Below are positions 1-64,000 of a stretch of DNA of 64,000 nt, piece by piece. Origin of the DNA: Bacteroidales bacterium (GTDB lineage: Bacteria; Bacteroidota; Bacteroidia; Bacteroidales; Tenuifilaceae). Within the stretch, counting starts at the first letter, position 1. Every line of letters begins with the position of its first letter. The notes beneath the pieces were generated by a model. That model saw only the letters and a list, made by a program, of their open reading frames with translations. It was not told the origin of the DNA and did no database searches. The position numbers were made by a program, and so were the translations under genes. The DNA lies in the NCBI GenBank assembly GCA_016931855.1, contig JAFGDZ010000048.1:62001-126000 (forward strand), given 5' to 3'.

Positions 1-117
1 CTTAAGCCCGTTGGGCACAGCCATCCATCCGGTGCAACAGGCGAGCTATTCCCCGACTTATCAACCCTAACTACTGCGCTTGAAATTGCATACAAAGTAA
101 CGGTAACCGTTCCTTAA
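1..117 (+). CDS. C-terminal end of an unidentified protein (5' truncated by window)
   Basis: Frame 1 is open from the first base to a TAA at 115-117 and encodes 38 residues ending in VTVTVP. It reads like real protein and lies 12 bp upstream of the next gene on the same strand, so it is probably the last part of an upstream CDS. The stretch GHSHPSG followed by FPD recalls the HxH...D part of JAMM/JAB peptidases, but the serine of that motif is leucine here and the protein ends too soon after it. I do not assign a function. Confidence 0.5.
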   Translation, partial: LKPVGHSHPSGATGELFPDLSTLTTALEIAYKVTVTVP

Positions 118-129
118 AAACCTATAAGC

Positions 130-1056
130 ATGAAGCCTGTACCTAAACGAGTTGTTGTGGCTGGTGCCACCGGATTAATTGGGCGGGAGCTCGTTGCTCT
201 GCTCCTGCAGAATGGGTACTCCGTAACCATTCTATCGCGCAGCCGCCAAAAGGTACGTGCTCTTTTTGGCGATAAGGTCGATTTTCAGGGGTGGGATGGG
301 GAAACAATAGCAGGATTAGTGCATGCGGTTGCGGGATGCTATGCCGTAATAAACCTATCGGGAGCAAATATTAGCAAAGGGCTATGGACCAAATCCCGTA
401 AGGAGCGCATTCTGCAATCGCGAATTAGCTCAACCCAAGCGTTGGTTAACGCAGTGAGTCATGCAAAAGTAAAACCTTCGGTTTTTATACAGGGCTCGGC
501 CATTGGGTATTACCCTTACCAAACTGGCACCCCGCTAACAGAGCAATCCCCTATGGGCAAAGGTTTTTTGGCCGATGTTGTTCATAGCTGGGAGCGAGCC
601 GCTAAATCAGTTCAATCCTATGGTGTTAGGCTTGTATTTATACGAACAGGAGCCGTGCTTGCCCCCAACGGCGGAATGCTAAAAGCACTAGCCAGCCCAG
701 TTAAGTTCTTTGCTGGTGCATGGTTTGGAAAGGGGAACCAGCAAGTTTCTTGGATTCATATTGCCGACCATGTGCGCGCAGTTCTTTTTCTACTGGAGAA
801 TGGGGCTGCAAGTGGCCCGTTTAACCTAGTTGCCGAGAAATCGGTGGCGCAAAAAGCCCTAGTTAAGAGCATCGCCCAACGCTTAAAGCGCCCCGCTCTT
901 ATGGGGATACCAGCATCACTAACAACGCTCATTTTAGGAGACATGGGGCGAGAGCTACTCCTGTGTAACCAGGATGTGAAGCCCGAAAAGCTTGTGCAGC
1001 ATGGTTTTCGGTTCCTGTTCCCTGAGCATAAGGAGGCCATTTTTAACCTAATCTAG
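130..1056 (+). CDS. TIGR01777 family NAD(P)-binding oxidoreductase (SDR39U1/YfcH-like)
   Basis: This 308-residue protein is an extended short-chain dehydrogenase-like epimerase of the TIGR01777 (YfcH/SDR39U1) family. The N-terminal dinucleotide-binding motif GATGLIGRELV is at residues 12-22. It is followed by NLSGANI (about 75-81), the family-typical RISST (about 98-102), and GSAIGYY (about 122-128), where the active-site tyrosine of SDR enzymes sits. The C-terminal DUF1731-like part (IPASLTTLILGDMGRELLLCNQDVKP) is present, so the protein is full length. The substrate is not known for the family. ATG start, with a strong terminator 45 bp after the stop, so it is probably the last gene of its transcription unit. 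Confidence 0.85.
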   Translation: MKPVPKRVVVAGATGLIGRELVALLLQNGYSVTILSRSRQKVRALFGDKVDFQGWDGETIAGLVHAVAGCYAVINLSGANISKGLWTKSRKERILQSRISSTQALVNAVSHAKVKPSVFIQGSAIGYYPYQTGTPLTEQSPMGKGFLADVVHSWERAAKSVQSYGVRLVFIRTGAVLAPNGGMLKALASPVKFFAGAWFGKGNQQVSWIHIADHVRAVLFLLENGAASGPFNLVAEKSVAQKALVKSIAQRLKRPALMGIPASLTTLILGDMGRELLLCNQDVKPEKLVQHGFRFLFPEHKEAIFNLI

Positions 1057-1100
1057 GCATTTACATAGGGTAGCATTGTATCATATGCTGTACGCACTGT

Positions 1101-1145
1101 GCGATTCCGAACGTTTTTTTACGCGTTGGAATCGCCTTTTTATTT
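1101..1145 (+). terminator. Rho-independent terminator after the epimerase gene
   Basis: Arms GCGATTCC (1101-1108) and GGAATCGC (1128-1135) are perfectly complementary, with further AACG/CGTT pairing inside. CTTTTTATTT follows on the + strand. Confidence 0.75.
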
Positions 1146-1239
1146 AAGAAAGGGCTATTTATCAGAGGCTAGCATAGTTTGGTGTAGTTTTTATTGATAT
1201 GGATATAGTGATATTTTTACCCTTTACCCTTTTGCCCTG

Positions 1240-1707
1240 ATGGAACCCGTTGTTTTTGATAGGATAAAAGTCTCCAGCGGAATGCCCGAAATGGCTGAGT
1301 ATTTTAGCCTCTATTCCGCTGCGGAATGGAACAAGGGGCATCAGCTTAGCCCTGACGCATTCTATCGCTCCTTACAGGGGAGCTGGTATATGATAGGCGT
1401 TTACTTTGAGGGCCGATTGGTGGGCTTTGGGCGTATTATCTCCGATGGTATTCTTCATGCCCATATTGTGGATCTTATGATCCATCCCAATTTTCAGGGC
1501 TGCGGCATTGGCTCTATGGTGCTGGGCTTGCTTGTTGACCAGTGTAGAAGGGTTGGTATTCCTAACATCAGGCTGTTTAGCGAGAAGGGGAAAACAGCGT
1601 TCTTTGCCAAGAACGGATTTAAGGCGCGAATGTCCGATTGCTCTGGAATGGAGTACGTGTTGGATGAGAGCAACGATAAGCCCCTCCATGATGCTCCCAA
1701 CGGGTAA
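1240..1707 (+). CDS. GNAT family N-acetyltransferase
   Basis: A 155-residue single-domain GNAT. The acetyl-CoA pyrophosphate-binding motif A is clear: the strand LHAHIVDLMIHPNFQGCGIG (about 72-91) contains QGCGIG, the Q/RxxGxG/A signature, followed by the helix SMVLGLLVDQC. The later FFAKNGFK (about 122-129) is the usual motif B 'F Y xx x G F' region. GNATs transfer acetyl from acetyl-CoA to amines; nothing here identifies the acceptor. It stands alone after a terminator. ATG start chosen because the N-terminal strand-helix begins immediately. Confidence 0.85.
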   Translation: MEPVVFDRIKVSSGMPEMAEYFSLYSAAEWNKGHQLSPDAFYRSLQGSWYMIGVYFEGRLVGFGRIISDGILHAHIVDLMIHPNFQGCGIGSMVLGLLVDQCRRVGIPNIRLFSEKGKTAFFAKNGFKARMSDCSGMEYVLDESNDKPLHDAPNG

Positions 1708-1844
1708 GCGCCATGTTAAATTGGGGAGCCATGCTGTTTTAGAGCAGCTAAAGCCTGTTTACGTACAATTGCTTTAGAATAACAACCGAGTAAACAGGGG
1801 TGCATTTAAGTAATTGCTACATTTGCTAACCAAAAGCATGTGGC

Positions 1845-2099
1845 ATGGATAAGCTTACAACGCTACCCAATATAGGCAAAGTAGTTGCCGATAAGCTAAT
1901 ACAAGTAGGCATTGATACGCCCCAAGCGCTGCGTAGCGCTGGGGCAATTAATGCCTTTATGCGCATTAGGGCTATAGATAGCACTGCTTGTATAAACATG
2001 CTTATGGCCTTACAGGGTGCTGTTGACGGCATTCGTTGGCATTCACTTCCGCCAGAGAAGAAGCAGGAGCTTAAGCACTTTTTTGCATCCCTTAAGTAA
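1845..2099 (+). CDS. TfoX C-terminal domain (helix-hairpin-helix) protein
   Basis: 84 residues covering only the C-terminal domain of TfoX/Sxy proteins: LPNIGKVVADKLIQVGIDT (helix-hairpin-helix), LRSAGAINAFMRIRA, then MLMALQGAVDGIRWHSLP, the family's characteristic 'L.AL.GA..G..W..L' segment. Full-length TfoX (about 200 residues) regulates competence in gammaproteobacteria; stand-alone TfoX_C proteins are common in Bacteroidota and their role is unknown. The next gene begins 38 bp downstream on the same strand. Confidence 0.8.
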   Translation: MDKLTTLPNIGKVVADKLIQVGIDTPQALRSAGAINAFMRIRAIDSTACINMLMALQGAVDGIRWHSLPPEKKQELKHFFASLK

Positions 2100-2136
2100 T
2101 CTTTTAGCCTCATTTACTACTACAAACAAAACATCT

Positions 2137-2412
2137 ATGGATTTAGTGAGAGTTTTAGGCCTAGCCGCCGCAGCGTTTACCACGTTTTCCTTTTTTCCTC
2201 AAGCAGTAAAGGTTATTAGAACCCGCAACACAGAGGGTATATCGCTGGTTATGTACCTAATGTTTAACATTGGCATTACCCTTTGGCTTATTTACGGCAT
2301 AATGCTAAACGATTTACCCATAATCCTAGCCAACGCCATAACCCTATTTCCCGCATTAACGGTGCTATTCCTTGTGGTTAAGAGTAAGGCTGGGAGGGGA
2401 AAAGGGGAGTAG
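2137..2412 (+). CDS. SemiSWEET-type sugar transporter
   Basis: 91 residues with three membrane helices and the PQ-loop motif FFPQAVKVIRTRNTEGIS (about 20-37), diagnostic for SemiSWEETs, which dimerise to carry sugars across the inner membrane. The later asparagine of the substrate pocket is in MFNIGITLWLIYG. The reading frame extends upstream to 2017, but ATG at 2137 is chosen because MDLVRVLGLAAAAFTT is the normal start of the family and the extension overlaps tfoX_C. The last 75 bp of the gene recur about 1 kb downstream (3376-3450). Confidence 0.85.
   Translation: MDLVRVLGLAAAAFTTFSFFPQAVKVIRTRNTEGISLVMYLMFNIGITLWLIYGIMLNDLPIILANAITLFPALTVLFLVVKSKAGRGKGE
2338..2412 (+). repeat. 75-bp direct repeat, copy 1 (3' end of SemiSWEET gene)
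   Basis: This is the 3' end of the SemiSWEET coding sequence including its TAG. It matches 3376-3450 at 71 of 75 positions by eye. Confidence 0.9.
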
Positions 2413-2619
2413 GGAGTGGTTATTATTTTGTTCCCTCGCAAATGAATGGGGTAAGTAGTTTTTAATACCATTAGGTGCAATCTGTTAGTAAAATTAAGTG
2501 TTTATACTTTTAAAGAGCAGTTCTTTTTTATGATGGGGAGCATCTTTACTCTTTAAAGTAACAGTAAAAGCATATTTGTTTATCTTTAAAAACGTTTAGG
2601 CTTTTTTAAAATAAATAAT

Positions 2620-3294
2620 ATGAATACCCAAAACAATAAAATTGAACTCTTTTATATAAAGAAACTTACCATTGGTAAGGTGTTTAAATACCGTAAATCG
2701 CATTTATCTACCCCTACAAGTTATAACGTAAATTTAGGTATTATCCCTTCCAAAAGTTTTTTGTATTACTCGTCAAGAGCAAGCGATTGCATATATTTCA
2801 TTAAAAATCCATTAGTAAAGCAACAGGAATTCAATTTTTACAACTCATTCATTACCTCACAAGTTTTTGAGTACTCAATTGTTGATAACGACGAGCAGTT
2901 TTACACAATAAACCCCACTAGAATTGTTGATACAAAGCAGCTCATCTCTAACCTCATTCTAACGAACTCATTCAAAAGAAATAGCCCATTCTTAAAACGG
3001 ATTAGAATTGGAGAACGAATGCTAAATAAAATTGGGAATGGGAATAGCTACTTCAATGGTTTCGAACTTTGCTCATGTAGAGTTCCCGAATGTTTTAATC
3101 GTAAAATTTGGCTGATTGTGGAGAACGATTTTGTTTCCATTCCCTTTTCCATTGTATATGTTACTCCCTATGAATATATAGAGTTAACCACAGATAACAT
3201 TATGGACGACAGAGCCAATAAGGTTTTTTGGAATATGAGGAGCTTCCCTTTTGCCCCCGATCTAGTTTTCCCAAACACCTTTTTGGTTAAATAA
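2620..3294 (+). CDS. Hypothetical protein, AT-rich accessory gene
   Basis: A 224-residue protein with no motif I recognise. It has no signal peptide or membrane helix, is rich in Asn, Ile, Phe, Tyr and Ser, and has one CxC-type pair (LCSCRVPEC, about 150-158). Base composition is clearly more AT-rich than the flanking genes, and the gene lies between two copies of a 75-bp repeat. Both facts suggest acquisition by transfer. The ATG at 2620 follows an AT-rich leader. Confidence 0.6.
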   Translation: MNTQNNKIELFYIKKLTIGKVFKYRKSHLSTPTSYNVNLGIIPSKSFLYYSSRASDCIYFIKNPLVKQQEFNFYNSFITSQVFEYSIVDNDEQFYTINPTRIVDTKQLISNLILTNSFKRNSPFLKRIRIGERMLNKIGNGNSYFNGFELCSCRVPECFNRKIWLIVENDFVSIPFSIVYVTPYEYIELTTDNIMDDRANKVFWNMRSFPFAPDLVFPNTFLVK

Positions 3295-3612
3295 TACATC
3301 CAATAGCTCATCCATTTATACCTCATTTTAATACTTTCTGTGTACTTTTAACAAGTGTAAATAATATTTTACCCAATAACCCTATTCCCCGCATTAACAG
3401 TGCTATTCCTTGTGGTTAAGAGTAAGGTTGGGAGAGGAAAAGGGGAGTAGAGATATTGGATTGCATTTAAATATCTATTTGATGATTTAATCGCTCTTTT
3501 ACAGAAGCAAATTGTATCTGCTCATTAGGTTGATACTTATGTATAATATTCATATCAAGTATTTTCTGGTAAAGAGGATGTTCTCTATGACTTATAAAAC
3601 ATACCACATGCG
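3295..3612 (+). other. Intergenic stretch with truncated SemiSWEET duplication
   Basis: No gene seen. It contains the second copy of the 75-bp SemiSWEET 3' end (3376-3450); the rest is AT-rich with no further recognisable signal before the RAYT gene. Confidence 0.6.
3376..3450 (+). repeat. 75-bp direct repeat, copy 2 (orphan SemiSWEET 3' end)
   Basis: It matches 2338-2412 with four substitutions and no indels and ends exactly at the duplicated stop codon TAG. Upstream of the repeat the similarity stops abruptly, so this is a pseudogene-like fragment and not a second gene. Confidence 0.9.
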
Positions 3613-4266
3613 ATGACCTACAACCCCCAAAAGCACCACCGTCGTAGCATTCGCCTAAAAGGATACGATTATTCGCAATCAGGATTCTATTTTATAACCA
3701 TTTGTGTGCAAAACCGCGAACATTTATTTGGGCACATCGAAAATGGCAAAATGGTATTGAACGATGCGGGTAGAATGGTTGAAAACGAATGGTTGAACAT
3801 CCCGCAACGATTTAAAAATGTTGTGTTGCATGAATACATTGTGATGCCAAACCATTTCCATTGCATTGTGGAAATGGTGGAAACGACACCCGTAGGGGCG
3901 ACCCTCGTGGTCGCCCCTAATAAAAACGGGCACCCACAAGGGGATGCCCCGACAGGGGATGCCCCAACAGAAATTGCCCCGACAGGGGATGCCCCAACAG
4001 AAATTGCCCCGACAGGGGATGCCCCAACAGAAATTGCCCCGACAGAAAATTCACCGACCGTTGGCGACATAGTGGGAGCATTCAAATCAATAACAACAGT
4101 AAATTATATTCGCAGCGTAAAAGACAATAATTGGCAACCATTTCATAATAAATTATGGCAACGCAATTATTACGAACACATAATCCGAGACGAACGGGCG
4201 TATCTAAAAATATCGGAATATATCTTATCCAACCCCAAAAAATGGAATAACGATACATTAAAATAA
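3613..4266 (+). CDS. REP-associated tyrosine transposase (RAYT, Y1_Tnp superfamily)
   Basis: A 217-residue HUH-type transposase related to IS200/IS605 TnpA. The N-terminus RRSIRLKGYDYSQSGFYFITIC is typical for RAYT proteins. The metal-binding HUH motif is NHFHCIVE (about 80-87), preceded by EYIVMP. The catalytic tyrosine is probably in LWQRNYYEHIIRDERAY near residues 180-196. RAYTs process single-stranded REP hairpins. Between the HUH half and the tyrosine half is an insertion of about 50 residues rich in PTGDAPTEIA repeats, encoded by a REP palindrome and three 30-bp direct repeats. The frame remains open through it, so the gene looks intact. Confidence 0.85.
   Translation: MTYNPQKHHRRSIRLKGYDYSQSGFYFITICVQNREHLFGHIENGKMVLNDAGRMVENEWLNIPQRFKNVVLHEYIVMPNHFHCIVEMVETTPVGATLVVAPNKNGHPQGDAPTGDAPTEIAPTGDAPTEIAPTGDAPTEIAPTENSPTVGDIVGAFKSITTVNYIRSVKDNNWQPFHNKLWQRNYYEHIIRDERAYLKISEYILSNPKKWNNDTLK
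3893..3919. repeat. REP-like palindrome inside the RAYT coding sequence
   Basis: Perfect 11-bp arms (3893-3903 and 3909-3919, starting TAGGGGCGACC) around a 5-base loop. The sequence resembles the widespread GTAGGGGCGAC...GTCGCCC class of intergenic REP elements, here translated as VGATLVVAP. Confidence 0.85.
3951..4040 (+). repeat. Three perfect 30-bp tandem repeats in the RAYT gene
   Basis: Units at 3951-3980, 3981-4010 and 4011-4040 are identical and encode a 10-residue repeat (TGDAPTEIAP). Each unit contains GGGGATGCCCC, itself a near-palindrome. The length is a multiple of three, so copy-number change keeps the frame. Confidence 0.9.
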
Positions 4267-4936
4267 AATTCCCTCTGGGCGGAATTAATCCCCATGTATT
4301 TTATTGCCTGGGAATGATACATTTGAATACGCACAAATTAACGCTTAAAGGGTAGTAGTTGAAAATATCAGCTCTTGGCATAGTCCTTATCCTTTAATAC
4401 ATTATTATTTAACGTATTTGAACATGTGTTTAGCAACTCATATTAATTTTTGAACCGCAAAAGCGGGATTATGCCCAGCATAAAGCAAAACCTCACTAAC
4501 CCATATTTCTTGAATAAAGTTCTGGTTGTAGTAATTTGGTGTGTTTTATAATTGAATATGCGGCTGTGCTTAGGAGCCCTTAGGCGTTTAGAGCCGAATA
4601 TGAACAGGAATCTGAGTGGGCGCATATTAATAAAGGGAAATACAAGATAAGTGCTAAAAAATCACTATATTAGCTTGATTCAAGAAGCGCGAAAATAGCT
4701 GCATGCTTTTATGAGCAAAAGGTTATAATAGTTATTCTGAATTTTATAGAACTCTTTAAAAAACTCTTTAAAAATTTTCGGACAAAGCTAAGCCTATTTA
4801 CCCTACAACAGGTCGGTCAATGTCAAGACAAAGCATCAGAGGTGAAATGGTATTTTAACAAATAAGGCAATTTACGAGCGAAACTTGAGAACAATTAACG
4901 CTGTATTTAGAGTTAAACCTTACCCTTACACAAACG
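4267..4936 (+). other. 670-bp AT-rich non-coding stretch
   Basis: No convincing gene. A short hairpin (AATTCC...GGAATT) lies just after the RAYT stop, near 4269-4287. A short minus-strand open frame at 4443-4625 has no protein-like character. No promoter of the repeat class seen elsewhere in the window was found upstream of the AraC-type gene. Confidence 0.5.
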
Positions 4937-5497
4937 ATGAAATTATACATAAAATATATGGTTAGCCTAAGGTGCAAACTGATGGTTAAAGAAGAGCTAA
5001 AAAAACTGGGGCTGTGCTACGTATCGGTGGACTTGGGGGTGGTTGAGATAATGGATGGTATTTCCGACGAGCAAAAGGAGCAGCTTAAACGGAACTTGCA
5101 AAGGTTAGGGCTGGAGCTAATGGACGATAAGAAAAGCATTTTGATTGAACGAATTAAGAATGTAATAATAGAAATGATCCACTACTCCGATGAGTTACCA
5201 AAAGTAAACTACTCCGTTTATATTAGCGAAAAGCTTGGCTACGATTACACATACCTTTCCAACATCTTTTCCGAAGTAAAAGGCATTACGCTACAGCACT
5301 ATATTATTTTGCACAGGGTTGAAAAAGTGAAGGAGCTTCTCCTTTACGACGACTTGAATTTAACGGAAATATCGTACCGACTACAATATAGCAGCGTAGC
5401 ACATTTATCAACTCAGTTTAAAAAAATTACAGGACTCTCTCCGTCCTTCTATAAAAAGCTTAAGAAAAAGCGGATTGTAAATCTTGAAAATCTGTGA
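4937..5497 (+). CDS. AraC-family transcriptional regulator (small, N-terminal ferredoxin-fold-like domain)
   Basis: 186 residues. The C-terminal 100 or so form a two-part AraC/XylS DNA-binding domain: the first helix-turn-helix is in SEKLGYDYTYLSNIFSEVKG (about 94-113), the linker helix follows at HYIILHRVEKVKELLLYDD, and the second helix-turn-helix is LTEISYRLQYSSVAHLSTQFK plus the family signature GLSPSFYKKL (about 165-174). The first 65 residues (YMVSLRCKLMVKEELKKLGL...) lack a cupin and resemble a small beta-alpha-beta domain, not a usual AraC sensor domain. AraC-type monomers carry two helix-turn-helix units and typically bind direct repeats spaced about 21 bp; a set of such repeats occurs in this window, the first one starting over this gene's own stop codon. 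The regulatory link is inference. Confidence 0.85.
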   Translation: MKLYIKYMVSLRCKLMVKEELKKLGLCYVSVDLGVVEIMDGISDEQKEQLKRNLQRLGLELMDDKKSILIERIKNVIIEMIHYSDELPKVNYSVYISEKLGYDYTYLSNIFSEVKGITLQHYIILHRVEKVKELLLYDDLNLTEISYRLQYSSVAHLSTQFKKITGLSPSFYKKLKKKRIVNLENL

Positions 5498-5557
5498 TAT
5501 ATGTAACTCTTTTTTATGATAATGTAACGCTATTACTCTGTTTTGCCCCCACCTTTG
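5493..5557 (+). promoter_or_regulatory. Direct-repeat stress promoter A
   Basis: TGTGAT (5493), ATGTAAC (5501-5507), second ATGTAAC (5522-5528, exactly 21 bp later), and -7 box CACCTTTG (5550-5557) after 21 bp. It begins over the stop codon of the AraC-type gene and reads toward the DUF3185-like gene, leaving a leader of about 160 nt. Confidence 0.75.
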
Positions 5558-5725
5558 TTATGCCGAAATTGGCTTTGTAAGCTAATCACTATTAAATGCA
5601 TAGCGTACTATTAGTGGTGCTATCCCAAGTTTTATACAATTAGTTCCAAGCAATTAATGTGATTTGGAAAGTCATTCTTATGCGGCAATTGTAATTATCA
5701 TTTTTAAAATTTAAAAACAAAAAAG

Positions 5726-5938
5726 ATGAAAAACGTTGGATTAATCATTTTGGCAATAGGGCTTGTAGTAACCCTAATTACGGGATTTAGATTTGTTACC
5801 AGGGAGAAGGTTGTGGACATTGGCGATCTTAAAATCTCGCGCAATAAGAATCACGCTATTACCTGGTCGCCCTTGGTTGGTATTGCAGTTATGGTTGTTG
5901 GTGGAGGCATCTTTTTGGTTGGGAATAAAAAGAAGTAG
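5726..5938 (+). CDS. DUF3185-like small membrane protein
   Basis: 70 residues with two membrane helices, residues 4-21 (VGLIILAIGLVVTLITG) and about 48-66 (SPLVGIAVMVVGGGIFLVG), separated by a charged loop (TREKVVDIGDLKISRNKNH). The pattern fits the DUF3185 family of small inner-membrane proteins of unknown function, often found among stress genes in Bacteroidota. It is the first gene behind direct-repeat promoter A. Confidence 0.7.
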   Translation: MKNVGLIILAIGLVVTLITGFRFVTREKVVDIGDLKISRNKNHAITWSPLVGIAVMVVGGGIFLVGNKKK

Positions 5939-6055
5939 TACCTTGTTAAGGTACAGCTATTTTGTTTCACTAAAGGGGTGATTGCTTGCGGGTTGCTAAT
6001 AACAAGTTAGCTAAAAAGCCTTGTAGTTTATTCTTAAAATGGAGATCTAAATTCA

Positions 6056-7012
6056 ATGTACTTAAAAGCAAGAATAAACCTATTGCTAATCCTTTTGGCA
6101 TTCTCATCTGGCACTGCGTTTTCGCAAGAGAACCAAGCGGTGCCAGATAGCATCCAAAAGGAGATATCCAAAAAGGGTAACACCATTTCAATGTTTAACA
6201 TGTATCGTGAGCAAAGCTATATTTTGCTTGGGGGCGGCTTGGGGAACTTGGAGCCGCTGATATTCGAAGCCGACATTATACCTTACTTCTTAATTAGCCT
6301 TAGCCAAAATGCAAGGTGGGGAATGGAAGTATCGCCCCGAATTATTATCCGCATGCTTAACAAGGAATCATATCCTGTGCAAACACCCTCATATATGCCA
6401 AAGGCAACAATCTTTTACCAGTTTGCCGATAGCCATAGGGGGAAAAGAGATTTCTTTACATTCTTATCGTGGATGCACTACTCTAACGGGCAAGACGGCA
6501 GCTTTTACAATTCCGATAGCACAGGCATAAACACCGCCTCGGGCAGCTTCTCTACTTACTGGGTGCAGGGAGGGGTATTTGTATCGCGCCCCAGCAAGGT
6601 TTTAAAATTTAACACCAACTACATAAAGCTCTACGCCGAGTACAATTACAACCAGGAAAAGGAGCTAAAGGGGATATACGGGCATATGCGTGTGTTTGCG
6701 AATATGAAAAATACCATAATACTATCAAAAGCCTTTAGAGCCATTGTGGCAGCAGAAAAGAATAGCAAAACTTACGTATTCGATCAATCTATTAAAATTG
6801 GCTGGATAGCCGATGAGCTGGTGAATACGAAGGTGATAGATAAGAAACGGCTAATATTTAACTACACCCTCTCTTTTAAACCCGCATTTTTAAAGGATGT
6901 GAACTTCTTTATTCATTACTACTACGGACAAGATTACTACAACATCCACTTTGAGCGCCATTTAAGCGTAATTCGTATTGGCATTGCATCAAAATCGAAT
7001 ATTCAGTTTTAG
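6056..7012 (+). CDS. Outer-membrane phospholipase A1-like protein (OMPLA family)
   Basis: 318 residues with a signal peptide ending near FSSGTAFSQ and alternating beta-strand character throughout. The segment FLSWMHYSNGQDGS (about 139-152) matches the OMPLA catalytic region HxSNG, in which His and Ser form the active site (H142/S144 in E. coli PldA). The third residue, Asn in E. coli, is not obvious: the aligned strand is SFSTYWVQGG with Tyr near that place. The C-terminal strand YYYGQDYYNIHFERHLSVIRIGIASKSNIQF ends in Phe and fits barrel insertion. Members degrade mislocalised phospholipids in the outer leaflet. The neighbouring Mla operon acts on the same problem. The length and full-length barrel support function; the missing Asn leaves activity uncertain. 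Confidence 0.65.
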   Translation: MYLKARINLLLILLAFSSGTAFSQENQAVPDSIQKEISKKGNTISMFNMYREQSYILLGGGLGNLEPLIFEADIIPYFLISLSQNARWGMEVSPRIIIRMLNKESYPVQTPSYMPKATIFYQFADSHRGKRDFFTFLSWMHYSNGQDGSFYNSDSTGINTASGSFSTYWVQGGVFVSRPSKVLKFNTNYIKLYAEYNYNQEKELKGIYGHMRVFANMKNTIILSKAFRAIVAAEKNSKTYVFDQSIKIGWIADELVNTKVIDKKRLIFNYTLSFKPAFLKDVNFFIHYYYGQDYYNIHFERHLSVIRIGIASKSNIQF

Positions 7013-7035
7013 AAAATCTCATCTTGTAATTATTG

Positions 7036-7105
7036 TAGCACAGTAAGTGCTGGGCAAAACCCTTACTCCCGTTTGGTAACGGAGGTTACTCTGTGCTTTC
7101 TTTTG
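7036..7105 (+). terminator. Probable terminator after OMPLA-like gene
   Basis: Arms around AGCACAG...TAA (from 7037) and TTACTCTGTGCT (7086-7097) pair with a short bulge; TTCTTTT follows. The long loop makes it moderate evidence only. Confidence 0.45.
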
Positions 7106-7143
7106 TGGTAATGTGCTCTGGAGTATTGGGTTAGCTCCAAATG

Positions 7144-7208
7144 CGTGAAAGATGTAAGTTATTGCCAAAGTTGTATAACGCTTTTTGCGGCCCCTTGGCT
7201 CACCTTTG
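7144..7208 (+). promoter_or_regulatory. Direct-repeat stress promoter B
   Basis: CGTGAA (7144), ATGTAAG (7152-7158), GTATAAC (7173-7179, 21 bp later), and -7 box CACCTTTG (7201-7208) after 21 bp. The csbD start codon is 38 bp beyond the -7 box. Confidence 0.7.
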
Positions 7209-7246
7209 TAGTAACGCAAATTCTCACAAACTAATAATTAGAACTG

Positions 7247-7432
7247 ATGAACAAGATTGAACTTAAAGGCAATTGGAACGAGAAAAAGGGCAAGCTAAAG
7301 CAGGCGTATGCCATTTTAACCGACGATGACTTTCTATTTGATGAGGGCAAAAAGGATGAGATGCTTGGCCGTATTCAAATTAAGATTGGTAAAACAAAGG
7401 AGGAGTTTAGCAAAATTATGGAGGAGCTATAG
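7247..7432 (+). CDS. CsbD family general stress protein
   Basis: 61 residues matching CsbD: GNWNEKKGKLKQAYAILTDDD (residues 6-26) then GKKDEMLGRIQIKIGKTKEEFSKIM. CsbD proteins are small, soluble, highly charged stress-induced proteins whose molecular role is unknown. This is one of three CsbD-like genes in the window, and two of them stand directly behind a promoter of the same direct-repeat type. Confidence 0.85.
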   Translation: MNKIELKGNWNEKKGKLKQAYAILTDDDFLFDEGKKDEMLGRIQIKIGKTKEEFSKIMEEL

Positions 7433-7702
7433 CGCTAAGCCTGGTGCATGTAAGCATATAAAAGCTTAGCTCGTTGCGGGCAGTTCTTTTTGCAAAATGA
7501 TACCAGAACTAGCAAAAACGTTATGCGTAAATTGACGTAACGCTCCATTTTATCAACATTCTGATTGAGAATATCAACCCCATTGATGCTATTACTTTAT
7601 TTTTTTTGAGATGATATTCAAGCAAAGGTAAAGTTAGCAGCAAGGGGGTTGTTCTTTTTTTGCGGTAAGTTATAAACATCAAAATTTGTTCAAATTGTCA
7701 GT

Positions 7703-8557
7703 ATGAAAATAAACAAATTAAAATTTACTTCAATAAGTAAAGTTTCAGCTTTTGCAACGCTTCAAACCACACGAATAAGTGAAAAAACGCTTGCAAAAAC
7801 TAAAGCCGCCAGCAACTTTATAACCGATGTTGCCGATGTTTTCCTATTTATTCATCGTATTATAAAAGAGTCCTTTTCCAGCAGTTTTGAGTTCAAGGAG
7901 TTTCTTTATCAGTGCTACAAAATTGGGTATAAAACATTGCCCCTTGTTACGGTAACTGGAGCCATTATGGGATTGGTGCTAACCATACAATCCAGGCCGG
8001 TGCTAATAAATTTTGGAGCAGTGTCAATGTTGCCCAGTATGGTTGTAGTGTCGCTAATTAGGGAGATGGGGCCAGTAATAACGGGGCTAATTTGCGCCGG
8101 AAAAATTGGTTCGGGCATGGGAGCCGAGCTAGGCTCAATGAGGGTAACGGAGCAGATTGATGCCATGGAAGTTTCGGCAACCAATCCTATGCAGTATCTA
8201 GTTGTTACGCGGGTTTGGGCTGCAACGCTTATGATCCCTTTACTGGTTTTGTATGCCGATGCCTTAGGGGTTATGGGTAGCTGGATGGGGGCAAATATAA
8301 AGGGGGAGGTAACTCTTACTCTGTTTTTTTCGCAAGCATTTAGCCATGTCGATTTTCTCGATTTTTTCCCCGCTGTAATTAAAACATTCTTTTTTGGTGC
8401 ATTAATTGGCCTTGTGGGGTGTTACAAGGGGTACAACGCCGGTCGCGGAACAGAAAGCGTGGGTGTAGCGGCAAACTCAGCGGTTGTGCTCGCTTCCCTT
8501 CTGGTTATTGTTGTTGATATGGTTGCTGTACAAATAACCGATATGCTAATATTATGA
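7703..8557 (+). CDS. mlaE: MlaE-type lipid ABC transporter permease
   Basis: 284 residues of the MlaE/YrbE permease family (DUF140). The family core VTGAIMGLVLTIQSRPVLINFGA (about 81-103), REMGPVITGLICAGKIGSGMGAELGSMRVTEQIDAMEVSATNPMQYLV, and the C-terminal FFFGALIGLVGCYKGYNAGRGTESVG are all present, with about five membrane helices. With MlaF and MlaD it forms the inner-membrane complex that moves phospholipids between inner and outer membrane. The N-terminus is about 30 residues longer than usual. First gene of an operon of four, in the order permease, ATPase, MCE protein, barrel protein. Confidence 0.9.
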   Translation: MKINKLKFTSISKVSAFATLQTTRISEKTLAKTKAASNFITDVADVFLFIHRIIKESFSSSFEFKEFLYQCYKIGYKTLPLVTVTGAIMGLVLTIQSRPVLINFGAVSMLPSMVVVSLIREMGPVITGLICAGKIGSGMGAELGSMRVTEQIDAMEVSATNPMQYLVVTRVWAATLMIPLLVLYADALGVMGSWMGANIKGEVTLTLFFSQAFSHVDFLDFFPAVIKTFFFGALIGLVGCYKGYNAGRGTESVGVAANSAVVLASLLVIVVDMVAVQITDMLIL

Positions 8558-8689
8558 CACGAGCCAAGATGAAGGTATTGATAGATACACCCTCTTATGA
8601 TTATTCTGGAGTAGCGTTAAGCTCTAAAGCTGGCTTGGTTGATTCATGGCCAGCTCCATTGGTTAGTTTGATAATTAAAAAATAAACAG

Positions 8690-9472
8690 ATGAAAACCGA
8701 GCACCCAGAATCTGTAGCCCAAGCGGAGCTAAGCACAACTGCCAATGAGACGGTAATTGAAATTGCGAACCTCCAAAAATCGTTTGATGGGAACGAGGTA
8801 TTATCTGATGTAACCTTAAACCTTTATAAGGGCGAGAACCTTGTTGTACTTGGCAAGTCGGGTAGCGGCAAATCGGTTTTAATAAAATGCATTGTGGGGC
8901 TACTACAGCCCGATACTGGAACAATAAACGTATTTGGCGAGAATGTGGTTAAGCTGAGCATGAAGGGGTTAAGTGAGGTACGAAAAAAAGTTGGATTCCT
9001 TTTTCAGAGCGGTGCTCTTTACGATTCTATGACAGTGAAGCAGAATCTGGAGTTTCCGCTGCGAAGAATAAAAAAGGGGTTAACCCGGGTTGAGGTTGAC
9101 GAGAAAGTGATTGAAGTGCTAGACAATGTGGGGTTACCAGATGTTCTGGATAAAATGCCCTCTGAGCTATCGGGTGGGATGCGAAAGCGGATTAGCTTGG
9201 CCCGCACCATTATTGTTGACCCCTTGGTTATGCTTTACGATGAGCCCACAACTGGGCTCGACCCGGTTACATCCAACGAAATAAGTGAGCTAATAAACGA
9301 GGTGCAGCAGAAGTATAAAACATCATCAATAATTATTACACACGATATTAAATGCGCACTTAAAACAGCAACCCGAATAGTTATGCTTCACGAGGGTTCT
9401 GTTTACTGGGAAGGGAACGTAAAGGAGTTTGAGAGCTCAGAAGATCCAATAATACATGACTTTTTTTTATAA
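8690..9472 (+). CDS. mlaF: MlaF-type lipid ABC transporter ATP-binding protein
   Basis: 260-residue ABC ATPase. Walker A is GKSGSGKS (about 64-71), the Q-loop is FLFQSGALYDSMTV (typical 'Q.GALFDS.TV' of the MlaF subfamily), the signature is ELSGGMRKR (about 158-166), Walker B is VMLYDEPTTGLDP (about 179-191) and the switch histidine is in IIITHDI. The C-terminal LHEGSVYWEGNVKEF is also subfamily-typical. It powers the MlaE permease. It lies 132 bp after mlaE; the gap holds no gene. Confidence 0.92.
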   Translation: MKTEHPESVAQAELSTTANETVIEIANLQKSFDGNEVLSDVTLNLYKGENLVVLGKSGSGKSVLIKCIVGLLQPDTGTINVFGENVVKLSMKGLSEVRKKVGFLFQSGALYDSMTVKQNLEFPLRRIKKGLTRVEVDEKVIEVLDNVGLPDVLDKMPSELSGGMRKRISLARTIIVDPLVMLYDEPTTGLDPVTSNEISELINEVQQKYKTSSIIITHDIKCALKTATRIVMLHEGSVYWEGNVKEFESSEDPIIHDFFL

Positions 9473-9586
9473 ATGGCTTTGCAATAGCTCCAAAACGCAA
9501 ACATAGCCCAAATATGTTGCATTTACAGTGTAAGTAGTTACCGCAGCACCTTAGGCCGATTAACCTGTTTAGTTAAAAAACACACA

Positions 9587-10549
9587 ATGGAAACACACAC
9601 ACACAAATTTAAAGTACGCTTAGGGCTGTTTATATTCGGGGGATTGGCGCTATTCGTTTTTGCCATATTTATTATTGGTAAGCAAAAGAATCTTTTTAAC
9701 CCGGTTTTTAAACTTTCCACAACATTCTATAATGTAAGCGGGCTGCAGGTTGGCAACAACATTCGCTTTTCGGGAATAAACGTTGGAACGGTAGATAAAA
9801 TAAGCATAGTAAACGATTCTACAGTACGGGTTGGTATGCTAATACGGAAAGAGATTAAGCAGTTTATAAAAACCGACTGTGAAGTGTCTATTGGCTCCGA
9901 GGGGCTTATTGGCGACAGGCTATTGGTAATATCGCAAAGCAGCTCCGATGCCGTAATGGCAAAAGAGGGGCAACACCTAGTATCTAGCGAGCCAGTGGAG
10001 CTGGATGCTATTATAGCCAGTTTTCAGGTATCGGCTAAAAACGCCGAGATTATTACTCAAGAGCTCGCAAATCTTACGCTTAAGGTAAATAGCGGTCGTG
10101 GTACACTGGGACGTATAATATACGATTCTACTATTGCTCAAAACATAGGTCAGTCCATAGTTAACTTTAAAAACGCATCAAACCGATTTGATGAGGTTAT
10201 GGTGCTTACCCAAAAGGATATCTCCGATATTCTTGGGAGCGCTTTAGTGTCGGTAAATAGTATGGAAGTTAGCACGCAACAGCTAGAGGAGCTAATGGTT
10301 ACCATCAATAGCGGGGAGGGTACCATTGGTAGGCTAGTTAACGACTCTGTAACGGCCGAAAATATCGATATGACAATTGTAAACATTAGAAATACAACCA
10401 AAGGATTAGATGAGAATATGCAAGCGCTAAAGCATAATATTTTCTTCAGGAGATACTTTAAGAAGATGGCCAAGGAAAAGGAGAAGAAGCGTATTGAAGA
10501 GGAGGCCAGAAAAGCTGCCCAGCCATCAACAGTAATTGGGCCCGAGTAG
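9587..10549 (+). CDS. mlaD: MlaD-type MCE domain lipid-transport protein
   Basis: 320 residues. A single N-terminal membrane helix (LGLFIFGGLALFVFAIFIIG, 12-31) anchors it in the inner membrane. An MCE domain follows (about 38-118: FYNVSGLQVGNNIRFSGINVGTV ... VSIGSEGLIGDRLLVI). The periplasmic C-terminal helical region contains two copies of a 'NSGRGTLGRIIYDSTIAQNI' / 'NSGEGTIGRLVNDSVTAENI' repeat at about 164 and 243. The tail is highly charged (KKMAKEKEKKRIEEEARKA). MCE proteins form hexameric rings that pass lipids across the periplasm. No mlaC or mlaB is adjacent. Confidence 0.88.
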   Translation: METHTHKFKVRLGLFIFGGLALFVFAIFIIGKQKNLFNPVFKLSTTFYNVSGLQVGNNIRFSGINVGTVDKISIVNDSTVRVGMLIRKEIKQFIKTDCEVSIGSEGLIGDRLLVISQSSSDAVMAKEGQHLVSSEPVELDAIIASFQVSAKNAEIITQELANLTLKVNSGRGTLGRIIYDSTIAQNIGQSIVNFKNASNRFDEVMVLTQKDISDILGSALVSVNSMEVSTQQLEELMVTINSGEGTIGRLVNDSVTAENIDMTIVNIRNTTKGLDENMQALKHNIFFRRYFKKMAKEKEKKRIEEEARKAAQPSTVIGPE

Positions 10550-10585
10550 TTTTGCAGTTTAATTGTTTTGTAATGGCAAACCAGT

Positions 10586-12457
10586 ATGCGGATAAAAAGC
10601 ACTTTGTTGTTTGTGTTGTGTTTGGTATTGCTAGTAAACCATGTACTTGCGCAGGACAGAGCTGTAAAAAGGGACTCGTTGCAACAGGAGGTTCGCGAGG
10701 TAAAGGATTCAACTAAAATTTATAAGGATATTGAGACCTACTCTAAGCGTACCCCGTTTACCAAGTTTGTTTATGGCTTGGTATTTAAATCGATGGAAAC
10801 TCCCGCTGCAAAGCGAAAGAAGAGACGAGGAGTTAACTGGCATAACCAAAAATCCTACAGCGCTTTCGAGGGGAAGGTAATTCGATCTATTAGCATTGAA
10901 ACACTGGATCCGTTTGGGAATTCAATTGCCGATACCACTAAAAGGAAGCAGAATTTTTTTATTAAAACGGGGAATAAGCTTCACCTTAAAACCCGTAAAA
11001 TAACCATTAGAAATCTAATGCTTATTAAGCAAAACCAACCGTTCGACTCGTTGCTGGTAAAGGAGTCGGAACGCTTGGTTCGTGCGCAATCCTACATTCG
11101 CGATGTTTCCTTTTTTGTTGAGGCTACAGCCCAAAGCTCCGATTCGGTCGATATCCATATTCGCCAGCTTGATAAATGGAGCCTTTTGCCCGATGGTAGC
11201 TTTTCCAGTAGGCGCTTTATGATAGGCTTTAACGATAAAAACTTTTTAGGTCTAGGGCACGATTTTAAGAACGCATATACGTGGCACCGTGCTCCCCCCG
11301 ATTTTGCGTTTAACCTCCATTACTACATTCCCAATATCCGCAACACGTTTATTAATTCTACAATAGACTATGGTACCAATGAGTTTGGAAACTCAGTTAA
11401 GAGCATTGCTATAGACCGTCCCTTCTTTTCCCCCTTTGCAAAGTGGGCGGCAGGGGTAACCTTTACCGACGAAATTATATATAGCTACCGCCCTAACATA
11501 GACTCAACTAGCAACCAGTACCGTATCCGTTTTAGAACACAGGATTACTGGGCAGGGAATGCCTTGCGTATATTTAAAGGGAATACAGAGGTTTCGCGTA
11601 CAACAAACTTCGTTTCGGCCATTCGTTTTTTTCGTATTCGCTATGGCGAGAAGCCAAGTGTACTGGTTGATACGGCTAGCATGTTTGCTAACGAAAATCT
11701 TTTCCTTGCAAGCATTGGTATCTCCAGCAGAAAGTATGCTCAGGAAAGGTATATTTTTAAGTTTGGCATAACAGAGGATGTACCCATTGGGCGGGTTTAC
11801 AGCCTAACCGCTGGGTTTAGAGAGCGCAATAGCAATAGTAGGTTTTACCTAGGTGCCCGTGCCTCGTTTGGTAACTTTTACCCCTGGGGCTATTTAAGCT
11901 CGAACCTAGAGTATGGCACTTTCTTTAATAAATCAAAATCGGAGCAGGCAACCCTTAGCGCGAGCATTAACTATTTTTCAGGATTATTTGAGCTTAAGCG
12001 GTGGCGAATTAGGCAATTTATTAAATCTCAGGCTACCATTGGCATTAACCGCTTTCCGTACGACACGCTAACGCTAAATAACTCCTTTGGGATAGAGGGG
12101 TTTAACAGCACCAGCTTAACGGGCAATAGCCGTATAGTTATTACGCTACAAACGCAGGCGTATTCCCCTTGGAGTGTATTGGGTTTTAGGTTTGGCCCGT
12201 TCTTTAGCTGCTCGTTCGGCATGCTTAGCAGTGCCGAAATGGGGTTTAGCAACAGCAAAGTATTCTCGCATTTTGGAATTGGCGTTTTAGTTAAAAACGA
12301 GAATCTTATAATTAATACCTTTCAGTTCTCCTTTTCGTTTTATCCAACAATACCTGGGGCGGGGTACAATATTTTAAAGCTAAACTCGGTACACTCAACC
12401 GACTTTGGATTTAAAGATTTTGAAATTGGGAAACCAGGAGTTGTTATATATCAATAG
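10586..12457 (+). CDS. Outer-membrane barrel protein with POTRA-like N-terminus, in the Mla operon
   Basis: 623 residues. Signal peptide (MRIKSTLLFVLCLVLLVNHVLAQ), then a basic region (AAKRKKRRG, about 73), then one or two POTRA-like units: GKVIRSISIETLDPFG...IKTGNKLHLKTRKITIRNLMLIKQNQPFDSLLVKESERLVRAQSYIRDVSF (about 92-173). From about 185 it is beta-strand rich to the end (FGFKDFEIGKPGVVIYQ). This resembles the Omp85/BamA group without matching BamA or TamL closely. The gene starts 36 bp after mlaD, so it is the fourth cistron of the lipid-transport operon. A role as the outer-membrane end of the MCE pathway is inference from position. Confidence 0.7.
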   Translation: MRIKSTLLFVLCLVLLVNHVLAQDRAVKRDSLQQEVREVKDSTKIYKDIETYSKRTPFTKFVYGLVFKSMETPAAKRKKRRGVNWHNQKSYSAFEGKVIRSISIETLDPFGNSIADTTKRKQNFFIKTGNKLHLKTRKITIRNLMLIKQNQPFDSLLVKESERLVRAQSYIRDVSFFVEATAQSSDSVDIHIRQLDKWSLLPDGSFSSRRFMIGFNDKNFLGLGHDFKNAYTWHRAPPDFAFNLHYYIPNIRNTFINSTIDYGTNEFGNSVKSIAIDRPFFSPFAKWAAGVTFTDEIIYSYRPNIDSTSNQYRIRFRTQDYWAGNALRIFKGNTEVSRTTNFVSAIRFFRIRYGEKPSVLVDTASMFANENLFLASIGISSRKYAQERYIFKFGITEDVPIGRVYSLTAGFRERNSNSRFYLGARASFGNFYPWGYLSSNLEYGTFFNKSKSEQATLSASINYFSGLFELKRWRIRQFIKSQATIGINRFPYDTLTLNNSFGIEGFNSTSLTGNSRIVITLQTQAYSPWSVLGFRFGPFFSCSFGMLSSAEMGFSNSKVFSHFGIGVLVKNENLIINTFQFSFSFYPTIPGAGYNILKLNSVHSTDFGFKDFEIGKPGVVIYQ

Positions 12458-12852
12458 CAAATATTCCACATTGCCTAGCTGTTAGGGCCTGCAATTTCAC
12501 CTGCTCATAAATATTTCAAGTTATTGTTGCTTAGCCTATTTAAATGTGTGAAATGTGTAAGATGTGGAGGTAATTATGTAACACATCGTGCTGCTTATGT
12601 TTGCACCTTTGTTGTATGATAATTACCTCTTACTAACGGCCAAATTATGAGCATCGCTGCAACTGGAAATATTTGGGCAATAAAGTGTAGCCGTGCACAT
12701 AAACACTTGGTTTTATTGGCTGTAAAGCTATAGGCATAGCTCATACCCTGCGTTGCACTTGCCACTATTGCAATACCAGTAGGGTTTACTTGTGGGGGGA
12801 TGACACACATTTAGCTCTTTTTTAGTATTAATCGTTACAAAAAAAAACAACT
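12458..12852 (+). other. Intergenic region with promoter C and a long leader
   Basis: No firm gene. Promoter C is at 12547-12611. About 30 nt after its expected start site, an ATG at 12647 opens a 28-codon frame (12647-12733) without recognisable features; other promoters of this class have their gene at that distance, so a short or decayed gene is possible here. Confidence 0.4.
12547..12611 (+). promoter_or_regulatory. Direct-repeat stress promoter C
   Basis: TGTGAA (12547), GTGTAAG (12555-12561), ATGTAAC (12576-12582, 21 bp later), and -7 box CACCTTTG (12604-12611) after 21 bp. The ytxH gene begins about 240 bp downstream. Confidence 0.75.
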
Positions 12853-13107
12853 ATGAATTCAAAAAGTGCATTATTAGGTGTATTGGCTGGCATTACTGCT
12901 GGCGCATTGCTTGGGGTTTTGTTTGCCCCCGCAAAAGGTTCTAAAACTCGCAAAGCCATATCCAGATCTGGTGAAGACTTTGTTGATGGCTTAAAGGATA
13001 AGCTTACCGATTTAATTGAATCCATGACCGAGAAGTTTGAAGAGGCAAAAGAAACTGCCACCGACTTTGCCGAGCAGCATGGAAAATCAAAATCCAAGGA
13101 AGCTTAA
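12853..13107 (+). CDS. YtxH domain-containing protein
   Basis: 84 residues. The N-terminal helix SALLGVLAGITAGALLGVLFAPAKGSKTRKAI (5-36) is the YtxH signature: a glycine-rich membrane helix followed by FAPxxGxxxR. It is followed by a long charged amphipathic helix (LKDKLTDLIESMTEKFEEAKETATDFAEQ). YtxH proteins are small general-stress membrane proteins of unknown function. It lies behind direct-repeat promoter C and upstream of the holin-like, hypothetical and AI-2E genes, which may be co-transcribed after a 302-bp gap. Confidence 0.85.
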   Translation: MNSKSALLGVLAGITAGALLGVLFAPAKGSKTRKAISRSGEDFVDGLKDKLTDLIESMTEKFEEAKETATDFAEQHGKSKSKEA

Positions 13108-13409
13108 ACGGGGATGTAGTATTTTGCACGTCTCTGTCTGTATGAATTACAAATTGAGTCTGCTTCAAAGTATCAGGGGTATTTGCTTAAGGAGATTTTT
13201 TGTAGCAGATTCAATTTAACCAAAACATATAGGGCGATGCAATGCAAGGTGTTGTTTGCAAAACAAAACCATTAAAAGTAGCCGAGGTTGGTTTGCTAAT
13301 TTTTTGTTGTTAGCAATAGAGCATCAGCCTTTAGTACCTATACGTAGCGTGGCTTTTTATGCGCAGCGGGGATTAACATAAAACCAAAAGTTACATTTAA
13401 TACAACGCC
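13108..13409 (+). other. Intergenic region with inverted repeats
   Basis: No gene seen. A 14-bp inverted repeat with one mismatch (13151-13164 and 13204-13217, AAATTGAGTCTGCT) encloses a 39-nt loop, and a 7-bp hairpin TTGCTAA/TTAGCAA lies at 13294-13317. They may attenuate or terminate transcription between ytxH and the next gene. Confidence 0.4.
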
Positions 13410-13751
13410 ATGGAAGAGAACATAAAGTTAGTTGAGTCGTTACTCGATAAAACCACCGAATTTATTAAGACGAGCATTGAGCTGGCCAAGCTAAAGGCGC
13501 TAGATAAAACTGCTGATATTGTTTCAACAATTATTCCGCATGCAATTGTTATAATTTTGGTAGCCGCCTTTACCCTTTTTCTAAATTTAGGCATTGCCCT
13601 TTGGTTAGGCGAAATACTTGGCAACTCCTTTTACGGCTTTTTTGTAGTGGCAGGTTTTTATGGCATTACGGGTGCAATTATTCGTTTGTTTTTTCATAAA
13701 AAAATAAAAAAGAATATTGCAAACACCATTGTAAAACAATTAACTAAATAA
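13410..13751 (+). CDS. Phage-holin superfamily III (DUF1469-like) membrane protein
   Basis: 113 residues: an amphipathic N-terminal helix (VESLLDKTTEFIKTSIELAKLKALDKTADIVS), then two membrane helices at about 45-68 (IPHAIVIILVAAFTLFLNLGIALWLG) and 73-93 (NSFYGFFVVAGFYGITGAIIRLFF), then a basic tail. This is the layout of the Phage_holin_3_6/DUF1469 family, which despite the name is chromosomal and unrelated to the prophage at 45-64 kb. It is followed after 7 bp by the next gene. Confidence 0.75.
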   Translation: MEENIKLVESLLDKTTEFIKTSIELAKLKALDKTADIVSTIIPHAIVIILVAAFTLFLNLGIALWLGEILGNSFYGFFVVAGFYGITGAIIRLFFHKKIKKNIANTIVKQLTK

Positions 13752-13758
13752 GGAAGAT

Positions 13759-14154
13759 ATGGCGAATATAACTTCCACAACCGAGCTAAAGAATGCCATT
13801 GTAGCGCTAGAAACCGAGCAGCGTGCTAAAGGTGTTGAGCTAAAGGAGCAGTTCTCTGTAGCTTACAAAAGCGTTGACCCCATAGATTTAATTAAGGAAA
13901 CAATTAAAGGGGGTATTATATCGCCTGGGGTCATTGAGAATATTATTGTTGGCGGAGTAGGGCTGGCCTCGGGGTATCTTACCCGGAAAATTTTTGTTGG
14001 CTCATCGGCGAATCTCATAAAAAAGCTTCTGGGTTCAGCACTGCAGCTTGGTGCAACCGCTCTGGTTACTCAAAATGCTCAGACCATTAAATATGTAGGA
14101 CAGCTGCTTTTTAATCTCTACTCGTCAAGAAAGAAGAGTTCCACTCGCAAATAG
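13759..14154 (+). CDS. Hypothetical protein paired with the holin-like gene
   Basis: 131 residues. The N-terminal half is a charged helix (ELKNAIVALETEQRAKGVELKEQF); the middle has glycine-rich hydrophobic segments (VIENIIVGGVGLASGYLTRKIFVG and LLGSALQLGATALVTQNA) that could be one or two membrane-associated helices; the tail is basic (SSRKKSSTRK). I know no defined function. Its position, 7 bp after the holin-like gene and 26 bp before the AI-2E permease gene, supports one operon. Confidence 0.65.
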   Translation: MANITSTTELKNAIVALETEQRAKGVELKEQFSVAYKSVDPIDLIKETIKGGIISPGVIENIIVGGVGLASGYLTRKIFVGSSANLIKKLLGSALQLGATALVTQNAQTIKYVGQLLFNLYSSRKKSSTRK

Positions 14155-14180
14155 CATTATATTTTTAATTTAGATAAGTT

Positions 14181-15317
14181 GTGATCAGCACAAAAGTAAA
14201 CCTTCCCGATTATGCCAAAATTAGCCTTATTCTAATAGGGTTAATTGCCTTTTTTGCTATTATATACATAGCCAAAAGCATTATACTGCTTTTAACTTTT
14301 GCTGTAATTATTGCCGTAGTACTTCATCCTATGGTTAACTTTTTTGTGCGACTAGGTGTAAATAGGGTTCTTTCAATTGTAATTGTTTTACTTACCGCAT
14401 TCATCGTTATTGGGTTGTTTGCGGCGCTAATCTTCTCGCAGGTAATCCGGTTTAGCGAGTCGTGGCCGCTGCTAGTCGATAGTTTTACCGAAATACTTAA
14501 CAATTCCATTGCTTGGGTTTCCAGCTACTTTGATATAAGCACAAAAAAGATTACGGGCTGGATAGCCGAAACCAAGGCCGACCTTATAAACAGTAGCGGG
14601 GCAATAATTGGCAGCACTTTAATTAGCGTAGGTAGCATGCTGGCTTTGGTATTTGTATTACCCGTTTACATCTTTCTTATTCTATACTACCAACCAATCC
14701 TTCTTGAGTTTTTTCACAGAATATTTGGTGCTGATAATCGCGCGGAGGTGGTAACAATAATTGGCCAAATAAAGGTTCTTATTCAGCGCTATCTTGTTGG
14801 GCTTAGCATTGAGGTTGTTATTGTTGCCACGCTGTTTTCGGTTGGACTTTTAATATTGGGTATAGAGTACGCTATTATTTTAGGCGTAATTGGGGCACTG
14901 CTTAACCTTATTCCCTATCTGGGTGCAATAATGGGCGCTGTACTACCAATGGTTATTGCAATAGCAACAAAACCTTCTCCTTGGACTGCTTTGCTGGTTT
15001 TGGCGTTGTATATTGTGGTTCAGTTTATCGATAATAACTATATCGTACCTAAAGTTGTTGCGTCGCAGGTTAAAATCAGCATTTTAGTTTCGCTTACTGC
15101 GGTTTTAGTTTTTGGCATGTTATGGGGTATCCCGGGCATGTTTATAGCTATTCCCCTTACTGGAATAATGAAGCTAATTTTCGACCACGTTGAGAGCCTT
15201 AAAACATGGGGCTTTTTACTTGGCGATACCATGCCAAAATCTCCAATAATAAGTATTAAGCCAATAATAGAAAAGATAATTGGGAAGGGAAAGGCAAACA
15301 GTTCAAGTAAAACATAA
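14181..15317 (+). CDS. AI-2E family transporter
   Basis: 378 residues, about eight membrane helices, of the AI-2E (YdiK/PerM/TqsA) family. Typical segments are VIIAVVLHPMVNFFVRLGVNRVLSIVIVLL near the start, the long amphipathic periplasmic part, LVGLSIEVVIVATLFSVGLLILGIEYAIILGVIGALLNLIPYLGAIMGAVLPM (about 212-264) with the conserved NLIPYLG, and VQFIDNNYIVPKVVASQVKISILVSL. Some family members export autoinducer-2 or act as Na+/H+ antiporters; the substrate here is unknown. The start codon is GTG at 14181, chosen because no ATG lies nearby and the frame begins just after the previous gene. Confidence 0.85.
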   Translation: MISTKVNLPDYAKISLILIGLIAFFAIIYIAKSIILLLTFAVIIAVVLHPMVNFFVRLGVNRVLSIVIVLLTAFIVIGLFAALIFSQVIRFSESWPLLVDSFTEILNNSIAWVSSYFDISTKKITGWIAETKADLINSSGAIIGSTLISVGSMLALVFVLPVYIFLILYYQPILLEFFHRIFGADNRAEVVTIIGQIKVLIQRYLVGLSIEVVIVATLFSVGLLILGIEYAIILGVIGALLNLIPYLGAIMGAVLPMVIAIATKPSPWTALLVLALYIVVQFIDNNYIVPKVVASQVKISILVSLTAVLVFGMLWGIPGMFIAIPLTGIMKLIFDHVESLKTWGFLLGDTMPKSPIISIKPIIEKIIGKGKANSSSKT

Positions 15318-15363
15318 TCTGGGCTTTTGGTAATAAGCTCTTAAAGCATGTTATTCAAACTCT

Positions 15364-15400
15364 AAACCAACGTTCCTGTTAACACAGGGGAGTTGGTTTT
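15364..15400 (+). terminator. Rho-independent terminator after the AI-2E gene
   Basis: Arms AAACCAAC (15364-15371) and GTTGGTTT (15392-15399), with a further CCTGT/ACAGG stem inside, ending in a short T-run. Confidence 0.65.
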
Positions 15401-15426
15401 ATGTTGCCTCGCCCTTTTGGGCAATG

Positions 15427-15491
15427 TGTGAATAATGTAAATCTTTAGTATAGTTACGTAACACATTAGCAGTGTACTAGGGCTACATTTG
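15427..15491 (+). promoter_or_regulatory. Direct-repeat stress promoter D
   Basis: TGTGAA (15427), ATGTAAA (15435-15441), ACGTAAC (15456-15462, 21 bp later), and -7 box TACATTTG (15484-15491) after 21 bp, a perfect TAnnTTTG. The start codon of the next gene is 23 bp beyond. Confidence 0.78.
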
Positions 15492-15513
15492 AAAATAACT
15501 AAAAAAGGAAATC

Positions 15514-15699
15514 ATGCCATTACTTACTATTTTAATCATTCTAATTGTAGCGGGCGTTCTGTTATGGGCTGTTAATAACTACATCCCTATGGATAGCAAA
15601 ATAAAGAGGATTCTAAACATTGTGGTTGTTATTGTTGTAATTGGATGGCTGCTTAAAATATTTGGTGTTTTTGAATACCTAAGGGATATTCAGTTTTAA
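15514..15699 (+). CDS. Thivi_2564-like small membrane protein
   Basis: 61 residues with two membrane helices (LLTILIILIVAGVLLWAVNNYIPM, 3-26, and IKRILNIVVVIVVIGWLLKIFGVF, 30-53). The pattern 'NNYIPMDSKIKRILNIVVVI' is typical of the Thivi_2564 family of small inner-membrane proteins. Function unknown. It has its own direct-repeat promoter. Confidence 0.75.
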   Translation: MPLLTILIILIVAGVLLWAVNNYIPMDSKIKRILNIVVVIVVIGWLLKIFGVFEYLRDIQF

Positions 15700-16143
15700 A
15701 CCAGTTAAGGTTTGGTGCTTGCTATCCTGCTTTAATGTATGCAATGCAATTACGCTGCAGCTGGCCACCCTGTAACTTGGTTTGCTCAATATCCATTCTG
15801 GGGTTAATATGTGGAAGCAAGCCGGTTTAATGGGTGGTTGTGCTGTGGGGGCACTCCAATGGTGGCTAACCATACAACTTGCAATGCTCTAGCAATATAA
15901 CACCTGTATCATCCTTTCCTTCTCAGGGTGGCTAACCATACAACTTGCAATGCTCTAGCAATAGTTAATTGGTAGAGCAACGTTGCCCGTGTTGCGCTAA
16001 ACTATTATGGGCGTAATAAATGCTTGTTAAATCAATTTTATTTTAGGTGCTTATTGTTGTAGCGCACGTGCGCTTTGTGGGCTAAATGCATCTGGAGAGC
16101 TGGTGCCGGTTTCAAGTAAGCATAAATTATTTATTCCTAAATA
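15700..16143 (+). other. 444-bp intergenic region with two 37-bp repeats
   Basis: No gene seen. It holds the two copies of a 37-bp direct repeat listed separately; the remaining sequence has no recognisable signal upstream of tamB. Confidence 0.5.
15861..15963. repeat. Two identical 37-bp direct repeats with a 29-bp spacer
   Basis: Copies at 15861-15897 and 15927-15963 are identical. The 66-bp period falls in the range of a repeat-spacer unit, but only two copies exist, no degenerate third copy flanks them, and no cas gene lies in the window. It could equally be a small local duplication. Confidence 0.8.
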
Positions 16144-19100
16144 ATGGGCAAAGCGGGTAATGCAATTAAGGTAGTTCTAAAAGTAGTGCTATGGTTGGCC
16201 ATTAGCTTGGCATTGCTGTTTATAATGGTAATTGGGCTAGCTCAAATTCCTGCTATTCAAAATAGAATTATTGGCAAGGTAACATCGGTTGTTGAGCAAA
16301 AGGCCAATACGCAGTTCCATATTGATAGGGTAAGCATATCCTATACTGGGGCTGTTGTTATAAAAAATCTTTACTTAGAAGATTTTCAAAAAGATACCCT
16401 GCTATACGTGGGCTCTGCAAAGTTGCGTATTTCACTTATCGGCTTAATTTGCAGCAGGATTAGCGTTGATTACCTTAGCTTGGGCGATACCTACCTAAAT
16501 ATTAACCGCCCTTTAACCGACTCCCTTTACAACTTTAATTTTCTGCTATCGGCATTTGCCAGCACTACCAGTAAGGATAGCGCTTATTCTAACAAAGAAT
16601 CGAAGTGGGCATTTGCTGCAAATAGGGTGGAACTAAAAAACATTCGTTTGCATTTTAATGATGAGTTTGGAGGGGTTAAGCTCTTAATAAATCTACAAAG
16701 GTTAAACCTAAACGTAGATAAGCTCGATTTGGTAAATTCCATATACAGTGTCGATAATTTAACGGTAGAAAATTTGGTTGCAAGTATTCTCACCTCCGAA
16801 TCGGCTAAAGCGCCTACAAAAAGTGCAGCCAGAGTACTACCTCTAATTTCGGTTAGAAAAATCCAGATTAGCAAATCAGCAATCACATACGGCGACTCGG
16901 TGCGTAGGCTAAACCTAGCAGCGCTGGTTTACCGGGTTGAGGTACTACGCGGAACGGTTGATTTGAACAAGCAAACTATACTGGTGGATAAGGTAAGTCT
17001 AGCGCAGAGCTCAATTAGCGTAAACACCTCAAAAAGGCAGAGTCAACCCGATTCGACCAAATTGCCTAGCAATGTGCTAACCAGAAACAGCAATTGGGAG
17101 GTTGCCGTTAGGCATGTTGAACTTGAGGATAACACTGCTGCTTACAACGTGGCAAATTCACCTATTGTTATTAATGGTTTTGATGTGAACCATTTAAATT
17201 ATAGTCATTTAAATGTTAGTGCAAGCAATTTTTTCTACTCATCGCAACTCACTAGAGTAACCGTTAACAAATTCTCTGCAGCAGATAAACTTGGACTCTC
17301 CATTCAGCAGTTGGAAACGGACTTTAGCATGGATAGGCACTCCATTACTGCCAATAGGCTTAAAGTGAGAACCACTAGTTCAAGCATTGATGCCGATATC
17401 CGAATTCAATTCTCATCGTTCCAATCGTTACGGGATTCCTTGCAGTTCATCATTCTTGATTTGGATTTACGGAAAGTAAGTATTGCAAACGCCGATATTG
17501 CTTACTTTGGCAATAGGCTAGCTAACCAACCATTTTTTAGGGATAAGGCCAGCATAACTACCATAACGGGAAAGTTAAACGGGGCTATAAACAGCCTTAC
17601 CGGAAAAAAGTTGGTAGCTAAAACAGGAGCCAGCACCGTTATAAAAACAGATTTTGTTATAGCGGGATTACCCAATATGCAAGCGGCTAATTTCCGCATT
17701 TCAAACCTTAGTGTTGTTTCGGGTAAGGATGACATTGAGATGTTAGCTGGTTCTTTTATTCCCAAAAGTATTGACCTTCCAGAAAATATATCAACCCAAA
17801 TAGTTTTTAATGGTATGTTACAGTCCTTTGAGGCAGCAGTAAACCTTAGTAGTAGCTTTGGCTCGGCAACGCTTGTGGCAAGTATTGCCGATAATGAAAA
17901 TTTTAGTTGCCGTACTAGCATCGTTAGGTTTAATTTAGGGCGCTTACTTAGGGATACCGCAATGCTTGGCCCGCTCTCACTAGTTGCAGAGGTAAACGGG
18001 ACCGGGCTCGATATAAACACAGTAAGCGCAAGCGTTAAAGCCAGCGTAACCGAGCTATTCTTGAATGGATACAACTACCGCAACTTGGTGCTCAACGGCG
18101 ATGTTAGCGGGAAGGAATTTGCCGGATTAATAGCCCTAAACGATAAGAATGCCGCTTTTGATTTTGATGGGAAAGTGAATTTAACCCCCAATAGGGAGCG
18201 CTATAAGTTCAACCTAAACCTAAAAGGAGCCAACTTACAAAAGCTTAACATCACTACTGATGATATACGAGTTGCCCTAGCTGTTTCGGCCGATTTAAAG
18301 GGTGATAATCTTAATGCACTTAGTGGAACTGCTGGTGTTTCCAACATAATTTTAGCTCAAGGCGAGAACATTTTTAGGCTCGATTCATTGCTCTTTGCCT
18401 CCATAACCCAGTCGGGGAAAAGTGAGCTTAACTTTAGTAGTGCTCTAGTAGGCGTTAAGTACTCTGGAAGCCTATCGCCTGTAAATCTAATTGCAGAGCT
18501 TGGTGCATTTGTAAACAGCTACTTCCCCTTTAGCAATAGCACTCAATTGGCAGCAGGGCGGGAGCCATCTAACTTTAACCTGGAAATACGGCTTCACAAC
18601 CACCCCATTCTTTCGCAAGTTCTTTTGCCCAACCTTAAAGAGTTTGAGCCTGGAGTTATTACAGGAAGCTTTGATAGCGAAAAGAGCGAGCTAAAGCTAC
18701 ACGCTACCATGAATAGGATTGTTTACGGATTAACCGAGATTAACGACTTTGTGCTGGATATAACCTCCAATTATTCGGAATTGGCATATAATGTATCCAG
18801 CAGCGCTGTGTCAAACGCACGCGTAAGGCTAGAGAATCTCCGCATTGGCGGCAACCTCTCCAATGGTATCATCATGGCAAATATCTCATCGGTTGATCAG
18901 GATTCTAAAAAAAAGATAGAGCTCCACTCTAGCATTACAAGGGAGAACGAAAGGTACAGAATTGCCCTCTTTCCAAAAGATTTTTACCTGATGCACAACC
19001 AGTGGAATATTGCTGCAGACAACTACATTGAGTTTGGTAAGACAGGTGTGCTAATCCACAATTTCTTTATGGAGAGCGCATCAAGTAAAATTAACGTTAC

Positions 19101-21141
19101 ATCGGTAAGCAGCAAGCCTAACGATGACATAAGCATTGAGGTTATTAATTTCAATTTGGGCAATATATCCCGTGTTATAGAGAAGGACACCAGCTTGTTT
19201 AAAGGGGTGTTAGATGGAACCGTGCTGCTGAAAAGGGTAAATGCGTCATACGGGTTAATTGCCAACGCGCATATAACCAACCTTATAATTCGCGAGGTGC
19301 CCATTGGGAATTTAACCGCAAAGGCCAGCAATCCAACCCCCGGGCGATTTGATGTTGATGTTAACCTTTCGGGACCCGAGAATAGTATTACGGCAAGCGG
19401 ATACTTTATTGCTAAGGATGGGAGTAGCTCTATCAACATAAAAACCGATATTCGGTCGCTCTCCATGAAAACCCTTGAGGCGTTTTCCATGGGGCAAATA
19501 ACCGAGGCTTCGGGGGTAGTGTCTGGAAAACTAGCGGCTATAGGTGCTATTGCTGCTCCAGAAATAACGGGCAACTTGGTTTTTAGCAATGCCTTTATTA
19601 AGCCTGCTTTTTTAAACAATAGGCTGGAACTAAAGCACGAAACCATTCAGTTCACCCCTAGTGGAATTTACTTTAAGTCCTTTACCATTTTAGATTCGCA
19701 TGAGCATACAGCCATTATTGATGGGTGGGTAAAGATGGAAAAGTATAAAAATCTTGTTTTTGCCTTAAGGGTAAATACAAAGGATTTTCAGCTGTTTAAT
19801 ACAACCGCACAAGACAGTAGAGCGTTTTTTGGACGGATGATTATTGATAGCCGAATTGACATAAATGGTCCCATGTCGCTTCCTGTAATAAATGCGAGAG
19901 TTAAAGTAAAAGATGGGTCTAACTTTACATTTGCTGTTCCAGAGAAACGGCTAACCACCGATAGGGGCGAAGATGTTGTGGCGTTTGATGGTTTGCTAAA
20001 AATGAACCCTATTCTTGCCCAGTCTAGCAATATTACGTCGCAAAAGAAGGGGTACACAGGGTTCGATTTATCTACTATTATTGAGATTGATAGGCAAGCA
20101 ACGCTTCGTTTGCTGCTCGATCCATCATCGTCTGACTCACTAGTGGTTAGGGGCGAATCGGCGCTAAGCTTCTCTATTGATAGAAGTGGCAAGATGAGCC
20201 TAACCGGTGCCTACCACTTAAATGACGGGAGCTACCTTGTGTCGCTTGAATCCATTGTAAAAAGAAGGTTCGACATTATACCCGGAAGCACCATTGTTTG
20301 GAATGGCGATCCACTGGATGCGGAAATATCAATAAATGCAAAATACGCGGTTAAGGCTGCTCCCTACGACCTTTTGGCTGCTCAAATGACCACTTTAACC
20401 GATATGGAAAGTAGCGCATATAAGCAGCGCTACCCATTCTGGGTAATGCTAAAGCTGCGTGGAGCAATTCTACATCCCGCTATTGGCTTTGAGATACAGC
20501 TACCACCCGAGGAAATGGGGATTCTGGGTGGTGCGGTGAGCCATAAGCTAAGCATGCTAAATGAGGATGAATCGGCTCTAAATAAGCAGGTTTTTGCATT
20601 GCTTGTAATGGGGCGTTTTATTCAGGAAAACCCCTTGCAAACCGAAACAAACGGAGCTACATCGGTAGTTAGAGCAACCGTAGGGAAGCTGCTATCAGCC
20701 CAGCTAAACCAGCTGGGCTCTAGGGTAATTCCTGGCGTTGAGCTTAACGTTGACATTCAGTCGTTCGAGGACTATCAATCGGGCGAACCCGAGGGTAGAA
20801 CCCAAGTGGAGCTGGGTGTAAAAAAGGATCTTTTTAATAATAGACTTTCCATACAGGTTGGCGGTATTGTGGATGTGGAAGGAGAAAGTGTAAAGCAGAA
20901 CTCGGCAAGCGATATTACTGGTGATGTTAACGTGGAGTACAAGCTAACCAAGGATGGGCGCTACAGGCTAAAGGGGTTTAGGCAAAATAAGTACGAAGGT
21001 GCGTTGGAGGGGCAGCTGGTAGAAACGGGTGTGGGGGTGGCGTTTGTTCGCGATTTTAATAGGTGGAAAAATCTTTTCAGGCGGCAACAAGCCCAAAGGG
21101 ACTCTACCGGCGTTAGGAAACAGAATAGGGAGAAGCGATGA
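16144..21141 (+). CDS. tamB: TamB-like translocation/assembly module protein (DUF490, AsmA-like)
   Basis: 1665 residues. An N-terminal membrane anchor (VVLWLAISLALLFIMVIGLAQIPAIQNRIIG, about 15-45) is followed by a very long periplasmic beta-rich region with the AsmA-like 'V.I..L.L.D......L' pattern. The C-terminal DUF490 domain (about 1330-1665) contains the strongly conserved VSLESIVKRRFDIIPGSTIVWNGDPLDAEISINAKY and the FALLVMGRF...RTQVELGVKKDLFNNRLSIQVGG segments. TamB spans the periplasm, partners with a TamA/TamL Omp85 protein, and bacterial relatives are implicated in phospholipid traffic to the outer membrane. The next gene overlaps it by 4 bp (ATGA), which fits translational coupling with that partner. 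Confidence 0.9.
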   Translation: MGKAGNAIKVVLKVVLWLAISLALLFIMVIGLAQIPAIQNRIIGKVTSVVEQKANTQFHIDRVSISYTGAVVIKNLYLEDFQKDTLLYVGSAKLRISLIGLICSRISVDYLSLGDTYLNINRPLTDSLYNFNFLLSAFASTTSKDSAYSNKESKWAFAANRVELKNIRLHFNDEFGGVKLLINLQRLNLNVDKLDLVNSIYSVDNLTVENLVASILTSESAKAPTKSAARVLPLISVRKIQISKSAITYGDSVRRLNLAALVYRVEVLRGTVDLNKQTILVDKVSLAQSSISVNTSKRQSQPDSTKLPSNVLTRNSNWEVAVRHVELEDNTAAYNVANSPIVINGFDVNHLNYSHLNVSASNFFYSSQLTRVTVNKFSAADKLGLSIQQLETDFSMDRHSITANRLKVRTTSSSIDADIRIQFSSFQSLRDSLQFIILDLDLRKVSIANADIAYFGNRLANQPFFRDKASITTITGKLNGAINSLTGKKLVAKTGASTVIKTDFVIAGLPNMQAANFRISNLSVVSGKDDIEMLAGSFIPKSIDLPENISTQIVFNGMLQSFEAAVNLSSSFGSATLVASIADNENFSCRTSIVRFNLGRLLRDTAMLGPLSLVAEVNGTGLDINTVSASVKASVTELFLNGYNYRNLVLNGDVSGKEFAGLIALNDKNAAFDFDGKVNLTPNRERYKFNLNLKGANLQKLNITTDDIRVALAVSADLKGDNLNALSGTAGVSNIILAQGENIFRLDSLLFASITQSGKSELNFSSALVGVKYSGSLSPVNLIAELGAFVNSYFPFSNSTQLAAGREPSNFNLEIRLHNHPILSQVLLPNLKEFEPGVITGSFDSEKSELKLHATMNRIVYGLTEINDFVLDITSNYSELAYNVSSSAVSNARVRLENLRIGGNLSNGIIMANISSVDQDSKKKIELHSSITRENERYRIALFPKDFYLMHNQWNIAADNYIEFGKTGVLIHNFFMESASSKINVTSVSSKPNDDISIEVINFNLGNISRVIEKDTSLFKGVLDGTVLLKRVNASYGLIANAHITNLIIREVPIGNLTAKASNPTPGRFDVDVNLSGPENSITASGYFIAKDGSSSINIKTDIRSLSMKTLEAFSMGQITEASGVVSGKLAAIGAIAAPEITGNLVFSNAFIKPAFLNNRLELKHETIQFTPSGIYFKSFTILDSHEHTAIIDGWVKMEKYKNLVFALRVNTKDFQLFNTTAQDSRAFFGRMIIDSRIDINGPMSLPVINARVKVKDGSNFTFAVPEKRLTTDRGEDVVAFDGLLKMNPILAQSSNITSQKKGYTGFDLSTIIEIDRQATLRLLLDPSSSDSLVVRGESALSFSIDRSGKMSLTGAYHLNDGSYLVSLESIVKRRFDIIPGSTIVWNGDPLDAEISINAKYAVKAAPYDLLAAQMTTLTDMESSAYKQRYPFWVMLKLRGAILHPAIGFEIQLPPEEMGILGGAVSHKLSMLNEDESALNKQVFALLVMGRFIQENPLQTETNGATSVVRATVGKLLSAQLNQLGSRVIPGVELNVDIQSFEDYQSGEPEGRTQVELGVKKDLFNNRLSIQVGGIVDVEGESVKQNSASDITGDVNVEYKLTKDGRYRLKGFRQNKYEGALEGQLVETGVGVAFVRDFNRWKNLFRRQQAQRDSTGVRKQNREKR

Positions 21142-23450
21142 ATCAATTAGCATTGAACAAATATCTCCTAGTTATCCTCTGTTTGCTTGTAGTAGCTTGT
21201 AGTGGCACAAAGCATTTACCTCCTGGCGAAAAGCTCTATACCGGGGCAAAAATCAAAATAAAATCGAGTAGTGATGTTGATAAGAAGGATAAGCGTTTAG
21301 CCAAAGCTGTGGCCAAGGATGCTCTGCGTCCGAATCCCAATAAAAGTTTCTTGGGTATGCGCTTTAGGCTTTGGAAGTATATGGTATTTGGCGAGAATCC
21401 TAAAACCAAATTTGGGAAATGGGTTAAAAGTAGCGGCGAGCCTCCTGTTTTGCTTAGCGACCTAAAGCCTAATATTACCTCAAGCATAATTGACTCAAAG
21501 CTTTTTAATTTTGGCTTTTTTAAAAGTTACACAGATTTTAAACTGATTGAGAAACGGCGTACGGCCCAGGTTGTTTACACATGCTACGTTCATAACCCAT
21601 TTAAGATAAGTGTATTTGCCCATGCTGTTACCAACGATACCCTAAGTGAGATTTTACTTGTAAACAGAAAAAATTCGCTAGTAAAGCCTGGCGACACCTA
21701 TAGGCTCGACGTTCTTAAAAAGGAGAGAGAACGAATAGATGTTTTGCTAAAAGATAGGGGGTACTTCTACTTTAATCCCGATTATCTGATTTTTAAAGCC
21801 GATACTTCAGCCGTTAACAAAACGGTGTCGCTTATATTAGCTCTCAAGGATAGTGTTCCGCAAAGAGCTCTTACCGTTTATCGTATTAACCGTGTATTTA
21901 TCGATCAGCAATATCGGTTATCCCAGATAGCGCGAGGCAAAAACGGAGACACCACGCAATTTGGTGGATACTTGTTTCGTGGCAAACAGTCCGACATGAA
22001 CATTAAGCCTTGGGTGATTGTGCAGTCGGTTTTTCTTAGAAAAAACGAAACCTACTCACGGCAAAACCATACCCTCACCCTTAATCACCTGATGTCCCTA
22101 GGAACAAATAAGTTTGTACAGGTAAAGTTCTCCGATAGCGATACCGCTGCCCATGGTTTTCTAGATGTGGAAATTTTAATGACCACCATGACAAACTATA
22201 ACTTTAGGGCGGAGATGGATGTTGTTACCAAGTCTAATAATTTTACGGGGCCACGAATGAACGTAAGTCTTTTAAACAGGAATACGTTTAGAGGGGCTGA
22301 GCTACTTAGCCTTAGCTTGGCAGGTTCTTACGAGGCGCAGCTAAGCAGGAGCGCCCAAAATTTATACTCATACTCACTAAGCCCCCAGGTCGATTTAGTT
22401 TTTCCTCGCTTTATTGTTCCCTTTGGTATAAGGGATAGAAGAAGCATTTATGTTCCAAAAACAAAAGTATCACTGTCCTATAGCTACCTAAAAAGGGTTA
22501 GCTACTTTGGCATGCAAACCTTACAGGCTGGGTTTGGTTACAAGTGGCGGGAAACTTTACTTAAAGAGCATGAGTTTAATCCTATAAGCTTAAGCTATAC
22601 CTCATTAAGAAACCAATCGGCGGAGTTTACAGAGTTGTTGGCGTCCAACCCATTCCTGAAAAAAAGTTACAATGAACAGTTTATTGGGGGCTGCAGCTAC
22701 TCCTTTACGTATAACGAGCAGGTATTGCCGTTAAAGAGAATACAGTTCTATTTCCACGTAACAGGCGAAACGGCTGGTAATTTATTTACCCTAACAAAAA
22801 TTGTGAGTGGCGAAAAACCAACATCAAAAAATCCGTCAACACTTTTAGGCTCAGTGTATTCTCAATATGCAAAGCTGAGTGTTGATACCCGAACCTACAT
22901 TAACTTTAGGCATAAGAATAGGCTGGCAGTACGATTTTTTTTGGGCGTTGCATCGCCATACGGAAACTCCTCCGTTTTACCCTATAACAAACAGTTTTTT
23001 AGTGGAGGCTCAAATAGCCTTCGTGCCTTTCAAATAAACTCTGTTGGTCCTGGAACTTACAACCAAAATGCCGACAGCATTATTTTTATGCAGCTGGGCG
23101 GCAATATTAAACTGGAGCTTAATGTGGAGTCTCGTTTTACAATTTACCGATTCCTTAAAGGAGCCCTATTTGTTGATATGGGTAATATCTGGATGCAAAA
23201 GTCGAGCCCCGCATGTATTGGGGAGCCTTTTCTAGCTAAGGCGTTTATAAGTGAACTGGCTATTGGTGCAGGGGTAGGCATTAGGTTCGATGTTTCATTC
23301 TTCCTGCTACGCTTTGATTTGGCTATGCCGCTAAAAAAGCCTTGGTTAGATAAGGGTAAAAGGTGGGTAATAGATGAAATTAATTTTGGAAGCTCCGAGT
23401 GGAGAACCAATAATCTGATTCTGAACGTGGCCATTGGGTATCCATTTTAG
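21138..23450 (+). CDS. tamL: TamL: lipoprotein Omp85/BamA-family outer-membrane protein
   Basis: 770 residues. The N-terminus is a lipoprotein signal (LLVVACSGTKHLPPGEKLYTG, Cys near residue 20), which is characteristic of the Bacteroidota TamA counterpart TamL. POTRA-like domains follow to about 330 (for example RIDVLLKDRGYFYFNPDYLIF), then an Omp85 barrel with FFSGGSNSLRAFQINSVGPG (about 620-640), matching the family's conserved 'G G..s.RGf....vGPg' motif, and a C-terminal strand ending in F (VAIGYPF). It overlaps tamB by 4 bp. The pair likely forms one envelope-spanning machine. Confidence 0.9.
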   Translation: MNQLALNKYLLVILCLLVVACSGTKHLPPGEKLYTGAKIKIKSSSDVDKKDKRLAKAVAKDALRPNPNKSFLGMRFRLWKYMVFGENPKTKFGKWVKSSGEPPVLLSDLKPNITSSIIDSKLFNFGFFKSYTDFKLIEKRRTAQVVYTCYVHNPFKISVFAHAVTNDTLSEILLVNRKNSLVKPGDTYRLDVLKKERERIDVLLKDRGYFYFNPDYLIFKADTSAVNKTVSLILALKDSVPQRALTVYRINRVFIDQQYRLSQIARGKNGDTTQFGGYLFRGKQSDMNIKPWVIVQSVFLRKNETYSRQNHTLTLNHLMSLGTNKFVQVKFSDSDTAAHGFLDVEILMTTMTNYNFRAEMDVVTKSNNFTGPRMNVSLLNRNTFRGAELLSLSLAGSYEAQLSRSAQNLYSYSLSPQVDLVFPRFIVPFGIRDRRSIYVPKTKVSLSYSYLKRVSYFGMQTLQAGFGYKWRETLLKEHEFNPISLSYTSLRNQSAEFTELLASNPFLKKSYNEQFIGGCSYSFTYNEQVLPLKRIQFYFHVTGETAGNLFTLTKIVSGEKPTSKNPSTLLGSVYSQYAKLSVDTRTYINFRHKNRLAVRFFLGVASPYGNSSVLPYNKQFFSGGSNSLRAFQINSVGPGTYNQNADSIIFMQLGGNIKLELNVESRFTIYRFLKGALFVDMGNIWMQKSSPACIGEPFLAKAFISELAIGAGVGIRFDVSFFLLRFDLAMPLKKPWLDKGKRWVIDEINFGSSEWRTNNLILNVAIGYPF

Positions 23451-23534
23451 GGGAGATCACAATGCTGCAAATTCCAATTGCACCTGCAGTACAGGCATTA
23501 TCAGGTCTAAATACAGCTAGTTTTAGTTTGAGCA

Positions 23535-23649
23535 ATTGCCACAGGCTTTATACTGTTTATATCCTGTTACTATAAATTGCCACGGACTAAAGCCCGTGGC
23601 AACTAGTTTGGTTACTATAAATTGCCACAGGCTTTAGCCTGTGGCAATT
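23535..23649. repeat. REP-like palindromes between convergent genes
   Basis: Three related units: a half unit at 23535-23550, a 26-bp palindrome at 23577-23602 (9-bp arms, TTGCCACGG) and a palindrome at 23620-23649 with perfect 13-bp arms (AATTGCCACAGGC) and a 4-nt loop. The last two share the leader GTTACTATAAATTGCCAC. They sit between the stops of tamL (+) and the glucan synthase gene (-) and could serve as a bidirectional terminator as well as REP elements. Confidence 0.85.
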
Positions 23650-23652
23650 GTT

Positions 23653-26600
23653 TTATGCTTTTACCCCATACAGTTTTACCTCTACAGAGTGTTCCTGCCT
23701 ATCGTTTACTAGGTTAATAAAGCTATTGTGGCAAGCTGCACCATCAAGGGTTATAGTTTGCTTTCTTTCGCCTTCAGGAAGTTGAATTACCAATATTTGA
23801 TACCTTGTTTCTCTGAAACGGTAGTAAATTTTAAACGTATCCCACCCCGACGGAACACAGGGTTTAATATGTAGCTTTTCTACTTCAATTCGTAACCCGA
23901 GTATGGATTCCACTATAAGTCGATACATCCAACCCGCTGATCCCGTGTACCAAGTCCATCCGCCACGGCCAATATGGGGCGAAAGGGCGTACACATCGGC
24001 AGCCATTACGTATGGCTCAACTTTGTACCTTTCAACCTCGCTATGCGTTGTGGCGTGGTTAACTGGGTTTATCATCGACAAAATATCGTAGGCTTTATCG
24101 TTATCGCCTAGCTTGGCAAACGCCATGGCTAGCCAAATTGCGGCATGTGTGTACTGCCCCCCATTTTCCCGCACTCCTGGAACGTATCCTTTAATGTACC
24201 CCGGGTTTAAATCCGATGTGTCAAAAGGAGGATCTAGGAGCTGAACCAACGAGTTGCTGCGTTGTACTAACCTCTTGCTAGCCGATTCCATAGCTACTGC
24301 CGATCGCTGGGGATTGCCTGCTCCCGATAGTACCGACCAGCTCTGAGAAATGGAATCGATTTGGCACTCCTCGTTACTTGCCGATCCTAGTGGGGTACCG
24401 TTATCGAAGTATGCCCTACGGTACCATTCGCCGTCCCAAGCATTCTTTTCTATATTCTGTTGAATTTCGCTGCCTGCATTTCGGCACATGTTGGCAAATT
24501 CATTGTCGCCTCGTGCTGTTGCTACTTCAGCAAACTGGTTTAGCACGTCGAAAAGGAAGAACCCAAGCCAAACGCTTTCGCCTTTGCCCTCGTTGCCAAC
24601 CATGTTCATTCCGTCGTTCCAGTCGCAGGTTCCAATTAGCGGCAACCCATGGCTACCAAACTTTAGCCCATACTTAATGGCAAGTTTGCAGTGCTCGTAG
24701 AGCGTGGCTGCATGCTCCCCTCGGTTTGGCAGGTCGTAGTACGAGTCGTCCTCCAAGTTAACCGGACGGCCCTCAATAAACCCAATTGGTTCTTCCAGCA
24801 CACCAGTATCCCCTGTGCTAAGTACATACCGGCATGTTGCTAGGGGAAGCCAAAGGTAGTCGTCGGAGCAATGCGTTCTAACGCCCCGTCCAACTGGGGG
24901 ATGCCACCAGTGCTGCACGTCTCCTTCGGGAAACTGGCGGCTTGCAAAAAGGAGTAAATGCTCGCGCAGAATATTTGGCTTGGCAAAAATTAGTGACATT
25001 GCATCCTGCAGCTGGTCGCGGAATCCAAACGCCCCACCCGACTGGTAGTACCCGCTACGCGCCCAAACACGGCAAGCCAATGTTTGGTATAGCAGCCAAC
25101 CATTGGCCATTACGTTTAGCGATGCATCGGGGGTTTCAACCTGTACTGCACCTAACGTTTGGCTCCAGTGGTGCCAAACTGCTTCAAGTGCAGAGTATGC
25201 CTGTGCTGGGCCTCGAAAGCGACGAATAATGCTGTTTGCGTCCTCCTTGCTTGTTCCAGAGCCTAGTTTGAATACCAGCTCGCGCACCTGCCCTGGAGCA
25301 AGGTCAAATGGAACCTGAATGGCAGCGCAAGGATCTAGCGCTACGCCATTTTTTCCAAACAAACGGGAGTGCAGCATTGCTGCTGGATTTTTTAAAGTGC
25401 CGTTGCGGCCTAAAAACTCCTTTCTATCGCAGGTAATGGAGCAAATTGCATCGTCGGTTTGGAGAAACGTTACGCGCGAAGCAAACTCGGGGTTGTACGG
25501 ATTTGTTGCGTAAGCAACACTGCCGCTAGAGTCGATACTGGTGTTAACATGCATTGCATTTTTGTGGCGCATATCGCCCAGCACCCATTCCACGTAACTT
25601 GTAGCCGATAGCTTGCAATGGCGTTCCGTTTGATTTGTCACCTTAAGTACCGAAAATTTTATGGGTGCATCGGTAGCAACATAAATCCACAGCTCACTTT
25701 TTATACCCCCTTCGTTGTGTTCAAATACGCTATAACCAAAGCCATGGCGGCAAAGGTATAGCTCCGATTCGCTGTTGGTAAGCGGCGTGGGGGACCAGAA
25801 GTGGCCTGTTTCCTCGTCGCGAATATACATGGCTTCGCCGCTCGAGTCGGTTACCGGATCGTTGTGCCACGGCGACAGGCGGTATTCATGGGCATTCTCG
25901 GACCATGTGTACGCAAGCCCTTTTTCGGAAACTACTGTTCCAAATCCGCTATTGGCCAATACATTCACCCAAGGTGCGGGTGTTACCCTCTCCTTTGTTG
26001 TTGTAATTACGTACTCTCGTCCGTCGGGGGTAAAGCCACCTAGTCCATTGTAAAAAATCAGATCCTGACGGGGCAATATAACCTCTGTCTCCAAGTTGGG
26101 CTTATATGCGCGGGTAGGCTTTAAATACTTTTTAGGTAGCTCATGGTACCTGCTGTTGTTTATTTGGTCGGCTAAAGTTCCTCTGGTGTCGCTAATAGTA
26201 ACTCGGGCAACTGTTTGGAAAAGGATTCGATCCTCGTTTGAAATTTGGTCTGCCGAGCGAACAAAAATCCCCCCAGGGCTATCCATAATACCCGATCCTA
26301 CACCTGCCGCAATTAGTCCAATAATTTGATCCTGAAGTAGCTGTCGATATCCCGCATGGTCTTCGTTCCAAATTACCAAATCAACGGCTAACCCTTTTAA
26401 GCGCCAGTATGCGTGCGCCTGAACCATTTGCCTAACAATATTAATGTTTGTAGGATCCTCAATTTGCACCAGTACAATTGGTAGGTCGCCAGAAATGGCG
26501 TACCCCCACAGCCCGTATTGTCCTCGTTGGTTTTTTATAAGAATAGCAGGTTCGGCTCGTAACGTGGAGTTGGCAAAAATAATAGAGCTGGCAAGGCGTC

Positions 26601-29600
26601 CGTAAAGCTGGGCGTCGGATTCGCTTGAGTTTATTTGTCGCAGTATTACTTGGCTGTGAGTCCAAGCCAGCTCCAGTACGCGTGTTGCCATTTGCTTGTC
26701 CTGATACTTTTCTATAAGATGCAAAGCCCCATCGCGCGATGTGCTAACCCCGGTTACCATATCAATTGTAGCCGATTTTTGGGGCTCAAGTACAATGCTA
26801 AACTGAATGGCAACTATGGGGTCGAGTACCGAACCCTGACTGCCCGATAGCGGCTCTGTGCTTGTTATTGCGCTTGGCGCAACAAGAGTGTTCCCGCGGC
26901 CAATAAACTTTAGCCGGTCGGTTTCGTAGGTGATATTTCTAATTTCAGCACCGTAAGCAGCCATTAGGTGAACCATCCAGGGCGATTGCTCCCCAACCGA
27001 TCGGGGTCTGCGCGTGCACAGAATTGCCTGTCGGGGATGAACAATCTCGGTTTGAACAAAAAGGTTGCTAAATGCAGGGTGCGCCAAGTCGGCTCCGTTG
27101 GGTGCAAGCACAACCTCGGCGTAGCTGGTTATATCAATAACCCTTGTTGTTCGGGTAAGGTTTGTAAGTTTTACCCTACGTAGCTCAATGTCATCCTCGG
27201 GCGACACTGCAATCTCGGTATATGTATCAATCCCGTTATCGCGACGGCGAAACTCTGCTCGTCCCTCTGAGAATATTACCTCATACTTCTCGGGTTCTTT
27301 TAGTGTTGGTTGGTATGTGTTAGACCAAAAATTACCATTCTCGGCATCGCGTAAATAGCAAAAAGTGCCCCAGTTATCGCAGGTGCAGTCTTCTCTCCAT
27401 CGGGTAACGGCAAGGTCTTTCCAGTGGCTGTACCCACCGCCAGCATTTGTAACTACAACTTTATAGCTGCCCCCGTTCGAAAGAAGCTTAACCTCTGGGA
27501 ATGGGGTGTTGGGCGTTGTAAATACACGAAGCGGCATTTCGGGAGTACTAATGGCAGCCCGAGCATCGGTTTCGCTTAGAGTATGAGAGTAAAAGGAGGT
27601 TGATTTTGGTATTCTTTCCTGGAGCAGCAGCAAGGTTGCCTTGAACAAAGGGTCTGCTTCAAATCTTTTTTGCATAGGCCTATCCAGTAGTACGTACGCT
27701 AGTGATAGAAAGCTCATCCCCTTATGGTGTGCCATAAACGACTTTATAACGGTTTTCGACTGGCCTCGTGGCAGGCGTGTCCCCGTATAGTCAATTGCTT
27801 CGTAAAAGCCATATCTCCCTACATTCCCTTCGTCGGCAAGTCGCTCAAGGTTTTCGCAAGCTTCCTCGGGCATAACCATTAAGGCTAGGGCTGTTGCATA
27901 GGGTGCTATTACCAAATCTTCCGCAAGGCCTCTTTTTAATCCAAGCCCAGGAACACCAAATGCTCTGTACTGATAGTTAAGCTGCGCATCTACGCTGTTG
28001 TAACCCGATTCCGAAATTCCCCAGGGCACACCTCTTAGCTTGCCGTATTCAATTTGACGCGCAACTGCCGCTTTACAGGTTTGGTAAAGCAAGCTGTTCT
28101 CGTATGTAGGCATTACTATTAGGGGCATAAGGTATTCGAACATCGATCCGCTCCACGACATAAGAATGGGGTCGGCATCAACGGTTGTAAGAAGCCGTCC
28201 AAGTGCAAACCAGCTTTCCTGCGGTGCCTTGTCCTGTGCAATAGCTACAAAAGTGGATAGGCGCGCTTCCGATGCCAGCAGGTCGTAATAGCTTGAGTCG
28301 CTTTGTAGGTTGTCTATGTTATATCCTATTGTGTGTAAGTGAATTGACTTGTTGTATAGGAAATCGTAGTCTATATCAGCAAATTCGGCCGATTGCCTTG
28401 CTGTTTCCTCTATAGCCTCTATTTGCTCTTTTGCGTTGCTAATAACCCGGCTGAGAATGGTTTTAATATCCTCGTGTAAGTGCTCTTCGCCCGAATTTGT
28501 AGCGGATGAAAAAGGATGGAGCGCGGGCGCGTATTTATCAATGTTAGTAGTGGCTAGTTGGCGTAAAGTAGGTATGGTGCTTAGCTCAGGGTAGATGCTC
28601 AACAAATCTTGCAAATTTGGATGCAGTATCCACGGGAATACGTGGTTTACCTCGTCATTAGCCGCTTGGCATTGGCGGGAAAGGTTAAGTGCCCAAATTT
28701 GGCGTTGCTCATCGGTATTAGATGGGAGTGAGCTTAGAATCTCTACAGCTGCTTTTGAAAGCTTCGCTATAGATTCTTGCAAGGATATAAGGTTAACGGG
28801 TTGTTCTTTTATAAGGGTATCTAAGAGCTTTCGGAACTGGGCAATTACCGATGTCTCCAGGTTGCCATATTGCTCGGTAAGCACTAGGAACGTGTCCTTA
28901 ATCCCATCAAAAAGGCGTGAGCCTAGTATAGGCTGGTCGGGGAGCGCAAGCAAGCCCTGCTTTAGGGTAAGCAAATGGCCAGCAAGGTTACCACTATCAA
29001 CCGACGACACGTAAAGTGGTCTTAGCGGTTGCAGCGTTTGCGTGTCGTACCAGTTGTAAAAGTGACCTTGGTACCTCTCCATTAAGGTCATTGTGCTAAA
29101 GGCCTTTCTAATTCGATCAATAAGCTCGTTGGCATGAATGTAGCCAAAGTCGTAGGCCGATAGGCTTGCCAGTAGCGAAAGCCCCATGTTTGTGGGCGAT
29201 GTTCGGTGAGCAACAACAGAAACGGGGTGCTCCTGGTAGTTGTCGGGCGGAAGCCAGTTATCGTTGGGGCCAACAAAGGTCTCGAAAAAGAACCATGTTT
29301 TACGGGTCATTTTTCGGAGAAACAAAAGCTGCTTTTCTGTAAGCTCTACTTTGTGTGGTGCCAGTGGCTGACTAACCCACCACGAAATGGCTGGAAAAAT
29401 AAACCATAGCCCAATTATAGGCAGGGCAAAAACAAGCGATGCGGGGAAGTATATTAGAAGATAAGCTGCCGACACAATGGCGGTAAAAGGGGATATCCAC
29501 ATTGTTCTAAACGACTTAAGCACGCTGCTTTTGCGGTGATGCTCAGTGCTAGCTTGCGAATTCCATTCAAGAAGCCCTTTTTTTGAAATACACAACCGCC

Positions 29601-32379
29601 AGCATGTTCGTAGTATCGCATCCAAGTTAAAGTATGCTTCGTAGGGTAAGCTTATTATGGTAAAGGCAACCTGGTGCAGCTGTCGGGAAACTGTTTGTTG
29701 GCTTACTTTTAAGTGTTGAGCCAGTAGTGTTTCCTTGGGTTTTTGAAAAAGGCTGATAAATGATGTTACTAATGTTGGAACTAGTAAAACTCCTATTACA
29801 GCGAGGGTCCAAAACCATGGCGACGATAAAATGGTCCAGCCTAAAAGCAGCACTCCTGTTAGTGCCATTGGTACTAAGCTGCGCCTAAGGTTGTCAAATA
29901 TTTTCCACCACGATAAAAGTGATAAAGGATTTTTGCGCGATGCGCCATTTACTTTAGGTATTATTGGCAGTAGCCACGGTAGTAGCTGCCAGTCGCCTCG
30001 TACCCAACGGTGTCGGCGATTTACGTCGGTGCTGTAGCTGGCTGGGTACTCTTCAAATAAAAGAACATCGCTAAGTAGTCCAGAGCGGGTATAGCAGCCC
30101 TCTAGCAGGTCGTGGCTAAGTATTCGGTTCTCGGCAAATCGGTTTTTTAGCGTTTGCTCAAAGGAATCAACCTCGTAAATGCCTTTCCCAATAAACGACC
30201 CTTCCCCAAAAAAGTCCTGATAAACATCGGAAATTGCACGTGTATATGGATCAATACCCGGGTCGTTGCCAAATAGCCTTGCGTATTTAGATCGGTTTGT
30301 GCCGGGTAAGCTCACCGCAACTCGGGGTTGTAGTATGCTATAGCCTTCTGTTATGCGTTTCTTTTTGGCATCGTATTTTGGCTTGTTTAGCGGGTGCGAC
30401 ATGGCGCCAACAAATTGCCGCGCCGAATCGCGAGGTAGCTGTGTATCGGTATCAAGCGTTATTACATACTTTATTTTGCTTAGCACATTGGTATTGCCAA
30501 TAATTAAAGAGAACTCATTGGTTGAGCCACCGCGAAGCAGAGCGTTTAAATCCGATAGCTTTCCCCTTTTTCGCTCATAGCCCATCCAAACCTTGTCGGT
30601 AGGGTTCCACTTTCGGGGACGATGAAAGAGGAAGAAGGTGTCCTGATTTTCGCTAGGGTACTTTTCGTTTAGCTCGGTAATTCGCTTCCCTGCGAGCTCA
30701 AGGAGCGATGTGTCCTCTTCTAGGTGTTCTTGTGCGGCGTCTTTAAAGTCGGTAAGCAGTCCAAAGTGTAGGTTTTGTCCCTGATTTGCCAAAAACCTAA
30801 CCTCCAAGGCCTCCACCAAATCCTCAATGTTTTTGGGGCTGGTAATCATGGTTGGAACAACAACCAACGTTCTCGATTCGGGAGGAATGCCTTTTGAGTA
30901 ATCCAGGCGGGGTAGTGGATACGGGTTTGTAAAGAGTGTAACTAGCCAGTTTACTAGGGCTATTGATAGGTAGCTGCAACTTAGGGCTAGCATAAATCCT
31001 AATACCCATACTTGCCAGCCCCCAATGCCATTGATATTTGCTTTTGCCAGAAGGCCCCAGCATAGAGCAACCGTTAACAGTATTACCGATCCTAAGTAGA
31101 AGAATAGCGGAAACCTTAGCGTTGTGTTTCTTAAAAATGCGGTGAATGACTGCTTGGCGTTTGCTTGTTTTTCTAGCTCAGGTAGCCCTTTGTCTATAAG
31201 GTAAAACCCTACATGGGCACTTCTATGGTTAAGGCCATGTTGCTCAGCACTCTGTTTGGCAAGGGCTATTGCTTTCTGTGCTACTTCAACCTCAGTTAGT
31301 ACGCTCTTTTTGGCAACCTTTTCAATAATATGTCGGTAATGATCTCGGGTACCAAAATCCATTGAGGTGTACGCGTTGGCAGGGTCTTGGTTAAGGTGCT
31401 GCTCAACGTGACTCATGGATTCTACAAATTCGCGCCAGTCCAAGTCCCCTAGAAGGCGAAGGCTGCCAATGCTATTGCTTATAGAAACTTGGTCGGCAGC
31501 TTGTTGCTGGGTGCCAATTTGTATTAGTTGCGCAATGGTTTGATTCGATTCCGATAGTCGTTGCTCAATCCACGTTAGGGGGAAAGCCAGAGCGGAGCTT
31601 CTACCCTGTAAGCGGCGAACGAATTCCGAAACAAAGGGGGTGGACATGGGTGGCTCCGAGCGTGCCATGTCGGCAATAAGGAGGATAAGGCTTTTGGGAT
31701 CCTTCTCGGCAATATCAACCATCTTGTCGGCCCAATAATCGGCAAGGTCTCTATCGGCTCTTCCTGCAGCTATTTTTACCGCAACCCTACGCAGGTTCTC
31801 TATTAGGGCAAGCCGCAGCATTATGGGTATTGCCCATAGCTCGCCAAGTTTTAGCGTTGTAACGGTTTGGTAGGCAGTTACAAATCGGCGTAACCCAACG
31901 GGATCCACGTGTCCTTCCCCGTGCGATATTATTTCTTTGGCAATGTCGTAAACACGCGGAAGCTGGGCCGATGAGCCGTTCAGTAACCGGGGGAGCTCTT
32001 TGCTGTAGCCCTTAGGTAAATGCCTTCGTCCGGTCCTAATTTGCTCCTCAATTAAATAGAAGTTATCTAGGAGCCATTCGGCAGCAGGTGTAATTTGTTG
32101 CTTATCCTTAACTGCCTCGGAAACAATGTCGTAAACTTCCAATAGAATGGCTTCGTTTTCGGAGAGCCGGGAAAGTAGCTGCGGGTATAATTTGCCCTTA
32201 GTATCAAGCACATGCAACCCGGCAAGGGTTTTACCATGCTGTTCCATTTGCTCGGCACTAAATAGCGCCGAAATAAGAGGCGATTCCCCGTTGGCAAATT
32301 TATGGGAAAAATCTTTTTCCCATAATCGGGTCTTTATGCGTTGTATCGATTGGGTAACTTTTGTAAGCCCTACTTTCAT
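23653..32379 (-). CDS. ndvB: Cyclic beta-1,2-glucan synthase (NdvB/ChvB-type GT84-GH94 enzyme)
   Basis: 2908 residues, the length of the NdvB/Cgs family. Membrane helices near 423-445 and 455-483 precede a processive glycosyltransferase (GT84) domain with VITLDTDTQLPRDSA (about 639-653, the DxD region) and RRHRWVRGDWQLLPW (about 788-802). More membrane helices occur near 835-880 and 985-1035. A glycoamylase-like domain follows (about 1055-1540: ETFVGPNDNWLPPDN, SPTNMGLSL, VDSGNLAGHL, SWSGSMFEYLMP, HHKGMSFLSLAY). Then come two carbohydrate-binding units and a GH94 phosphorylase domain with GTCDWNDGMNMVG (general acid Asp) and WTWYTGSAGWMYR. The enzyme starts, extends and cyclises osmoregulated periplasmic beta-1,2-glucans from UDP-glucose. 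Monocistronic, ATG at 32379. Confidence 0.92.
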   Translation of the reverse strand: MKVGLTKVTQSIQRIKTRLWEKDFSHKFANGESPLISALFSAEQMEQHGKTLAGLHVLDTKGKLYPQLLSRLSENEAILLEVYDIVSEAVKDKQQITPAAEWLLDNFYLIEEQIRTGRRHLPKGYSKELPRLLNGSSAQLPRVYDIAKEIISHGEGHVDPVGLRRFVTAYQTVTTLKLGELWAIPIMLRLALIENLRRVAVKIAAGRADRDLADYWADKMVDIAEKDPKSLILLIADMARSEPPMSTPFVSEFVRRLQGRSSALAFPLTWIEQRLSESNQTIAQLIQIGTQQQAADQVSISNSIGSLRLLGDLDWREFVESMSHVEQHLNQDPANAYTSMDFGTRDHYRHIIEKVAKKSVLTEVEVAQKAIALAKQSAEQHGLNHRSAHVGFYLIDKGLPELEKQANAKQSFTAFLRNTTLRFPLFFYLGSVILLTVALCWGLLAKANINGIGGWQVWVLGFMLALSCSYLSIALVNWLVTLFTNPYPLPRLDYSKGIPPESRTLVVVPTMITSPKNIEDLVEALEVRFLANQGQNLHFGLLTDFKDAAQEHLEEDTSLLELAGKRITELNEKYPSENQDTFFLFHRPRKWNPTDKVWMGYERKRGKLSDLNALLRGGSTNEFSLIIGNTNVLSKIKYVITLDTDTQLPRDSARQFVGAMSHPLNKPKYDAKKKRITEGYSILQPRVAVSLPGTNRSKYARLFGNDPGIDPYTRAISDVYQDFFGEGSFIGKGIYEVDSFEQTLKNRFAENRILSHDLLEGCYTRSGLLSDVLLFEEYPASYSTDVNRRHRWVRGDWQLLPWLLPIIPKVNGASRKNPLSLLSWWKIFDNLRRSLVPMALTGVLLLGWTILSSPWFWTLAVIGVLLVPTLVTSFISLFQKPKETLLAQHLKVSQQTVSRQLHQVAFTIISLPYEAYFNLDAILRTCWRLCISKKGLLEWNSQASTEHHRKSSVLKSFRTMWISPFTAIVSAAYLLIYFPASLVFALPIIGLWFIFPAISWWVSQPLAPHKVELTEKQLLFLRKMTRKTWFFFETFVGPNDNWLPPDNYQEHPVSVVAHRTSPTNMGLSLLASLSAYDFGYIHANELIDRIRKAFSTMTLMERYQGHFYNWYDTQTLQPLRPLYVSSVDSGNLAGHLLTLKQGLLALPDQPILGSRLFDGIKDTFLVLTEQYGNLETSVIAQFRKLLDTLIKEQPVNLISLQESIAKLSKAAVEILSSLPSNTDEQRQIWALNLSRQCQAANDEVNHVFPWILHPNLQDLLSIYPELSTIPTLRQLATTNIDKYAPALHPFSSATNSGEEHLHEDIKTILSRVISNAKEQIEAIEETARQSAEFADIDYDFLYNKSIHLHTIGYNIDNLQSDSSYYDLLASEARLSTFVAIAQDKAPQESWFALGRLLTTVDADPILMSWSGSMFEYLMPLIVMPTYENSLLYQTCKAAVARQIEYGKLRGVPWGISESGYNSVDAQLNYQYRAFGVPGLGLKRGLAEDLVIAPYATALALMVMPEEACENLERLADEGNVGRYGFYEAIDYTGTRLPRGQSKTVIKSFMAHHKGMSFLSLAYVLLDRPMQKRFEADPLFKATLLLLQERIPKSTSFYSHTLSETDARAAISTPEMPLRVFTTPNTPFPEVKLLSNGGSYKVVVTNAGGGYSHWKDLAVTRWREDCTCDNWGTFCYLRDAENGNFWSNTYQPTLKEPEKYEVIFSEGRAEFRRRDNGIDTYTEIAVSPEDDIELRRVKLTNLTRTTRVIDITSYAEVVLAPNGADLAHPAFSNLFVQTEIVHPRQAILCTRRPRSVGEQSPWMVHLMAAYGAEIRNITYETDRLKFIGRGNTLVAPSAITSTEPLSGSQGSVLDPIVAIQFSIVLEPQKSATIDMVTGVSTSRDGALHLIEKYQDKQMATRVLELAWTHSQVILRQINSSESDAQLYGRLASSIIFANSTLRAEPAILIKNQRGQYGLWGYAISGDLPIVLVQIEDPTNINIVRQMVQAHAYWRLKGLAVDLVIWNEDHAGYRQLLQDQIIGLIAAGVGSGIMDSPGGIFVRSADQISNEDRILFQTVARVTISDTRGTLADQINNSRYHELPKKYLKPTRAYKPNLETEVILPRQDLIFYNGLGGFTPDGREYVITTTKERVTPAPWVNVLANSGFGTVVSEKGLAYTWSENAHEYRLSPWHNDPVTDSSGEAMYIRDEETGHFWSPTPLTNSESELYLCRHGFGYSVFEHNEGGIKSELWIYVATDAPIKFSVLKVTNQTERHCKLSATSYVEWVLGDMRHKNAMHVNTSIDSSGSVAYATNPYNPEFASRVTFLQTDDAICSITCDRKEFLGRNGTLKNPAAMLHSRLFGKNGVALDPCAAIQVPFDLAPGQVRELVFKLGSGTSKEDANSIIRRFRGPAQAYSALEAVWHHWSQTLGAVQVETPDASLNVMANGWLLYQTLACRVWARSGYYQSGGAFGFRDQLQDAMSLIFAKPNILREHLLLFASRQFPEGDVQHWWHPPVGRGVRTHCSDDYLWLPLATCRYVLSTGDTGVLEEPIGFIEGRPVNLEDDSYYDLPNRGEHAATLYEHCKLAIKYGLKFGSHGLPLIGTCDWNDGMNMVGNEGKGESVWLGFFLFDVLNQFAEVATARGDNEFANMCRNAGSEIQQNIEKNAWDGEWYRRAYFDNGTPLGSASNEECQIDSISQSWSVLSGAGNPQRSAVAMESASKRLVQRSNSLVQLLDPPFDTSDLNPGYIKGYVPGVRENGGQYTHAAIWLAMAFAKLGDNDKAYDILSMINPVNHATTHSEVERYKVEPYVMAADVYALSPHIGRGGWTWYTGSAGWMYRLIVESILGLRIEVEKLHIKPCVPSGWDTFKIYYRFRETRYQILVIQLPEGERKQTITLDGAACHNSFINLVNDRQEHSVEVKLYGVKA

Positions 32380-33070
32380 GTGTCTGTTTTTTTGTTTTTA
32401 AGAGGTACGTATGCCTGCCTGCCCTTGGGCAGGAACTAACGGCTAGCCAAAGGCAATGGCACTCCTATGGTAATTACCCATGGGATAGTCTTTAGCAGGT
32501 ATAATAAAGCTGTAATCATGTGTGTTTCATGACTTGCTATTCCGGTTATTATAACCCTGTTTAAAAGCGTTCCTTTCTCAGTGCGTATTCATGCGCAAGT
32601 GATGTGCATAAATGGTAAGGGAGAAATTAAGGTGTAACTTTCCAGTGAGTGCGAGTGATCTGAGAATATATTAAAGCTCCTTTGCGACTTTATTTAGAAG
32701 AGGTAACTTGCTTAAATTTAGCGGTATGAAATTTTAGTGTGCATTTTTAGTTGTAAGTAGTGTTTCATATACTGCTACTCCAAGTATAAGCATATAATCC
32801 CATTAAGTTGCTATATAACTCTGAAAATAAATTATATAATTGCTACAAGTAGCGATGTCCAAGTAGATACAGTAACATTTTTTTAGTGAAGATACTGGTA
32901 TTTCTTCCTCTAGCTCCCATCATCCTTAATACTCCACTTGGTATCCCATTTATGGCTATTAAAAAAATATGTGAAAAATGTAACACTACTCAAAATTTAT
33001 GTAACACATTAAAATCTATATATAACCAACTTTATGGTTATCAATTTACTAACGATATAATAGTTAAGGC
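32380..33070. other. Divergent intergenic region with promoter E
   Basis: The 691 bp separate the minus-strand glucan synthase gene from the plus-strand reductase gene. A 16-bp palindrome CCTGCCCTTGGGCAGG lies at about 32417-32432 in the leader of the synthase gene. Promoter E is near the right end. No clear -7 box was found for the synthase gene and no small gene is convincing. Confidence 0.5.
32970..33034 (+). promoter_or_regulatory. Direct-repeat stress promoter E
   Basis: TGTGAA (32970), ATGTAAC (32978-32984), ATGTAAC (32999-33005, 21 bp later), both repeats perfect. The -7 position (33027-33034) reads CAACTTTA, a weaker match to TAnnTTTG at exactly the expected spacing. The reductase start codon is 37 bp beyond. 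Confidence 0.72.
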
Positions 33071-33742
33071 ATGGCTCAGCAGATTGTAAAAATACGATAC
33101 ATAACACATATAACTCATGATGTGCTTGAAATTGTTACCGATAAACCAGAAGGGTTCACGTTTACTGCAGGGCAGGCGGTTGCAGTATCAATAAATAAAA
33201 TTGGTTGGGTAAATGAGGTGCGCCCCTTCTCGTTAACAAGTATTCCCGAGCAATACTTTTTGGAGTTTATTATCAAGGTTTATCCGTTGCACAAAGGAGT
33301 AACCAATCATCTACTACAGCTAAAAGAGGGCGATGAGCTTATTTTACACAATACCTTTGGCGCTATAAGCTATAAGGGCAAGGGTGTTTTTATTGCAGGA
33401 GGAGCAGGGATTACCCCTTTTATTAGCATTCTTCGCGACCTGCACTCGCGAAAAGAGGTTGACAGCAATAAGCTGATTTTTGCCAACAAAACAAAGGAGG
33501 ATATAATTCTGGAGGCAGAGTTAAAAGCAATTCTCAAGCATAATGTTGTAAACATTATTGCTGATGAAAATGTCAAGGGGTATGCGCAGGGGCTAATTTC
33601 AGAAAGTTTTCTTAAATCTCATGTAAGCCAATCGTGCAAGAATGTTTACCTGTGTGGCCCTCCACAAATGATGGAAGCAGTTGAGGGGCAGTTACGCCAA
33701 TTGAATATCGACGAGAAATCCATTACAAAAGAAGAGTTTTAG
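33071..33742 (+). CDS. Ferredoxin-NADP+ reductase-like flavin oxidoreductase
   Basis: 223 residues with an N-terminal FAD-binding barrel (FTFTAGQAVAVSI about 29-41; EVRPFSLTSIPEQ about 50-62, the RxxS FAD motif as RPFS) and a C-terminal NAD(P)-binding domain (GVFIAGGAGITPFISILRDL about 104-123; VYLCGPPQMMEAVEGQL about 192-208). No iron-sulfur domain is attached, so an external partner such as a flavodoxin, ferredoxin or globin is expected. It stands behind direct-repeat promoter E and may be the first gene of an operon with the sensory genes that follow. Confidence 0.85.
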   Translation: MAQQIVKIRYITHITHDVLEIVTDKPEGFTFTAGQAVAVSINKIGWVNEVRPFSLTSIPEQYFLEFIIKVYPLHKGVTNHLLQLKEGDELILHNTFGAISYKGKGVFIAGGAGITPFISILRDLHSRKEVDSNKLIFANKTKEDIILEAELKAILKHNVVNIIADENVKGYAQGLISESFLKSHVSQSCKNVYLCGPPQMMEAVEGQLRQLNIDEKSITKEEF

Positions 33743-33866
33743 CGGGCTACCTCTATCAACAGCTAACTTGGTAACCAAAAGGCCCCAACAAAAATCAGGA
33801 ATTAAAAAGGAGTTTCGGAGAATTGCAGAAAATCAAAAAGATAACGCCCTAATACTCTATAACCCG

Positions 33867-35180
33867 ATGAAAGATAGTAGTACCAAAATAAGCTCAGAAT
33901 CATCTCTCCGGCAAAGAGCATTAAAATTAATGGAAAACAAACAGCTCGCATCAACCACTCACGACTCTGTATCGGAATCGCTAAAGCTGATTCATGAACT
34001 TGAGGTGCACCAACTTGAGCTGGAAATTCAGAATGAAGAGCTAATGCTGTCTAGAAAGTTGGCGGTTGAGTCTGCCGATAAGTATATTGAGCTCTACAAT
34101 TCCTCCCCCGTTGGATATTTTACCCTTTTAAAGGATGGAACAATCGTTGAGTTAAATCTTTCTGGCTCCCAAATGCTGGGAAAAGATAGGTTGAAGCTAA
34201 TGAATAGCCATTTTGGCTTTTTTGTTACCGATGATACAAAAGCCATTTTTAACCATTTTATTTTGCAGCTCTTTAGTAACAAGACTAAAGAGACCTGCGA
34301 AGTGGATATATTGAATAATCGTAATAGAACAATAACAACTCACCTTACCGGAATGATCTCAAAAGATAGGGATCGATGCCGCTTAAACGTTATTGATATA
34401 ACCCGACTTAAGCAGTCGGAGCTAGAAATACAGCAAAAAAACAATGAGCTTAGAAAGCTCAATACCGAAAAGGATAAGTTATTCTCTATTCTGGCACACG
34501 ATTTAAGAAGCCCATTCAGCGCTTTTTTGGGCCTTACCGAGATTTTGGCTGATAAGCTACAGGATATTAACCACAAAAACGTTCAACAAATTGCCAATTC
34601 CTTAAGGCAGTCGGCCTTAAACGTTTTTCAGCTTATAGAGAACTTGCTGGAGTGGTCAAGAATGCAGCGTGGTCTTGTAGAGTATAAGCCAGTAACAATT
34701 CGGCTCAAGGATAGTTTACTTAGATCTATAGAAATGTTATCGCAAGCAGCAGTGCAGAAAGGACAGACAATTCTGCTACAAATCCCCGATAACTTATATG
34801 TAAATGTAGATATTGCCATGCTGGAATCTACATTAAGGAATCTGATTTCAAATGCCATTAAGTTCTCAAATAGGGGAGAGAGTATCCAGATATCTGCCAC
34901 AGTAAAGTGCGACAAAACAATTGAGGTAGAAGTTTCTGATAACGGTATAGGAATGAGCAATAAATTGCTAGAGCAGCTATTTCATGTTAATGAGCAAGTG
35001 GGCTGCAAAGGAACCGAAGGTGAGCTTAGCACAGGGCTAGGGTTGCTTTTGTGTAAAGAGTTTGTTGAGAAGAATGGCGGTGAAATTAGCGTTGAGTCCG
35101 TTGAGGGGAAAGGAAGTACGTTTACGTTTACTCTTCCTATGGCACTTAATGCAGAATCCTTTGTGGAAACCTTACGCTGA
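33867..35180 (+). CDS. PAS domain sensor histidine kinase
   Basis: 437 residues from ATG 33867. An open extension begins at TTG 33768, but the ATG start is preferred because the extension is low-complexity and basic. The order is: a helix IHELEVHQLELEIQNEEL, one PAS domain (LYNSSPVGYFTLLKDGTIVELN), a coiled coil, HisKA with LAHDLRSPFSAFLG (phospho-His), and HATPase_c with N-box NLISNAIKFS, G1 EVSDNGIGMS and G2 STGLGLLLCKEFVE. No membrane helix, so it is a cytoplasmic sensor. There is no response regulator next to it; it lies in a run of sensory genes. The pre-PAS helix and PAS are clearly related to those of the orphan PAS protein at 38232-38786. Confidence 0.85.
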   Translation: MKDSSTKISSESSLRQRALKLMENKQLASTTHDSVSESLKLIHELEVHQLELEIQNEELMLSRKLAVESADKYIELYNSSPVGYFTLLKDGTIVELNLSGSQMLGKDRLKLMNSHFGFFVTDDTKAIFNHFILQLFSNKTKETCEVDILNNRNRTITTHLTGMISKDRDRCRLNVIDITRLKQSELEIQQKNNELRKLNTEKDKLFSILAHDLRSPFSAFLGLTEILADKLQDINHKNVQQIANSLRQSALNVFQLIENLLEWSRMQRGLVEYKPVTIRLKDSLLRSIEMLSQAAVQKGQTILLQIPDNLYVNVDIAMLESTLRNLISNAIKFSNRGESIQISATVKCDKTIEVEVSDNGIGMSNKLLEQLFHVNEQVGCKGTEGELSTGLGLLLCKEFVEKNGGEISVESVEGKGSTFTFTLPMALNAESFVETLR

Positions 35181-35249
35181 TATGTGAATTTTTTTTATTT
35201 TATTTGTGTAAATAAGTAATTGGGAATAACCCATTTGCAAAAGAATAAA

Positions 35250-38213
35250 ATGGATAATAAAAAATCCAAAAATCCTAAACAGGTAAAGCCCAAGTCAACA
35301 AGGCTTTTAACTCAAGCAACAGCGCTTCCCAATCCCACTTTATTCCCAATTGTTGGTATAGGTGCCTCGGCAGGCGGGTTAGATGCGTTGGAGCAGTTTC
35401 TTAGTAATGTACCTCCTAGTAGTGGAATGGCCTTTGTTGTAATTCAGCACCTAGACCCCACCCAGAAGGGAATGCTACCAGAGCTATTGCAAAGGGTTAC
35501 AACAATGAAAGTTTTACTAGCCAAAAACCGATTGGTAGTAAAGCCAAACTGCGTATATGTAATACCACCAAACAAAAGCATGTCTATTCTTAATGGTGCG
35601 CTTTTGCTCTTTAGCCCTATAGAACCAAGGGGGCTACGTTTGCCTATCGATTTCTTCTTTCGCTCATTAGCCGACGATAGAAAGGAGCTAGGCGTAGGGC
35701 TGGTTCTCTCGGGCATGGGCTCCGATGGCAGCGTAGGCCTTTGTGCCATTAAGGAGAGGAACGGTATGGTAGCGGTGCAGGAGCCTTCAACCGCCCAATT
35801 CGATAGTATGCCCCGAAATGCCATAGATTCTACTCCGGTGGATATAGTTGCCCCTCCCAATGAGCTCCCGCATAAAATACTAGAGTTTTTTAAGCAAATG
35901 CCATTAGCAAGTTCTAATCTTGACCAGGAGATAAAAGACAAGAGCTCTCTGGAAAAAATAATTATACTCTTGCGTTCCTTTACTGGTAACGACTTTTCGC
36001 TGTATAAAAAGAGCACGGTGTACAGGCGAATCGAAAGGCGTATGGGAGTACATAAAGTTGGAAAAATATCATCGTATGTTCAGTTCTTGCAGGAGAATCC
36101 AAAGGAAATAGAGATCCTTTTTAAGGAGATAATGATTGGGGTTACAAGCTTTTTTAGAGACTCTAGCGTTTGGGAAAAGTTAGCAGAGAGGGTTCTTCCA
36201 GATCTTATTGCCAATTTACCTTCGGGCTCAAATTTGAGAGCTTGGATCCCCGCTTGCTCCTCGGGAGAGGAGGCTTACTCCATGGCAATAGTTTTTAAAG
36301 AGGTACTTGCCAAGCTAAATCCACCACGACGAATTTCTCTTCAGGTATTTGCCACAGATTTGGACAACGATGCTATTGAGATTGCCCGAAAAGGGGTTTT
36401 TCCCATAAACATTGCTGCCGACGTTTCCCCCGATAGATTGGCTCAATTTTTCTACAAAACAGAAGACGGATACCGTATTAATAGCGATATAAGGGAAATG
36501 GTTGTTTTTGCGCAGCATAACCTTATAATGCACCCACCTTTTACAAAAATAGATATCCTGTCGTGCCGCAACCTGCTTATTTACATGGAGCCAGAGTTGC
36601 AAAAAAAGATACTCAGGTTGTTCTACTATAGCCTCAATACCAATGGGGTAATGCTACTCGGAAGCTCCGAAACGCTAGGGGCTATGAGCCATCTTTTTGT
36701 TCCTATTGATGCAAAATTTAAGCTCTACAAGCCATTGGCCAATGTGCATGAACCCGATGTGTTTAGCTTTCCATCATCATTTGTACACGGCAACCCAGGT
36801 AACGCTATCAAGCCAGAAGCATCGCTCCCTCCTCCAAATATCCAATCGCTGGCAGATCAAGTTCTCTTGGAGCACTTTGCGCCCCCTAGCGTTTTAGTTA
36901 ACCAGAACGGAGATATTGTTTACATAACGGGACGAACAGGGAAATACCTTGAACCCGCTGCAGGCAAAGCTAATTTGAACATCTTTGTTATGCTTCGGGA
37001 GGGGATTCGTAACGAGTTTCACGTGGCCTTTAATCAAGTTATAAGAAACAATGCATCTGTTGTTTTGCGAAACCTACGAGTGCGAACTAACGACAGCACT
37101 CAGCTACTAAACCTTGCTATTCATTGGATTGACAAGCCGGAACCTTTAATAGGCTTAATAATGGTTACCTTCAACGATATCCCCGAAGTAACACCCCCTA
37201 AGTTGCCAAAGGGTAAAAAATCGGTGGGCCACTACAAAACGGAGGAGCTTGAAAAAGAGCTGCAAAATATCCGCGAGGAGATGCAAACCTCCGTTGAGGA
37301 GATGCAGGCGTCGCAGGAGGAGCTAAAATCGGCAAACGAGGAGTTACAATCATCTAACGAGGAGCTACAATCAACCAACGAGGAGCTTACCAGCTCTAAG
37401 GAGGAGATGCAAAGTTTGAACGAGGAGTTCCAAACAGTTAATTCTGAGCTTATGGCAAAAGTGGAGGAATTTGCTAGGGTAGATAACGATATGAAGAACT
37501 TGCTAAATAGCACCGATATTGCCACTCTTTTTCTTGATAAAGACCTGAATATAAGGCGATATACTAATCAGGCTACCAAAATATTTAAGCTAATTAAAAG
37601 TGATATTGGCCGACCCTTTACCGATTTGGTCTCGGATATCATGTACCCCCAAATGGCCGATGATGCCAATGAGGTGCTTAGCTCTCTTGTGCTTATAGAA
37701 AAGCAAATTCCAAGCAAGGATGGGCGCTGGTTCTCCATTCGGATTATGCCGTACCGAACCTTCGACGACAGGATAGACGGGCTTGTAATAACCTTTATCA
37801 ATATAACGGAGCTTAAAACGGTTGAGGATAAATTAAATGAAGCGGAAAGTGTTATTGAGCTGCTATCATCGTCAGCAGCAAATGCTGTGGTAAGGCTATC
37901 GGCTAAAGGTATAATAGAGGCTTTTAACCCTAGTGCGGAGCTGCTGTTTGGATCTAAAAAAAATGAGGCTATTGGTAATAACTTTGTGGAGCTGTTTGTT
38001 CCAGTGCCATTGCGTAAAAAGGCAGTTAGCTCATTGCATAAGCTACTTAGCAGCTCTCAGAATACAAAAATTATCCTTAATATTCAACCAGTTACAGGAG
38101 AAATCCTTGAGGTTGAGTGGGCTGCCAGCATCTTACTCAATAAACTTAAAATATCAACAGGTGTAATTCTAATGGCAAGCCCTAAGCCTTTTCCTAAGAA
38201 TAATAAATTGTAA
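35250..38213 (+). CDS. CheB-CheR-PAS fusion protein (kinase-less)
   Basis: 987 residues from ATG 35250 (the frame is open from TTG 35220). N-terminal CheB methylesterase: VGIGASAGGLDALEQFL (catalytic Ser), VVIQHLDPTQKGMLPEL (His) and LSGMGSDGSVG (Asp). Then CheR methyltransferase: MIGVTSFFRDSSVWEKL, IPACSSGEEAYSMAIV (SAM loop), ILSCRNLLIYMEPELQKKIL. A PAS-like part follows, then a long coiled coil of repeated EELQSSNEELQSTNEEL, then two PAS domains (LLNSTDIATLFLDKDLNIRRYT; VIELLSSSAANAVVRLSAKG). Many such fusions end in a histidine kinase; this one stops after the last PAS. It probably couples methylation-type signalling to the adjacent kinases, but this is inference. No chemoreceptor gene is nearby. 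Confidence 0.88.
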   Translation: MDNKKSKNPKQVKPKSTRLLTQATALPNPTLFPIVGIGASAGGLDALEQFLSNVPPSSGMAFVVIQHLDPTQKGMLPELLQRVTTMKVLLAKNRLVVKPNCVYVIPPNKSMSILNGALLLFSPIEPRGLRLPIDFFFRSLADDRKELGVGLVLSGMGSDGSVGLCAIKERNGMVAVQEPSTAQFDSMPRNAIDSTPVDIVAPPNELPHKILEFFKQMPLASSNLDQEIKDKSSLEKIIILLRSFTGNDFSLYKKSTVYRRIERRMGVHKVGKISSYVQFLQENPKEIEILFKEIMIGVTSFFRDSSVWEKLAERVLPDLIANLPSGSNLRAWIPACSSGEEAYSMAIVFKEVLAKLNPPRRISLQVFATDLDNDAIEIARKGVFPINIAADVSPDRLAQFFYKTEDGYRINSDIREMVVFAQHNLIMHPPFTKIDILSCRNLLIYMEPELQKKILRLFYYSLNTNGVMLLGSSETLGAMSHLFVPIDAKFKLYKPLANVHEPDVFSFPSSFVHGNPGNAIKPEASLPPPNIQSLADQVLLEHFAPPSVLVNQNGDIVYITGRTGKYLEPAAGKANLNIFVMLREGIRNEFHVAFNQVIRNNASVVLRNLRVRTNDSTQLLNLAIHWIDKPEPLIGLIMVTFNDIPEVTPPKLPKGKKSVGHYKTEELEKELQNIREEMQTSVEEMQASQEELKSANEELQSSNEELQSTNEELTSSKEEMQSLNEEFQTVNSELMAKVEEFARVDNDMKNLLNSTDIATLFLDKDLNIRRYTNQATKIFKLIKSDIGRPFTDLVSDIMYPQMADDANEVLSSLVLIEKQIPSKDGRWFSIRIMPYRTFDDRIDGLVITFINITELKTVEDKLNEAESVIELLSSSAANAVVRLSAKGIIEAFNPSAELLFGSKKNEAIGNNFVELFVPVPLRKKAVSSLHKLLSSSQNTKIILNIQPVTGEILEVEWAASILLNKLKISTGVILMASPKPFPKNNKL

Positions 38214-38231
38214 AACTAAACTGATAAAGCC

Positions 38232-38786
38232 ATGAATTACGACGAGCATGATTTTACAAACGCCAAAATGTTGCGTAAAAAAGCTGAGGAGCAACTTGCA
38301 TTGAAACAAAGCGCATCTAGTCAAGTGTCTAATAAAGAATCCGATACAAAAAAACTCTTGCACGAGTTGCAGGTGCACCAAATAGAGCTAGAAATGCAAA
38401 ATGAAGAGCTTCAGAAAGCCTACGAAACGGCCGAAGAAGCCCTTAGAAAGTACACCATGCTATACGATTTAGCTCCCATGGGCTACCTCACACTTGAGAA
38501 GAATGGAATTATTAATGAGCTAAATTTTACTGCGGCCAATTTGCTTGGCGACAAGCGTGTTGCCCTAATTAATAATGCGCTAAAGCTTTACATTGCAGAT
38601 AGCTCAAAGGTTGAGTTTAGCACCTTTTTTAGCAAAGTGCTAAAGGGGAGCACAAAGGAATCGTGTGTGGTGCAGCTGGGATACAACGATAAAGTTCTTG
38701 GCACGGTATATATGGAGGGAATCCTCTCTGCCGACGACGAAAAGTGCTTAGTATCAGTAATTGACATAACAAACTTTAGGAAGTAG
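38232..38786 (+). CDS. Orphan PAS-domain protein
   Basis: 184 residues: an N-terminal charged helix, the motif LHELQVHQIELEMQNEEL (about 43-60), and one PAS domain (LYDLAPMGYLTLEKNGIINELN to VSVIDITNFRK). It ends immediately after the PAS, with no kinase or output domain, and the following DNA does not resume a kinase. It is a paralogue of the N-terminal half of the kinase at 33867. It begins 18 bp after the CheB-CheR gene, so it is likely co-transcribed. It may be a separate sensory subunit that docks to another kinase, or a truncated kinase gene. Confidence 0.75.
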   Translation: MNYDEHDFTNAKMLRKKAEEQLALKQSASSQVSNKESDTKKLLHELQVHQIELEMQNEELQKAYETAEEALRKYTMLYDLAPMGYLTLEKNGIINELNFTAANLLGDKRVALINNALKLYIADSSKVEFSTFFSKVLKGSTKESCVVQLGYNDKVLGTVYMEGILSADDEKCLVSVIDITNFRK

Positions 38787-39207
38787 AGCAACCATTTGTA
38801 CACCAGTAAAGAACGTGGTGTACCCTAATAATTTGCAAACACCGCTGGTGAAATGGCTAAATAAGGTGTGCTTTTGCAGCCTTGGTCTAGTTGGTTCCCC
38901 AGTTTTGGTACTTATTTTACCTATCCCCTTTGTTTTTACTCCGGTTACCATTCAAAGTGGTTTATTTTAGGCGCATAAATCTACTTGTTCCGTATTATTT
39001 GGAATACCCCTATTTCAGCATCCCTTTTAGCAGTATCAAATGGTACTATGGGCTTATCCCGTATCAAAGTAACGCTTTCATATCTGGCTGCTTACTTATA
39101 CACCTGTGAATGTTGTAACAAATTTATAAACTTGTGTAATACAATAGAGTGCTTGCGGAGCCACCTTTGTACCCATAGTTAATAGTTTTAACCCAAAACA
39201 TAAAATC
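38787..39207 (+). other. Intergenic region with promoter F
   Basis: 421 bp with no gene seen. Promoter F occupies 39105-39169; nothing else stands out. Confidence 0.5.
39105..39169 (+). promoter_or_regulatory. Direct-repeat stress promoter F
   Basis: TGTGAA (39105), TTGTAAC (39113-39119), GTGTAAT (39134-39140, 21 bp later), and -7 box CACCTTTG (39162-39169) after 21 bp. The first gene starts 38 bp beyond the -7 box. Confidence 0.75.
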
Positions 39208-39363
39208 ATGGGAAATTTACTTTACGTAGTTGCTGTAATCCTTATAATCCTATGGGCAATAGGTTTTATTGGATATAATGCGGGTGCCGTTATTCATATT
39301 TTATTGGTAATTGCTCTTATAGCCGTATTGCTTAGGATTATACAAGGCAAAAAAATTATTTAG
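39208..39363 (+). CDS. lmo0937 family small membrane protein
   Basis: 51 residues (MGNLLYVVAVILIILWAIGF...), with two membrane helices separated by GYNAGAVIHILLVIALIAVLLRII. This is the lmo0937 family pattern 'L..IAVILIILWLLGF......IHILLVIALIxLLLxLI'. Function unknown, stress-associated in many genomes. First gene behind promoter F. Confidence 0.8.
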   Translation: MGNLLYVVAVILIILWAIGFIGYNAGAVIHILLVIALIAVLLRIIQGKKII

Positions 39364-39415
39364 TGATATTTTCTATTTCTAGATTGCAAATAACCTTCAT
39401 CTAATACAATACTCT

Positions 39416-39568
39416 ATGTCACACGAAAAGGAACCAAAAGGAAAGCCAGGGAAAAAGGCTCCTGCCAAGACCCTGAAAGAGAAGCGAGCCGATAAAGCCA
39501 CTAAACGCGATGAGAGGTCATCTGATGGGAGTTCTGTTATAAGTCCATTTGCTAAACCAAAAAAATAA
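39416..39568 (+). CDS. Small basic hypothetical protein
   Basis: 50 residues, very rich in Lys, Glu, Pro and Ala (KGKPGKKAPAKTLKEKRADK), disordered in appearance, ending FAKPKK. It starts 52 bp after the lmo0937-type gene and its stop is 2 bp before the next start, so it belongs to the same unit. Small basic proteins of this type recur beside lmo0937 genes in Bacteroidota; function unknown. Confidence 0.6.
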   Translation: MSHEKEPKGKPGKKAPAKTLKEKRADKATKRDERSSDGSSVISPFAKPKK

Positions 39569-39570
39569 AA

Positions 39571-39759
39571 ATGAGCGACAACTATCTCAATTGCTGTCAA
39601 TGGGACGAATTAAAAAGTAAGCTGCTCCAGTTATACCCAACGCTAACACCAGCCGATTTAGTATGGCGGCATGGCACCCGAATTGATTTAATAGAGATGA
39701 TTGCAAGCAAGTTGGGCATAACAACAAAGAAGTTACAGAGCGAGATAGATAAGCTTTAA
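39571..39759 (+). CDS. Divergent CsbD-like protein
   Basis: 62 residues. The CsbD frame can still be traced: CQWDELKSKLLQLYPTLTPADL corresponds to W-(N/D)E-xK-x-KL-K-x-x-Y-x-x-LT-x-x-DL, followed by GTRIDLIEMIASKLGITTKKLQSEIDKL in place of GKxDELxGRxQxKxGKTKEE. The basic GNW start is missing, so it is a distant member. Third gene of the promoter F unit. Confidence 0.6.
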   Translation: MSDNYLNCCQWDELKSKLLQLYPTLTPADLVWRHGTRIDLIEMIASKLGITTKKLQSEIDKL

Positions 39760-40210
39760 CCCAATTACCGATAGGTGTTTAAAGCGGAAGGTATTAATGA
39801 GCTAAGGGCTTACACCTTACACCTGTAGGCTATTTACGTAACGGTTGCACTGGTAGCTATTCTTATAATGCTTTTGCCCTTTTAGAATAGGAGGTGGCGC
39901 GTAAGCCAACCGTTGAGAGTACACAGCCAGGGCACAAATCCCATTATCAGAAGCAAGGCAATAGGGTTTAGCCTTGGCTGTTTGCCCTTTTTATGCGTTA
40001 ACCTGCGCTGAATACCGTTGGGCAATTTCATAATAGGATCCGCCGCAAATACGCTCTATTGCCTAACCAAAATCCCTCCTTGCGTTTTTTAACAATTTAT
40101 TGGATTAGGATATTTCCCCCCATTCATAAAAAATACTCTTATGGTTACTTGCTGTATTATTTACAACAGGAGGGAAACCAGTACCAATAATTCATAAAAA
40201 AGTAAAAATC
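39760..40210 (+). other. Intergenic region upstream of the hybrid kinase
   Basis: 451 bp, no gene. It contains a single ACGTAAC heptamer (39836-39842) without a partner 21 bp away, and a structured segment at 39923-39981. Confidence 0.45.
39923..39995 (+). terminator. Large hairpin followed by T-run (terminator or structured RNA)
   Basis: Arms ACAGCCAGGGC (39923-39933) and GCCTTGGCTGT (39971-39981) pair with one mismatch; an inner AAA(T)CCC/GGGTTT stem continues it. TTGCCCTTTTT follows. It may end the promoter F transcript or be the 3' end of a small RNA. Confidence 0.45.
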
Positions 40211-42166
40211 ATGGATACCTTGAGCAGCAACGTAGAACGCACAAACGTAAACCAATCAGAACAAAATTTCGGGCATCAGCTCTCCGTTCTAAAAGGCATT
40301 TTAGAATCTATCAAAACTCCAGTATTTTCTGTTGATGTAGATTTTAAGTACACCAACTACAATAAAGCGCATGTAGCGGTAATGAAGCTATTGTATAATG
40401 CCAACATCGAGCTAAATAGCAATATGCTGGGGTATATAACAGTGGACGAGGATCGCGCAAAGGAGAAGCAAAACCTAACCAAGGCGCTACACCACGAATG
40501 TACTGTTGAAGAGGAGTTTACAGACGAAGCGCATTTAACCAGCTTGTGCTCCGAGGTAACCCACAACCCAATTTACGATAGCGATAACAAAATAACTGGG
40601 GTTATGGTAATTGCTAAAGATACCACCACTGCCAAACGGGGCGAGGAGAAGTTGAGGGAGTCTGAAAAGAGTTACCGCAGGCTTTTTGAGTCGGCAAAAG
40701 ATGGGATACTAATTCTTGATGCCCTAACCGGTCAAATTGACGACGCAAATCCATTTATAACTGATATGCTTGGGTATGGTTATCATGAGCTAATAGGTAA
40801 GGAGCTGTGGGAGATTGGCACATTTAAAAATATTGTTCCCTCAAAAGAGGCTTTTGTTGAGCTACAAAAGAATGGATATATCCGTTTTGAGAACATGCCA
40901 TTGGAAACAAAACACGGCAGGCGCATAAACGTTGAGTTTATAAGCAACGTGTATTTAGTTGATCAGGCTAAAGTTATACAGTGTAATATTCGTGATATCA
41001 CGGAGCGTATTATGGCACATGAGCAGCTACTTGTTGCCAAAGCCAAAGCCGAAGAGAGCGATCGCTTAAAGACTGCTTTTCTGCACAATATCTCGCATGA
41101 AATTCGAACCCCCATGAATGCCATTGTGGGGTTTTCTGGCTTTCTTGTAGAGCCCGACCTAATAGATGAAAAGCGAAAGCTTTTTACCGATATTATAATA
41201 CAAAGTAGCGATCAGCTGCTTGCCATTATTGATGATATTATTTGCATTGCCTCTATTGAGGCAGGGCTAGAGAAAAATCAGGAGACCGAAATCAGCATAA
41301 ACTCAATATGCAAGCTCCTTTACGACCAGTTCTCCCTTAAGACCTTAGGTAAAGCGGTTCTGCTGAGCATGAAAACCCCATTAGCAGACAATGAGGCAAC
41401 CGTTATTACAGACTCTACCAAGCTTACCCAAATCCTGAATAATCTTATTGGCAATGCGCTTAAATTCACCAGGCAGGGGTATGTTAATTTTGGATACTCG
41501 TTAAAAGGCAACTTCTTAGAATTTTTTGTAGAGGACTCGGGAATTGGGATCCCTTTAGATATGCAAGGCATTGTATTTAATCGTTTCCGTCAGGTCGAAA
41601 ATACCAATGAACAGCTATTTGGTGGCTCAGGAATAGGCCTATCCATCTCAAAAGCTTATGTTGAGATGCTTGGAGGTAAAATATGGTTAACGTCCGAACT
41701 GGGTAAAGGTTCTGTGTTCAACTTTACAATTCCTTACAAAAGGGCGAATCTTCAGAAATTAGCTGCCAATCAGCCCCAAAAGGGACTTGGTGTTGATTTA
41801 GAGGCCGTTAAAGAAATACTTGTAGCCGAAGATGACGGCTCTAACTTCATTCTGCTAAACGAGTTCTTATCGCATTCGGGGGTAGCCATTATTAGAGCTC
41901 TAAATGGCGCCGAGGCAGTTGCTCTTTGCAAAGCTAACCCACAAATTAGCCTGGTTTTAATGGACATTAAAATGCCAGTAATGGATGGTTACGATGCAAC
42001 CACACGCATAAAAGAGTTTAGGCCCAACTTGCCCATAGTTGCTTTAACGGCATATTCAACGGAGGTTGATAAGAATAGAGCATTGGCATGTGGTTGCGCC
42101 GATTTTATAAGTAAACCAATAAGAAAGGAACTGTTACTAGCAAAAATTAACGAGTACCTTCGCTAG
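40211..42166 (+). CDS. Hybrid histidine kinase (PAS-PAS-HisKA-HATPase-REC)
   Basis: 651 residues, no membrane helix. Two PAS domains (about 25-140, ending VMVIAKDTTTAKRGEE; about 155-275, LFESAKDGILILDALTG to CNIRDITERI). HisKA with FLHNISHEIRTPMNAI (phospho-His about 295), HATPase_c with NNLIGNALKFT, VEDSGIGIP and GGSGIGLSISK. C-terminal receiver domain (about 533-651): ILVAEDDGSN, LVLMDIKMPVMDGYDA (phospho-Asp), ALTAYS and the Lys of DFISKPI. It is a self-contained phosphorelay module; no output regulator is adjacent. Confidence 0.9.
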   Translation: MDTLSSNVERTNVNQSEQNFGHQLSVLKGILESIKTPVFSVDVDFKYTNYNKAHVAVMKLLYNANIELNSNMLGYITVDEDRAKEKQNLTKALHHECTVEEEFTDEAHLTSLCSEVTHNPIYDSDNKITGVMVIAKDTTTAKRGEEKLRESEKSYRRLFESAKDGILILDALTGQIDDANPFITDMLGYGYHELIGKELWEIGTFKNIVPSKEAFVELQKNGYIRFENMPLETKHGRRINVEFISNVYLVDQAKVIQCNIRDITERIMAHEQLLVAKAKAEESDRLKTAFLHNISHEIRTPMNAIVGFSGFLVEPDLIDEKRKLFTDIIIQSSDQLLAIIDDIICIASIEAGLEKNQETEISINSICKLLYDQFSLKTLGKAVLLSMKTPLADNEATVITDSTKLTQILNNLIGNALKFTRQGYVNFGYSLKGNFLEFFVEDSGIGIPLDMQGIVFNRFRQVENTNEQLFGGSGIGLSISKAYVEMLGGKIWLTSELGKGSVFNFTIPYKRANLQKLAANQPQKGLGVDLEAVKEILVAEDDGSNFILLNEFLSHSGVAIIRALNGAEAVALCKANPQISLVLMDIKMPVMDGYDATTRIKEFRPNLPIVALTAYSTEVDKNRALACGCADFISKPIRKELLLAKINEYLR

Positions 42167-42326
42167 CAGCACCTTGCGTACATTAGCCTCCTTAAACCCA
42201 ATTGGAATTTCACTAAAACCGCGTGTCCCTATCCAAAACTCAGCGCGGATTATCCATTTAACGCCTGTATTCTTCCTTCAGTAATTAGCCTATTCTTGGA
42301 GTTTAGGCATTCCGATAAACCTAACC

Positions 42327-42390
42327 TGTGATATGTGTAACTAATGCAAATAATTGTGTAACAATACCATAAGGTTTGTAGGTATCTTTG
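42327..42390 (+). promoter_or_regulatory. Direct-repeat stress promoter G
   Basis: TGTGAT (42327), GTGTAAC (42335-42341), GTGTAAC (42356-42362, 21 bp later), and -7 box TATCTTTG (42383-42390) after 20 bp. The csbD-like gene starts 37 bp beyond the -7 box. Confidence 0.77.
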
Positions 42391-42426
42391 TTATATCAAA
42401 ATCAGCTTACATAAAAACATTCTACA

Positions 42427-42612
42427 ATGAGAAACTATTTGGTTGGATTCTGGAACGAGCGAAAGGGTAAACTGAAATTGAAGTACCCAATTATAACTGA
42501 TGAGGATTTAGATTTTCACAGGAATAAAGAGAAAGAGATGATAGAGCGATTAGGCTACAAGTTGGGAAAAACCCCAGAGGAACTTCGCACAATAATCAAT
42601 ACCATAAAATAA
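42427..42612 (+). CDS. CsbD family stress protein
   Basis: 61 residues: GFWNERKGKLKLKYPIITDEDL (7-28) and KEKEMIERLGYKLGKTPEELRTIIN, the CsbD pattern. It stands directly behind promoter G. The outer-membrane barrel gene at 42714 follows after 101 bp and may be co-transcribed. Confidence 0.8.
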   Translation: MRNYLVGFWNERKGKLKLKYPIITDEDLDFHRNKEKEMIERLGYKLGKTPEELRTIINTIK

Positions 42613-42713
42613 ACTGTCTGGCACAGGTTAATGTTAGGTCTGTTCCGCTCGGACTATCTCAGCGGGGGCGAAGCCGAAAAGCCATATGAGTAGGGAATGA
42701 AAATGATGAAACC

Positions 42714-43190
42714 ATGAAGAAACTAGGATTTACTATTCTACTGGCATTAGCCTGTACTTTATATAGCCATGCACAGGACTACAATACTGGAATTGGGTTG
42801 CGTGGGGGCTTTGCAAGTGGGGTAACCATTAAGCATTTTGTTAGCTCAAAATCAGCCTTTGAGGGGATTGTTGCTAGCCGCTGGAGGGGAATTGAGCTAA
42901 CTGCCCTATACGAAGTTCATGGCCGAGCCTTTAACACCGAGCGCATGAAATGGTTTATAGGATTTGGCGCACACGCTGGCTTTTGGAATGGCGATAATAC
43001 CAGTAAATACTGGGGTGAGCAGGGTGTTTCGTACACCGTTATTGGGGTTGATGGAATTCTTGGCCTAGAGTATAGCTTTGTAGAAATCCCTTTTAATATA
43101 AGCTTAGACTGGAAACCCGCATTCAACTTTTACGGACATTCTGGTTTTTGGGCCGATGGAGGGGCATTATCAATACGTTACATTTTTTAA
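42714..43190 (+). CDS. Small outer-membrane beta-barrel protein
   Basis: 158 residues. Signal peptide MKKLGFTILLALACTLYSHAQ, then short alternating strands (GIGLRGGFASGVTIKHFV, IGFGAHAGFWNG, GVDGILGLEYSFVEIPFNISLDWKPAFNF) ending GGALSIRYIF with the terminal Phe used for Bam recognition. It is probably an eight-stranded barrel. No specific function can be read. It lies 28 bp upstream of another barrel gene. Confidence 0.7.
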   Translation: MKKLGFTILLALACTLYSHAQDYNTGIGLRGGFASGVTIKHFVSSKSAFEGIVASRWRGIELTALYEVHGRAFNTERMKWFIGFGAHAGFWNGDNTSKYWGEQGVSYTVIGVDGILGLEYSFVEIPFNISLDWKPAFNFYGHSGFWADGGALSIRYIF

Positions 43191-43215
43191 ACAAAACAAA
43201 ACAAAACAAAACAAA
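43191..43215 (+). repeat. Pentanucleotide tandem repeat (ACAAA x5)
   Basis: Five perfect copies of ACAAA lie just before the start codon at 43219, where a Shine-Dalgarno sequence would be. Slippage here could alter the leader of the porin-like gene but not its frame. Confidence 0.85.
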
Positions 43216-43218
43216 CAG

Positions 43219-43836
43219 ATGAAAAAGACACTATTTCTTATTATCGCGTCAGTAGCATTATTCGCTAGCACTGGCTTTAGTCAGGACGTACATTTTGGCC
43301 CAAAGGTGGGGCTTAACCTTTCAAACGTGTACGACTCCGAAGGAGAAGATTTTGATGCCGATGCAAAATTTGGACTGGCCGCAGGCTTATTTGTATCAAT
43401 ACCTATAGGGTCATTCCTTGGTATTCAGCCTGAGGTAATGTTCTCTCAAAAGGGTTTTAAAGCTTCGGGTAGTATTCTTGGCAATAACTACACCTTTAAG
43501 CGCACCCTAAACTACATTGACGTTCCTTTACTTATTGCAGTTAAGCCAAGTGAAATGTTTTCAATTGTTGCTGGGCCTCAGTACTCATACCTTATAAGTA
43601 GCAAGGATGAGTTCGAGGACTCTTTCCTGGATATTGAGCAGGAAGAAGAATTTGAAAACGATAATTTACGCAAAAATACCCTATGCTTTTTGGGCGGATT
43701 TGATGTTAACTTGAGTAGCGTTGTTATTGGTGCCCGGGTTGGCTGGGACTTATTCCAGAACAATGGCGATGGAAGCTCAACTACCCCACGCTACAAAAAC
43801 GTTTGGTATCAGGCCACTATTGGTTTCCGATTCTAG
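43219..43836 (+). CDS. Porin family outer-membrane protein (PF13568-like)
   Basis: 205 residues from ATG 43219 (the frame is open upstream to 43156, but the signal peptide MKKTLFLIIASVALFASTGFSQ starts here). The mature part HFGPKVGLNLSNVYDSEG, LAAGLFVSIPIGSFLGIQPEVMFSQKGFK, LNYIDVPLLIAVKPSEMFSIVAGPQYSYL is the classic 'OmpW/OprF-like beta-barrel, outer membrane protein beta-barrel domain' found throughout Bacteroidota. It contains an acidic loop (EDSFLDIEQEEEFEND) and ends IGFRF. Structural or porin role, specific substrate unknown. Confidence 0.8.
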   Translation: MKKTLFLIIASVALFASTGFSQDVHFGPKVGLNLSNVYDSEGEDFDADAKFGLAAGLFVSIPIGSFLGIQPEVMFSQKGFKASGSILGNNYTFKRTLNYIDVPLLIAVKPSEMFSIVAGPQYSYLISSKDEFEDSFLDIEQEEEFENDNLRKNTLCFLGGFDVNLSSVVIGARVGWDLFQNNGDGSSTTPRYKNVWYQATIGFRF

Positions 43837-43936
43837 AACACCTTGGCTTGTAGGCTAATCCTGCAAGAGCATTAATCACCATACATACAACGGGGAACAT
43901 TCCGAAAAAAACTTAGGAGTAGGAAAACTAACTACA

Positions 43937-44338
43937 ATGGAAAAACTAAGAACCACCTCGATGCTGGCACTGCTTTTCCTGTTTCCAGCATGTGCCACAA
44001 CAGTTAATTTTCCTACTTCTGATGTTACTCCAGCTGCCGATATTTCGGCCACAAAGAAGACCGATAGGAATGGAAATTATAAAATTTTGGTAACCGCTAA
44101 AAATCTGGCTTCTGCCGACAGGTTAGAGCCACCTCAGAGTGTTTATATTGCTTGGATTGTAACCAACACCGAGGGCATTAGAAGCATTGGAAGGCTTACA
44201 AACAAGAATGCAAAAACGGCAACCATTGAAACGTTAACTCCCTTTGCGTTTACTGAGATATTTATTACCGCCGAGGGTAAAGCAGATGTCTCGTCCCCTT
44301 TGGGAATTGAGATTTCCAGAGCGAAATTCAAGAAATAG
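43937..44338 (+). CDS. Hypothetical lipoprotein
   Basis: 133 residues. Lipoprotein signal LALLFLFPACATT (Cys about 19). The mature part forms one all-beta domain (GNYKILVTAKNLASADRLEPPQSVYIAWIVTNTEGIRSIGRLTN...TPFAFTEIFITAEGKADVSSPLG) resembling an immunoglobulin-like or anti-sigma C-terminal fold. Function unknown. It is 52 bp upstream of the ice-binding gene. Confidence 0.7.
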   Translation: MEKLRTTSMLALLFLFPACATTVNFPTSDVTPAADISATKKTDRNGNYKILVTAKNLASADRLEPPQSVYIAWIVTNTEGIRSIGRLTNKNAKTATIETLTPFAFTEIFITAEGKADVSSPLGIEISRAKFKK

Positions 44339-44390
44339 CTGCCACAATACGAGGGTAAACCTCAATAACATATTTACTAAAAAAAATAAG

Positions 44391-45467
44391 ATGAAACTGA
44401 AATTCTTTTTACCCGCTGTAGCCATGTTGCTGCCGGTATTGCTCCTCTCTAGTTGTAAAGACGATAACGAGGATGACGAGAACTCCTTACGTCCCATAGT
44501 AACATCCACATATCCCCTTAATAGTGCCGAGGCCATTGCGCGAAACGCTACCTTAACGGCAACTTTTAGCATGGATATGGATGAAGCAACCGTTAGTACG
44601 AGCACCTTTACTCTTAAGCAAGGGAATACAAGTATTCCAGGAACCGTTGAGTATGCCGATAAGGTAGCAACCTTTACCCCGCTGGGTACCCTAGGGGCAT
44701 TAACCAGCTATACTGCAACCATAACAAATGGTGTTGAAAGCCTAAGTGGCGAAGAGCTAGCCAGTAACCACGTATGGAGCTTTACTACAGGCGGTAGCGC
44801 CGATGGTATTATTGCTGTTAATCTTGGTACGGCAGGTAACTACGTTATCTTAGCCAAACAAGCACTAAGCAATAACCCCACCTCTGCAATTATTGGCGAT
44901 ATTGGCCTTAGCCCTGCAGCAACCTCATACATAACAGGCCTTGCATTAACAGATGCAATTGGATACGCAACCTCAGAGCAGGTTTCTGGCTTTGTGCATG
45001 CAGCCGATATGGCCGATCCAACCCCTGCAAATCTTACTGCTGCTGTAGAGAATATGATGGCAGCATATAGCGATGCAGCAGGACGCTCGTTACCAGACTT
45101 TATTAACCTAGCTGCTGGTAGCATTGGTGGGTTAACGCTTAGCCCAGGCCTATACAAATGGACCCAAACGGTTACCATGTCTTCTGATATCACCTTATCG
45201 GGAAATTCAACCGATGTATGGATATTCCAAATTGACGAAAACCTTGCCGTTAGCTCAGCGTCAAAAGTAATTCTTAGCGATGGTGCCAAGGCCGAAAATA
45301 TCTTTTGGCAGGTAACGGGGCAGGCAACCTTTGGTGCAAGCTCGCATTTTGAGGGAGTAATACTTTCTAAAACGGGTATCACGCTCCAATCTGGCGCTTC
45401 GTTATATGGTCGTGCGCTTGCGCAAACAGCCGTTGTGCTGGATAATAACGAGGTTACTCAACCATAG
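44391..45467 (+). CDS. Ice-binding family lipoprotein (DUF3494) with Ig-like domain
   Basis: 358 residues. Lipobox LLLSSCKDD (Cys about 20) followed by an acidic linker. An Ig-like (Big_5) domain spans about 30-125: IVTSTYPLNSAEAIARNATLTATFSMDMDEATV ... HVWSFTTG. The DUF3494 ice-binding domain fills the rest: VNLGTAGNYVILAKQALSNNPTSAIIGDIGLSPAATSYITG, GLTLSPGLYKWTQTVTMSSDITLSGNSTDVWIFQIDENLAVSSASKVIL, NIFWQVTGQATFGASSHFEGVILSKTGITLQSGASLYGRALAQTAVVLDNN. The fold is a discontinuous beta-helix that binds ice or acts as an adhesin. It is probably surface-exposed and held by its lipid. ATG 44391 chosen over the upstream frame because of the signal peptide. Strong terminator follows. Confidence 0.92.
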   Translation: MKLKFFLPAVAMLLPVLLLSSCKDDNEDDENSLRPIVTSTYPLNSAEAIARNATLTATFSMDMDEATVSTSTFTLKQGNTSIPGTVEYADKVATFTPLGTLGALTSYTATITNGVESLSGEELASNHVWSFTTGGSADGIIAVNLGTAGNYVILAKQALSNNPTSAIIGDIGLSPAATSYITGLALTDAIGYATSEQVSGFVHAADMADPTPANLTAAVENMMAAYSDAAGRSLPDFINLAAGSIGGLTLSPGLYKWTQTVTMSSDITLSGNSTDVWIFQIDENLAVSSASKVILSDGAKAENIFWQVTGQATFGASSHFEGVILSKTGITLQSGASLYGRALAQTAVVLDNNEVTQP

Positions 45468-45486
45468 CGATTAACAAAATCGCACC

Positions 45487-45540
45487 ATAGCTGGCTCTAA
45501 TTAACCTGCAGGGGTGTTTAGGGTCAGCTATTTTTATTTG
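45487..45540 (+). terminator. Rho-independent terminator after ice-binding gene
   Basis: Arms ATAGCTGGCTCTAA (45487-45500) and TTAGGGTCAGCTAT (45518-45531) pair over 14 positions, with two non-Watson-Crick steps; TTTTATTTG follows. Confidence 0.75.
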
Positions 45541-45655
45541 GGCTGATTCGAAAAAGAGGTAAAGGCTGGGCAATGCCACTTTTACATTCATGTCCTAAAA
45601 AATAACACGGTTCTGCATTTTATATTAAAGCAGGGCCATGGGGTATTCTCAAAAC

Positions 45656-45690
45656 AAAAGAGCGACCATATCTAGTATGATCGCTCTTTT
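45656..45690. terminator. Bidirectional terminator hairpin at the prophage border
   Basis: Fifteen-bp arms (45656-45670 and 45676-45690, AAAAGAGCGAYCATA) with one mismatch and a 5-nt loop, giving an A-run on one side and a T-run on the other. It can stop transcription from both directions. Confidence 0.75.
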
Positions 45691-45700
45691 ACTTTTCGCT

Positions 45701-45724
45701 GGGTGGAGCTGGAGGGAAACGAAA
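45701..45724 (-). other. tRNA/tmRNA 3'-end-like fragment, possible att site
   Basis: GGTGGAGCTGGAGGGA followed by AACGAAAC looks like the reverse complement of the T-arm and 3' end of a tRNA or tmRNA, but the rest of an RNA gene is absent. Such fragments mark one end of integrated elements. The evidence is resemblance only. Confidence 0.3.
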
Positions 45725-45810
45725 CACATAATGAATACAGGTATTTTCATTTATTGTGTACAAAGCGGTATCAGGAAATATTTTTAGGCCTACACTAATA
45801 TAGCAATAAA

Positions 45811-46989
45811 TTACACCCCAATCAACTGGCCCGATCTAGTTGAGATTAAAAATCCAGTTCTGCTTGCAAGAATGGTGGCGTCAATAGGTAGGCTAAACTC
45901 TTCCTCAATTGTCTCATGGGGCATGAACAGAGACTCCTGATTAAATGTTATTACAAGAGGAATTTCCTGAGGAATCTCTTGTACTATGTTTCGGGAATAG
46001 TTACCGGTAACCTTGCACCGCCTTTTCCCGCGTTCTGTTACGAGATAAACCTCCTCCGACAAAAGCAGATCAGATATGAATAGAAGTTCTTCTTTACTCT
46101 TATATCCACTGTTAACCTCAATACTCTCTGTATTCGTTGTATTTGATCTGTTTAATACAGCCATCCCATTGCTCGAATACAGGCGTGTATCATCGCCTGT
46201 AAAAGAACGTTTTTCACGAGCCTTACCCGTTAGTTCTATGCGCTCCATGACTCCAACAGAACTCCTAAATTCTAGGAGCGTTGAATGCTCTGAGGTAGAG
46301 TAGTCAATAAAAATTCTGAAGGCGCTATTTAAACTTCCTCTTTGCTCAAATTGAATATACGAGATATTGTCCGTACCAACGAGTGCATCTACATCTACAC
46401 TCTTAATGCTATTAGCCTTAAGTTCAACGCTAATTTTTCTTGGTGCTAGATCAGAATACAGTGTGATATCAATAGTCCTTAGCTCTTTTGAGACAAAAGA
46501 AACAGACATTAATTCGTTTCGTCTTAATGTGAATTTTCTGTTTGCTGATCTCGTAGTTAAGGCGAATAGCTTCTCAGCATTAAGAAATCTCTCTAAAAAA
46601 ACATCCTTCCCTACATTTAGTAGATCATTGAAAGGTTCAACTGGTATTCCTCCTTGTAGCACTATTCCGCTAAATATATGAGACAGGTTAACGTAGCCAG
46701 TTCCAATTTGATGGAAATTTATAGAGAAGAGCATTATTGGATGCTCTTTTAGGCGCATTGCTTCAGAGAAGTCTATCTCTGCTGCACAACCATTTTTTGT
46801 TTTAACTGGGAATGCAGGGAACTCGGATTCCCAAAAAGGAGCCCAATGGGGGTATCCATCCTTTGGATCATATAGCGTAAGTTTTGCTATATGTAACCCT
46901 ATCGTCTGTTCGTCATGCTCAACCCTTACTTTGATAGGGTTATAGGCAAAAGCAAAGCCTGAAGGGAATGATGTTATAAATGTAGCCAT
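45811..46989 (-). CDS. Phage hypothetical protein, end of the tail module
   Basis: 392 residues, no signal peptide, largely beta-stranded. It starts MATFITSFPSGFAFAYNPIKVRVEHDEQ, and similar openings occur in virion proteins of Bacteroidota phages, but I cannot name a family. It is the last gene of the prophage, 5 bp after the 556-residue protein gene, so a tail-tip or baseplate role is likely by position. Confidence 0.55.
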   Translation of the reverse strand: MATFITSFPSGFAFAYNPIKVRVEHDEQTIGLHIAKLTLYDPKDGYPHWAPFWESEFPAFPVKTKNGCAAEIDFSEAMRLKEHPIMLFSINFHQIGTGYVNLSHIFSGIVLQGGIPVEPFNDLLNVGKDVFLERFLNAEKLFALTTRSANRKFTLRRNELMSVSFVSKELRTIDITLYSDLAPRKISVELKANSIKSVDVDALVGTDNISYIQFEQRGSLNSAFRIFIDYSTSEHSTLLEFRSSVGVMERIELTGKAREKRSFTGDDTRLYSSNGMAVLNRSNTTNTESIEVNSGYKSKEELLFISDLLLSEEVYLVTERGKRRCKVTGNYSRNIVQEIPQEIPLVITFNQESLFMPHETIEEEFSLPIDATILASRTGFLISTRSGQLIGV

Positions 46990-46994
46990 AAAGT

Positions 46995-48665
46995 TTATGT
47001 TGGTATCCGATAAGGGATAGTTCTGAATATCATTGAGTCGATAGATGTTCCTTCTTTCTTTAGTGTAAATCTTGATTCTATTGGAATAACTGGTTGACCG
47101 TTTAGTATTCGAGGGATATCCATCCTGAAGGTCTGCCCCTCGATGGGCGAGATGTCTGGCTTTATTGTTACCTCAAACCCATTTTTGCGAACCATTTCAT
47201 TGAGTGAATAAAAACTAGTTTTATTATAAACGTTCACAGGGTTAGGATTAGATAAGTAGCTTCCTTTATAGAAGTAAAAAGCAGCGTGAGGTGTTAGCTG
47301 ATTCTCATCGGGATATCTATCATAAAGAATCTTATCCTCAGTTACATTATTATAAAGGTTTACTACTTCTGAGGCTCTTTTGCAAAACATGATTGGGCAA
47401 GGATCAATACCCTCTCCCCCAATCGTAGTTCCATTTATGTTTATTTCCGAATTTACAAGCCTTAGAGAACCAATCCCCGCAAGAGGGAACATCCCCTCTG
47501 TGCTTATTGATATAACGTCTCCTGGCCGCATAAAAGGTGCATGAACATGACGCTCGTAATAGTAAGATAACGAGTTTTCTATTTTAAGTTCAGTCAAATC
47601 TTTAGTGGGTGTGTACGTTAACTCTTTATCGTTATACCTTATGCTTAGGCTAAGCGTGCTTGCATTTACGGGTTTAATTGATAAATCATCAATAGGCTTA
47701 ATCTCTTGTTTTGCCTCCCTTAAGTCTAATATGCTACTCCAGCTTCTAAGGAATACATTTCCTTTCCCATCTGGGAATATTCCTGCCCCAAGCAGTGCCA
47801 TTACACTCTTCAGGAATTCTGCAACCGTGCATGTAGGTACAAGTCTACGAACAAAAAGTTTCCCTTGATCCTGTTCACTTGTGATAATTGTATCTGCAGT
47901 ATTGTGAAGAATAACTATATCATCAATGTTTAACCACGTTGCCCCTGTGGTGTAATCTGAACAATCAAGGGTTAATCCCTGCTGACTAAAGATATACTCT
48001 AGCGCTGTTCTTAGCTTTAAAAAAGGAGTGCACAGGAAACCTTTAGGACATGAGATAGAAATGAGCCTATCTTCGTTTTTTGTATGAAACACTCCGTTTT
48101 CGTATGCCTCTAGCGAAGGTTGGTAAACATTCCCTGCAGTTGGATTTTCTACCATGTACCTGTGCTTATTTAAAGGGATGGGGGTTTCTATGCTGGGGAA
48201 CATCCCAGCAACACAGAACACGGATATTCCATGATCCTCATATGTTCCTTGCATCAGACTTTGCAAGTAATCTATAAGTTCATCAAGAGAGTTCTTTCTT
48301 ATCACGAAATCATTGAAAACATCGGGCATTTTCTTCTCTGCAAAACTGGTGTTAATTCCATCTTCAATGGATAGGGAGCATTCAAAACCTTTTTTACGAT
48401 CAGAGTCAATAACTCTTAGCGTAGCCTCTTTTTGAAAGGCACTAGCCATTATGATAACAGCATGTCCGTTGGATGCATTTTCATCTCTTAATATATCAAT
48501 GCGATTAGGATTATTTAAAAGCCGTGCATTCTTTTCGGTGAAAGGCAGATTGAAAGGAAGGGATGCCCCTGCTGTATTAAGCCCCAGAAAAGCTTTTCTT
48601 ACAAAGGATATTGCAGCATCTAACTTTAAATCGAAGTACTCACCTGTATCCCTATGAACTATCAT
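46995..48665 (-). CDS. Probable phage tail/baseplate protein
   Basis: 556 residues. Opening MIVHRDTGEYFDLKLDAAISFVRKAFLGLNTAGASLPFNLPFTEKNARLLNNPNRI, with a region SPKGF/TALEYIFSQQGLTLD in the middle that resembles early domains of tail hub proteins. The start codon overlaps the stop of the tape measure gene by 4 bp (ATGA), so they are translated together. Position right after the tape measure supports a distal-tail or hub role. No enzymatic motif seen. Confidence 0.55.
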   Translation of the reverse strand: MIVHRDTGEYFDLKLDAAISFVRKAFLGLNTAGASLPFNLPFTEKNARLLNNPNRIDILRDENASNGHAVIIMASAFQKEATLRVIDSDRKKGFECSLSIEDGINTSFAEKKMPDVFNDFVIRKNSLDELIDYLQSLMQGTYEDHGISVFCVAGMFPSIETPIPLNKHRYMVENPTAGNVYQPSLEAYENGVFHTKNEDRLISISCPKGFLCTPFLKLRTALEYIFSQQGLTLDCSDYTTGATWLNIDDIVILHNTADTIITSEQDQGKLFVRRLVPTCTVAEFLKSVMALLGAGIFPDGKGNVFLRSWSSILDLREAKQEIKPIDDLSIKPVNASTLSLSIRYNDKELTYTPTKDLTELKIENSLSYYYERHVHAPFMRPGDVISISTEGMFPLAGIGSLRLVNSEININGTTIGGEGIDPCPIMFCKRASEVVNLYNNVTEDKILYDRYPDENQLTPHAAFYFYKGSYLSNPNPVNVYNKTSFYSLNEMVRKNGFEVTIKPDISPIEGQTFRMDIPRILNGQPVIPIESRFTLKKEGTSIDSMIFRTIPYRIPT

Positions 48666-51600
48666 AATGACAAGTTTTTATTTACCATATCCATTTTCTT
48701 TTCTGCCTCTTTAAGTGAGAAATAGTTAACCTCAGCTTGTATCGGCTCCTCCGAGAGTTTCAAAAGGATATAATGTAGTTGTTGAAGTACGCTTGTTAAT
48801 TCTTTTTCGCTAGAACCTGATTCCTCTTTGCCTGTATATCCTCCTTCTGCAAAACCTTCAGGAAGTGGGTTGGCAGACGTTCGTCTTCTTCTTACTGTTT
48901 CAATTTTCCTTACTAAAGGAATTACCTCGGGGTGTCGCATCTCCTCTTGAGCAACAAAATACTCGCCTCGGTGGTACGGCCTTCCATCATATAGGTAGCC
49001 AGCCACTTCGTATTTATCCCCATCCCCAGTATAGCCACCATCGGCAAAACCTTTGTTTTTAAGGGTTACATTTCCTTCTAGTGCAGGCTTCGGTGGTTTA
49101 GTTTTGCTTGCCGAGCCACTCCCCGGTGATTCCAGCGTAAGGCTTTTTATGCGCTTTCGCTCAGCATTTGCTGCAGATATTTGAGCGGCTCCTGTTACTG
49201 CTAGTAGTGCAGTTAGAGCTGTTGCTGCAATCGAGCCAGCAATTGGCCCAAGCGTGGCTATACTGGTAGCCCATGCACCCATTATTCCCTGTGCTAGGGA
49301 TGCTGAAATTTGCGCAACCTGCATGGCAAAGTTTGCATCGGCATACTTCTTTTGTATCTCAAGAGCCTCTTTTTTCTCTTGGTACTCAAGTTGCGATTTC
49401 TGTTCAGCAAATTGCTCTTGTGAAATGATACCAGCATTTAACTGCTCCTGAAGTGCTGAAAGGCGCTGTGCGTATTCTGCTTCTAGATTGGCTGTTTCGG
49501 CTTGCTGAATAGCTTGTATCGCATTAGACCCTAGGTTGAGAACATTGGATACGCGTTGTGTTAATTCTTGAGCATACTTTATTCTTAATTGCAATTTAGC
49601 TGTTTCGAACTCTTCCTCTGATATCAACTTCTGAGCATATTGCTCTTTTAACAGATCCATTTCCTGATCAAAAAGTTCAGAGGTTGTAATTAGCCCATAC
49701 TGCTGACGCACAGCCATTCGCTCATCCTCATACTTGCGCTCAATGGCCGTTTTGGCTATTTGATACGCTTCATCAGAAAGCAACCGCTGTCCGGTCTCCT
49801 CATTCCTTGCCTCGTACAAGCGGTTAAGGGCTTCTAGTTCCTCCTTTTGTCGCTCGTCAAGTGTTTTAACAAAGACCTGCTTTTCAAGTTCTGCAGCCTT
49901 ATTTAGAAACTCCTTTTGCGCTGCAAGCCGTAACTTTTGAGCCTCCTTATCGGCTTCAGCAATGGCTTTAGCGTTCGCTTTAATTGCCTCTTGCTGTAAC
50001 TCGGCATTCTTAAATTCCGTCTGTTTTATTGCCTCTCCCTGAGCAATGAGTAGCGACAGACGCTCCTGTGCAAAAGAAGCCTCAAGGTTTCTAGTCTTTA
50101 TAGCAAGCAGGGTTTTATCCTTTTCCTGCTCATTCAGCTTTTCGAGGGCAATTTTGTGACCTTCGTCCAGGAGCGCGAGCTGCTCTTCCTGAGTTTTTTT
50201 GAATGCCTCAAGCTGCGCTTTATCAGCCTTATCATTTGCTGCGAGAACGGCATCAAGCAGCTGCTGTTCAAACTGAAGAACCTGTTGCTTCTCAAGCCCT
50301 TTTATCTTTAGCTTTCGGGTAAGGCTTTCTATTGTAGCCTTCTCTACCGCTTCATTGTACTGCTTTTCTGTAATTAAATTGTCGGAAAGGTCTTTCTTTA
50401 GCTTTATTTGAATCTGAAGGAGCGCTTGCTCTTCGCGCTTTATTTGCGCCTCGATAAACTTCTTGTGCTCCTCTTCCTTTTCGCGCTTAATGGCATTAAT
50501 AAGTTCCGCTTCTTGAGACGCTAGCTCGTTAGTACGTTTGTAGTACTCCATTTCGGCCTTGTTGCGTTCCGCTGCAGCCTGAGCCAACTTTTCGTTTGTC
50601 TCAGCATCGTTCTCTGCGCGAGCAGCCTCTGCTTCCATTATCCTGGAGTTTTCATCAGCGATTGCCTTTTTCTCCTCTGCGCGCTTTCGTTCCAACGCCA
50701 TTGCCTCTCTAACCTTTGCGAGCCGTAGTTCTTCTGTGAATAAGTCCTTCTTTTTAGATTCGTTTTTCAGCTTTTCAACCTTTAGCTCAAGAGCAGAATC
50801 TTCTACAAGATTATCCCTTTTGCGTTTTGCCAAAGCCTGTTTAGCCTTTTCTAACTCGATGGCCTCCATGGCCTTCTCGTTAATCTTCTTCATCTCATCC
50901 CCAACAAAGGGAAGGCTTTCGGCCAACTTCATTAGCCATGCTATTGCATCTATTATAAAGTCCAAAAATTTGCCTACCACCTTTTGAACAAGGCTTAGTA
51001 GCCAGTCTAATAATGCACCTAGCGGCGCAAGTATTTGGTTGAACTTGTTGGTAGCCTCTTCGGAACTATTAATTGCCTTTTTGAAGGCCATAAACACTAC
51101 TACAATAGCTGCTAAAATAACACCTACTGGATTTGCTATAATAGCATTAAATGCAGCCTTAAGTCCATAAAACCCTTTTGCTACAAGTCCAACAGGACCA
51201 GGCATTGAGGTTAGCTGCTCGCCAAGGCTTTTGCCAGAGTTTTTCAGATCTCCCATCCGTCCACGTACGGATGATAGCTCTGTTTGCAGCTGAGCGTAAG
51301 CGGCAGGATCTGCTGCTTCGCTGGTGTTATCTAGCTGCTTTTGTAAATCGTTAGCCCTTTTGCGAAGTTGGGTCATGGTCATGTCGCCCACTTGCATGGT
51401 TTTCTCTAACTTGTTAAGAGACTCCTCTTCCTCTTTAATTGCTACACTATTCTCTTTAACCTTATTTGAGTATGCAGCAATTTCGTCGCGAGCGCCTTCG
51501 AAAGTTCCCTTTAGCTCCTTGTACTTGTTAGATGAAGTGTCGCCTGCCTTTTCAAGCGCGACCATGGCTTTCTCTGCCTCCTTCATTTGTTTAGAGGCGT

Positions 51601-51739
51601 CCTTCATCTCCTTGTTTAGCCGGGTGTTCTCGACCTTAAGGGTTCTTATTTTATTAGAAAGCGCATTAACTTCCCCTTGTACGCCTTTTGCGTCGAGGGA
51701 AAGGATCCACTTTATTTGATCGTCCTTTAGCTTTGCCAT
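48662..51739 (-). CDS. Phage tail tape measure protein
   Basis: 1025 residues. Long coiled-coil stretches (residues 20-160 and 290-830, rich in Glu, Lys, Ala and Gln), a hydrophobic central segment with membrane-like helices (GLVAKGFYGLKAAFNAIIANPVGVILAAIVVVFMAFKK, about 183-220), and a second glycine/alanine-rich segment (IMGAWATSIATLGPIAGSIAATALTALLAVTGAAQI, about 825-860). The C-terminal FADGGYTGDG and FAEGGYTGKE motifs are typical of tape measure proteins. These determine tail length and pass to the cell envelope on injection. A long-tailed phage of about 1000 residues would have a tail near 150 nm by the usual 0.15 nm per residue rule. Confidence 0.85.
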   Translation of the reverse strand: MAKLKDDQIKWILSLDAKGVQGEVNALSNKIRTLKVENTRLNKEMKDASKQMKEAEKAMVALEKAGDTSSNKYKELKGTFEGARDEIAAYSNKVKENSVAIKEEEESLNKLEKTMQVGDMTMTQLRKRANDLQKQLDNTSEAADPAAYAQLQTELSSVRGRMGDLKNSGKSLGEQLTSMPGPVGLVAKGFYGLKAAFNAIIANPVGVILAAIVVVFMAFKKAINSSEEATNKFNQILAPLGALLDWLLSLVQKVVGKFLDFIIDAIAWLMKLAESLPFVGDEMKKINEKAMEAIELEKAKQALAKRKRDNLVEDSALELKVEKLKNESKKKDLFTEELRLAKVREAMALERKRAEEKKAIADENSRIMEAEAARAENDAETNEKLAQAAAERNKAEMEYYKRTNELASQEAELINAIKREKEEEHKKFIEAQIKREEQALLQIQIKLKKDLSDNLITEKQYNEAVEKATIESLTRKLKIKGLEKQQVLQFEQQLLDAVLAANDKADKAQLEAFKKTQEEQLALLDEGHKIALEKLNEQEKDKTLLAIKTRNLEASFAQERLSLLIAQGEAIKQTEFKNAELQQEAIKANAKAIAEADKEAQKLRLAAQKEFLNKAAELEKQVFVKTLDERQKEELEALNRLYEARNEETGQRLLSDEAYQIAKTAIERKYEDERMAVRQQYGLITTSELFDQEMDLLKEQYAQKLISEEEFETAKLQLRIKYAQELTQRVSNVLNLGSNAIQAIQQAETANLEAEYAQRLSALQEQLNAGIISQEQFAEQKSQLEYQEKKEALEIQKKYADANFAMQVAQISASLAQGIMGAWATSIATLGPIAGSIAATALTALLAVTGAAQISAANAERKRIKSLTLESPGSGSASKTKPPKPALEGNVTLKNKGFADGGYTGDGDKYEVAGYLYDGRPYHRGEYFVAQEEMRHPEVIPLVRKIETVRRRRTSANPLPEGFAEGGYTGKEESGSSEKELTSVLQQLHYILLKLSEEPIQAEVNYFSLKEAEKKMDMVNKNLSL

Positions 51740-52194
51740 TACTTTTGCTCTTCAAGTGCCTGCTTAAGTCTTTCTCCTATAACATCGTGTACCCGTTTCC
51801 CGTACTGGTATTTTATTGTTGGTAGGGTAGTTCTGTAAAGAATCCCCCACACCTGCGCATTATAAATTCGGTGGTTTCCGAACTTCTTCATATCGAGGAA
51901 GCGGGTGTGAAGCGCAATTTCTGACGACACGATGAACTGCCCTCCCTGCATCTTAATGGAGTAGTCGGCATCGTTAAGTGACTTGATGAGCCGTCCTGTT
52001 CGCTTTAATGGGGAAGCGTTCCTTTTCTTGTAGGACTTCAAATCCTTCCCTTTTATGTAGATGCTGTGCTCAGCAATGAGCTTCTGCGCTTTATATATAT
52101 TCAGCGCATCGCGGTCTAGCACCTTTACTACGAACTCGGCTTTTGATATGTCGTCGGAAATCATGCTTTCGATTTTATTCGAAAGTATGTACAC
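51739..52194 (-). CDS. Phage protein upstream of tape measure (tail completion-like)
   Basis: 151 residues, mixed alpha/beta, basic. It includes GRLIKSLNDADYSIKMQGGQFIVSSEIALHTRFLDMKKFG and ends GERLKQALEEQK, which recalls HK97 gp10/virion-morphogenesis style head-tail proteins: a short protein with a 'tGrL.sSi' motif. Its stop overlaps the tape measure start by one base (TAATG). Role by position: tail assembly or connection. Confidence 0.5.
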   Translation of the reverse strand: MYILSNKIESMISDDISKAEFVVKVLDRDALNIYKAQKLIAEHSIYIKGKDLKSYKKRNASPLKRTGRLIKSLNDADYSIKMQGGQFIVSSEIALHTRFLDMKKFGNHRIYNAQVWGILYRTTLPTIKYQYGKRVHDVIGERLKQALEEQK

Positions 52195-52201
52195 TCAAAT
52201 C

Positions 52202-52247
52202 CTTGCAAAAGGACAAAGGCTGCCTCGTTGGAAGCAGCCTCTGCAAG
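52202..52247 (-). terminator. Hairpin between spanin-like and tail genes
   Basis: Nested arms CTTGCA/TGCAAG (52202-52207, 52242-52247) and AGGCTGC/GCAGCCT (52217-52223, 52234-52240). No U-run follows on the minus strand, so it may be a pause or processing site. Confidence 0.4.
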
Positions 52248-52262
52248 TAAAAATGAGCAGGG

Positions 52263-52742
52263 TTAAAAAAAGGAGAGAAATTTATTTTTGAATCGAAGGA
52301 TGAGAACTATTAGCAGAATTATTACTACACAAACGGATATGACTTTGATGTTTCGGGATGTATTTGATTTAGTTTGCTCAACTGAAGTTTCCTGCTGAAC
52401 CTCATCGGTTCTATTCTGTTCAGATGATACTGAGTCTGCAATTGATTCCGTATCTATAGCCTCCGTAACAGCCTCCTGTGTGTAGTCTGCGCTGTATTCT
52501 TCCTCATACACTAGGTGCTGATTCCCTTCGGGGTCTGGAGCAGAGTAAAAACGTGTTACTGTTTTTCCTTTATCGGTTGTGCGGATTGTGGCCTTAATGG
52601 AGCTAATCCGTTCAAGTTCAGAAAGGCGGTTTTGCTTTATGCTCTCCACGCTATTAACGCTAAGAGCGCTCTCCTCTGCTATTCGTTTTGTACCGCATGA
52701 AGCGAGAACAACGATACTAAGAAAAATATAGAGTAGCCTCAT
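52263..52742 (-). CDS. Putative unimolecular spanin (lipoprotein with C-terminal membrane helix)
   Basis: 159 residues. Lipoprotein signal FLSIVVLASCGTK (Cys about 16), a hydrophilic, acidic middle with no domain (about 20-125), and a single C-terminal membrane helix ISVCVVIILLIVLIL (about 135-150) followed by RFKNKFLSFF. A lipid anchor in the outer membrane at one end and an inner-membrane helix at the other is the topology of a u-spanin (T1 gp11 type), which fuses the two membranes in the last step of lysis. The start overlaps the endolysin gene by 26 bp and it follows holin and endolysin, the normal place for a spanin. Confidence 0.65.
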   Translation of the reverse strand: MRLLYIFLSIVVLASCGTKRIAEESALSVNSVESIKQNRLSELERISSIKATIRTTDKGKTVTRFYSAPDPEGNQHLVYEEEYSADYTQEAVTEAIDTESIADSVSSEQNRTDEVQQETSVEQTKSNTSRNIKVISVCVVIILLIVLILRFKNKFLSFF

Positions 52743-53142
52743 CTTCCCTTCGTTTTACAAGTCCGTTAAGCTTTTCCCCTTTAGAGTAAATCCATCTTGA
52801 AAACTCATTGGAAATACTTTTGTCTGAAGCATTTTTTAGCAGCTTCTTTTTTAGCGTTGAGCCATTGAACTTTGATGCGCCAACGTTAAAAACGAAGGAA
52901 ACCAGCGCATCGAACTGGTTCTGATTTAGCGCAACCTTGGTGCGTAAAACAGCATCTTCGGCTTCAGCCAAATCCTCCTTAAGAAATTGCTCGGCCTGTT
53001 GCTCGGTTATGGTATCGCCATCTTTGACTCCCTTTGTGTGACCGTACCCAATTGTAAGCACTCCTGCAGGGCATAGGTATGCCTTTAGTCGAAGCGTTTC
53101 GTGACCTTTTATTAGGTTAATCCCTTTTTGACTTGTCTTCAT
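52717..53142 (-). CDS. GH24 endolysin (T4-type lysozyme)
   Basis: 141 residues. GINLIKGHETLRLKAYLCPAGVLTIGYGHT (about 7-36) carries the catalytic Glu of GHE and the 'E...[DC]...T' spacing of GH24; FDALVSFVFNVGASKFNGSTLLKKL-like segment (about 82-106) and GLVKRREDEATLY (about 126-138) are also diagnostic. It cleaves peptidoglycan glycan strands. There is no signal peptide, so export depends on the holin. It overlaps the holin gene by 26 bp. Confidence 0.88.
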   Translation of the reverse strand: MKTSQKGINLIKGHETLRLKAYLCPAGVLTIGYGHTKGVKDGDTITEQQAEQFLKEDLAEAEDAVLRTKVALNQNQFDALVSFVFNVGASKFNGSTLKKKLLKNASDKSISNEFSRWIYSKGEKLNGLVKRREDEATLYFS

Positions 53143-53605
53143 TGGTTTCCTCCATTATTTTTTCAAGTTGGATATCGAAATGCCTCTCGGCCTTATTCAC
53201 CATTACCTTCTGCAGAACCTTTGCCCACTTAGCATCGTTCTCGCTAGATTCGTTTTCGAGGATGCTCCAAATCTGTACAAAGCAAAAAAAGCCTGCTGTG
53301 AAATTGGCTAGAAACATGCCATCTAGGAAGTAGAGCACCTTAACATCAATAAGGTATGCTAACACTAGAAGGAGATAGATTTTAATAAGGGTGTTGAACA
53401 CCTTACTAGCGTAGTTGCTTCTGAACTTTCCGTTGTTGGAGCCGGGGTACTTTTTTCTAACCCTCCTAGATAGGCTGTACGCGGTGTACATATCTACTAG
53501 AATCGCAAAAACGCAAATAAGAAATATCTCAAAGGTTGGTTGTATAAGGGCTATTAGTCCTCCAAAAAGAGAAAATAGCCACTTAAAAGTTAGATTCAAA
53601 TTCAT
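53117..53605 (-). CDS. Phage holin-like membrane protein
   Basis: 162 residues with about four hydrophobic segments: LTFKWLFSLFGGLIALI, FEIFLICVFAILVDMYTAY (holin_4-like), LIKIYLLLVLAYLIDVKVLYFLDGMFLANFTAGFFCFVQIW, followed by a charged cytoplasmic tail. The 'IFLICVFAILVDMYTAY...GS..R' pattern recalls toxin-secretion/phage-lysis holins. It directly precedes and overlaps the endolysin gene. Confidence 0.7.
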   Translation of the reverse strand: MNLNLTFKWLFSLFGGLIALIQPTFEIFLICVFAILVDMYTAYSLSRRVRKKYPGSNNGKFRSNYASKVFNTLIKIYLLLVLAYLIDVKVLYFLDGMFLANFTAGFFCFVQIWSILENESSENDAKWAKVLQKVMVNKAERHFDIQLEKIMEETNEDKSKRD

Positions 53606-53652
53606 TGCTGCCTGAGTTTTATGTAGTGTAAGATTGAATTTGCTCCTTATTG

Positions 53653-55101
53653 CTAGGATGTCTTCTTAAGAGATATTTTATACCCATTTGGCTTATAGGT
53701 GTCCGTCCCATCGCTAAATGACGAGAATATGTATAGGAAGTCGTCTTTAATTATGTGACCAAAATACCCACCCATATGCCCTGTAGTATATTGAATGTCT
53801 TGGCCCCACCAATTTTCTCCTTCAATTGGCGCTGCAATTACTGGGTTTCGAGAGTCCTTTGTCCATGTATTAGTCTCGGAGCTATAAACCATAAGTCCTT
53901 GGCTACGCTTATTGCTAAATAAATTGGCATCATCGTTTCGTAGCCCTGTACCTCCCACAAGGAGGTTTAGTTGATTATTATAAACTATGGGGACTGCAGT
54001 ATCAATATGATTTCCTGTCCAAGACTTATCTGCAGTAGCCTCTGCGATCAGTTGTGATGATTCTACAACATAGTTTATGATATCCGAGTAGATGATATGG
54101 TAAAGTTTCCATCCTTCTACGGCACCAATTCTATGAACGACAAACGCATGGAATTTTCCATTAAAAAAAGTAATACTTCCTTGGTTCTCGTGAGGAACTG
54201 CAATGTTGGGAATTAATAGTTGTGAAGGGGCTTTTGATTTTATATTGAAATTCTCATCGAAAATAATCCAACCAGTAGCCCATCCGTTTGCATTTTTGCC
54301 AATAGCGGCGACTATAAAATCCGTCCCATATTTTACAGGGCTGGACGACAAATATAATCCTGCAATAGAACTCCAAGGGGTGTCAAACTTCTCATAAAGG
54401 AAGTTCTCACCGTTAATCCACGTCCACGTTACTAAATCTTGAGACTGAAGCATTCCTATGCGAAGAATGTTGTCTGAACCCTTACCGTTAGCAATCATTC
54501 TATAGCTTCCATCCGAATGCTTCCAAACAGAATTGCAGTGCAGGTATGTGCTAGACCAAGTTCCTGTTGAACCAAAAAGGGGGGTTCTACTGATAAGCGA
54601 AGCACGAAGGAAAGGATTAAAGAATGCAACGTAATTGCCGTTAACGATTCCCCCTGTATCATCTGTTGCCGTATAACGAATTTTATTATTTGCGAAATCT
54701 ACTTCGGCAATATTACAACTCTTGTAATAGTTGTAGTAAAGCCCCCATTGCTTATCTGGGTCAATGCTTTCCAGTCCTGATACACGAGGTATTGGATTGT
54801 TTAGCGTTAGCCATTTATTGACAGAATCATGCGCAACAACTTGCCACTTCGTCTCTGTGGATAAATTATTCACATTATCATATTCGGAATTACGTATATA
54901 AATCTGAGCAAAAGCATCAGAAAGTTTATCAACTAATGTTACAGCAGGAATATCGCCTCCGCTTTCCGTAAAAAGTTGTTTTAAGCGTTCTATCGAAATG
55001 AAGAATGGTTCTCCATCGGAAGATCGCTCTATTAACAGTTTATCAGAAAGAGCAACTTCTGGAATCTCTGTGAAATCCTCGGAAAATTTTTTTACCTCCA
55101 T
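53653..55101 (-). CDS. Phage protein with five-bladed beta-propeller glycosidase-like fold
   Basis: 482 residues. The first 70 residues form a small attachment-like domain (KFSEDFTEIPEVALSDKLLIERSSDGEPFFISIERLKQLF), a common start for Bacteroidota phage tail appendages. The remainder has the regular pattern of GH43/GH32-type beta-propellers: LHCNSVWKHSDGSYRMIANGKGSDNILRIGMLQSQDLVTWTWINGENFL, TPWSSIAGLYLSSSPVKYGTDFIVAAI, GSITFFNGKFHAFV, ETNTWTKDSRNPVI. 'SKDLVTWT' and 'NPV' motifs are typical of these families. It is probably a receptor-binding or capsule-degrading appendage. Catalytic acids cannot be assigned by eye. Confidence 0.6.
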   Translation of the reverse strand: MEVKKFSEDFTEIPEVALSDKLLIERSSDGEPFFISIERLKQLFTESGGDIPAVTLVDKLSDAFAQIYIRNSEYDNVNNLSTETKWQVVAHDSVNKWLTLNNPIPRVSGLESIDPDKQWGLYYNYYKSCNIAEVDFANNKIRYTATDDTGGIVNGNYVAFFNPFLRASLISRTPLFGSTGTWSSTYLHCNSVWKHSDGSYRMIANGKGSDNILRIGMLQSQDLVTWTWINGENFLYEKFDTPWSSIAGLYLSSSPVKYGTDFIVAAIGKNANGWATGWIIFDENFNIKSKAPSQLLIPNIAVPHENQGSITFFNGKFHAFVVHRIGAVEGWKLYHIIYSDIINYVVESSQLIAEATADKSWTGNHIDTAVPIVYNNQLNLLVGGTGLRNDDANLFSNKRSQGLMVYSSETNTWTKDSRNPVIAAPIEGENWWGQDIQYTTGHMGGYFGHIIKDDFLYIFSSFSDGTDTYKPNGYKISLKKTS

Positions 55102-55152
55102 GCGCGTAAATTTTACTCAAAGAAGCGCAGGAAAGAGGTATGTAAAAAGGAC

Positions 55153-55179
55153 AAAAAAAGCCGTTCAGAGCTGAACGGC
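55153..55179 (-). terminator. Rho-independent terminator
   Basis: Arms GCCGTTCAG (55160-55168) and CTGAACGGC (55171-55179); on the minus strand the hairpin is followed by seven T (55159-55153). It ends the unit of the 122-residue protein gene. Confidence 0.8.
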
Positions 55180-55200
55180 AATTCGATTCTATACGGTTAT

Positions 55201-55569
55201 TTAGACCTCTCCTAAGCCAAAATTCTTTGCAAGGGATTCGTTTATGGCCCGTTTTCTCATCTCAGCATTTAGGTTTTTGTAGGCATCCTTTTCACCGTCT
55301 AAGGTTAGGCTATGCAGGGCGATGCTCATTTCGAATTCACCTTCGGAAATACCTTGGGTGTACAGGTTGTAGTAGTAACTACCCTTTTGCTGCAAATTGT
55401 TGAGCAGCTGTGCGCGCTCCTGAAGCGTAAGTCGGGATTCGAGTATTTGTGCCAGTTTATGAAATGGCACCTGCGCTTTTCCGCACATGCGGATTACCTC
55501 GTCTGTGGTAAGGTCATCAAGGCTCCTACTAAGCTTTAGCTCCTCTTTATTCTCTTGATTCTCGTCCAT
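55201..55569 (-). CDS. Phage hypothetical protein
   Basis: 122 residues, acidic, helical (LSRSLDDLTTDEVIRMCGKAQVPFHKLAQILESRL), without membrane or signal segments. The helix-turn-helix-like opening could suggest a small terminase or regulator, but this is weak. It lies between the cytosine methyltransferase gene and a terminator. Confidence 0.5.
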   Translation of the reverse strand: MDENQENKEELKLSRSLDDLTTDEVIRMCGKAQVPFHKLAQILESRLTLQERAQLLNNLQQKGSYYYNLYTQGISEGEFEMSIALHSLTLDGEKDAYKNLNAEMRKRAINESLAKNFGLGEV

Positions 55570-55635
55570 GGTATTGACTTTTCACAAATATACAAAACAA
55601 CCTACGATGTTGGGAGGACAGAAATGCCAACGAGG

Positions 55636-56706
55636 CTAACCGCCTTTTTCAAAGTATTGCTTCCTTATTTCTGAAGCAATACTGGCTGTCATTAGAGGTG
55701 GAACGCTCATGCCGCATACGTATCTAACATCGAATCCGCAAAAATCGAAGTCGCGCGGGAAGCTGCTCATTCTAATGTACTCCGTGTCGTTAAGGTTGCG
55801 CACTTCGTTGTAGTAGAGTGAAGTTCCGCTACTGGTTAGCGCTCCTGCAACATCATTGTCATGTAGAATAACCGTGCTGAAAAACGCATTGTACGTTTTC
55901 AAGCCCCTGTACTTAGCATCAGCAAATTTCAGGTTTTGGTCATTGGGGCCAACGTATGGCCACCGAGCCGCTACTGATGGCCACAATGGTTTTGGCTGAC
56001 CAGTTAAACACCCCTTGTCCGCAATCTCACCAAACCGAATGGGCGGCTTATTGAACTCAAGGGAAAGGGGAGGAAAGTTTAGATTTTCCCTTCTAGCCAC
56101 AAAGAATACCCGTTCTCTCGCCTGCGGCACGCCCATGGTTGCGCTGTTAAGCAGGAATATTTGAACGTTGTACCCGGCATCATTTAGCATCTCCACAATT
56201 CTTATTGCGTAGTACTTTGCCTTACCCGCAACAAGACCTGGCACATTCTCAAGAATTGCCACTTTGGGCTGAAGCTTGCGAACGGTGTCGCAGTAAACGA
56301 ATACAAGATCGTCAAGAACCTGTTCTGTTTGTCCCTCTGCAAAGCGTTTCTTGACTCCCCATCCAGCTTCGCGCTTACCACACAAGCTGAATGTTGTGCA
56401 GGGTGGAGAGCCGTCAAGTAAATCGAGGTTGTACAGCTCCTCGGGTAAATCGGTGCGCTTATTGAATAGCCGTATATCCTCTAAGTAGAAGTGCTTAGGG
56501 TTGTGATTTGTGCGGTAAATCTGAGCCATACGGGGATCTATTTCGACCCCGCCCAAGTGTTTATACCCCGCCAGTTTATAGCCCATTGTGCTACCTCCGC
56601 CGCACACAAATGTTCCAAAGGCTGTTAGGTTGCTAGGATTGGGGTAGCCGTCCTTTTTTGTCCAATCCCAGTAGAATTCTCTCATAATCTTTTCTAATAA
56701 GTTCAA
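55636..56706 (-). CDS. Phage C5-cytosine DNA methyltransferase
   Basis: 356 residues. All key C5-MTase motifs are visible: motif I TAFGTFVCGGGSTMGYKLAG (about 29-48, atypical FVCGGGS in place of FAGxGG), motif IV LDGSPPCTTFSLCG (PC, catalytic Cys about 103), motif VI ILENVPGLV (ENV), motif VIII VPQARERVFFVA (QxRxR). The target recognition region lies between motif VIII and motif X. No cognate nuclease gene lies beside it, so it is a solitary phage methyltransferase, probably protecting phage DNA from host restriction. An internal ATG at 56685 (MREF) is an alternative start that would shorten the overlap with the small upstream frame. Confidence 0.88.
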   Translation of the reverse strand: MNLLEKIMREFYWDWTKKDGYPNPSNLTAFGTFVCGGGSTMGYKLAGYKHLGGVEIDPRMAQIYRTNHNPKHFYLEDIRLFNKRTDLPEELYNLDLLDGSPPCTTFSLCGKREAGWGVKKRFAEGQTEQVLDDLVFVYCDTVRKLQPKVAILENVPGLVAGKAKYYAIRIVEMLNDAGYNVQIFLLNSATMGVPQARERVFFVARRENLNFPPLSLEFNKPPIRFGEIADKGCLTGQPKPLWPSVAARWPYVGPNDQNLKFADAKYRGLKTYNAFFSTVILHDNDVAGALTSSGTSLYYNEVRNLNDTEYIRMSSFPRDFDFCGFDVRYVCGMSVPPLMTASIASEIRKQYFEKGG

Positions 56707-56764
56707 TATCTAGTTCTCTGTTAACGAAAGGCCGTTGCCCCTTTCTTGGCTTTAGCTCTCTCAT
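56633..56764 (-). CDS. Possible small phage protein overlapping the methyltransferase start
   Basis: A 43-codon frame (MRELKPRKGQRPFVNRELDI... ending GLDKKGRLPQS). It starts 4 bp after the stop of the adenine methyltransferase gene, which fits coupled translation, and overlaps the cytosine methyltransferase gene by 74 bp in another frame. Charged, helical, no known family. Confidence 0.4.
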   Translation of the reverse strand: MRELKPRKGQRPFVNRELDIELIRKDYERILLGLDKKGRLPQS

Positions 56765-56768
56765 GGCA

Positions 56769-57623
56769 TCATTCATTATTGTTGTGAGGTTTCTTGTAGT
56801 GGTACATTATGTCAACGTACCCAGAGTTGTAGGAGGTGGAGGTAACGTGCGCATTTCGTTTAGCGTTAGCAAACGGATTAGCGGTAGCGGACACGGTGCT
56901 TATCCATTCGCATAGCTCAACGATTTGGCTCTTATTGGAGGTGAAGTAGAAGTAGTTCTGGTTAACTAAAACTTGAAGAACATCGAGGTAATCTTTAAGC
57001 TTCCAGTAGCTGTTTTTTGAGTAAGTGGCCGTGTCAGTACTCAGGTAAGGCGGGTCAACAAGAAAAACCACCTTGTTTAGATTCTTGAATTCGTTAAAAA
57101 CTGCTTTGTAGTCCTTCCTGACTATATCCACACCCAAAAGATATTCTGTGGCTTCGTAGTTGCTTAGCCTTACCTTGTTGTAAAGGGTTTCTTTGCTTAG
57201 AGCCTCAAAATCTGCAGCAAAGTTCATGGAGAATAGCAAGTTGCTGGATATCGTTATGTAATCGACATAACCGCATACATCCGCCTCTTTTACAATGCTT
57301 AAAACATCCGCCCGCAGCTGCCCGCTTATTTGCTGTTTGCGTGGGTAGCCCGCTAAGGCAATGCGGAGCCTGTCTAGCAGCTTATTGGTGCTTTCGATGC
57401 TGTTTAATCGCTGCAAGAAGTTATCGTAATCGTTATACACCACTCTAGCCGATGGGTAAACCGTTTTAACGGTGTGGCTAAGCAGACCGCTACCGCCAAA
57501 CAGATCCACAAAGGTGTGTTTAGCGTCAAAGTCCTTAAGCCCCTCACGAAAGGCTTTTACAAAATTTCGCTTTTGCCCCTGAAATGGAAGGGGCGACTGG
57601 TTGTAAATTTTCATATGTTTCAT
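56769..57623 (-). CDS. Phage D12-class N6-adenine DNA methyltransferase (Dam-like)
   Basis: 284 residues. QSPLPFQGQKRNFVKAFREGL near the N-terminus is the D12-class motif X/'yxGgK' region; VDLFGGSGLLSHTVKTVYP (about 38-56) is motif I (FxGxG); VVFLVDPPYLSTDTATYS (about 185-202) contains the catalytic DPPY. It methylates adenine in a short recognition site. No restriction partner is present. Two in-frame ATGs (MKHMKIYNQ) lie at the start; the second is equally possible. Confidence 0.88.
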   Translation of the reverse strand: MKHMKIYNQSPLPFQGQKRNFVKAFREGLKDFDAKHTFVDLFGGSGLLSHTVKTVYPSARVVYNDYDNFLQRLNSIESTNKLLDRLRIALAGYPRKQQISGQLRADVLSIVKEADVCGYVDYITISSNLLFSMNFAADFEALSKETLYNKVRLSNYEATEYLLGVDIVRKDYKAVFNEFKNLNKVVFLVDPPYLSTDTATYSKNSYWKLKDYLDVLQVLVNQNYFYFTSNKSQIVELCEWISTVSATANPFANAKRNAHVTSTSYNSGYVDIMYHYKKPHNNNE

Positions 57624-57641
57624 ACTTTTGTAGTCTCAGGC

Positions 57642-57707
57642 AAAAAAATATGGTGACAACACACCGAACAAGGGCATTTGCCCCTGTCGTTGGTGTGTTG
57701 TCACCAT
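57642..57707 (-). terminator. Long palindromic terminator-like hairpin
   Basis: Perfect 16-bp arms (57650-57665 and 57692-57707, ATGGTGACAACACACC) continue inward with an imperfect centre containing GGGC/GCCC. On the minus strand seven T follow at 57649-57642. Outer 8-bp arms CTCAGGCA/TGCCTGAG (57634-57641, 57723-57730) enclose the whole structure. Confidence 0.7.
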
Positions 57708-57740
57708 TTAATTTTCAGCGCTGCCTGAGAACTCGCTGAA

Positions 57741-57771
57741 ATAAGGCAGGGGCTCTTTTTCTACCCCCTGC
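57741..57771 (-). terminator. Terminator hairpin after the tail-fibre gene
   Basis: Arms GCAGGGG (57746-57752) and CCCCTGC (57765-57771); on the minus strand CTTATTT follows. Together with the hairpin at 57642-57707 it gives a double terminator between fibre and methyltransferase genes. Confidence 0.6.
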
Positions 57772-57783
57772 GCTTCTTACTGA

Positions 57784-59361
57784 TTATACTGGTGTCCAGT
57801 GTATGTTTTCCGTTCCTCTAACTAAGCGGTACTCCATATTTTCGCTAACGATATAGACTTTAATCCCAACCTTTCGCTCATTAGCGGGAATTGCATCACG
57901 TTCAATAATAGTCTTAGCAATTCTATAATCCTTATAGTTATCTGGTGTAGGCATTCCATCATAGCAGATGGAGAATCCCTTGGAAAAATCAACATGATTA
58001 GGTGGAGTACTACCTTCAAACCAACCCAATGTAGGAGTTGCTGAATTCTGAATACATCCTCTTAGGTCTATTTGTGTGTTATTTGCTCCAGTTGGGATTT
58101 TAAAAAACCTGCTAATATTCGAGAAATAGTACTTTGTAGTGGCGTTTGAATTAAGCCTGAATCCGCTTGTTGAAACCTCGAATACCCGTGCAAGGTTTTG
58201 CAGTACAAAAGAAGAGGTTGGGTAGTGGGTAAGCGTACAGCCATACGTTGATGCAAATGCATTCGCAAATCCATCTATTAAAAGCATTCCAATATCCACA
58301 TTGCTACGCACCAATTCAATGGCTCGGCCTGCCCCTGTTCCGTAAATCATAAGCAAGCCAATGGCTATGGTATTCGGGGAGAGAAGTTCCAAACACATAG
58401 TTGAGCCAGTTACAGAGGACATTACTAGTACATTTTGCAGTAAGAAATCGCCATTAAGGCGAATTCGCCTATTCCCAACAGGTTCAACCACTACATTCCA
58501 CCATTGGTTTGTAACAAAAGATTGTAGTAGAATATTTCCAGATGAAAGCGGAAACTTAATTTTCAATACTTCGAATCTGATGTTTTGACTCCCCTGAAGA
58601 AATTTAGGAAAGCGTTCCTCATCAAATACTAGCCGTGTATCGTAACTGTGTATCGAGGTGGCGTTTCCTGAGATTAGATTAAGTCCTGTTAGGTCTGTTT
58701 TTGAGTGCTTACCGCAGGGTGTAGTTCCGTTGATGCAAAAGCCATAGTACTGGTTATCCTCATCAAAAATGGTGTTTACCGCTTTTTTAAAGATATTATT
58801 TGGATCAGGCCTTGTTGATGTGGTTGTAAATCCACTTTTTACAAGACTTAGCGTACCCTTGATAATAAGCTGACCATTAAATAGAAAGTTTTCAAGCAGC
58901 AAGCGGCACGTTGAGTCAAAATGATGATCCCCTGACTCAAGTACAATGGTTGTTCTGTGGTTTAGTTGAGATGGAATTATGGATAAGCATTCGGCTAAAC
59001 TCCTAAATGGAAGATTAGGAGTTCCATCCCCTTGGGAAATAGCAGAGGTGTTTACAATATAAACCTTCTCTTCTGTTGTTACCTCTTTATTGAAGTTGCC
59101 ACGTTCAAGTTGCTCAATCCTTTCTGATAATTCGGATAAACAGGCAGCATTCGATCCTATTGCCTGCATCTGAGCGGCTAACTCCTGTTGTATTGCCTCA
59201 ATCTCGGGCGGGTAGTCGAAAGCGTAAACCTTAACCTCTTCTTCCTGCTCATCGATGAGAACGGTTAGCTCCTCGTTCTGGTCGGATGCATCAAGAACGA
59301 TTTCATTCTCGGCATCTATATCAACGTAAAGTTCGCAGTCCATAACCTTAGCTGTTAGCAA
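57784..59361 (-). CDS. Phage tail fibre / tailspike-like protein with beta-helix
   Basis: 525 residues. An N-terminal acidic domain (about 1-60) and short coiled coil (PPEIEAIQQELAAQMQAIGSNAACLSELSERIEQLERG) are followed by a parallel beta-helix beginning QGDGTPNLPFRSLAECLSIIP (about 113-133), the usual 'GDGxxxxPFxTLxxA' start of pectate-lyase-like spikes, and strand repeats to about 460. The last part, RIAKTIIERDAIPANERKVGIKVYIVSENMEYRLV...W, resembles the common C-terminal region of tail-fibre proteins. It overlaps the SufE-like gene by 14 bp. Confidence 0.7.
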   Translation of the reverse strand: MLTAKVMDCELYVDIDAENEIVLDASDQNEELTVLIDEQEEEVKVYAFDYPPEIEAIQQELAAQMQAIGSNAACLSELSERIEQLERGNFNKEVTTEEKVYIVNTSAISQGDGTPNLPFRSLAECLSIIPSQLNHRTTIVLESGDHHFDSTCRLLLENFLFNGQLIIKGTLSLVKSGFTTTSTRPDPNNIFKKAVNTIFDEDNQYYGFCINGTTPCGKHSKTDLTGLNLISGNATSIHSYDTRLVFDEERFPKFLQGSQNIRFEVLKIKFPLSSGNILLQSFVTNQWWNVVVEPVGNRRIRLNGDFLLQNVLVMSSVTGSTMCLELLSPNTIAIGLLMIYGTGAGRAIELVRSNVDIGMLLIDGFANAFASTYGCTLTHYPTSSFVLQNLARVFEVSTSGFRLNSNATTKYYFSNISRFFKIPTGANNTQIDLRGCIQNSATPTLGWFEGSTPPNHVDFSKGFSICYDGMPTPDNYKDYRIAKTIIERDAIPANERKVGIKVYIVSENMEYRLVRGTENIHWTPV

Positions 59362-60079
59362 GGTTATCTACTATTTTCCCTAGGTTGAACTTAACTGACT
59401 TTCGGGAGGGGAGAAGGAAACCATCGAGCCTAGCATTCCCCGGCAAGGTTAGCAGGAGCGTATCCTCTGCAGGAATATCTATTCTGAAGGTGGCCTGTGC
59501 TATTTTTGTTACTCCTACACCCGATTGGCTATCGTACCGCTTAAGCACAACGTTGTTTGAAGTGCTATAGAGCACTAGCTCAATATCCCCGGCAATGGAG
59601 TCATCTACCAGTTCCCCCGATTGTAAGTTGCGGATGGATACTGTTTTTCTGAATGGAGCGCCTCGTACCATTTTGTTCTCTGCATTTACTTCGTTCAACT
59701 TAGAAACAAGCGTTGTTATAAAATCGAGCCTGTTGGCCGTTAGGTTGGCTGTTAGCGATGTTTCTGAGTGAAATTTTACCTCTGTTTGTTTCATCTCGCT
59801 AATGTGGCAGCCATCAAAAATTACGCGGGCAAACTGAATTATACCCGCTGGTATTTGGGCATTGCTATACCCATGTATGTAAACCTTGTCGCAGTCAACA
59901 GTAACTGCGATGTAGGTTTTGCTTGTACAGGTCTGAACCCTGTTTATTGGTACCTTCAGGGAGTCAGGTATTGGGGGTAAGTCTTTAGCCAGGTTAATTA
60001 GGTAGTTGTAGCGCGAAGGCCAATCGGCTAAGGCGTTGAAGTTATCAACTGCTTCCTTCTGTTTTTCTGCTAGTGACAT
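59348..60079 (-). CDS. Phage protein with N-terminal SufE-like domain
   Basis: 243 residues from ATG 60079; an upstream in-frame ATG at 60112 is less likely because the SufE match begins exactly at MSLAEKQ. Residues 1-130 align over the whole length of SufE: LADWPSRYNYLINLAKDLPPIP, NRVQTCTSKTYIAVTVD (Cys51, the persulfide-accepting cysteine of SufE, kept), YSNAQIPAGIIQFARVIFDG, LTANRLDFITTLVSKL. The GCQSQVW consensus is changed to TCTSKTY. Residues 131-243 form a separate beta-rich domain (RKTVSIRNLQSGELVDDSIAGDIELVL...) of unknown family. SufE normally passes sulfur from SufS to SufBCD. No suf gene is nearby; it sits in the structural module, between the 184-residue protein and the fibre gene. 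Confidence 0.75.
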   Translation of the reverse strand: MSLAEKQKEAVDNFNALADWPSRYNYLINLAKDLPPIPDSLKVPINRVQTCTSKTYIAVTVDCDKVYIHGYSNAQIPAGIIQFARVIFDGCHISEMKQTEVKFHSETSLTANLTANRLDFITTLVSKLNEVNAENKMVRGAPFRKTVSIRNLQSGELVDDSIAGDIELVLYSTSNNVVLKRYDSQSGVGVTKIAQATFRIDIPAEDTLLLTLPGNARLDGFLLPSRKSVKFNLGKIVDNLANS

Positions 60080-60624
60080 ACTGTGTTTTTTATTGTGAGC
60101 ATTGCAGTCCACCCACCTCTTCCAAAGAATGATTCGGCATCGATGGGGGAAATGTTAGCGGGGAACTCGAAGCGGCCAAGCGTGCTACATCCCATGTCGT
60201 TTCGTTGATCGTCGCTCATGGTTAGTAGTATTCTATCCAGCACGTTCTCGCAAAGATTAATTACCATTGCCTCGTTAAGGTTGTCATTGTTGCTCATATT
60301 AACCTCAGAGGCAACGGTAATGGCGATATTGCGAGATAGTCCAAACTCACCCACTTCGGGGTTAAACATTTTCTCCCCGTATTCAACAAATAGGATAAGA
60401 CCCTTTGCGTTGCGCACAGAATCCTCTACATACTTTGTGTTTGCTGAGCATATAAAACGGGAAACGTCGGCTATTACGCTACTGTCGGGAATGGAAAGAA
60501 TATCCGATTGAATCTCCGCATACCCTGCTTTAAGGGAGTGCTGTGGCTGTTTAAACTGCTCGGAAAGCACCGCTTTGGGCACAAACTTGGAAAAGTACTT
60601 GAACAGCTGTAAGGTGTAGTCCAT
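60070..60624 (-). CDS. Phage hypothetical protein (structural module)
   Basis: 184 residues, alpha/beta. The end PANISPIDAESFFGRGGWTAMLTIKNTV is a pattern I associate with small structural proteins beside DUF6712-type genes in Bacteroidota phages; a tail-terminator-like role is plausible. It begins 1 bp after the 302-residue protein's stop and ends 10 bp into the SufE-like gene. Confidence 0.5.
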   Translation of the reverse strand: MDYTLQLFKYFSKFVPKAVLSEQFKQPQHSLKAGYAEIQSDILSIPDSSVIADVSRFICSANTKYVEDSVRNAKGLILFVEYGEKMFNPEVGEFGLSRNIAITVASEVNMSNNDNLNEAMVINLCENVLDRILLTMSDDQRNDMGCSTLGRFEFPANISPIDAESFFGRGGWTAMLTIKNTVCH

Positions 60625-60625
60625 C

Positions 60626-61534
60626 TTATGTTAGCCTATTAATTATTGACATTGAGAGCCCTGTTTGCGCGGCAAGCTTATCCACCGTAGCACCCGCAGC
60701 AATAGCCTTAGAAAGGCTGTCCTTAAGCGCCTTTACTTGCGCGGTAAAAAACTCGTCTATTGGGATTTCTGCTGTGTCGGTATAGCCTTCCTTTTTCAGG
60801 TATAGGATGGTTTCGGTCAATCCTAGCCTTATTTTGTCCTCATCGTTGTCGCCCTCTCGGCTAAAAAGAATTCCAAAAACGGGATGGTCCTTGAAAAAGG
60901 ATACTATGCTTGTAAACCAGCATAGTATTCCGAATTTTGCAATGGGGTCAAGCATCGCAACCTTTTTCTCTGATGTTTTGTAAAGCGTTGCGATAAGCTT
61001 ATCGAGGTAGGCAAACTTTGCTTGCTTATCTCCTACGGTTCTGTAAGCGATTACTAGGTCTAAGCATTCAGAGAACTGTTTTGCCGTGATGTTTGTGTTG
61101 ACGGTTAATCCAACTGAGAATTCAGGCCGATGCTTGAATAGTTTTGGAAATGGATTCTGAGTAAAAAGGTACTTGGGTGTTATCTTGAGTCCTTCCAGGC
61201 TAAAAGCAAAGTCTATTTGCTCAGCCAAGCGGATGAGGTTAAACGTAATGTTCTTTTTCTCCTGAATGCGCTTTCGGCGGTATTTCCAGTAGGCGTTTCT
61301 CCTGAACAGGAAGAACAGCCACGCGGCGTGACGCTTTAACCGGCTATCCGTTTTTAACCGGTAACCAGTTATTTTGCATAAAACAGCAAGTTGAAACTCA
61401 AACGGAGTTATCTCATTGTTGAATAGCTGGGCCAGTTTACCTAGGGCAAACTTCATTTGTGAGCGCGTTAGCTCGCTCCAGTTCTCGGGTATCATTATGA
61501 ACCCTTTGTTTAGCTGTATGGTTCTCATGCGCAA
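60626..61534 (-). CDS. Phage hypothetical protein
   Basis: 302 residues, helical, basic, no signal peptide. A basic hydrophobic segment (AWLFFLFRRNAYWKYRRKRIQEKK, about 69-92) and a short SFFKDHPVFGILFSREGD. The C-terminus (ALKDSLSKAIAAGATVDKLAAQTGLSMSIINRL) looks like a small helix-turn-helix. It overlaps the upstream gene by 10 bp. Family not recognised. Confidence 0.5.
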   Translation of the reverse strand: MRMRTIQLNKGFIMIPENWSELTRSQMKFALGKLAQLFNNEITPFEFQLAVLCKITGYRLKTDSRLKRHAAWLFFLFRRNAYWKYRRKRIQEKKNITFNLIRLAEQIDFAFSLEGLKITPKYLFTQNPFPKLFKHRPEFSVGLTVNTNITAKQFSECLDLVIAYRTVGDKQAKFAYLDKLIATLYKTSEKKVAMLDPIAKFGILCWFTSIVSFFKDHPVFGILFSREGDNDEDKIRLGLTETILYLKKEGYTDTAEIPIDEFFTAQVKALKDSLSKAIAAGATVDKLAAQTGLSMSIINRLT

Positions 61535-62409
61535 AAACTGTCGTTCTGGTTAATAGGCGTTGGTTTGTACACCTCGCTGGAGGCTATTCCGCTTTGTTCC
61601 TGTTTTGATAGGGCAGCATCAACGGCTATCCAGTACCCGTCAGCCTTTTTCTGATATACTGCAGATAGCTTTTCACGAATATCGGTTTCGGCCAAGGTGC
61701 TGTTTGCCTTAGTCATTTCGCTATTCATCTCAACCCTGATGGGCTTAGGGAGGGCATGGTAGGCTAAACGCCTTGTTGCCCTTGCTAAAACCTCATAGCA
61801 AATAGCGCGGATTATCTCATCCGTTTTTTGTGGAGCTTTAGACCTCGATAAAACACACTCAGTCCAAACCTCACGGATAATCCACCTAACCTGTAGAATA
61901 AAGTACTCCGAATCAACGCCTACCCACTTCTTAAAGTCTGCAGAGGTGATTGGTATATCTGTTAAATCCTTTTTAGCTGGCGATTGGCTCCATTCTTGGA
62001 GGTTTTCAACCTTATCAAGCGCCTTTACTAGGCGATTGAACCAAAACCAACCATCCTCAATTAGTTTCTCAGTAAGCAAATCCTGCTGATACTTAAAGAT
62101 GGTTGTTTCGTTATCGTTCTTTTTAACCGTAATGCCATCGTTAGATATTTTGGCAATCAGGTATATACCCTGTTCGTATAGGGCAAAATGCAACATGGAG
62201 CGAGAAAGGAAATCCTTTGACAATTCTAGCCCTTGGTCAGTGTTACATATTTTTTCGTAAAGAGCCTCTGAAAGGAGATCCATCATCTCAAGCGCAACCT
62301 TGCTTAACCCGCTCTCAACGTTATCGAACTCAAGCGTTATGTTAGTCCCCGAGATTTTTGACTTCATCTCGGTAGTAAAAGAGAACCTATCGAATGGTAG
62401 CTTTATCAT
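61525..62409 (-). CDS. Phage protein of DUF6712-like type
   Basis: 294 residues. The opening MIKLPFDRFSFTTEMKSKISGTNITLEFDNVESGL and the central LRWIIREVWTECVLSRSKAPQ-type segment fit an alpha-helical structural protein found beside portal genes in Bacteroidota prophages (DUF6712 is my best guess). The start overlaps the portal-like gene by 4 bp (ATGA). Confidence 0.5.
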   Translation of the reverse strand: MIKLPFDRFSFTTEMKSKISGTNITLEFDNVESGLSKVALEMMDLLSEALYEKICNTDQGLELSKDFLSRSMLHFALYEQGIYLIAKISNDGITVKKNDNETTIFKYQQDLLTEKLIEDGWFWFNRLVKALDKVENLQEWSQSPAKKDLTDIPITSADFKKWVGVDSEYFILQVRWIIREVWTECVLSRSKAPQKTDEIIRAICYEVLARATRRLAYHALPKPIRVEMNSEMTKANSTLAETDIREKLSAVYQKKADGYWIAVDAALSKQEQSGIASSEVYKPTPINQNDSFCA

Positions 62410-63920
62410 GGCTTTTTGGGATCAGGTGTTGCTGTGTTTGATAGCCTGTCGGCGGCAGTTGTTTCGTCCATTTTCGACGGTATGTCAATCCAAAATCCTA
62501 AGCGTATGTTTTCCTTTTTTGCGTGAGGAAAATTGAACTGTATAGCCCTATTCAGCTCTTTGGTTATAAAGAACTCATCGAGCGTTAGCGTGGCAACGTA
62601 TATGAGGTAGTTGTAGTACACATCGGAACCCGATTTTGAAATTACGCCATCATTCTCAACATTGGTAATGGATGAGCTAATACCCTTCCCGGCCAGAATT
62701 ACCTGATCGGCTCGTTTATCGTAATCGATAACGGATTTAAAATACTCCTGAAACTTGCCGGGGAACTCCTCAAACTTCCAGCCATCGTCTCCCCATTTGG
62801 TAGTTGCGTATAGCTTACCCTGATTCTTGCCTTCACCGCTCATCAGCTCTGTAATGCGTCTTAGCTCACCAGAGATAAGATCGTCCATCATCGTTTCAAA
62901 GAAACGGTAAGGTTTACCAGCATCATCAACAAGTTTTACGCCTTTGTATTCAACTTGTATGGGAGTCTCAGGGTCTCCCATTAGGTTACTCTGACAGATG
63001 TTTTCGAGAATCTGTTTTTGCGACAAGTACCATGTGCCAGGTATAATTACGTGCACGTGCGCATTGAGTGCATTTCTAAGGTAACTGTTAAGGTATCTGG
63101 GAGAAAGGTTAGAAGCCTTTATCCACTCGTATAGACCTTTAAACCAGTCGTTGTAAGCGTACACCCACTTACTGAATGTTTTATCTATGTTGAACGCTAT
63201 AGATGAAGCGTGCTTATACGGATTTAGCGGCTCAAAACGGGGAAAAACTTGGTACTCGTAGGCGGATATGTTTATCCAATCGCCTACAATTACATATTTA
63301 CAATCCTCGTTCTTTATCCTACGGTGAAGAAAGTCTCCTTTTGCAGCGAGTCGCGCCTCATCGCTTCCAACGTAGGTTAGAGCAGCAATAGAACCCGGTT
63401 CATTTAACCTACGAGCCCTAGTTAAATGGTACTTACTTACGCAGGTTTTAACATGGTAGTAATCGGTAATAAGGTTTTTAAGGTATTCCCAGTAATGAGG
63501 GAATCCTTTCTCCTCCCAAGACTCCAGCCATGCCTGTATTTGCTCGTCCTCCACGGGCATTCTTAAACGGCGCTTCTTAAAGCCTTCTCCGTCAACAACC
63601 TCCTTGTAAAGGCGTGGCCCCCTACCAAAAAGGAATCGTACCTGCTTTTCGATAACTTCAGGTAGCAGCTTATTCTCTGAGATTATGGAAAAAACCTCTT
63701 GGGGGTATAGATTGTGGCCATCGCCCCAAAGAGGAACCCTGAATTCTCCTAGGGAGACACAGGCGTTCTCTGAGGCGTACCTCTTGTAAATGGACTTGTA
63801 CTCGCTAGATACTAACTCCTCTCGGGAGGTGATATCCTGCACCTCGAAGGTTAAAACGCCTACTTTTGGAGCAATGGCAAAGCCTCTATTGCCTCCTTGT
63901 ATCTCTACTTTAGTCTCCAT
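62406..63920 (-). CDS. Probable phage portal protein
   Basis: 504 residues. RVPLWGDGHNLYPQEVFSIISENKLLPEVIEKQVRFLFGRGPRLY (about 63-107) corresponds to the portal N-terminal 'y.....N..p..l..li..s..l..ii..k...l.g.G' region. The central helix-rich stretch and the C-terminal ILAGKGISSSITNVENDGVISKSGSDVYYNYLIYVATLTLDEFFITKELNRAI (about 414-466) resemble the stem and crown region of portals. First gene of the visible phage unit, 80 bp from the window edge. Portal proteins form the dodecameric DNA gate of the capsid. Confidence 0.55.
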   Translation of the reverse strand: METKVEIQGGNRGFAIAPKVGVLTFEVQDITSREELVSSEYKSIYKRYASENACVSLGEFRVPLWGDGHNLYPQEVFSIISENKLLPEVIEKQVRFLFGRGPRLYKEVVDGEGFKKRRLRMPVEDEQIQAWLESWEEKGFPHYWEYLKNLITDYYHVKTCVSKYHLTRARRLNEPGSIAALTYVGSDEARLAAKGDFLHRRIKNEDCKYVIVGDWINISAYEYQVFPRFEPLNPYKHASSIAFNIDKTFSKWVYAYNDWFKGLYEWIKASNLSPRYLNSYLRNALNAHVHVIIPGTWYLSQKQILENICQSNLMGDPETPIQVEYKGVKLVDDAGKPYRFFETMMDDLISGELRRITELMSGEGKNQGKLYATTKWGDDGWKFEEFPGKFQEYFKSVIDYDKRADQVILAGKGISSSITNVENDGVISKSGSDVYYNYLIYVATLTLDEFFITKELNRAIQFNFPHAKKENIRLGFWIDIPSKMDETTAADRLSNTATPDPKKP

Positions 63921-64000
63921 TAAACCAGTTTACTTTTAACCATTCGTTTGACGGGGGAAAGCATACCCACCGTACTAATTTTTTGAAGCATTGGCGAGGT

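Follow-up and report, generated by a model that had tools for sequence, protein, structure and literature searches.

The window, that is, the whole 64-kb stretch of DNA analysed, contains a gene for an AraC-type regulator and seven candidate operator sites (A–G) interspersed with genes on the same strand:

4937–5497, + strand: AraC-type regulator, 186 aa (HTH_18, E 2.4e-18, residues 97–174)
5493–5557, + strand: site A; TGTGA-N4-TGTAAC half-site with a second TGTAAC at +30; CACCTTTG
5726–5938, + strand: 70-aa small membrane protein (assigned by eye), downstream of site A
6056–7012, + strand: 318-aa protein, no Pfam match
7144–7208, + strand: site B; first box CGTGA, second box TATAAC; 2 mismatches
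7247–7432, + strand: CsbD (profile match, E 2.7e-14)
7703–10549, + strand: MlaE permease, ABC ATPase and MlaD (lipid-transport type), after CsbD
12547–12611, + strand: site C; 0 mismatches
12853–13107, + strand: YtxH, then a holin-X-like protein (13410), a 131-aa protein (13759) and an AI-2E transporter (14181)
15427–15491, + strand: site D; 1 mismatch
15514–15699, + strand: Thivi_2564-family membrane protein (E 6.3e-21), then TamB-like (16144–21141) and Omp85 (21138–23450) proteins
32970–33034, + strand: site E; box ends TTTA, not TTTG
33071–33742, + strand: FAD/NAD oxidoreductase, then a PAS histidine kinase (33768) and a CheB-CheR-PAS protein (35220)
39105–39169, + strand: site F; 1 mismatch
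39208–39363, + strand: lmo0937/DUF5670 small membrane protein (profile match), then a 62-aa protein (39571) and a PAS hybrid kinase (40211–42166)
42327–42390, + strand: site G; TTTG one base closer, at +60
42427–42612, + strand: divergent CsbD-like 61-aa protein (weak NCBIfam match, E 0.004), then a 158-aa protein, an OMP barrel (43156), a 133-aa protein and an ice-binding/Big_5 protein (ORF 44244–45467)

Profile matches back the names that a sequence-only reading had given to the genes for CsbD (7247), YtxH, Thivi_2564, the FAD/NAD oxidoreductase (33071) and lmo0937/DUF5670. Its second "csbD" label, at 42427, has the weak NCBIfam match alone, and the label "DUF3185-like" for the ORF at 5726 has no Pfam backing at E≤0.1. 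The CsbD at 7247 is the only PF05532 match of the genome at E≤0.001. Look-alikes of the 5726 ORF, recognized by eye, follow a site in other genomes (L063 and L260).

Architecture of the candidate operator and its distribution in the genome

The seven sites share the pattern TGTGA-N4-TGTAA-N16-TGTAAC followed by a -7-like element. The coordinates from the sequence-only reading are exact, with TGTGA at 0, TGTAA at +9 and TGTAA(C) at +30, and the 8-bp and 21-bp spacings that it described as fixed hold throughout, with offsets of 9 and 21 bp at 7/7 sites. Counted against the 16 fixed bases, sites A–G carry 0, 2, 0, 1, 0, 1 and 0 mismatches; the variants are the CGTGA first box and the TATAAC at +30 of site B, and CGTAAC in site D and TGTAAT in site F at +30. 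At up to 2 mismatches, the window contains 7 matches, compared with an average of 0.03 in 60 first-order Markov sequences of equal length.

Half-site repeats of AraC/XylS proteins are spaced 21 bp apart, and the operator looks like two such 15-bp half-sites: one reads TGTGA-N4-TGTAAC, and 21 bp on there is a second, in which the first box is degenerate and the TGTAAC strong. At a fixed distance after the operator stands the -7-like element, with the consensus (C/T)AnCTTTG, which bears out the proposal that the operator lies directly upstream of a Bacteroidota-type promoter element. In five sites its TTTG is at +61, in site G at +60, and the box is complete in 6/7, as previously described, because site E (32970) reads TTTA. 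The start codon had been placed close to this box, which applies to sites B, D, E, F and G (22–38 nt past it) and not to sites A and C, where 168 and 241 nt separate the box from the start of the ORF taken as the next gene. According to the available sections of PMC7366714, TAnnTTTG is the -7 element of the primary sigma of Bacteroidota, an unusual sigma.

Within the 4.08-Mb genome, the seven window sites are the only matches at ≤2 mismatches; they lie on one strand of contig C78, within 37 kb, starting at the AraC-type gene. The other 15 matches have 3 mismatches each and are scattered. The reversed-pattern control gave 25 matches at ≤3 mismatches; a wrong-spacing control, with the pattern one base shorter, gave 17, none with fewer than 2 mismatches. 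The genome-wide regulon envisaged earlier is rejected for this organism, because all matches at ≤2 mismatches fall into this one same-strand cluster. The sequence-only reading contained neither the local clustering nor the AraC-type gene whose stop codon falls within site A.

The regulator and its probable operator across genomes

The regulator combines an N-terminal beta-alpha-beta-beta-alpha-beta fold, similar to HMA/copper chaperones, with a C-terminal DNA-binding domain. HTH_18 and HTH_AraC matches, together with the two helix–turn–helix (HTH) motifs in the structure model (pLDDT 88), assign the latter to the AraC/XylS type. Foldseek aligned the model with AraC-family domains (MarA, SoxS, AraC) and, more weakly, with metal chaperones (E 0.16–0.31). 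AraC-type activators usually carry a ligand-binding N-terminal domain, whereas the one found here is metal-chaperone-like. Cys13, at the metal-loop position of this fold, is invariant in 59 aligned homologues (the window protein and 58 from the 80 loci described below). Two residues of the first recognition helix, T105 and N109, likewise do not vary among the 59, nor among the 18 site-bearing regulators described below; among 12 more distant relatives, T105 is found in only 1 and N109 in only 2. A search of the regulator's own genome found no other close homologue.

Many Bacteroidota carry the regulator gene and an operator next to each other, with varying ORFs downstream. In the own genome and 59 relatives, 39 homologues were found, 30 of them with a locus. 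All 18 loci of homologues with at least 51% identity have a site (17 at ≤1 mismatch, L070 at 3), compared with 1 of the 12 loci of homologues with 34–49% identity (L080, 3 mismatches). Two tandem homologue pairs among the 18 each share a site. A second collection comprised the best 80 of 431 loci, with 73–81% identity, two of which are contigs of the first set; a site was counted here if it had ≤2 mismatches and lay on the strand of the gene, between -5 and +300 of the gene end. This was the case in 58 of these best 80 loci, and in 0/80 with the reversed pattern. At 32 of them, the site starts at -1 and its TGTGA holds the stop codon; site A likewise includes the TGA stop of the gene at 4937–5497. 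Downstream ORFs, identified mechanically at 49 of the best 80 loci, fall into 21 groups.

A spacing scan returned 76 sites with gaps of 4 and 16 bp; the nine alternative second gaps gave 0–1 each, and five alternative first gaps none. A further 12 matches at a first gap of 6 were 4/16 sites preceded by TG. Among 176 distinct sites, columns outside the selected bases are conserved, including an A-tract at -5 to -3 and the -7-like element, and of 245 sites, 157 have TTTG at +60/+61, against ≤2 at any of 18 other offsets. Self-similarity of the columns is maximal at an offset of 21 (0.32; next 0.17). The operator is thus built of direct-repeat half-sites with two boxes each, about two helical turns apart, and the same boxes are present in many families of Bacteroidia. 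In 28 named genomes, searched at ≤1 mismatch, we found 42 matches (control 6), with no site in 8 genomes, 1–3 in 19 and 6 in one; the low numbers in 27 of the 28 count against the explanation proposed below.

The regulator and the sites also co-occur. Among 60 genomes, at least two sites were present in 13 of 15 with the regulator (E≤1e-55, a cut-off chosen after the matches were known) and in 2 of 45 without it (p 2e-9); among 296 Bacteroidia, the corresponding counts were 29 of 56 and 10 of 240 (p 1e-16). Both comparisons include the own genome. Exceptions, which also count against that explanation, occur in both directions. At the stringency used, 17 of the 56 regulator-bearing genomes lack any site, and twelve genomes have at least two sites and no regulator at E≤1e-55. 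Of these twelve, only G285 (73%) and G130 (57%) contain a close relative, as partial matches, which leaves ten draft genomes with at least two sites and no close regulator. G175 and G231 contain only relatives of 41–45% identity, a class that elsewhere lacks sites. The other eight (G018, G030, G092, G204, G211, G240, G282 and G324) have no relative at E≤1e-15; a profile of the DNA-binding domain, applied at 1e-6, found nothing in four of them; in the remaining four it matched distant AraC proteins only. Some site clusters in regulator-less genomes end at contig ends. Contig gaps as the cause of all such sites found no support: the sequence at the end of G282:C36 does not lead into a regulator gene.

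Genes downstream of the sites

CsbD-, YtxH- and lmo0937-type genes belong to the SigmaB, RpoS and EcfG general stress regulons of other bacteria, and we take these families to be stress families where they follow a site. Among 148 ORFs located after sites (retained from 170 distinct ones by TTT or TTG at +61 and a length ≤600 aa; 22 dropped), we found lmo0937 (10), CsbD/YjbJ-type (PRK10428; 9), YtxH (4), ice-binding (16) and Band_7/SPFH (5) products, as well as OmpA-like proteins. A set of 148 control genes, annotated with Pfam only, contained DUF5670 (3), Band_7 (2) and ice-binding (1) members; YtxH and CsbD were absent from the 25 of its 95 families that were listed. This set is conservative, because among its members are genes from the very clusters under study, eight AraC-type genes and one test-set gene under another end (L122:13748). 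It replaced a first set of random ORFs, many of which looked spurious. The expectation that further sites would precede CsbD-, YtxH- and lmo0937-type genes was supported in other genomes and not in the own genome, which has no site at ≤2 mismatches beyond the window.

These gene families point to a putative stress role of the regulon. An envelope component beside it is suggested by the ice-binding, Mla, TamB/Omp85 and OmpA-like proteins.

Proposed mechanism and alternative explanations

We consider it probable (roughly 0.8) that the AraC-type protein encoded at 4937–5497 uses the seven sites as its operators. The single activator postulated by the sequence-only reading finds support in a candidate whose gene is linked to the sites and co-occurs with them across genomes; the idea that it touches two faces of adjacent helical turns is recast, as we infer, as binding by two AraC-type monomers. 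These would bind the 21-bp direct repeats head to tail, each inserting the recognition helices of its two HTH motifs, with the promoter-proximal TGTAAC standing in for a -33 element. The bound monomers may recruit RNA polymerase with the housekeeping sigma, in a class-II-type activation. The N-terminal fold with Cys13 could sense metal, thiols or redox state, or form a dimer interface. The predicted output comprises small-membrane-protein, CsbD/YtxH, lipid-transport, outer-membrane-assembly and sensor-kinase genes, a putative stress/envelope regulon that here would lie within 37 kb beside its regulator.

A close known parallel is XylS at the Pm promoter, where, according to the accessible part of PMC5481539, a pair of 15-bp direct repeats, both containing a box A and a box B, is bound by two monomers beside RNA polymerase. 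The likeness to this AraC-type system lies in the two-HTH domain and the two-box direct repeats; the boxes are TGCA and GGTA, 6 bp apart, in XylS sites, and TGTGA and TGTAAC, 4 bp apart, here. In contrast to XylS/Pm and AraC-type systems, the -7 element here is of the Bacteroidota type and several targets are clustered beside the regulator.

Of the alternatives, the most serious, although unlikely, is that a different transcription factor uses the operator and that the AraC-type gene is a mere target or conserved neighbor. The ten draft genomes with two or more sites and no close regulator would fit this explanation, as would four loci with a site just upstream of the AraC-type gene (L067, L069, L070 and L072), an arrangement that autoregulation fits equally. 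It is countered by the constancy of the regulator–site pair in front of varying ORFs, by the disappearance of sites as the regulator diverges and by the AraC/XylS form of the half-sites. LytTR response regulators were considered because of the 21-bp spacing, since LytTR sites are direct repeats spaced by about that distance, and the genome encodes 19 LytTR domains. None of the 19 is on contig C78, the home of all seven sites, and the LytTR repeat is not known to include a TGTGA-type box 9 bp upstream such as precedes the first TGTAA here; with no LytTR gene linked to the sites, we give this candidate a very small probability. We rate just as low the chance that an alternative, ECF-type sigma factor recognizes the boxes as its promoter elements. 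TGTAAC does resemble -35 elements containing AAC, but the conserved block covers positions -5 to +36, contains TGTAAC twice and carries an A-tract upstream, and it is followed by a TAnnTTTG-like element, the -7 element known for the primary sigma (available sections of PMC7366714). Recently duplicated promoter cassettes, or a dispersed repeat without regulatory role, would explain why all sites of the genome are clustered and co-oriented; this is the least credible explanation, as spacer bases vary among the seven sites while the boxes are kept, and the same boxes and extra conserved columns recur in many Bacteroidia families.

Beyond the assignment of the seven sites to the AraC-type protein, we advance a broader proposal tentatively, at well below even odds: a Bacteroidota-wide stress/envelope regulon controlled by an AraC activator with a metal-chaperone fold rather than by a sigma factor, in which Cys13 would sense thiols, metal or redox state, and which would have expanded in some Bacteroidales into regulator-headed, co-oriented clusters in the role of SigmaB, RpoS or EcfG. 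Those regulons use an alternative sigma, whereas an AraC-type activator at a housekeeping-type promoter is proposed here. In Bacteroides thetaiotaomicron, a second promoter class with the PM2 motif is enriched at oxidative stress genes; PM2 is near-palindromic with elements at -10 and -30, in contrast to the direct repeat and TAnnTTTG-like element described here (available sections of PMC7366714). In the portions of the literature searched, mostly non-subscription, we recognized nothing as the present operator or regulon and found no SigmaB/RpoS-type master stress regulator for Bacteroidota.

The combined architecture of regulator, operator and promoter predicts targets from sequence alone in many genera, cultivated ones included; Pontibacter populi (L138) and Runella (L139) are examples of cultivated, non-pathogenic relatives in which a site stands at the end of the regulator gene. 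The layout of 7 to 19 promoters on one strand beside the regulator is odd, because an activator could act in trans. In some Bacteroidales, such co-oriented clusters comprise up to 19 promoters over 105 kb, with the regulator gene at their head.

Sites in the window and in the whole genome

The seven look-alike promoter sites, A–G, are present at the places (5493, 7144, 12547, 15427, 32970, 39105 and 42327) and with the layout that the sequence-only reading had described. When aligned, they read TGTGA-N4-TGTAA-N16-TGTAAC, with boxes starting at 0, +9 and +30, followed in six sites by a (C/T)AnnTTTG element from +57 (+56 in site G); site E carries CAACTTTA in its place. Mismatches against the 16 fixed bases number 0, 2, 0, 1, 0, 1 and 0 in sites A–G, and the seven window matches with at most two mismatches compare with a mean of 0.03 in 60 first-order Markov sequences of window length. 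Overall, the observation is confirmed.

A scan of all 82 contigs of the genome (4.08 Mb; pattern plus one further fixed T, up to three mismatches) returned 22 matches: the seven window sites, all on the plus strand with 0–2 mismatches, and 15 scattered matches with exactly three mismatches each. The reversed pattern gave 25 matches at this threshold, and a pattern whose spacing was one base too short gave 17, each with at least two mismatches. Judged by its good sites, the regulon in this genome is a single 36.9 kb cluster. A genome-wide set was ruled out by the scan, good sites being confined to this cluster. The earlier interpretation, a single activator inducing all seven units, was right in kind and incomplete.

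The proposed regulator and its operator

The proposed activator (gene 4937–5497, plus strand) has 186 residues and an AraC-type two-HTH domain. The gene ends within site A, where TGTGA supplies its TGA stop codon. The next-best matches to it in its own genome have E values of 6e-5 or worse and 26–29% identity. A structure model, computed from an alignment of the window protein and 58 of 80 homologous loci from named records, has a mean pLDDT of 88 and a beta-alpha-beta-beta-alpha-beta N-terminus. Among the best 50 of 430 Foldseek matches, AraC-type domains rank on top, and ranks 46–50 are metal chaperones or related proteins (4a47, GolB, Synechocystis Atx1, HAH1; E 0.16–0.31, target-normalised TM 0.58–0.71); a 63-residue chain that looks unrelated (9dia_C, E 0.075) ranks just ahead of them. 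The model thus suggests an HMA-like N-terminal domain, a good assignment by topology and a moderate one by score. Ser10 and Cys13 are kept in 59 homologues, and several more distant family members contain MVCxRC. Comparison of 18 site-bearing with 12 more distant regulators identified T105 and N109 (first recognition helix), H126, S97 and some N-terminal residues as specific to the site-bearing group, differences that may in part reflect mere relatedness. T105 and N109 are invariant among the 59 homologues; both groups have much the same second recognition helix (SSVAHLSxQFKK).

Conservation outside the 16 selected bases was calculated from 176 distinct sites with at most one mismatch. Conserved columns are A at −5, −4 and −3 (57, 72 and 82%), A+8 (74%), A+25 (70%), T+28 (71%) and A+36 (64%), followed by a −7-like element (A58 86%, C60 66%, T61 and T62 93%, T63 83%, G64 63%). 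TTTG occurs at +60/+61 in 157 of 245 sites with at most two mismatches; none of 18 other offsets has it in more than two sites. The rule used to pick a downstream start codon yielded an ORF for 233 of the 245, and the median distance from TTTG to this first ATG is 39 nt. The consensus of the Bacteroidota primary sigma factor is TAnnTTTG at −7 and TTTG at −33 (PMC7366714). In the sites described here, the second TGTAAC falls roughly where a −33 element would lie. Column self-similarity of the block is maximal at offset 21, and the second half-site keeps box B (TGTAAC) with a reduced box A (TGTGA). PMC5481539 describes two XylS monomers reading a pair of 15-bp direct repeats, each with a box A and a box B, and the sites described here resemble this arrangement. 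As far as our literature search reaches, the proposed regulator, operator and targets are new, and the DNA-reading mode is familiar.

Linkage of regulator and sites across genomes

Homologues at E ≤ 1e-20 were found in 27 of 60 genomes (own plus 59 relatives), giving 39 matches, 30 of them with a locus. At 51% identity or more, each of the 18 loci carries a site, 17 with at most one mismatch and one (L070) with three; neighbouring paralogues (L066/L089 and L071/L090) have one site per pair. At 34–49% identity, a site is present in one of 12 loci (L080, three mismatches). The named-record set comprises the best 80 of 431 loci, from Bacteroidota of many orders, one Ignavibacteriae and one Melioribacteraceae MAG; two of its loci (L123 and L126) lie on contigs already present in the relatives set as L064 and L065. 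On the gene's strand, between −5 and +300 of the gene end, 58 of the 80 have a site with at most two mismatches and none has the reversed pattern. Thirty-two sites begin exactly at −1 of the gene end, and in one locus a site lies up to 200 bp upstream. The next ORF, picked by a mechanical rule, varies: the 49 found fall into 21 groups, the largest of which (11) is CsbD-like by eye. A site kept at the gene end while the next ORF changes is the expectation if the regulator reads the site. One genome (G019) has four homologous regulators, three of which (L212, L213, L214) are immediately preceded or followed by a site.

Co-occurrence was counted with the regulator defined at E ≤ 1e-55, a cut-off fixed, for the 60 genomes, after the matches were seen. 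In the 60 genomes (at most one mismatch; 130 sites versus 16 for the reversed pattern), at least one site was found in 15/15 genomes with the regulator versus 12/45 without, ten of these 12 having a single match, and at least two sites in 13/15 versus 2/45 (p 2e-9). Among 296 Bacteroidia, own genome included (21 fixed bases, at most two mismatches; 286 sites versus 9), the corresponding counts were 39/56 versus 30/240 and 29/56 versus 10/240 (p 1e-16). Of 28 named genomes searched, 20 have sites with at most one mismatch (19 with 1–3, one with 6), with 42 matches versus 6 for the control. Site-rich lineages include G019 (24), G007 (20, 19 of them co-oriented within 105 kb of a single contig), G013 (16) and, with the longer pattern, G181 (26).

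The twelve genomes with at least two sites and no regulator at this cut-off (10 of the 296 and G018 and G030 of the 60) speak against this regulator and for the alternative that another factor binds the site. In one (G285), a 73% relative is truncated by a contig end, and a site sits precisely where the gene ends (L251); G130 has a partial relative of 57%, and G175 and G231 have relatives of 41–45% only. The other eight have no relative at E ≤ 1e-15, and a DNA-binding-domain profile found nothing at 1e-6 in four and only distant AraC proteins in four; these eight give the alternative its main weight. Clusters were viewed in six of them (G018, G030, G204, G211, G282, G324), with gene lists for G282 and G324. 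Visual comparison shows the same types of gene as elsewhere (TamB-like, DnaJ-like, YtxH-like, ice-binding-like); some clusters extend to contig ends, and no truncated regulator was seen in the six. Overall, the most likely reading is an AraC-type activator with an HMA fold whose regulon is clustered. In G324, two contigs (L262 and L263) share nearly the same 300 bp (about 1–310), with the site ~245 bp from the contig end, which points to assembly breaks at repeated sequence that carries a site.

Putative target genes and surroundings of the cluster

ORFs following 148 sites (from 170) matched the Pfam families Ice_binding (16), DUF5670 (9), Big_5 (9), Band_7 (5), OmpA (5), YtxH (4), CsbD (4), AraC-type (3), Cupin_2 (3), MlaE (2) and CheB (2), and the NCBIfam families lmo0937 (10) and PRK10428 (CsbD-like; 9). 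Among the best 25 of the 95 Pfam families in 148 control genes taken from these loci were DUF5670 (3), Band_7 (2) and Ice_binding (1); single YtxH or CsbD matches could be among the rest. From these families we infer a stress and envelope role. The sole CsbD-family match of the window's own genome lies inside the cluster, whose units also carry Mla-type genes, TamB/Omp85, an AI-2E transporter, two sensor kinases and a CheB-CheR-PAS protein. Further features of the window are:

3613–4266: IS200-like transposase (weak match, E 5e-5), a short distance upstream of the regulator gene
23653–32379, minus strand: GH94/glucoamylase protein, 2908 aa, with a weak glycosyltransferase match
33768–38786: PAS histidine kinase, CheB-CheR-PAS fusion and PAS-like protein, downstream of site E
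44244–45467: ice-binding/Big_5 protein
48662–51739, minus-strand block: tape-measure-like protein
55636–56706, minus-strand block: DNA methyltransferase

The kinase and CheB genes may provide signal input to, or output from, the regulon; CheB-like ORFs likewise lie downstream of sites in G013 (L209, by eye). No site with up to three mismatches accompanies the ice-binding/Big_5 gene itself, yet ice-binding is the commonest family after sites elsewhere (16/148). The 2908-aa protein, presumably cyclic beta-glucan synthase-like, interrupts the otherwise plus-strand cluster. The IS200-like match is relevant to whether the cluster was once mobile. Directly after the cluster, a minus-strand block (45811–63920), which also has weak tail/virion-like matches, is probably a prophage or prophage remnant.

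Follow-up and report, generated by a model that had tools for sequence, protein, structure and literature searches.

A prophage tail module in the window (the whole stretch of 64,000 nucleotides that was analyzed) codes for a protein of 243 amino acids, and its N-terminal half is probably a phage-encoded SufE transpersulfurase that would draw on the sulfur of the host SufS late in infection. Our results establish the homology to SufE, the SufE fold, the invariance of Cys51, Arg119 and Trp20, the grouping of the phage copies as a single branch of the tree, the fixed place of the gene and its dispensability. The usual role of SufE is that of a housekeeping partner to SufS, and a phage version with the catalytic residues kept and the SufS-facing ones changed makes it possible to study directly, by standard SufS assays, whether phages take over sulfur transfer and for what reason. 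The features of the module are the following.

59348..60079, minus strand: fused gene, SufE domain plus C-terminal fiber-associated domain, 243 aa (ATG at 60079; translation, PF02657 E = 1.9e-23)
59675..60079, minus strand: SufE domain, residues 1-135 (profile, fold, alignment)
59927-59929, minus strand: Cys51 codon
59729-59731, minus strand: Arg117 codon (E. coli R119)
59351..59671, minus strand: C-terminal domain, residues 137-243 (45% identity to L033:9824-10141)
59669-59671, minus strand: internal ATG (M137), corresponding to the start of the stand-alone homolog of the C-terminal domain
60070..60624, minus strand: g184, tail-terminator-like, directly upstream of SufE (gene order, fold)
57784..59343, minus strand: tail fiber, downstream neighbor (first ~64 residues 57% identical to the fiber of the C61 prophage)
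60626..61534, minus strand: g302, conserved module gene (gene-order comparison)
61525..62409, minus strand: g294, conserved module gene in the position of the adaptor (gene-order comparison)
62406..63920, minus strand: portal protein, the query for finding the phage clade
51739..52194, minus strand: neck-type protein, closing the variable slot on the downstream side (homologs annotated as neck)
48662..51739, minus strand: tape measure protein (homologs annotated as tail tape measure)

The preliminary description had read the N-terminal half as a SufE homolog, and profile, E. coli chain and fold matches agree on this. In a Pfam profile search, residues 12-129 match PF02657 (SufE) with E = 1.9e-23 and 82.9 bits, three times the cut-off of 27, while nine other phage SufEs score 73-93 bits; the E. 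coli SufE and CsdE chains match the fused protein at about 4e-10. The similarity is far beyond chance. In an AlphaFold2 (AF2) model built with 13 relatives, residues 1-133 are modeled confidently (block pLDDT 83-96), and the best PDB matches of this part by Foldseek are E. coli SufE (1mzg, E = 5e-9) and the SufS-SufE complex (8vbs, E = 2e-8), with TM-scores by target length of 0.73-0.79. The NCBI equivalog NF006792 does not discriminate here: the window SufE misses its cut-off (58.9 bits against 160), but an ordinary SufE of Bacteroidota is likewise below it (102 bits).

Using the portal gene of the window module we retrieved nine contigs from IMG/VR, all but one with a SufE homolog, and a SufE profile search added more; relatives were also found in the bacterial genomes of Porphyromonadaceae bacterium H1 and G168. 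In the portal tree the window phage and 13 others form one clade (support 98/99), and SufE is present in 13 of these 14 phages. The exception, L064, is the sister of the window phage (support 99/99) and has no SufE match across its whole 46-kb record, so the phage sufE is accessory. Seven relatives more distant than L064 also have the tail module without SufE. The Porphyromonas phages, the Duneviridae and Bacteroides phage BT-TP2 have parts of the module in common with the clade, and the gene was not found in these either. A second phage SufE copy in bacterium H1 (L099:1761-2142) is apparently frameshifted, and a copy like it in L132 adjoins a truncated g184, a remnant prophage.

Gene order is the same in every SufE-bearing contig (portal, g294, g302, g184, SufE) and continues, where the contig extends, with variable genes, then neck, then tape measure. 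In 9 of 11 phages the start of SufE and the stop of g184 share four bases (ATGA), and in the window phage g184 overlaps the ATG of the fused gene by 10 bases. As to the neighbors given in the preliminary description, the fiber downstream stands, and the "probable tail protein" upstream (g184) can be sharpened to tail-terminator-like by its fold: its AF2 model (pLDDT 87.6) resembles the tail terminators of lambda, Mu and T4 with weak E-values, many terminators being among the top Foldseek matches for the gpU-like fold but at E of 0.03-0.2. Another small protein of the module, g122 (122 aa, window 55201-55569), is kept in nearly all clade members, where it usually lies in the variable region that precedes the neck gene.

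Several features would fit a structural or assembly role, in which the SufE fold would assist the tail terminator or neck as a chaperone or adaptor and carry out no sulfur chemistry: sufE is retained across the clade, in every SufE phage it has a fixed place and overlaps the tail-terminator-like gene translationally, and in the window phage it is fused to a fiber-associated domain. However, L064 and the seven more distant relatives have the same module without SufE, and Cys51 and Arg119, needless for an adaptor, are invariant, so that we give this role a low probability; in particular, the lack of the gene in the closest relative speaks against its being structurally essential.

Four SufE regions, marked by W20, C51, D74 and R119, contact SufS, and among SufE-like folds only C51 and R119 are universally conserved (PMC11408855). 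The acceptor Cys51 of the window SufE lies, as described before, in the changed motif TCTSKTY. Its conservation among phage homologs had been the point at issue, and we found it, together with R119, in 14/14 phage SufEs compared; W20, S53 and G80 are equally invariant, and an additional phage SufE, L127, retains C, N74 and R. These five residues, the fold and the length are shared with the SufE/CsdE family (PF02657). The phage clade differs from that family at position 74, which is Asn in all 14 phage SufEs versus Asp in 45 of 47 cellular ones (D74N), at position 55, which is always Thr (V55T), and by the replacements W56Y/F/C, D72W/Q/Y and K79S/G/Q. It also differs in context, with sufE in a tail-gene operon without suf genes nearby and fused C-terminally in one phage. 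Family membership stands despite D74N, since only C51 and R119 are named as universal (PMC11408855).

Retention of both catalytic residues across such a divergent group points to sulfur transfer, which is thereby favored over the virion adaptor, the other of the two readings put forward earlier. Coordinated changes at the SufS face and the pocket point, in turn, to an altered affinity or another recipient: as active-loop residues have changed together, the affinity for SufS or the acceptor may not be those of cellular SufE. The same changes could suit a decoy, that is, a remodeled SufE that would bind host SufS tightly and block or divert it, for example against competing phages or by slowing Fe-S repair. 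All phage copies carry Asn at SufS-contact position 74, where D74R raises the affinity for SufS tenfold in E. coli (PMC11408855), and neighboring pocket residues are changed too. Yet R119, which lies on the mobile loop, is invariant. It is required for release and turnover (R119A SufE takes the persulfide without turnover; PMC11408855), and a decoy would arise most simply through its loss. We consider this explanation quite unlikely.

For the transpersulfurase that we prefer, the sequence of events would be as follows. The phage SufE would be made with the late tail genes, would dock on the host cysteine desulfurase SufS via the W20 and D/N74 regions, and would take the persulfide onto Cys51 and release it by means of Arg119. 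The phage could thus draw on or sustain host sulfur mobilization, for Fe-S assembly or for another acceptor.

An Fe-S or sulfur target among the virion proteins was considered and rejected, as the tail proteins have no conserved Cys quartet. The tail tip protein gpL of lambda carries an Fe-S cluster (PMC10721106) and is a comparable case of a known Fe-S protein in a phage tail; here, in contrast, without the quartet no virion protein stands out as an Fe-S target. Among the SufE-bearing phages, Cys is absent from the neck protein and from the tape measure (apart from a single residue in L091, whose copy is incomplete), and no conserved quartet is seen in the protein that follows the tape measure. 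Single Cys residues are conserved across the clade in g184, g302, g294 and the portal, but they do not track SufE, because L064 has them without it. Nucleic acid thiolation, which had been suggested as an example of sulfur use, found no support: a PAPS-reductase-type gene is carried by some of these phages (records L064, L072, L087 and L089), but its distribution does not follow that of SufE. A link of SufE to a PAPS-reductase/ParB pair was rejected too, as L064 has the genes without SufE and no such genes turned up in several records of SufE phages, part of which are fragments. In the window's genome such a pair (ParB-like and PAPS-reductase/DUF3440) lies beside a tyrosine integrase at L037:18388-19991 (G000:C78:144388-145991), apparently in the same prophage. 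We found no attachment-site repeat of useful length for the window prophage.

In an unrooted tree drawn at the midpoint, with 47 cell-type sequences and E. coli SufE included, the phage SufEs fall together as a single group (support 100/100). The simplest history would be a single gain in the ancestor of the clade, after which the gene was inherited vertically and lost at least once. The window SufE sits on a long branch and is the most diverged for its portal similarity, with a mean SufE identity of 35% versus 44% between other phages, so this copy may be under relaxed selection. For the window phage only, the SufE half could then be a decaying passenger, kept merely through its joining to the fiber-associated domain. 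Besides the divergence, this would agree with the loss of the gene in sister phage L064 and with the frameshift in the second copy of bacterium H1, but Cys51, Arg119, Trp20 and the open frame are intact in the window copy, and we regard such decay as unlikely.

The two halves of the fused protein have different histories. As the preliminary description held, the second domain is a separate one: residues 137-243 are 45% identical to a free-standing protein of 105 aa (L033:9824-10141), both starting with MVRG. This homolog belongs to a second prophage of the same genome (G000:C61), where it stands directly before a fiber, and the N-terminus of that fiber (~64 residues) is 57% identical to that of the window fiber, so the C-terminal domain goes with the fiber. 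A profile of the domain found two copies only among 393 genomes of the order, both in the window's genome; we found no relative in Pfam or the PDB and a weak match to phrog_1084 (E = 0.008) in PHROGs, and the AF2 model of this half is unreliable (pLDDT under 50). No relatives of the window fiber N-terminus were found in IMG/VR. The two prophages also share closely related glycosidase-like tail proteins of 482 and 527 aa (window 53653-55101 and L033:8241-9824), and glycosidase-like protein, C-terminal domain and fiber N-terminus make up a tail-fiber cassette common to otherwise different phages.

The idea of a two-domain phage family did not hold, since we saw the fused form in the window phage only. 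We therefore do not regard the fusion as an architecture conserved in relatives, given that every other phage SufE is a separate protein of ~130 residues and that the C-terminal domain, among 393 genomes of the order, is confined to one. The fusion is a secondary event, and it was the fusion that had made the finding look odd. The fiber cassette would have come to lie directly downstream of sufE, after which the unrelated fiber-associated gene would have fused in frame, possibly by one small change at the end of sufE. Start codon M137 survives in the fused frame, and the C-terminal domain may still be made alone from this internal ATG. The junction, seen in a single assembly, could also be an assembly error. 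Elsewhere in the order, a SufE match within an open frame of 532 aa (G060:C177:11224-11604) is possibly another SufE fusion.

The absence of suf genes near the fused gene was borne out: the host assembly carries sufB, sufC, sufD and sufS in one cluster on another contig. Host SufS has the motif HPYDTG, in which the Tyr has been linked to SufE-type partners (PMC11408855). In the host assembly, which comprises 82 contigs and is 98% complete, the prophage SufE gives the only PF02657 match; elsewhere in the family, a normal SufE copy is present in 22 of the 26 other genomes. These two observations, a SufE-partner type of SufS and no other SufE, would be expected if the prophage copy were the sole SufE of the host and now served the cell. 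We consider this very improbable, as the late tail genes of prophages are expected to stay silent in the lysogen, and bacterium H1 has its own cellular SufE alongside the phage ones, which means that the phage sufE is not in general a stand-in for the host gene. Moreover, sufT, a neighbor of sufE in many relatives, was likewise not found in the host assembly, so an assembly gap is a fair explanation for the missing sufE; a synteny search with a flanking gene for a lost host sufE returned 15 paralogs.

Viral sufE without sufS has already been reported as an auxiliary metabolic gene from the ETNP oxygen minimum zone (PMC8940887). That report is a gene detection in viromes, whereas here the gene belongs to one clade, with a fixed place and clade-specific residues. 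A few SufE matches were found among 50,697 GenBank phage records, all closer to cellular SufE and none of the window clade. MW462191, MT836179 and OQ572403 code for members of the family that are nearer to cellular SufE (34-70% to a Bacteroidota SufE) than to the phage group, and the sufE of MW462191 has no annotated tail genes around it. Prophages of Porphyromonas gingivalis and Duneviridae (Ingelinevirus, Labanvirus) share a homologous portal and tail module with its gene order kept, but their whole records lack SufE and other cargo occupies the slot. We found no SufE family in PHROGs, and as the GenBank phage set lacks members of the clade as well, its sufE genes are easily missed by phage annotation. 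Thus viral sufE as an auxiliary metabolic gene is known, and the clade-fixed, remodeled, tail-module form appears new in the literature that we searched, which takes in only a minority of subscription journals. The SufE-bearing group is rare among Bacteroidota phages, and the constant retention of the two catalytic residues suggests that these phages tap the host sulfur supply. Tentatively, one could go further and propose that the clade has long kept a remodeled transpersulfurase as a late gene that redirects SufS sulfur to a phage purpose, by a mechanism undescribed in phages, with the carrier tethered to a fiber-associated domain in one member; we see this as possible but doubtful.

Two other genes of the window, between the fiber and g122 (55636-57623), look like DNA methyltransferases, one Dcm-like and the other Dam-like. 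These phages repeatedly carry a small protein, apparently secreted, that has the shared motif VKDENGK..FNSM.DALNF and variants (L064:13482-13844, L096:12735-13226, L101:8251-8652); it also occurs next to rho, toward the far end of the prophage.
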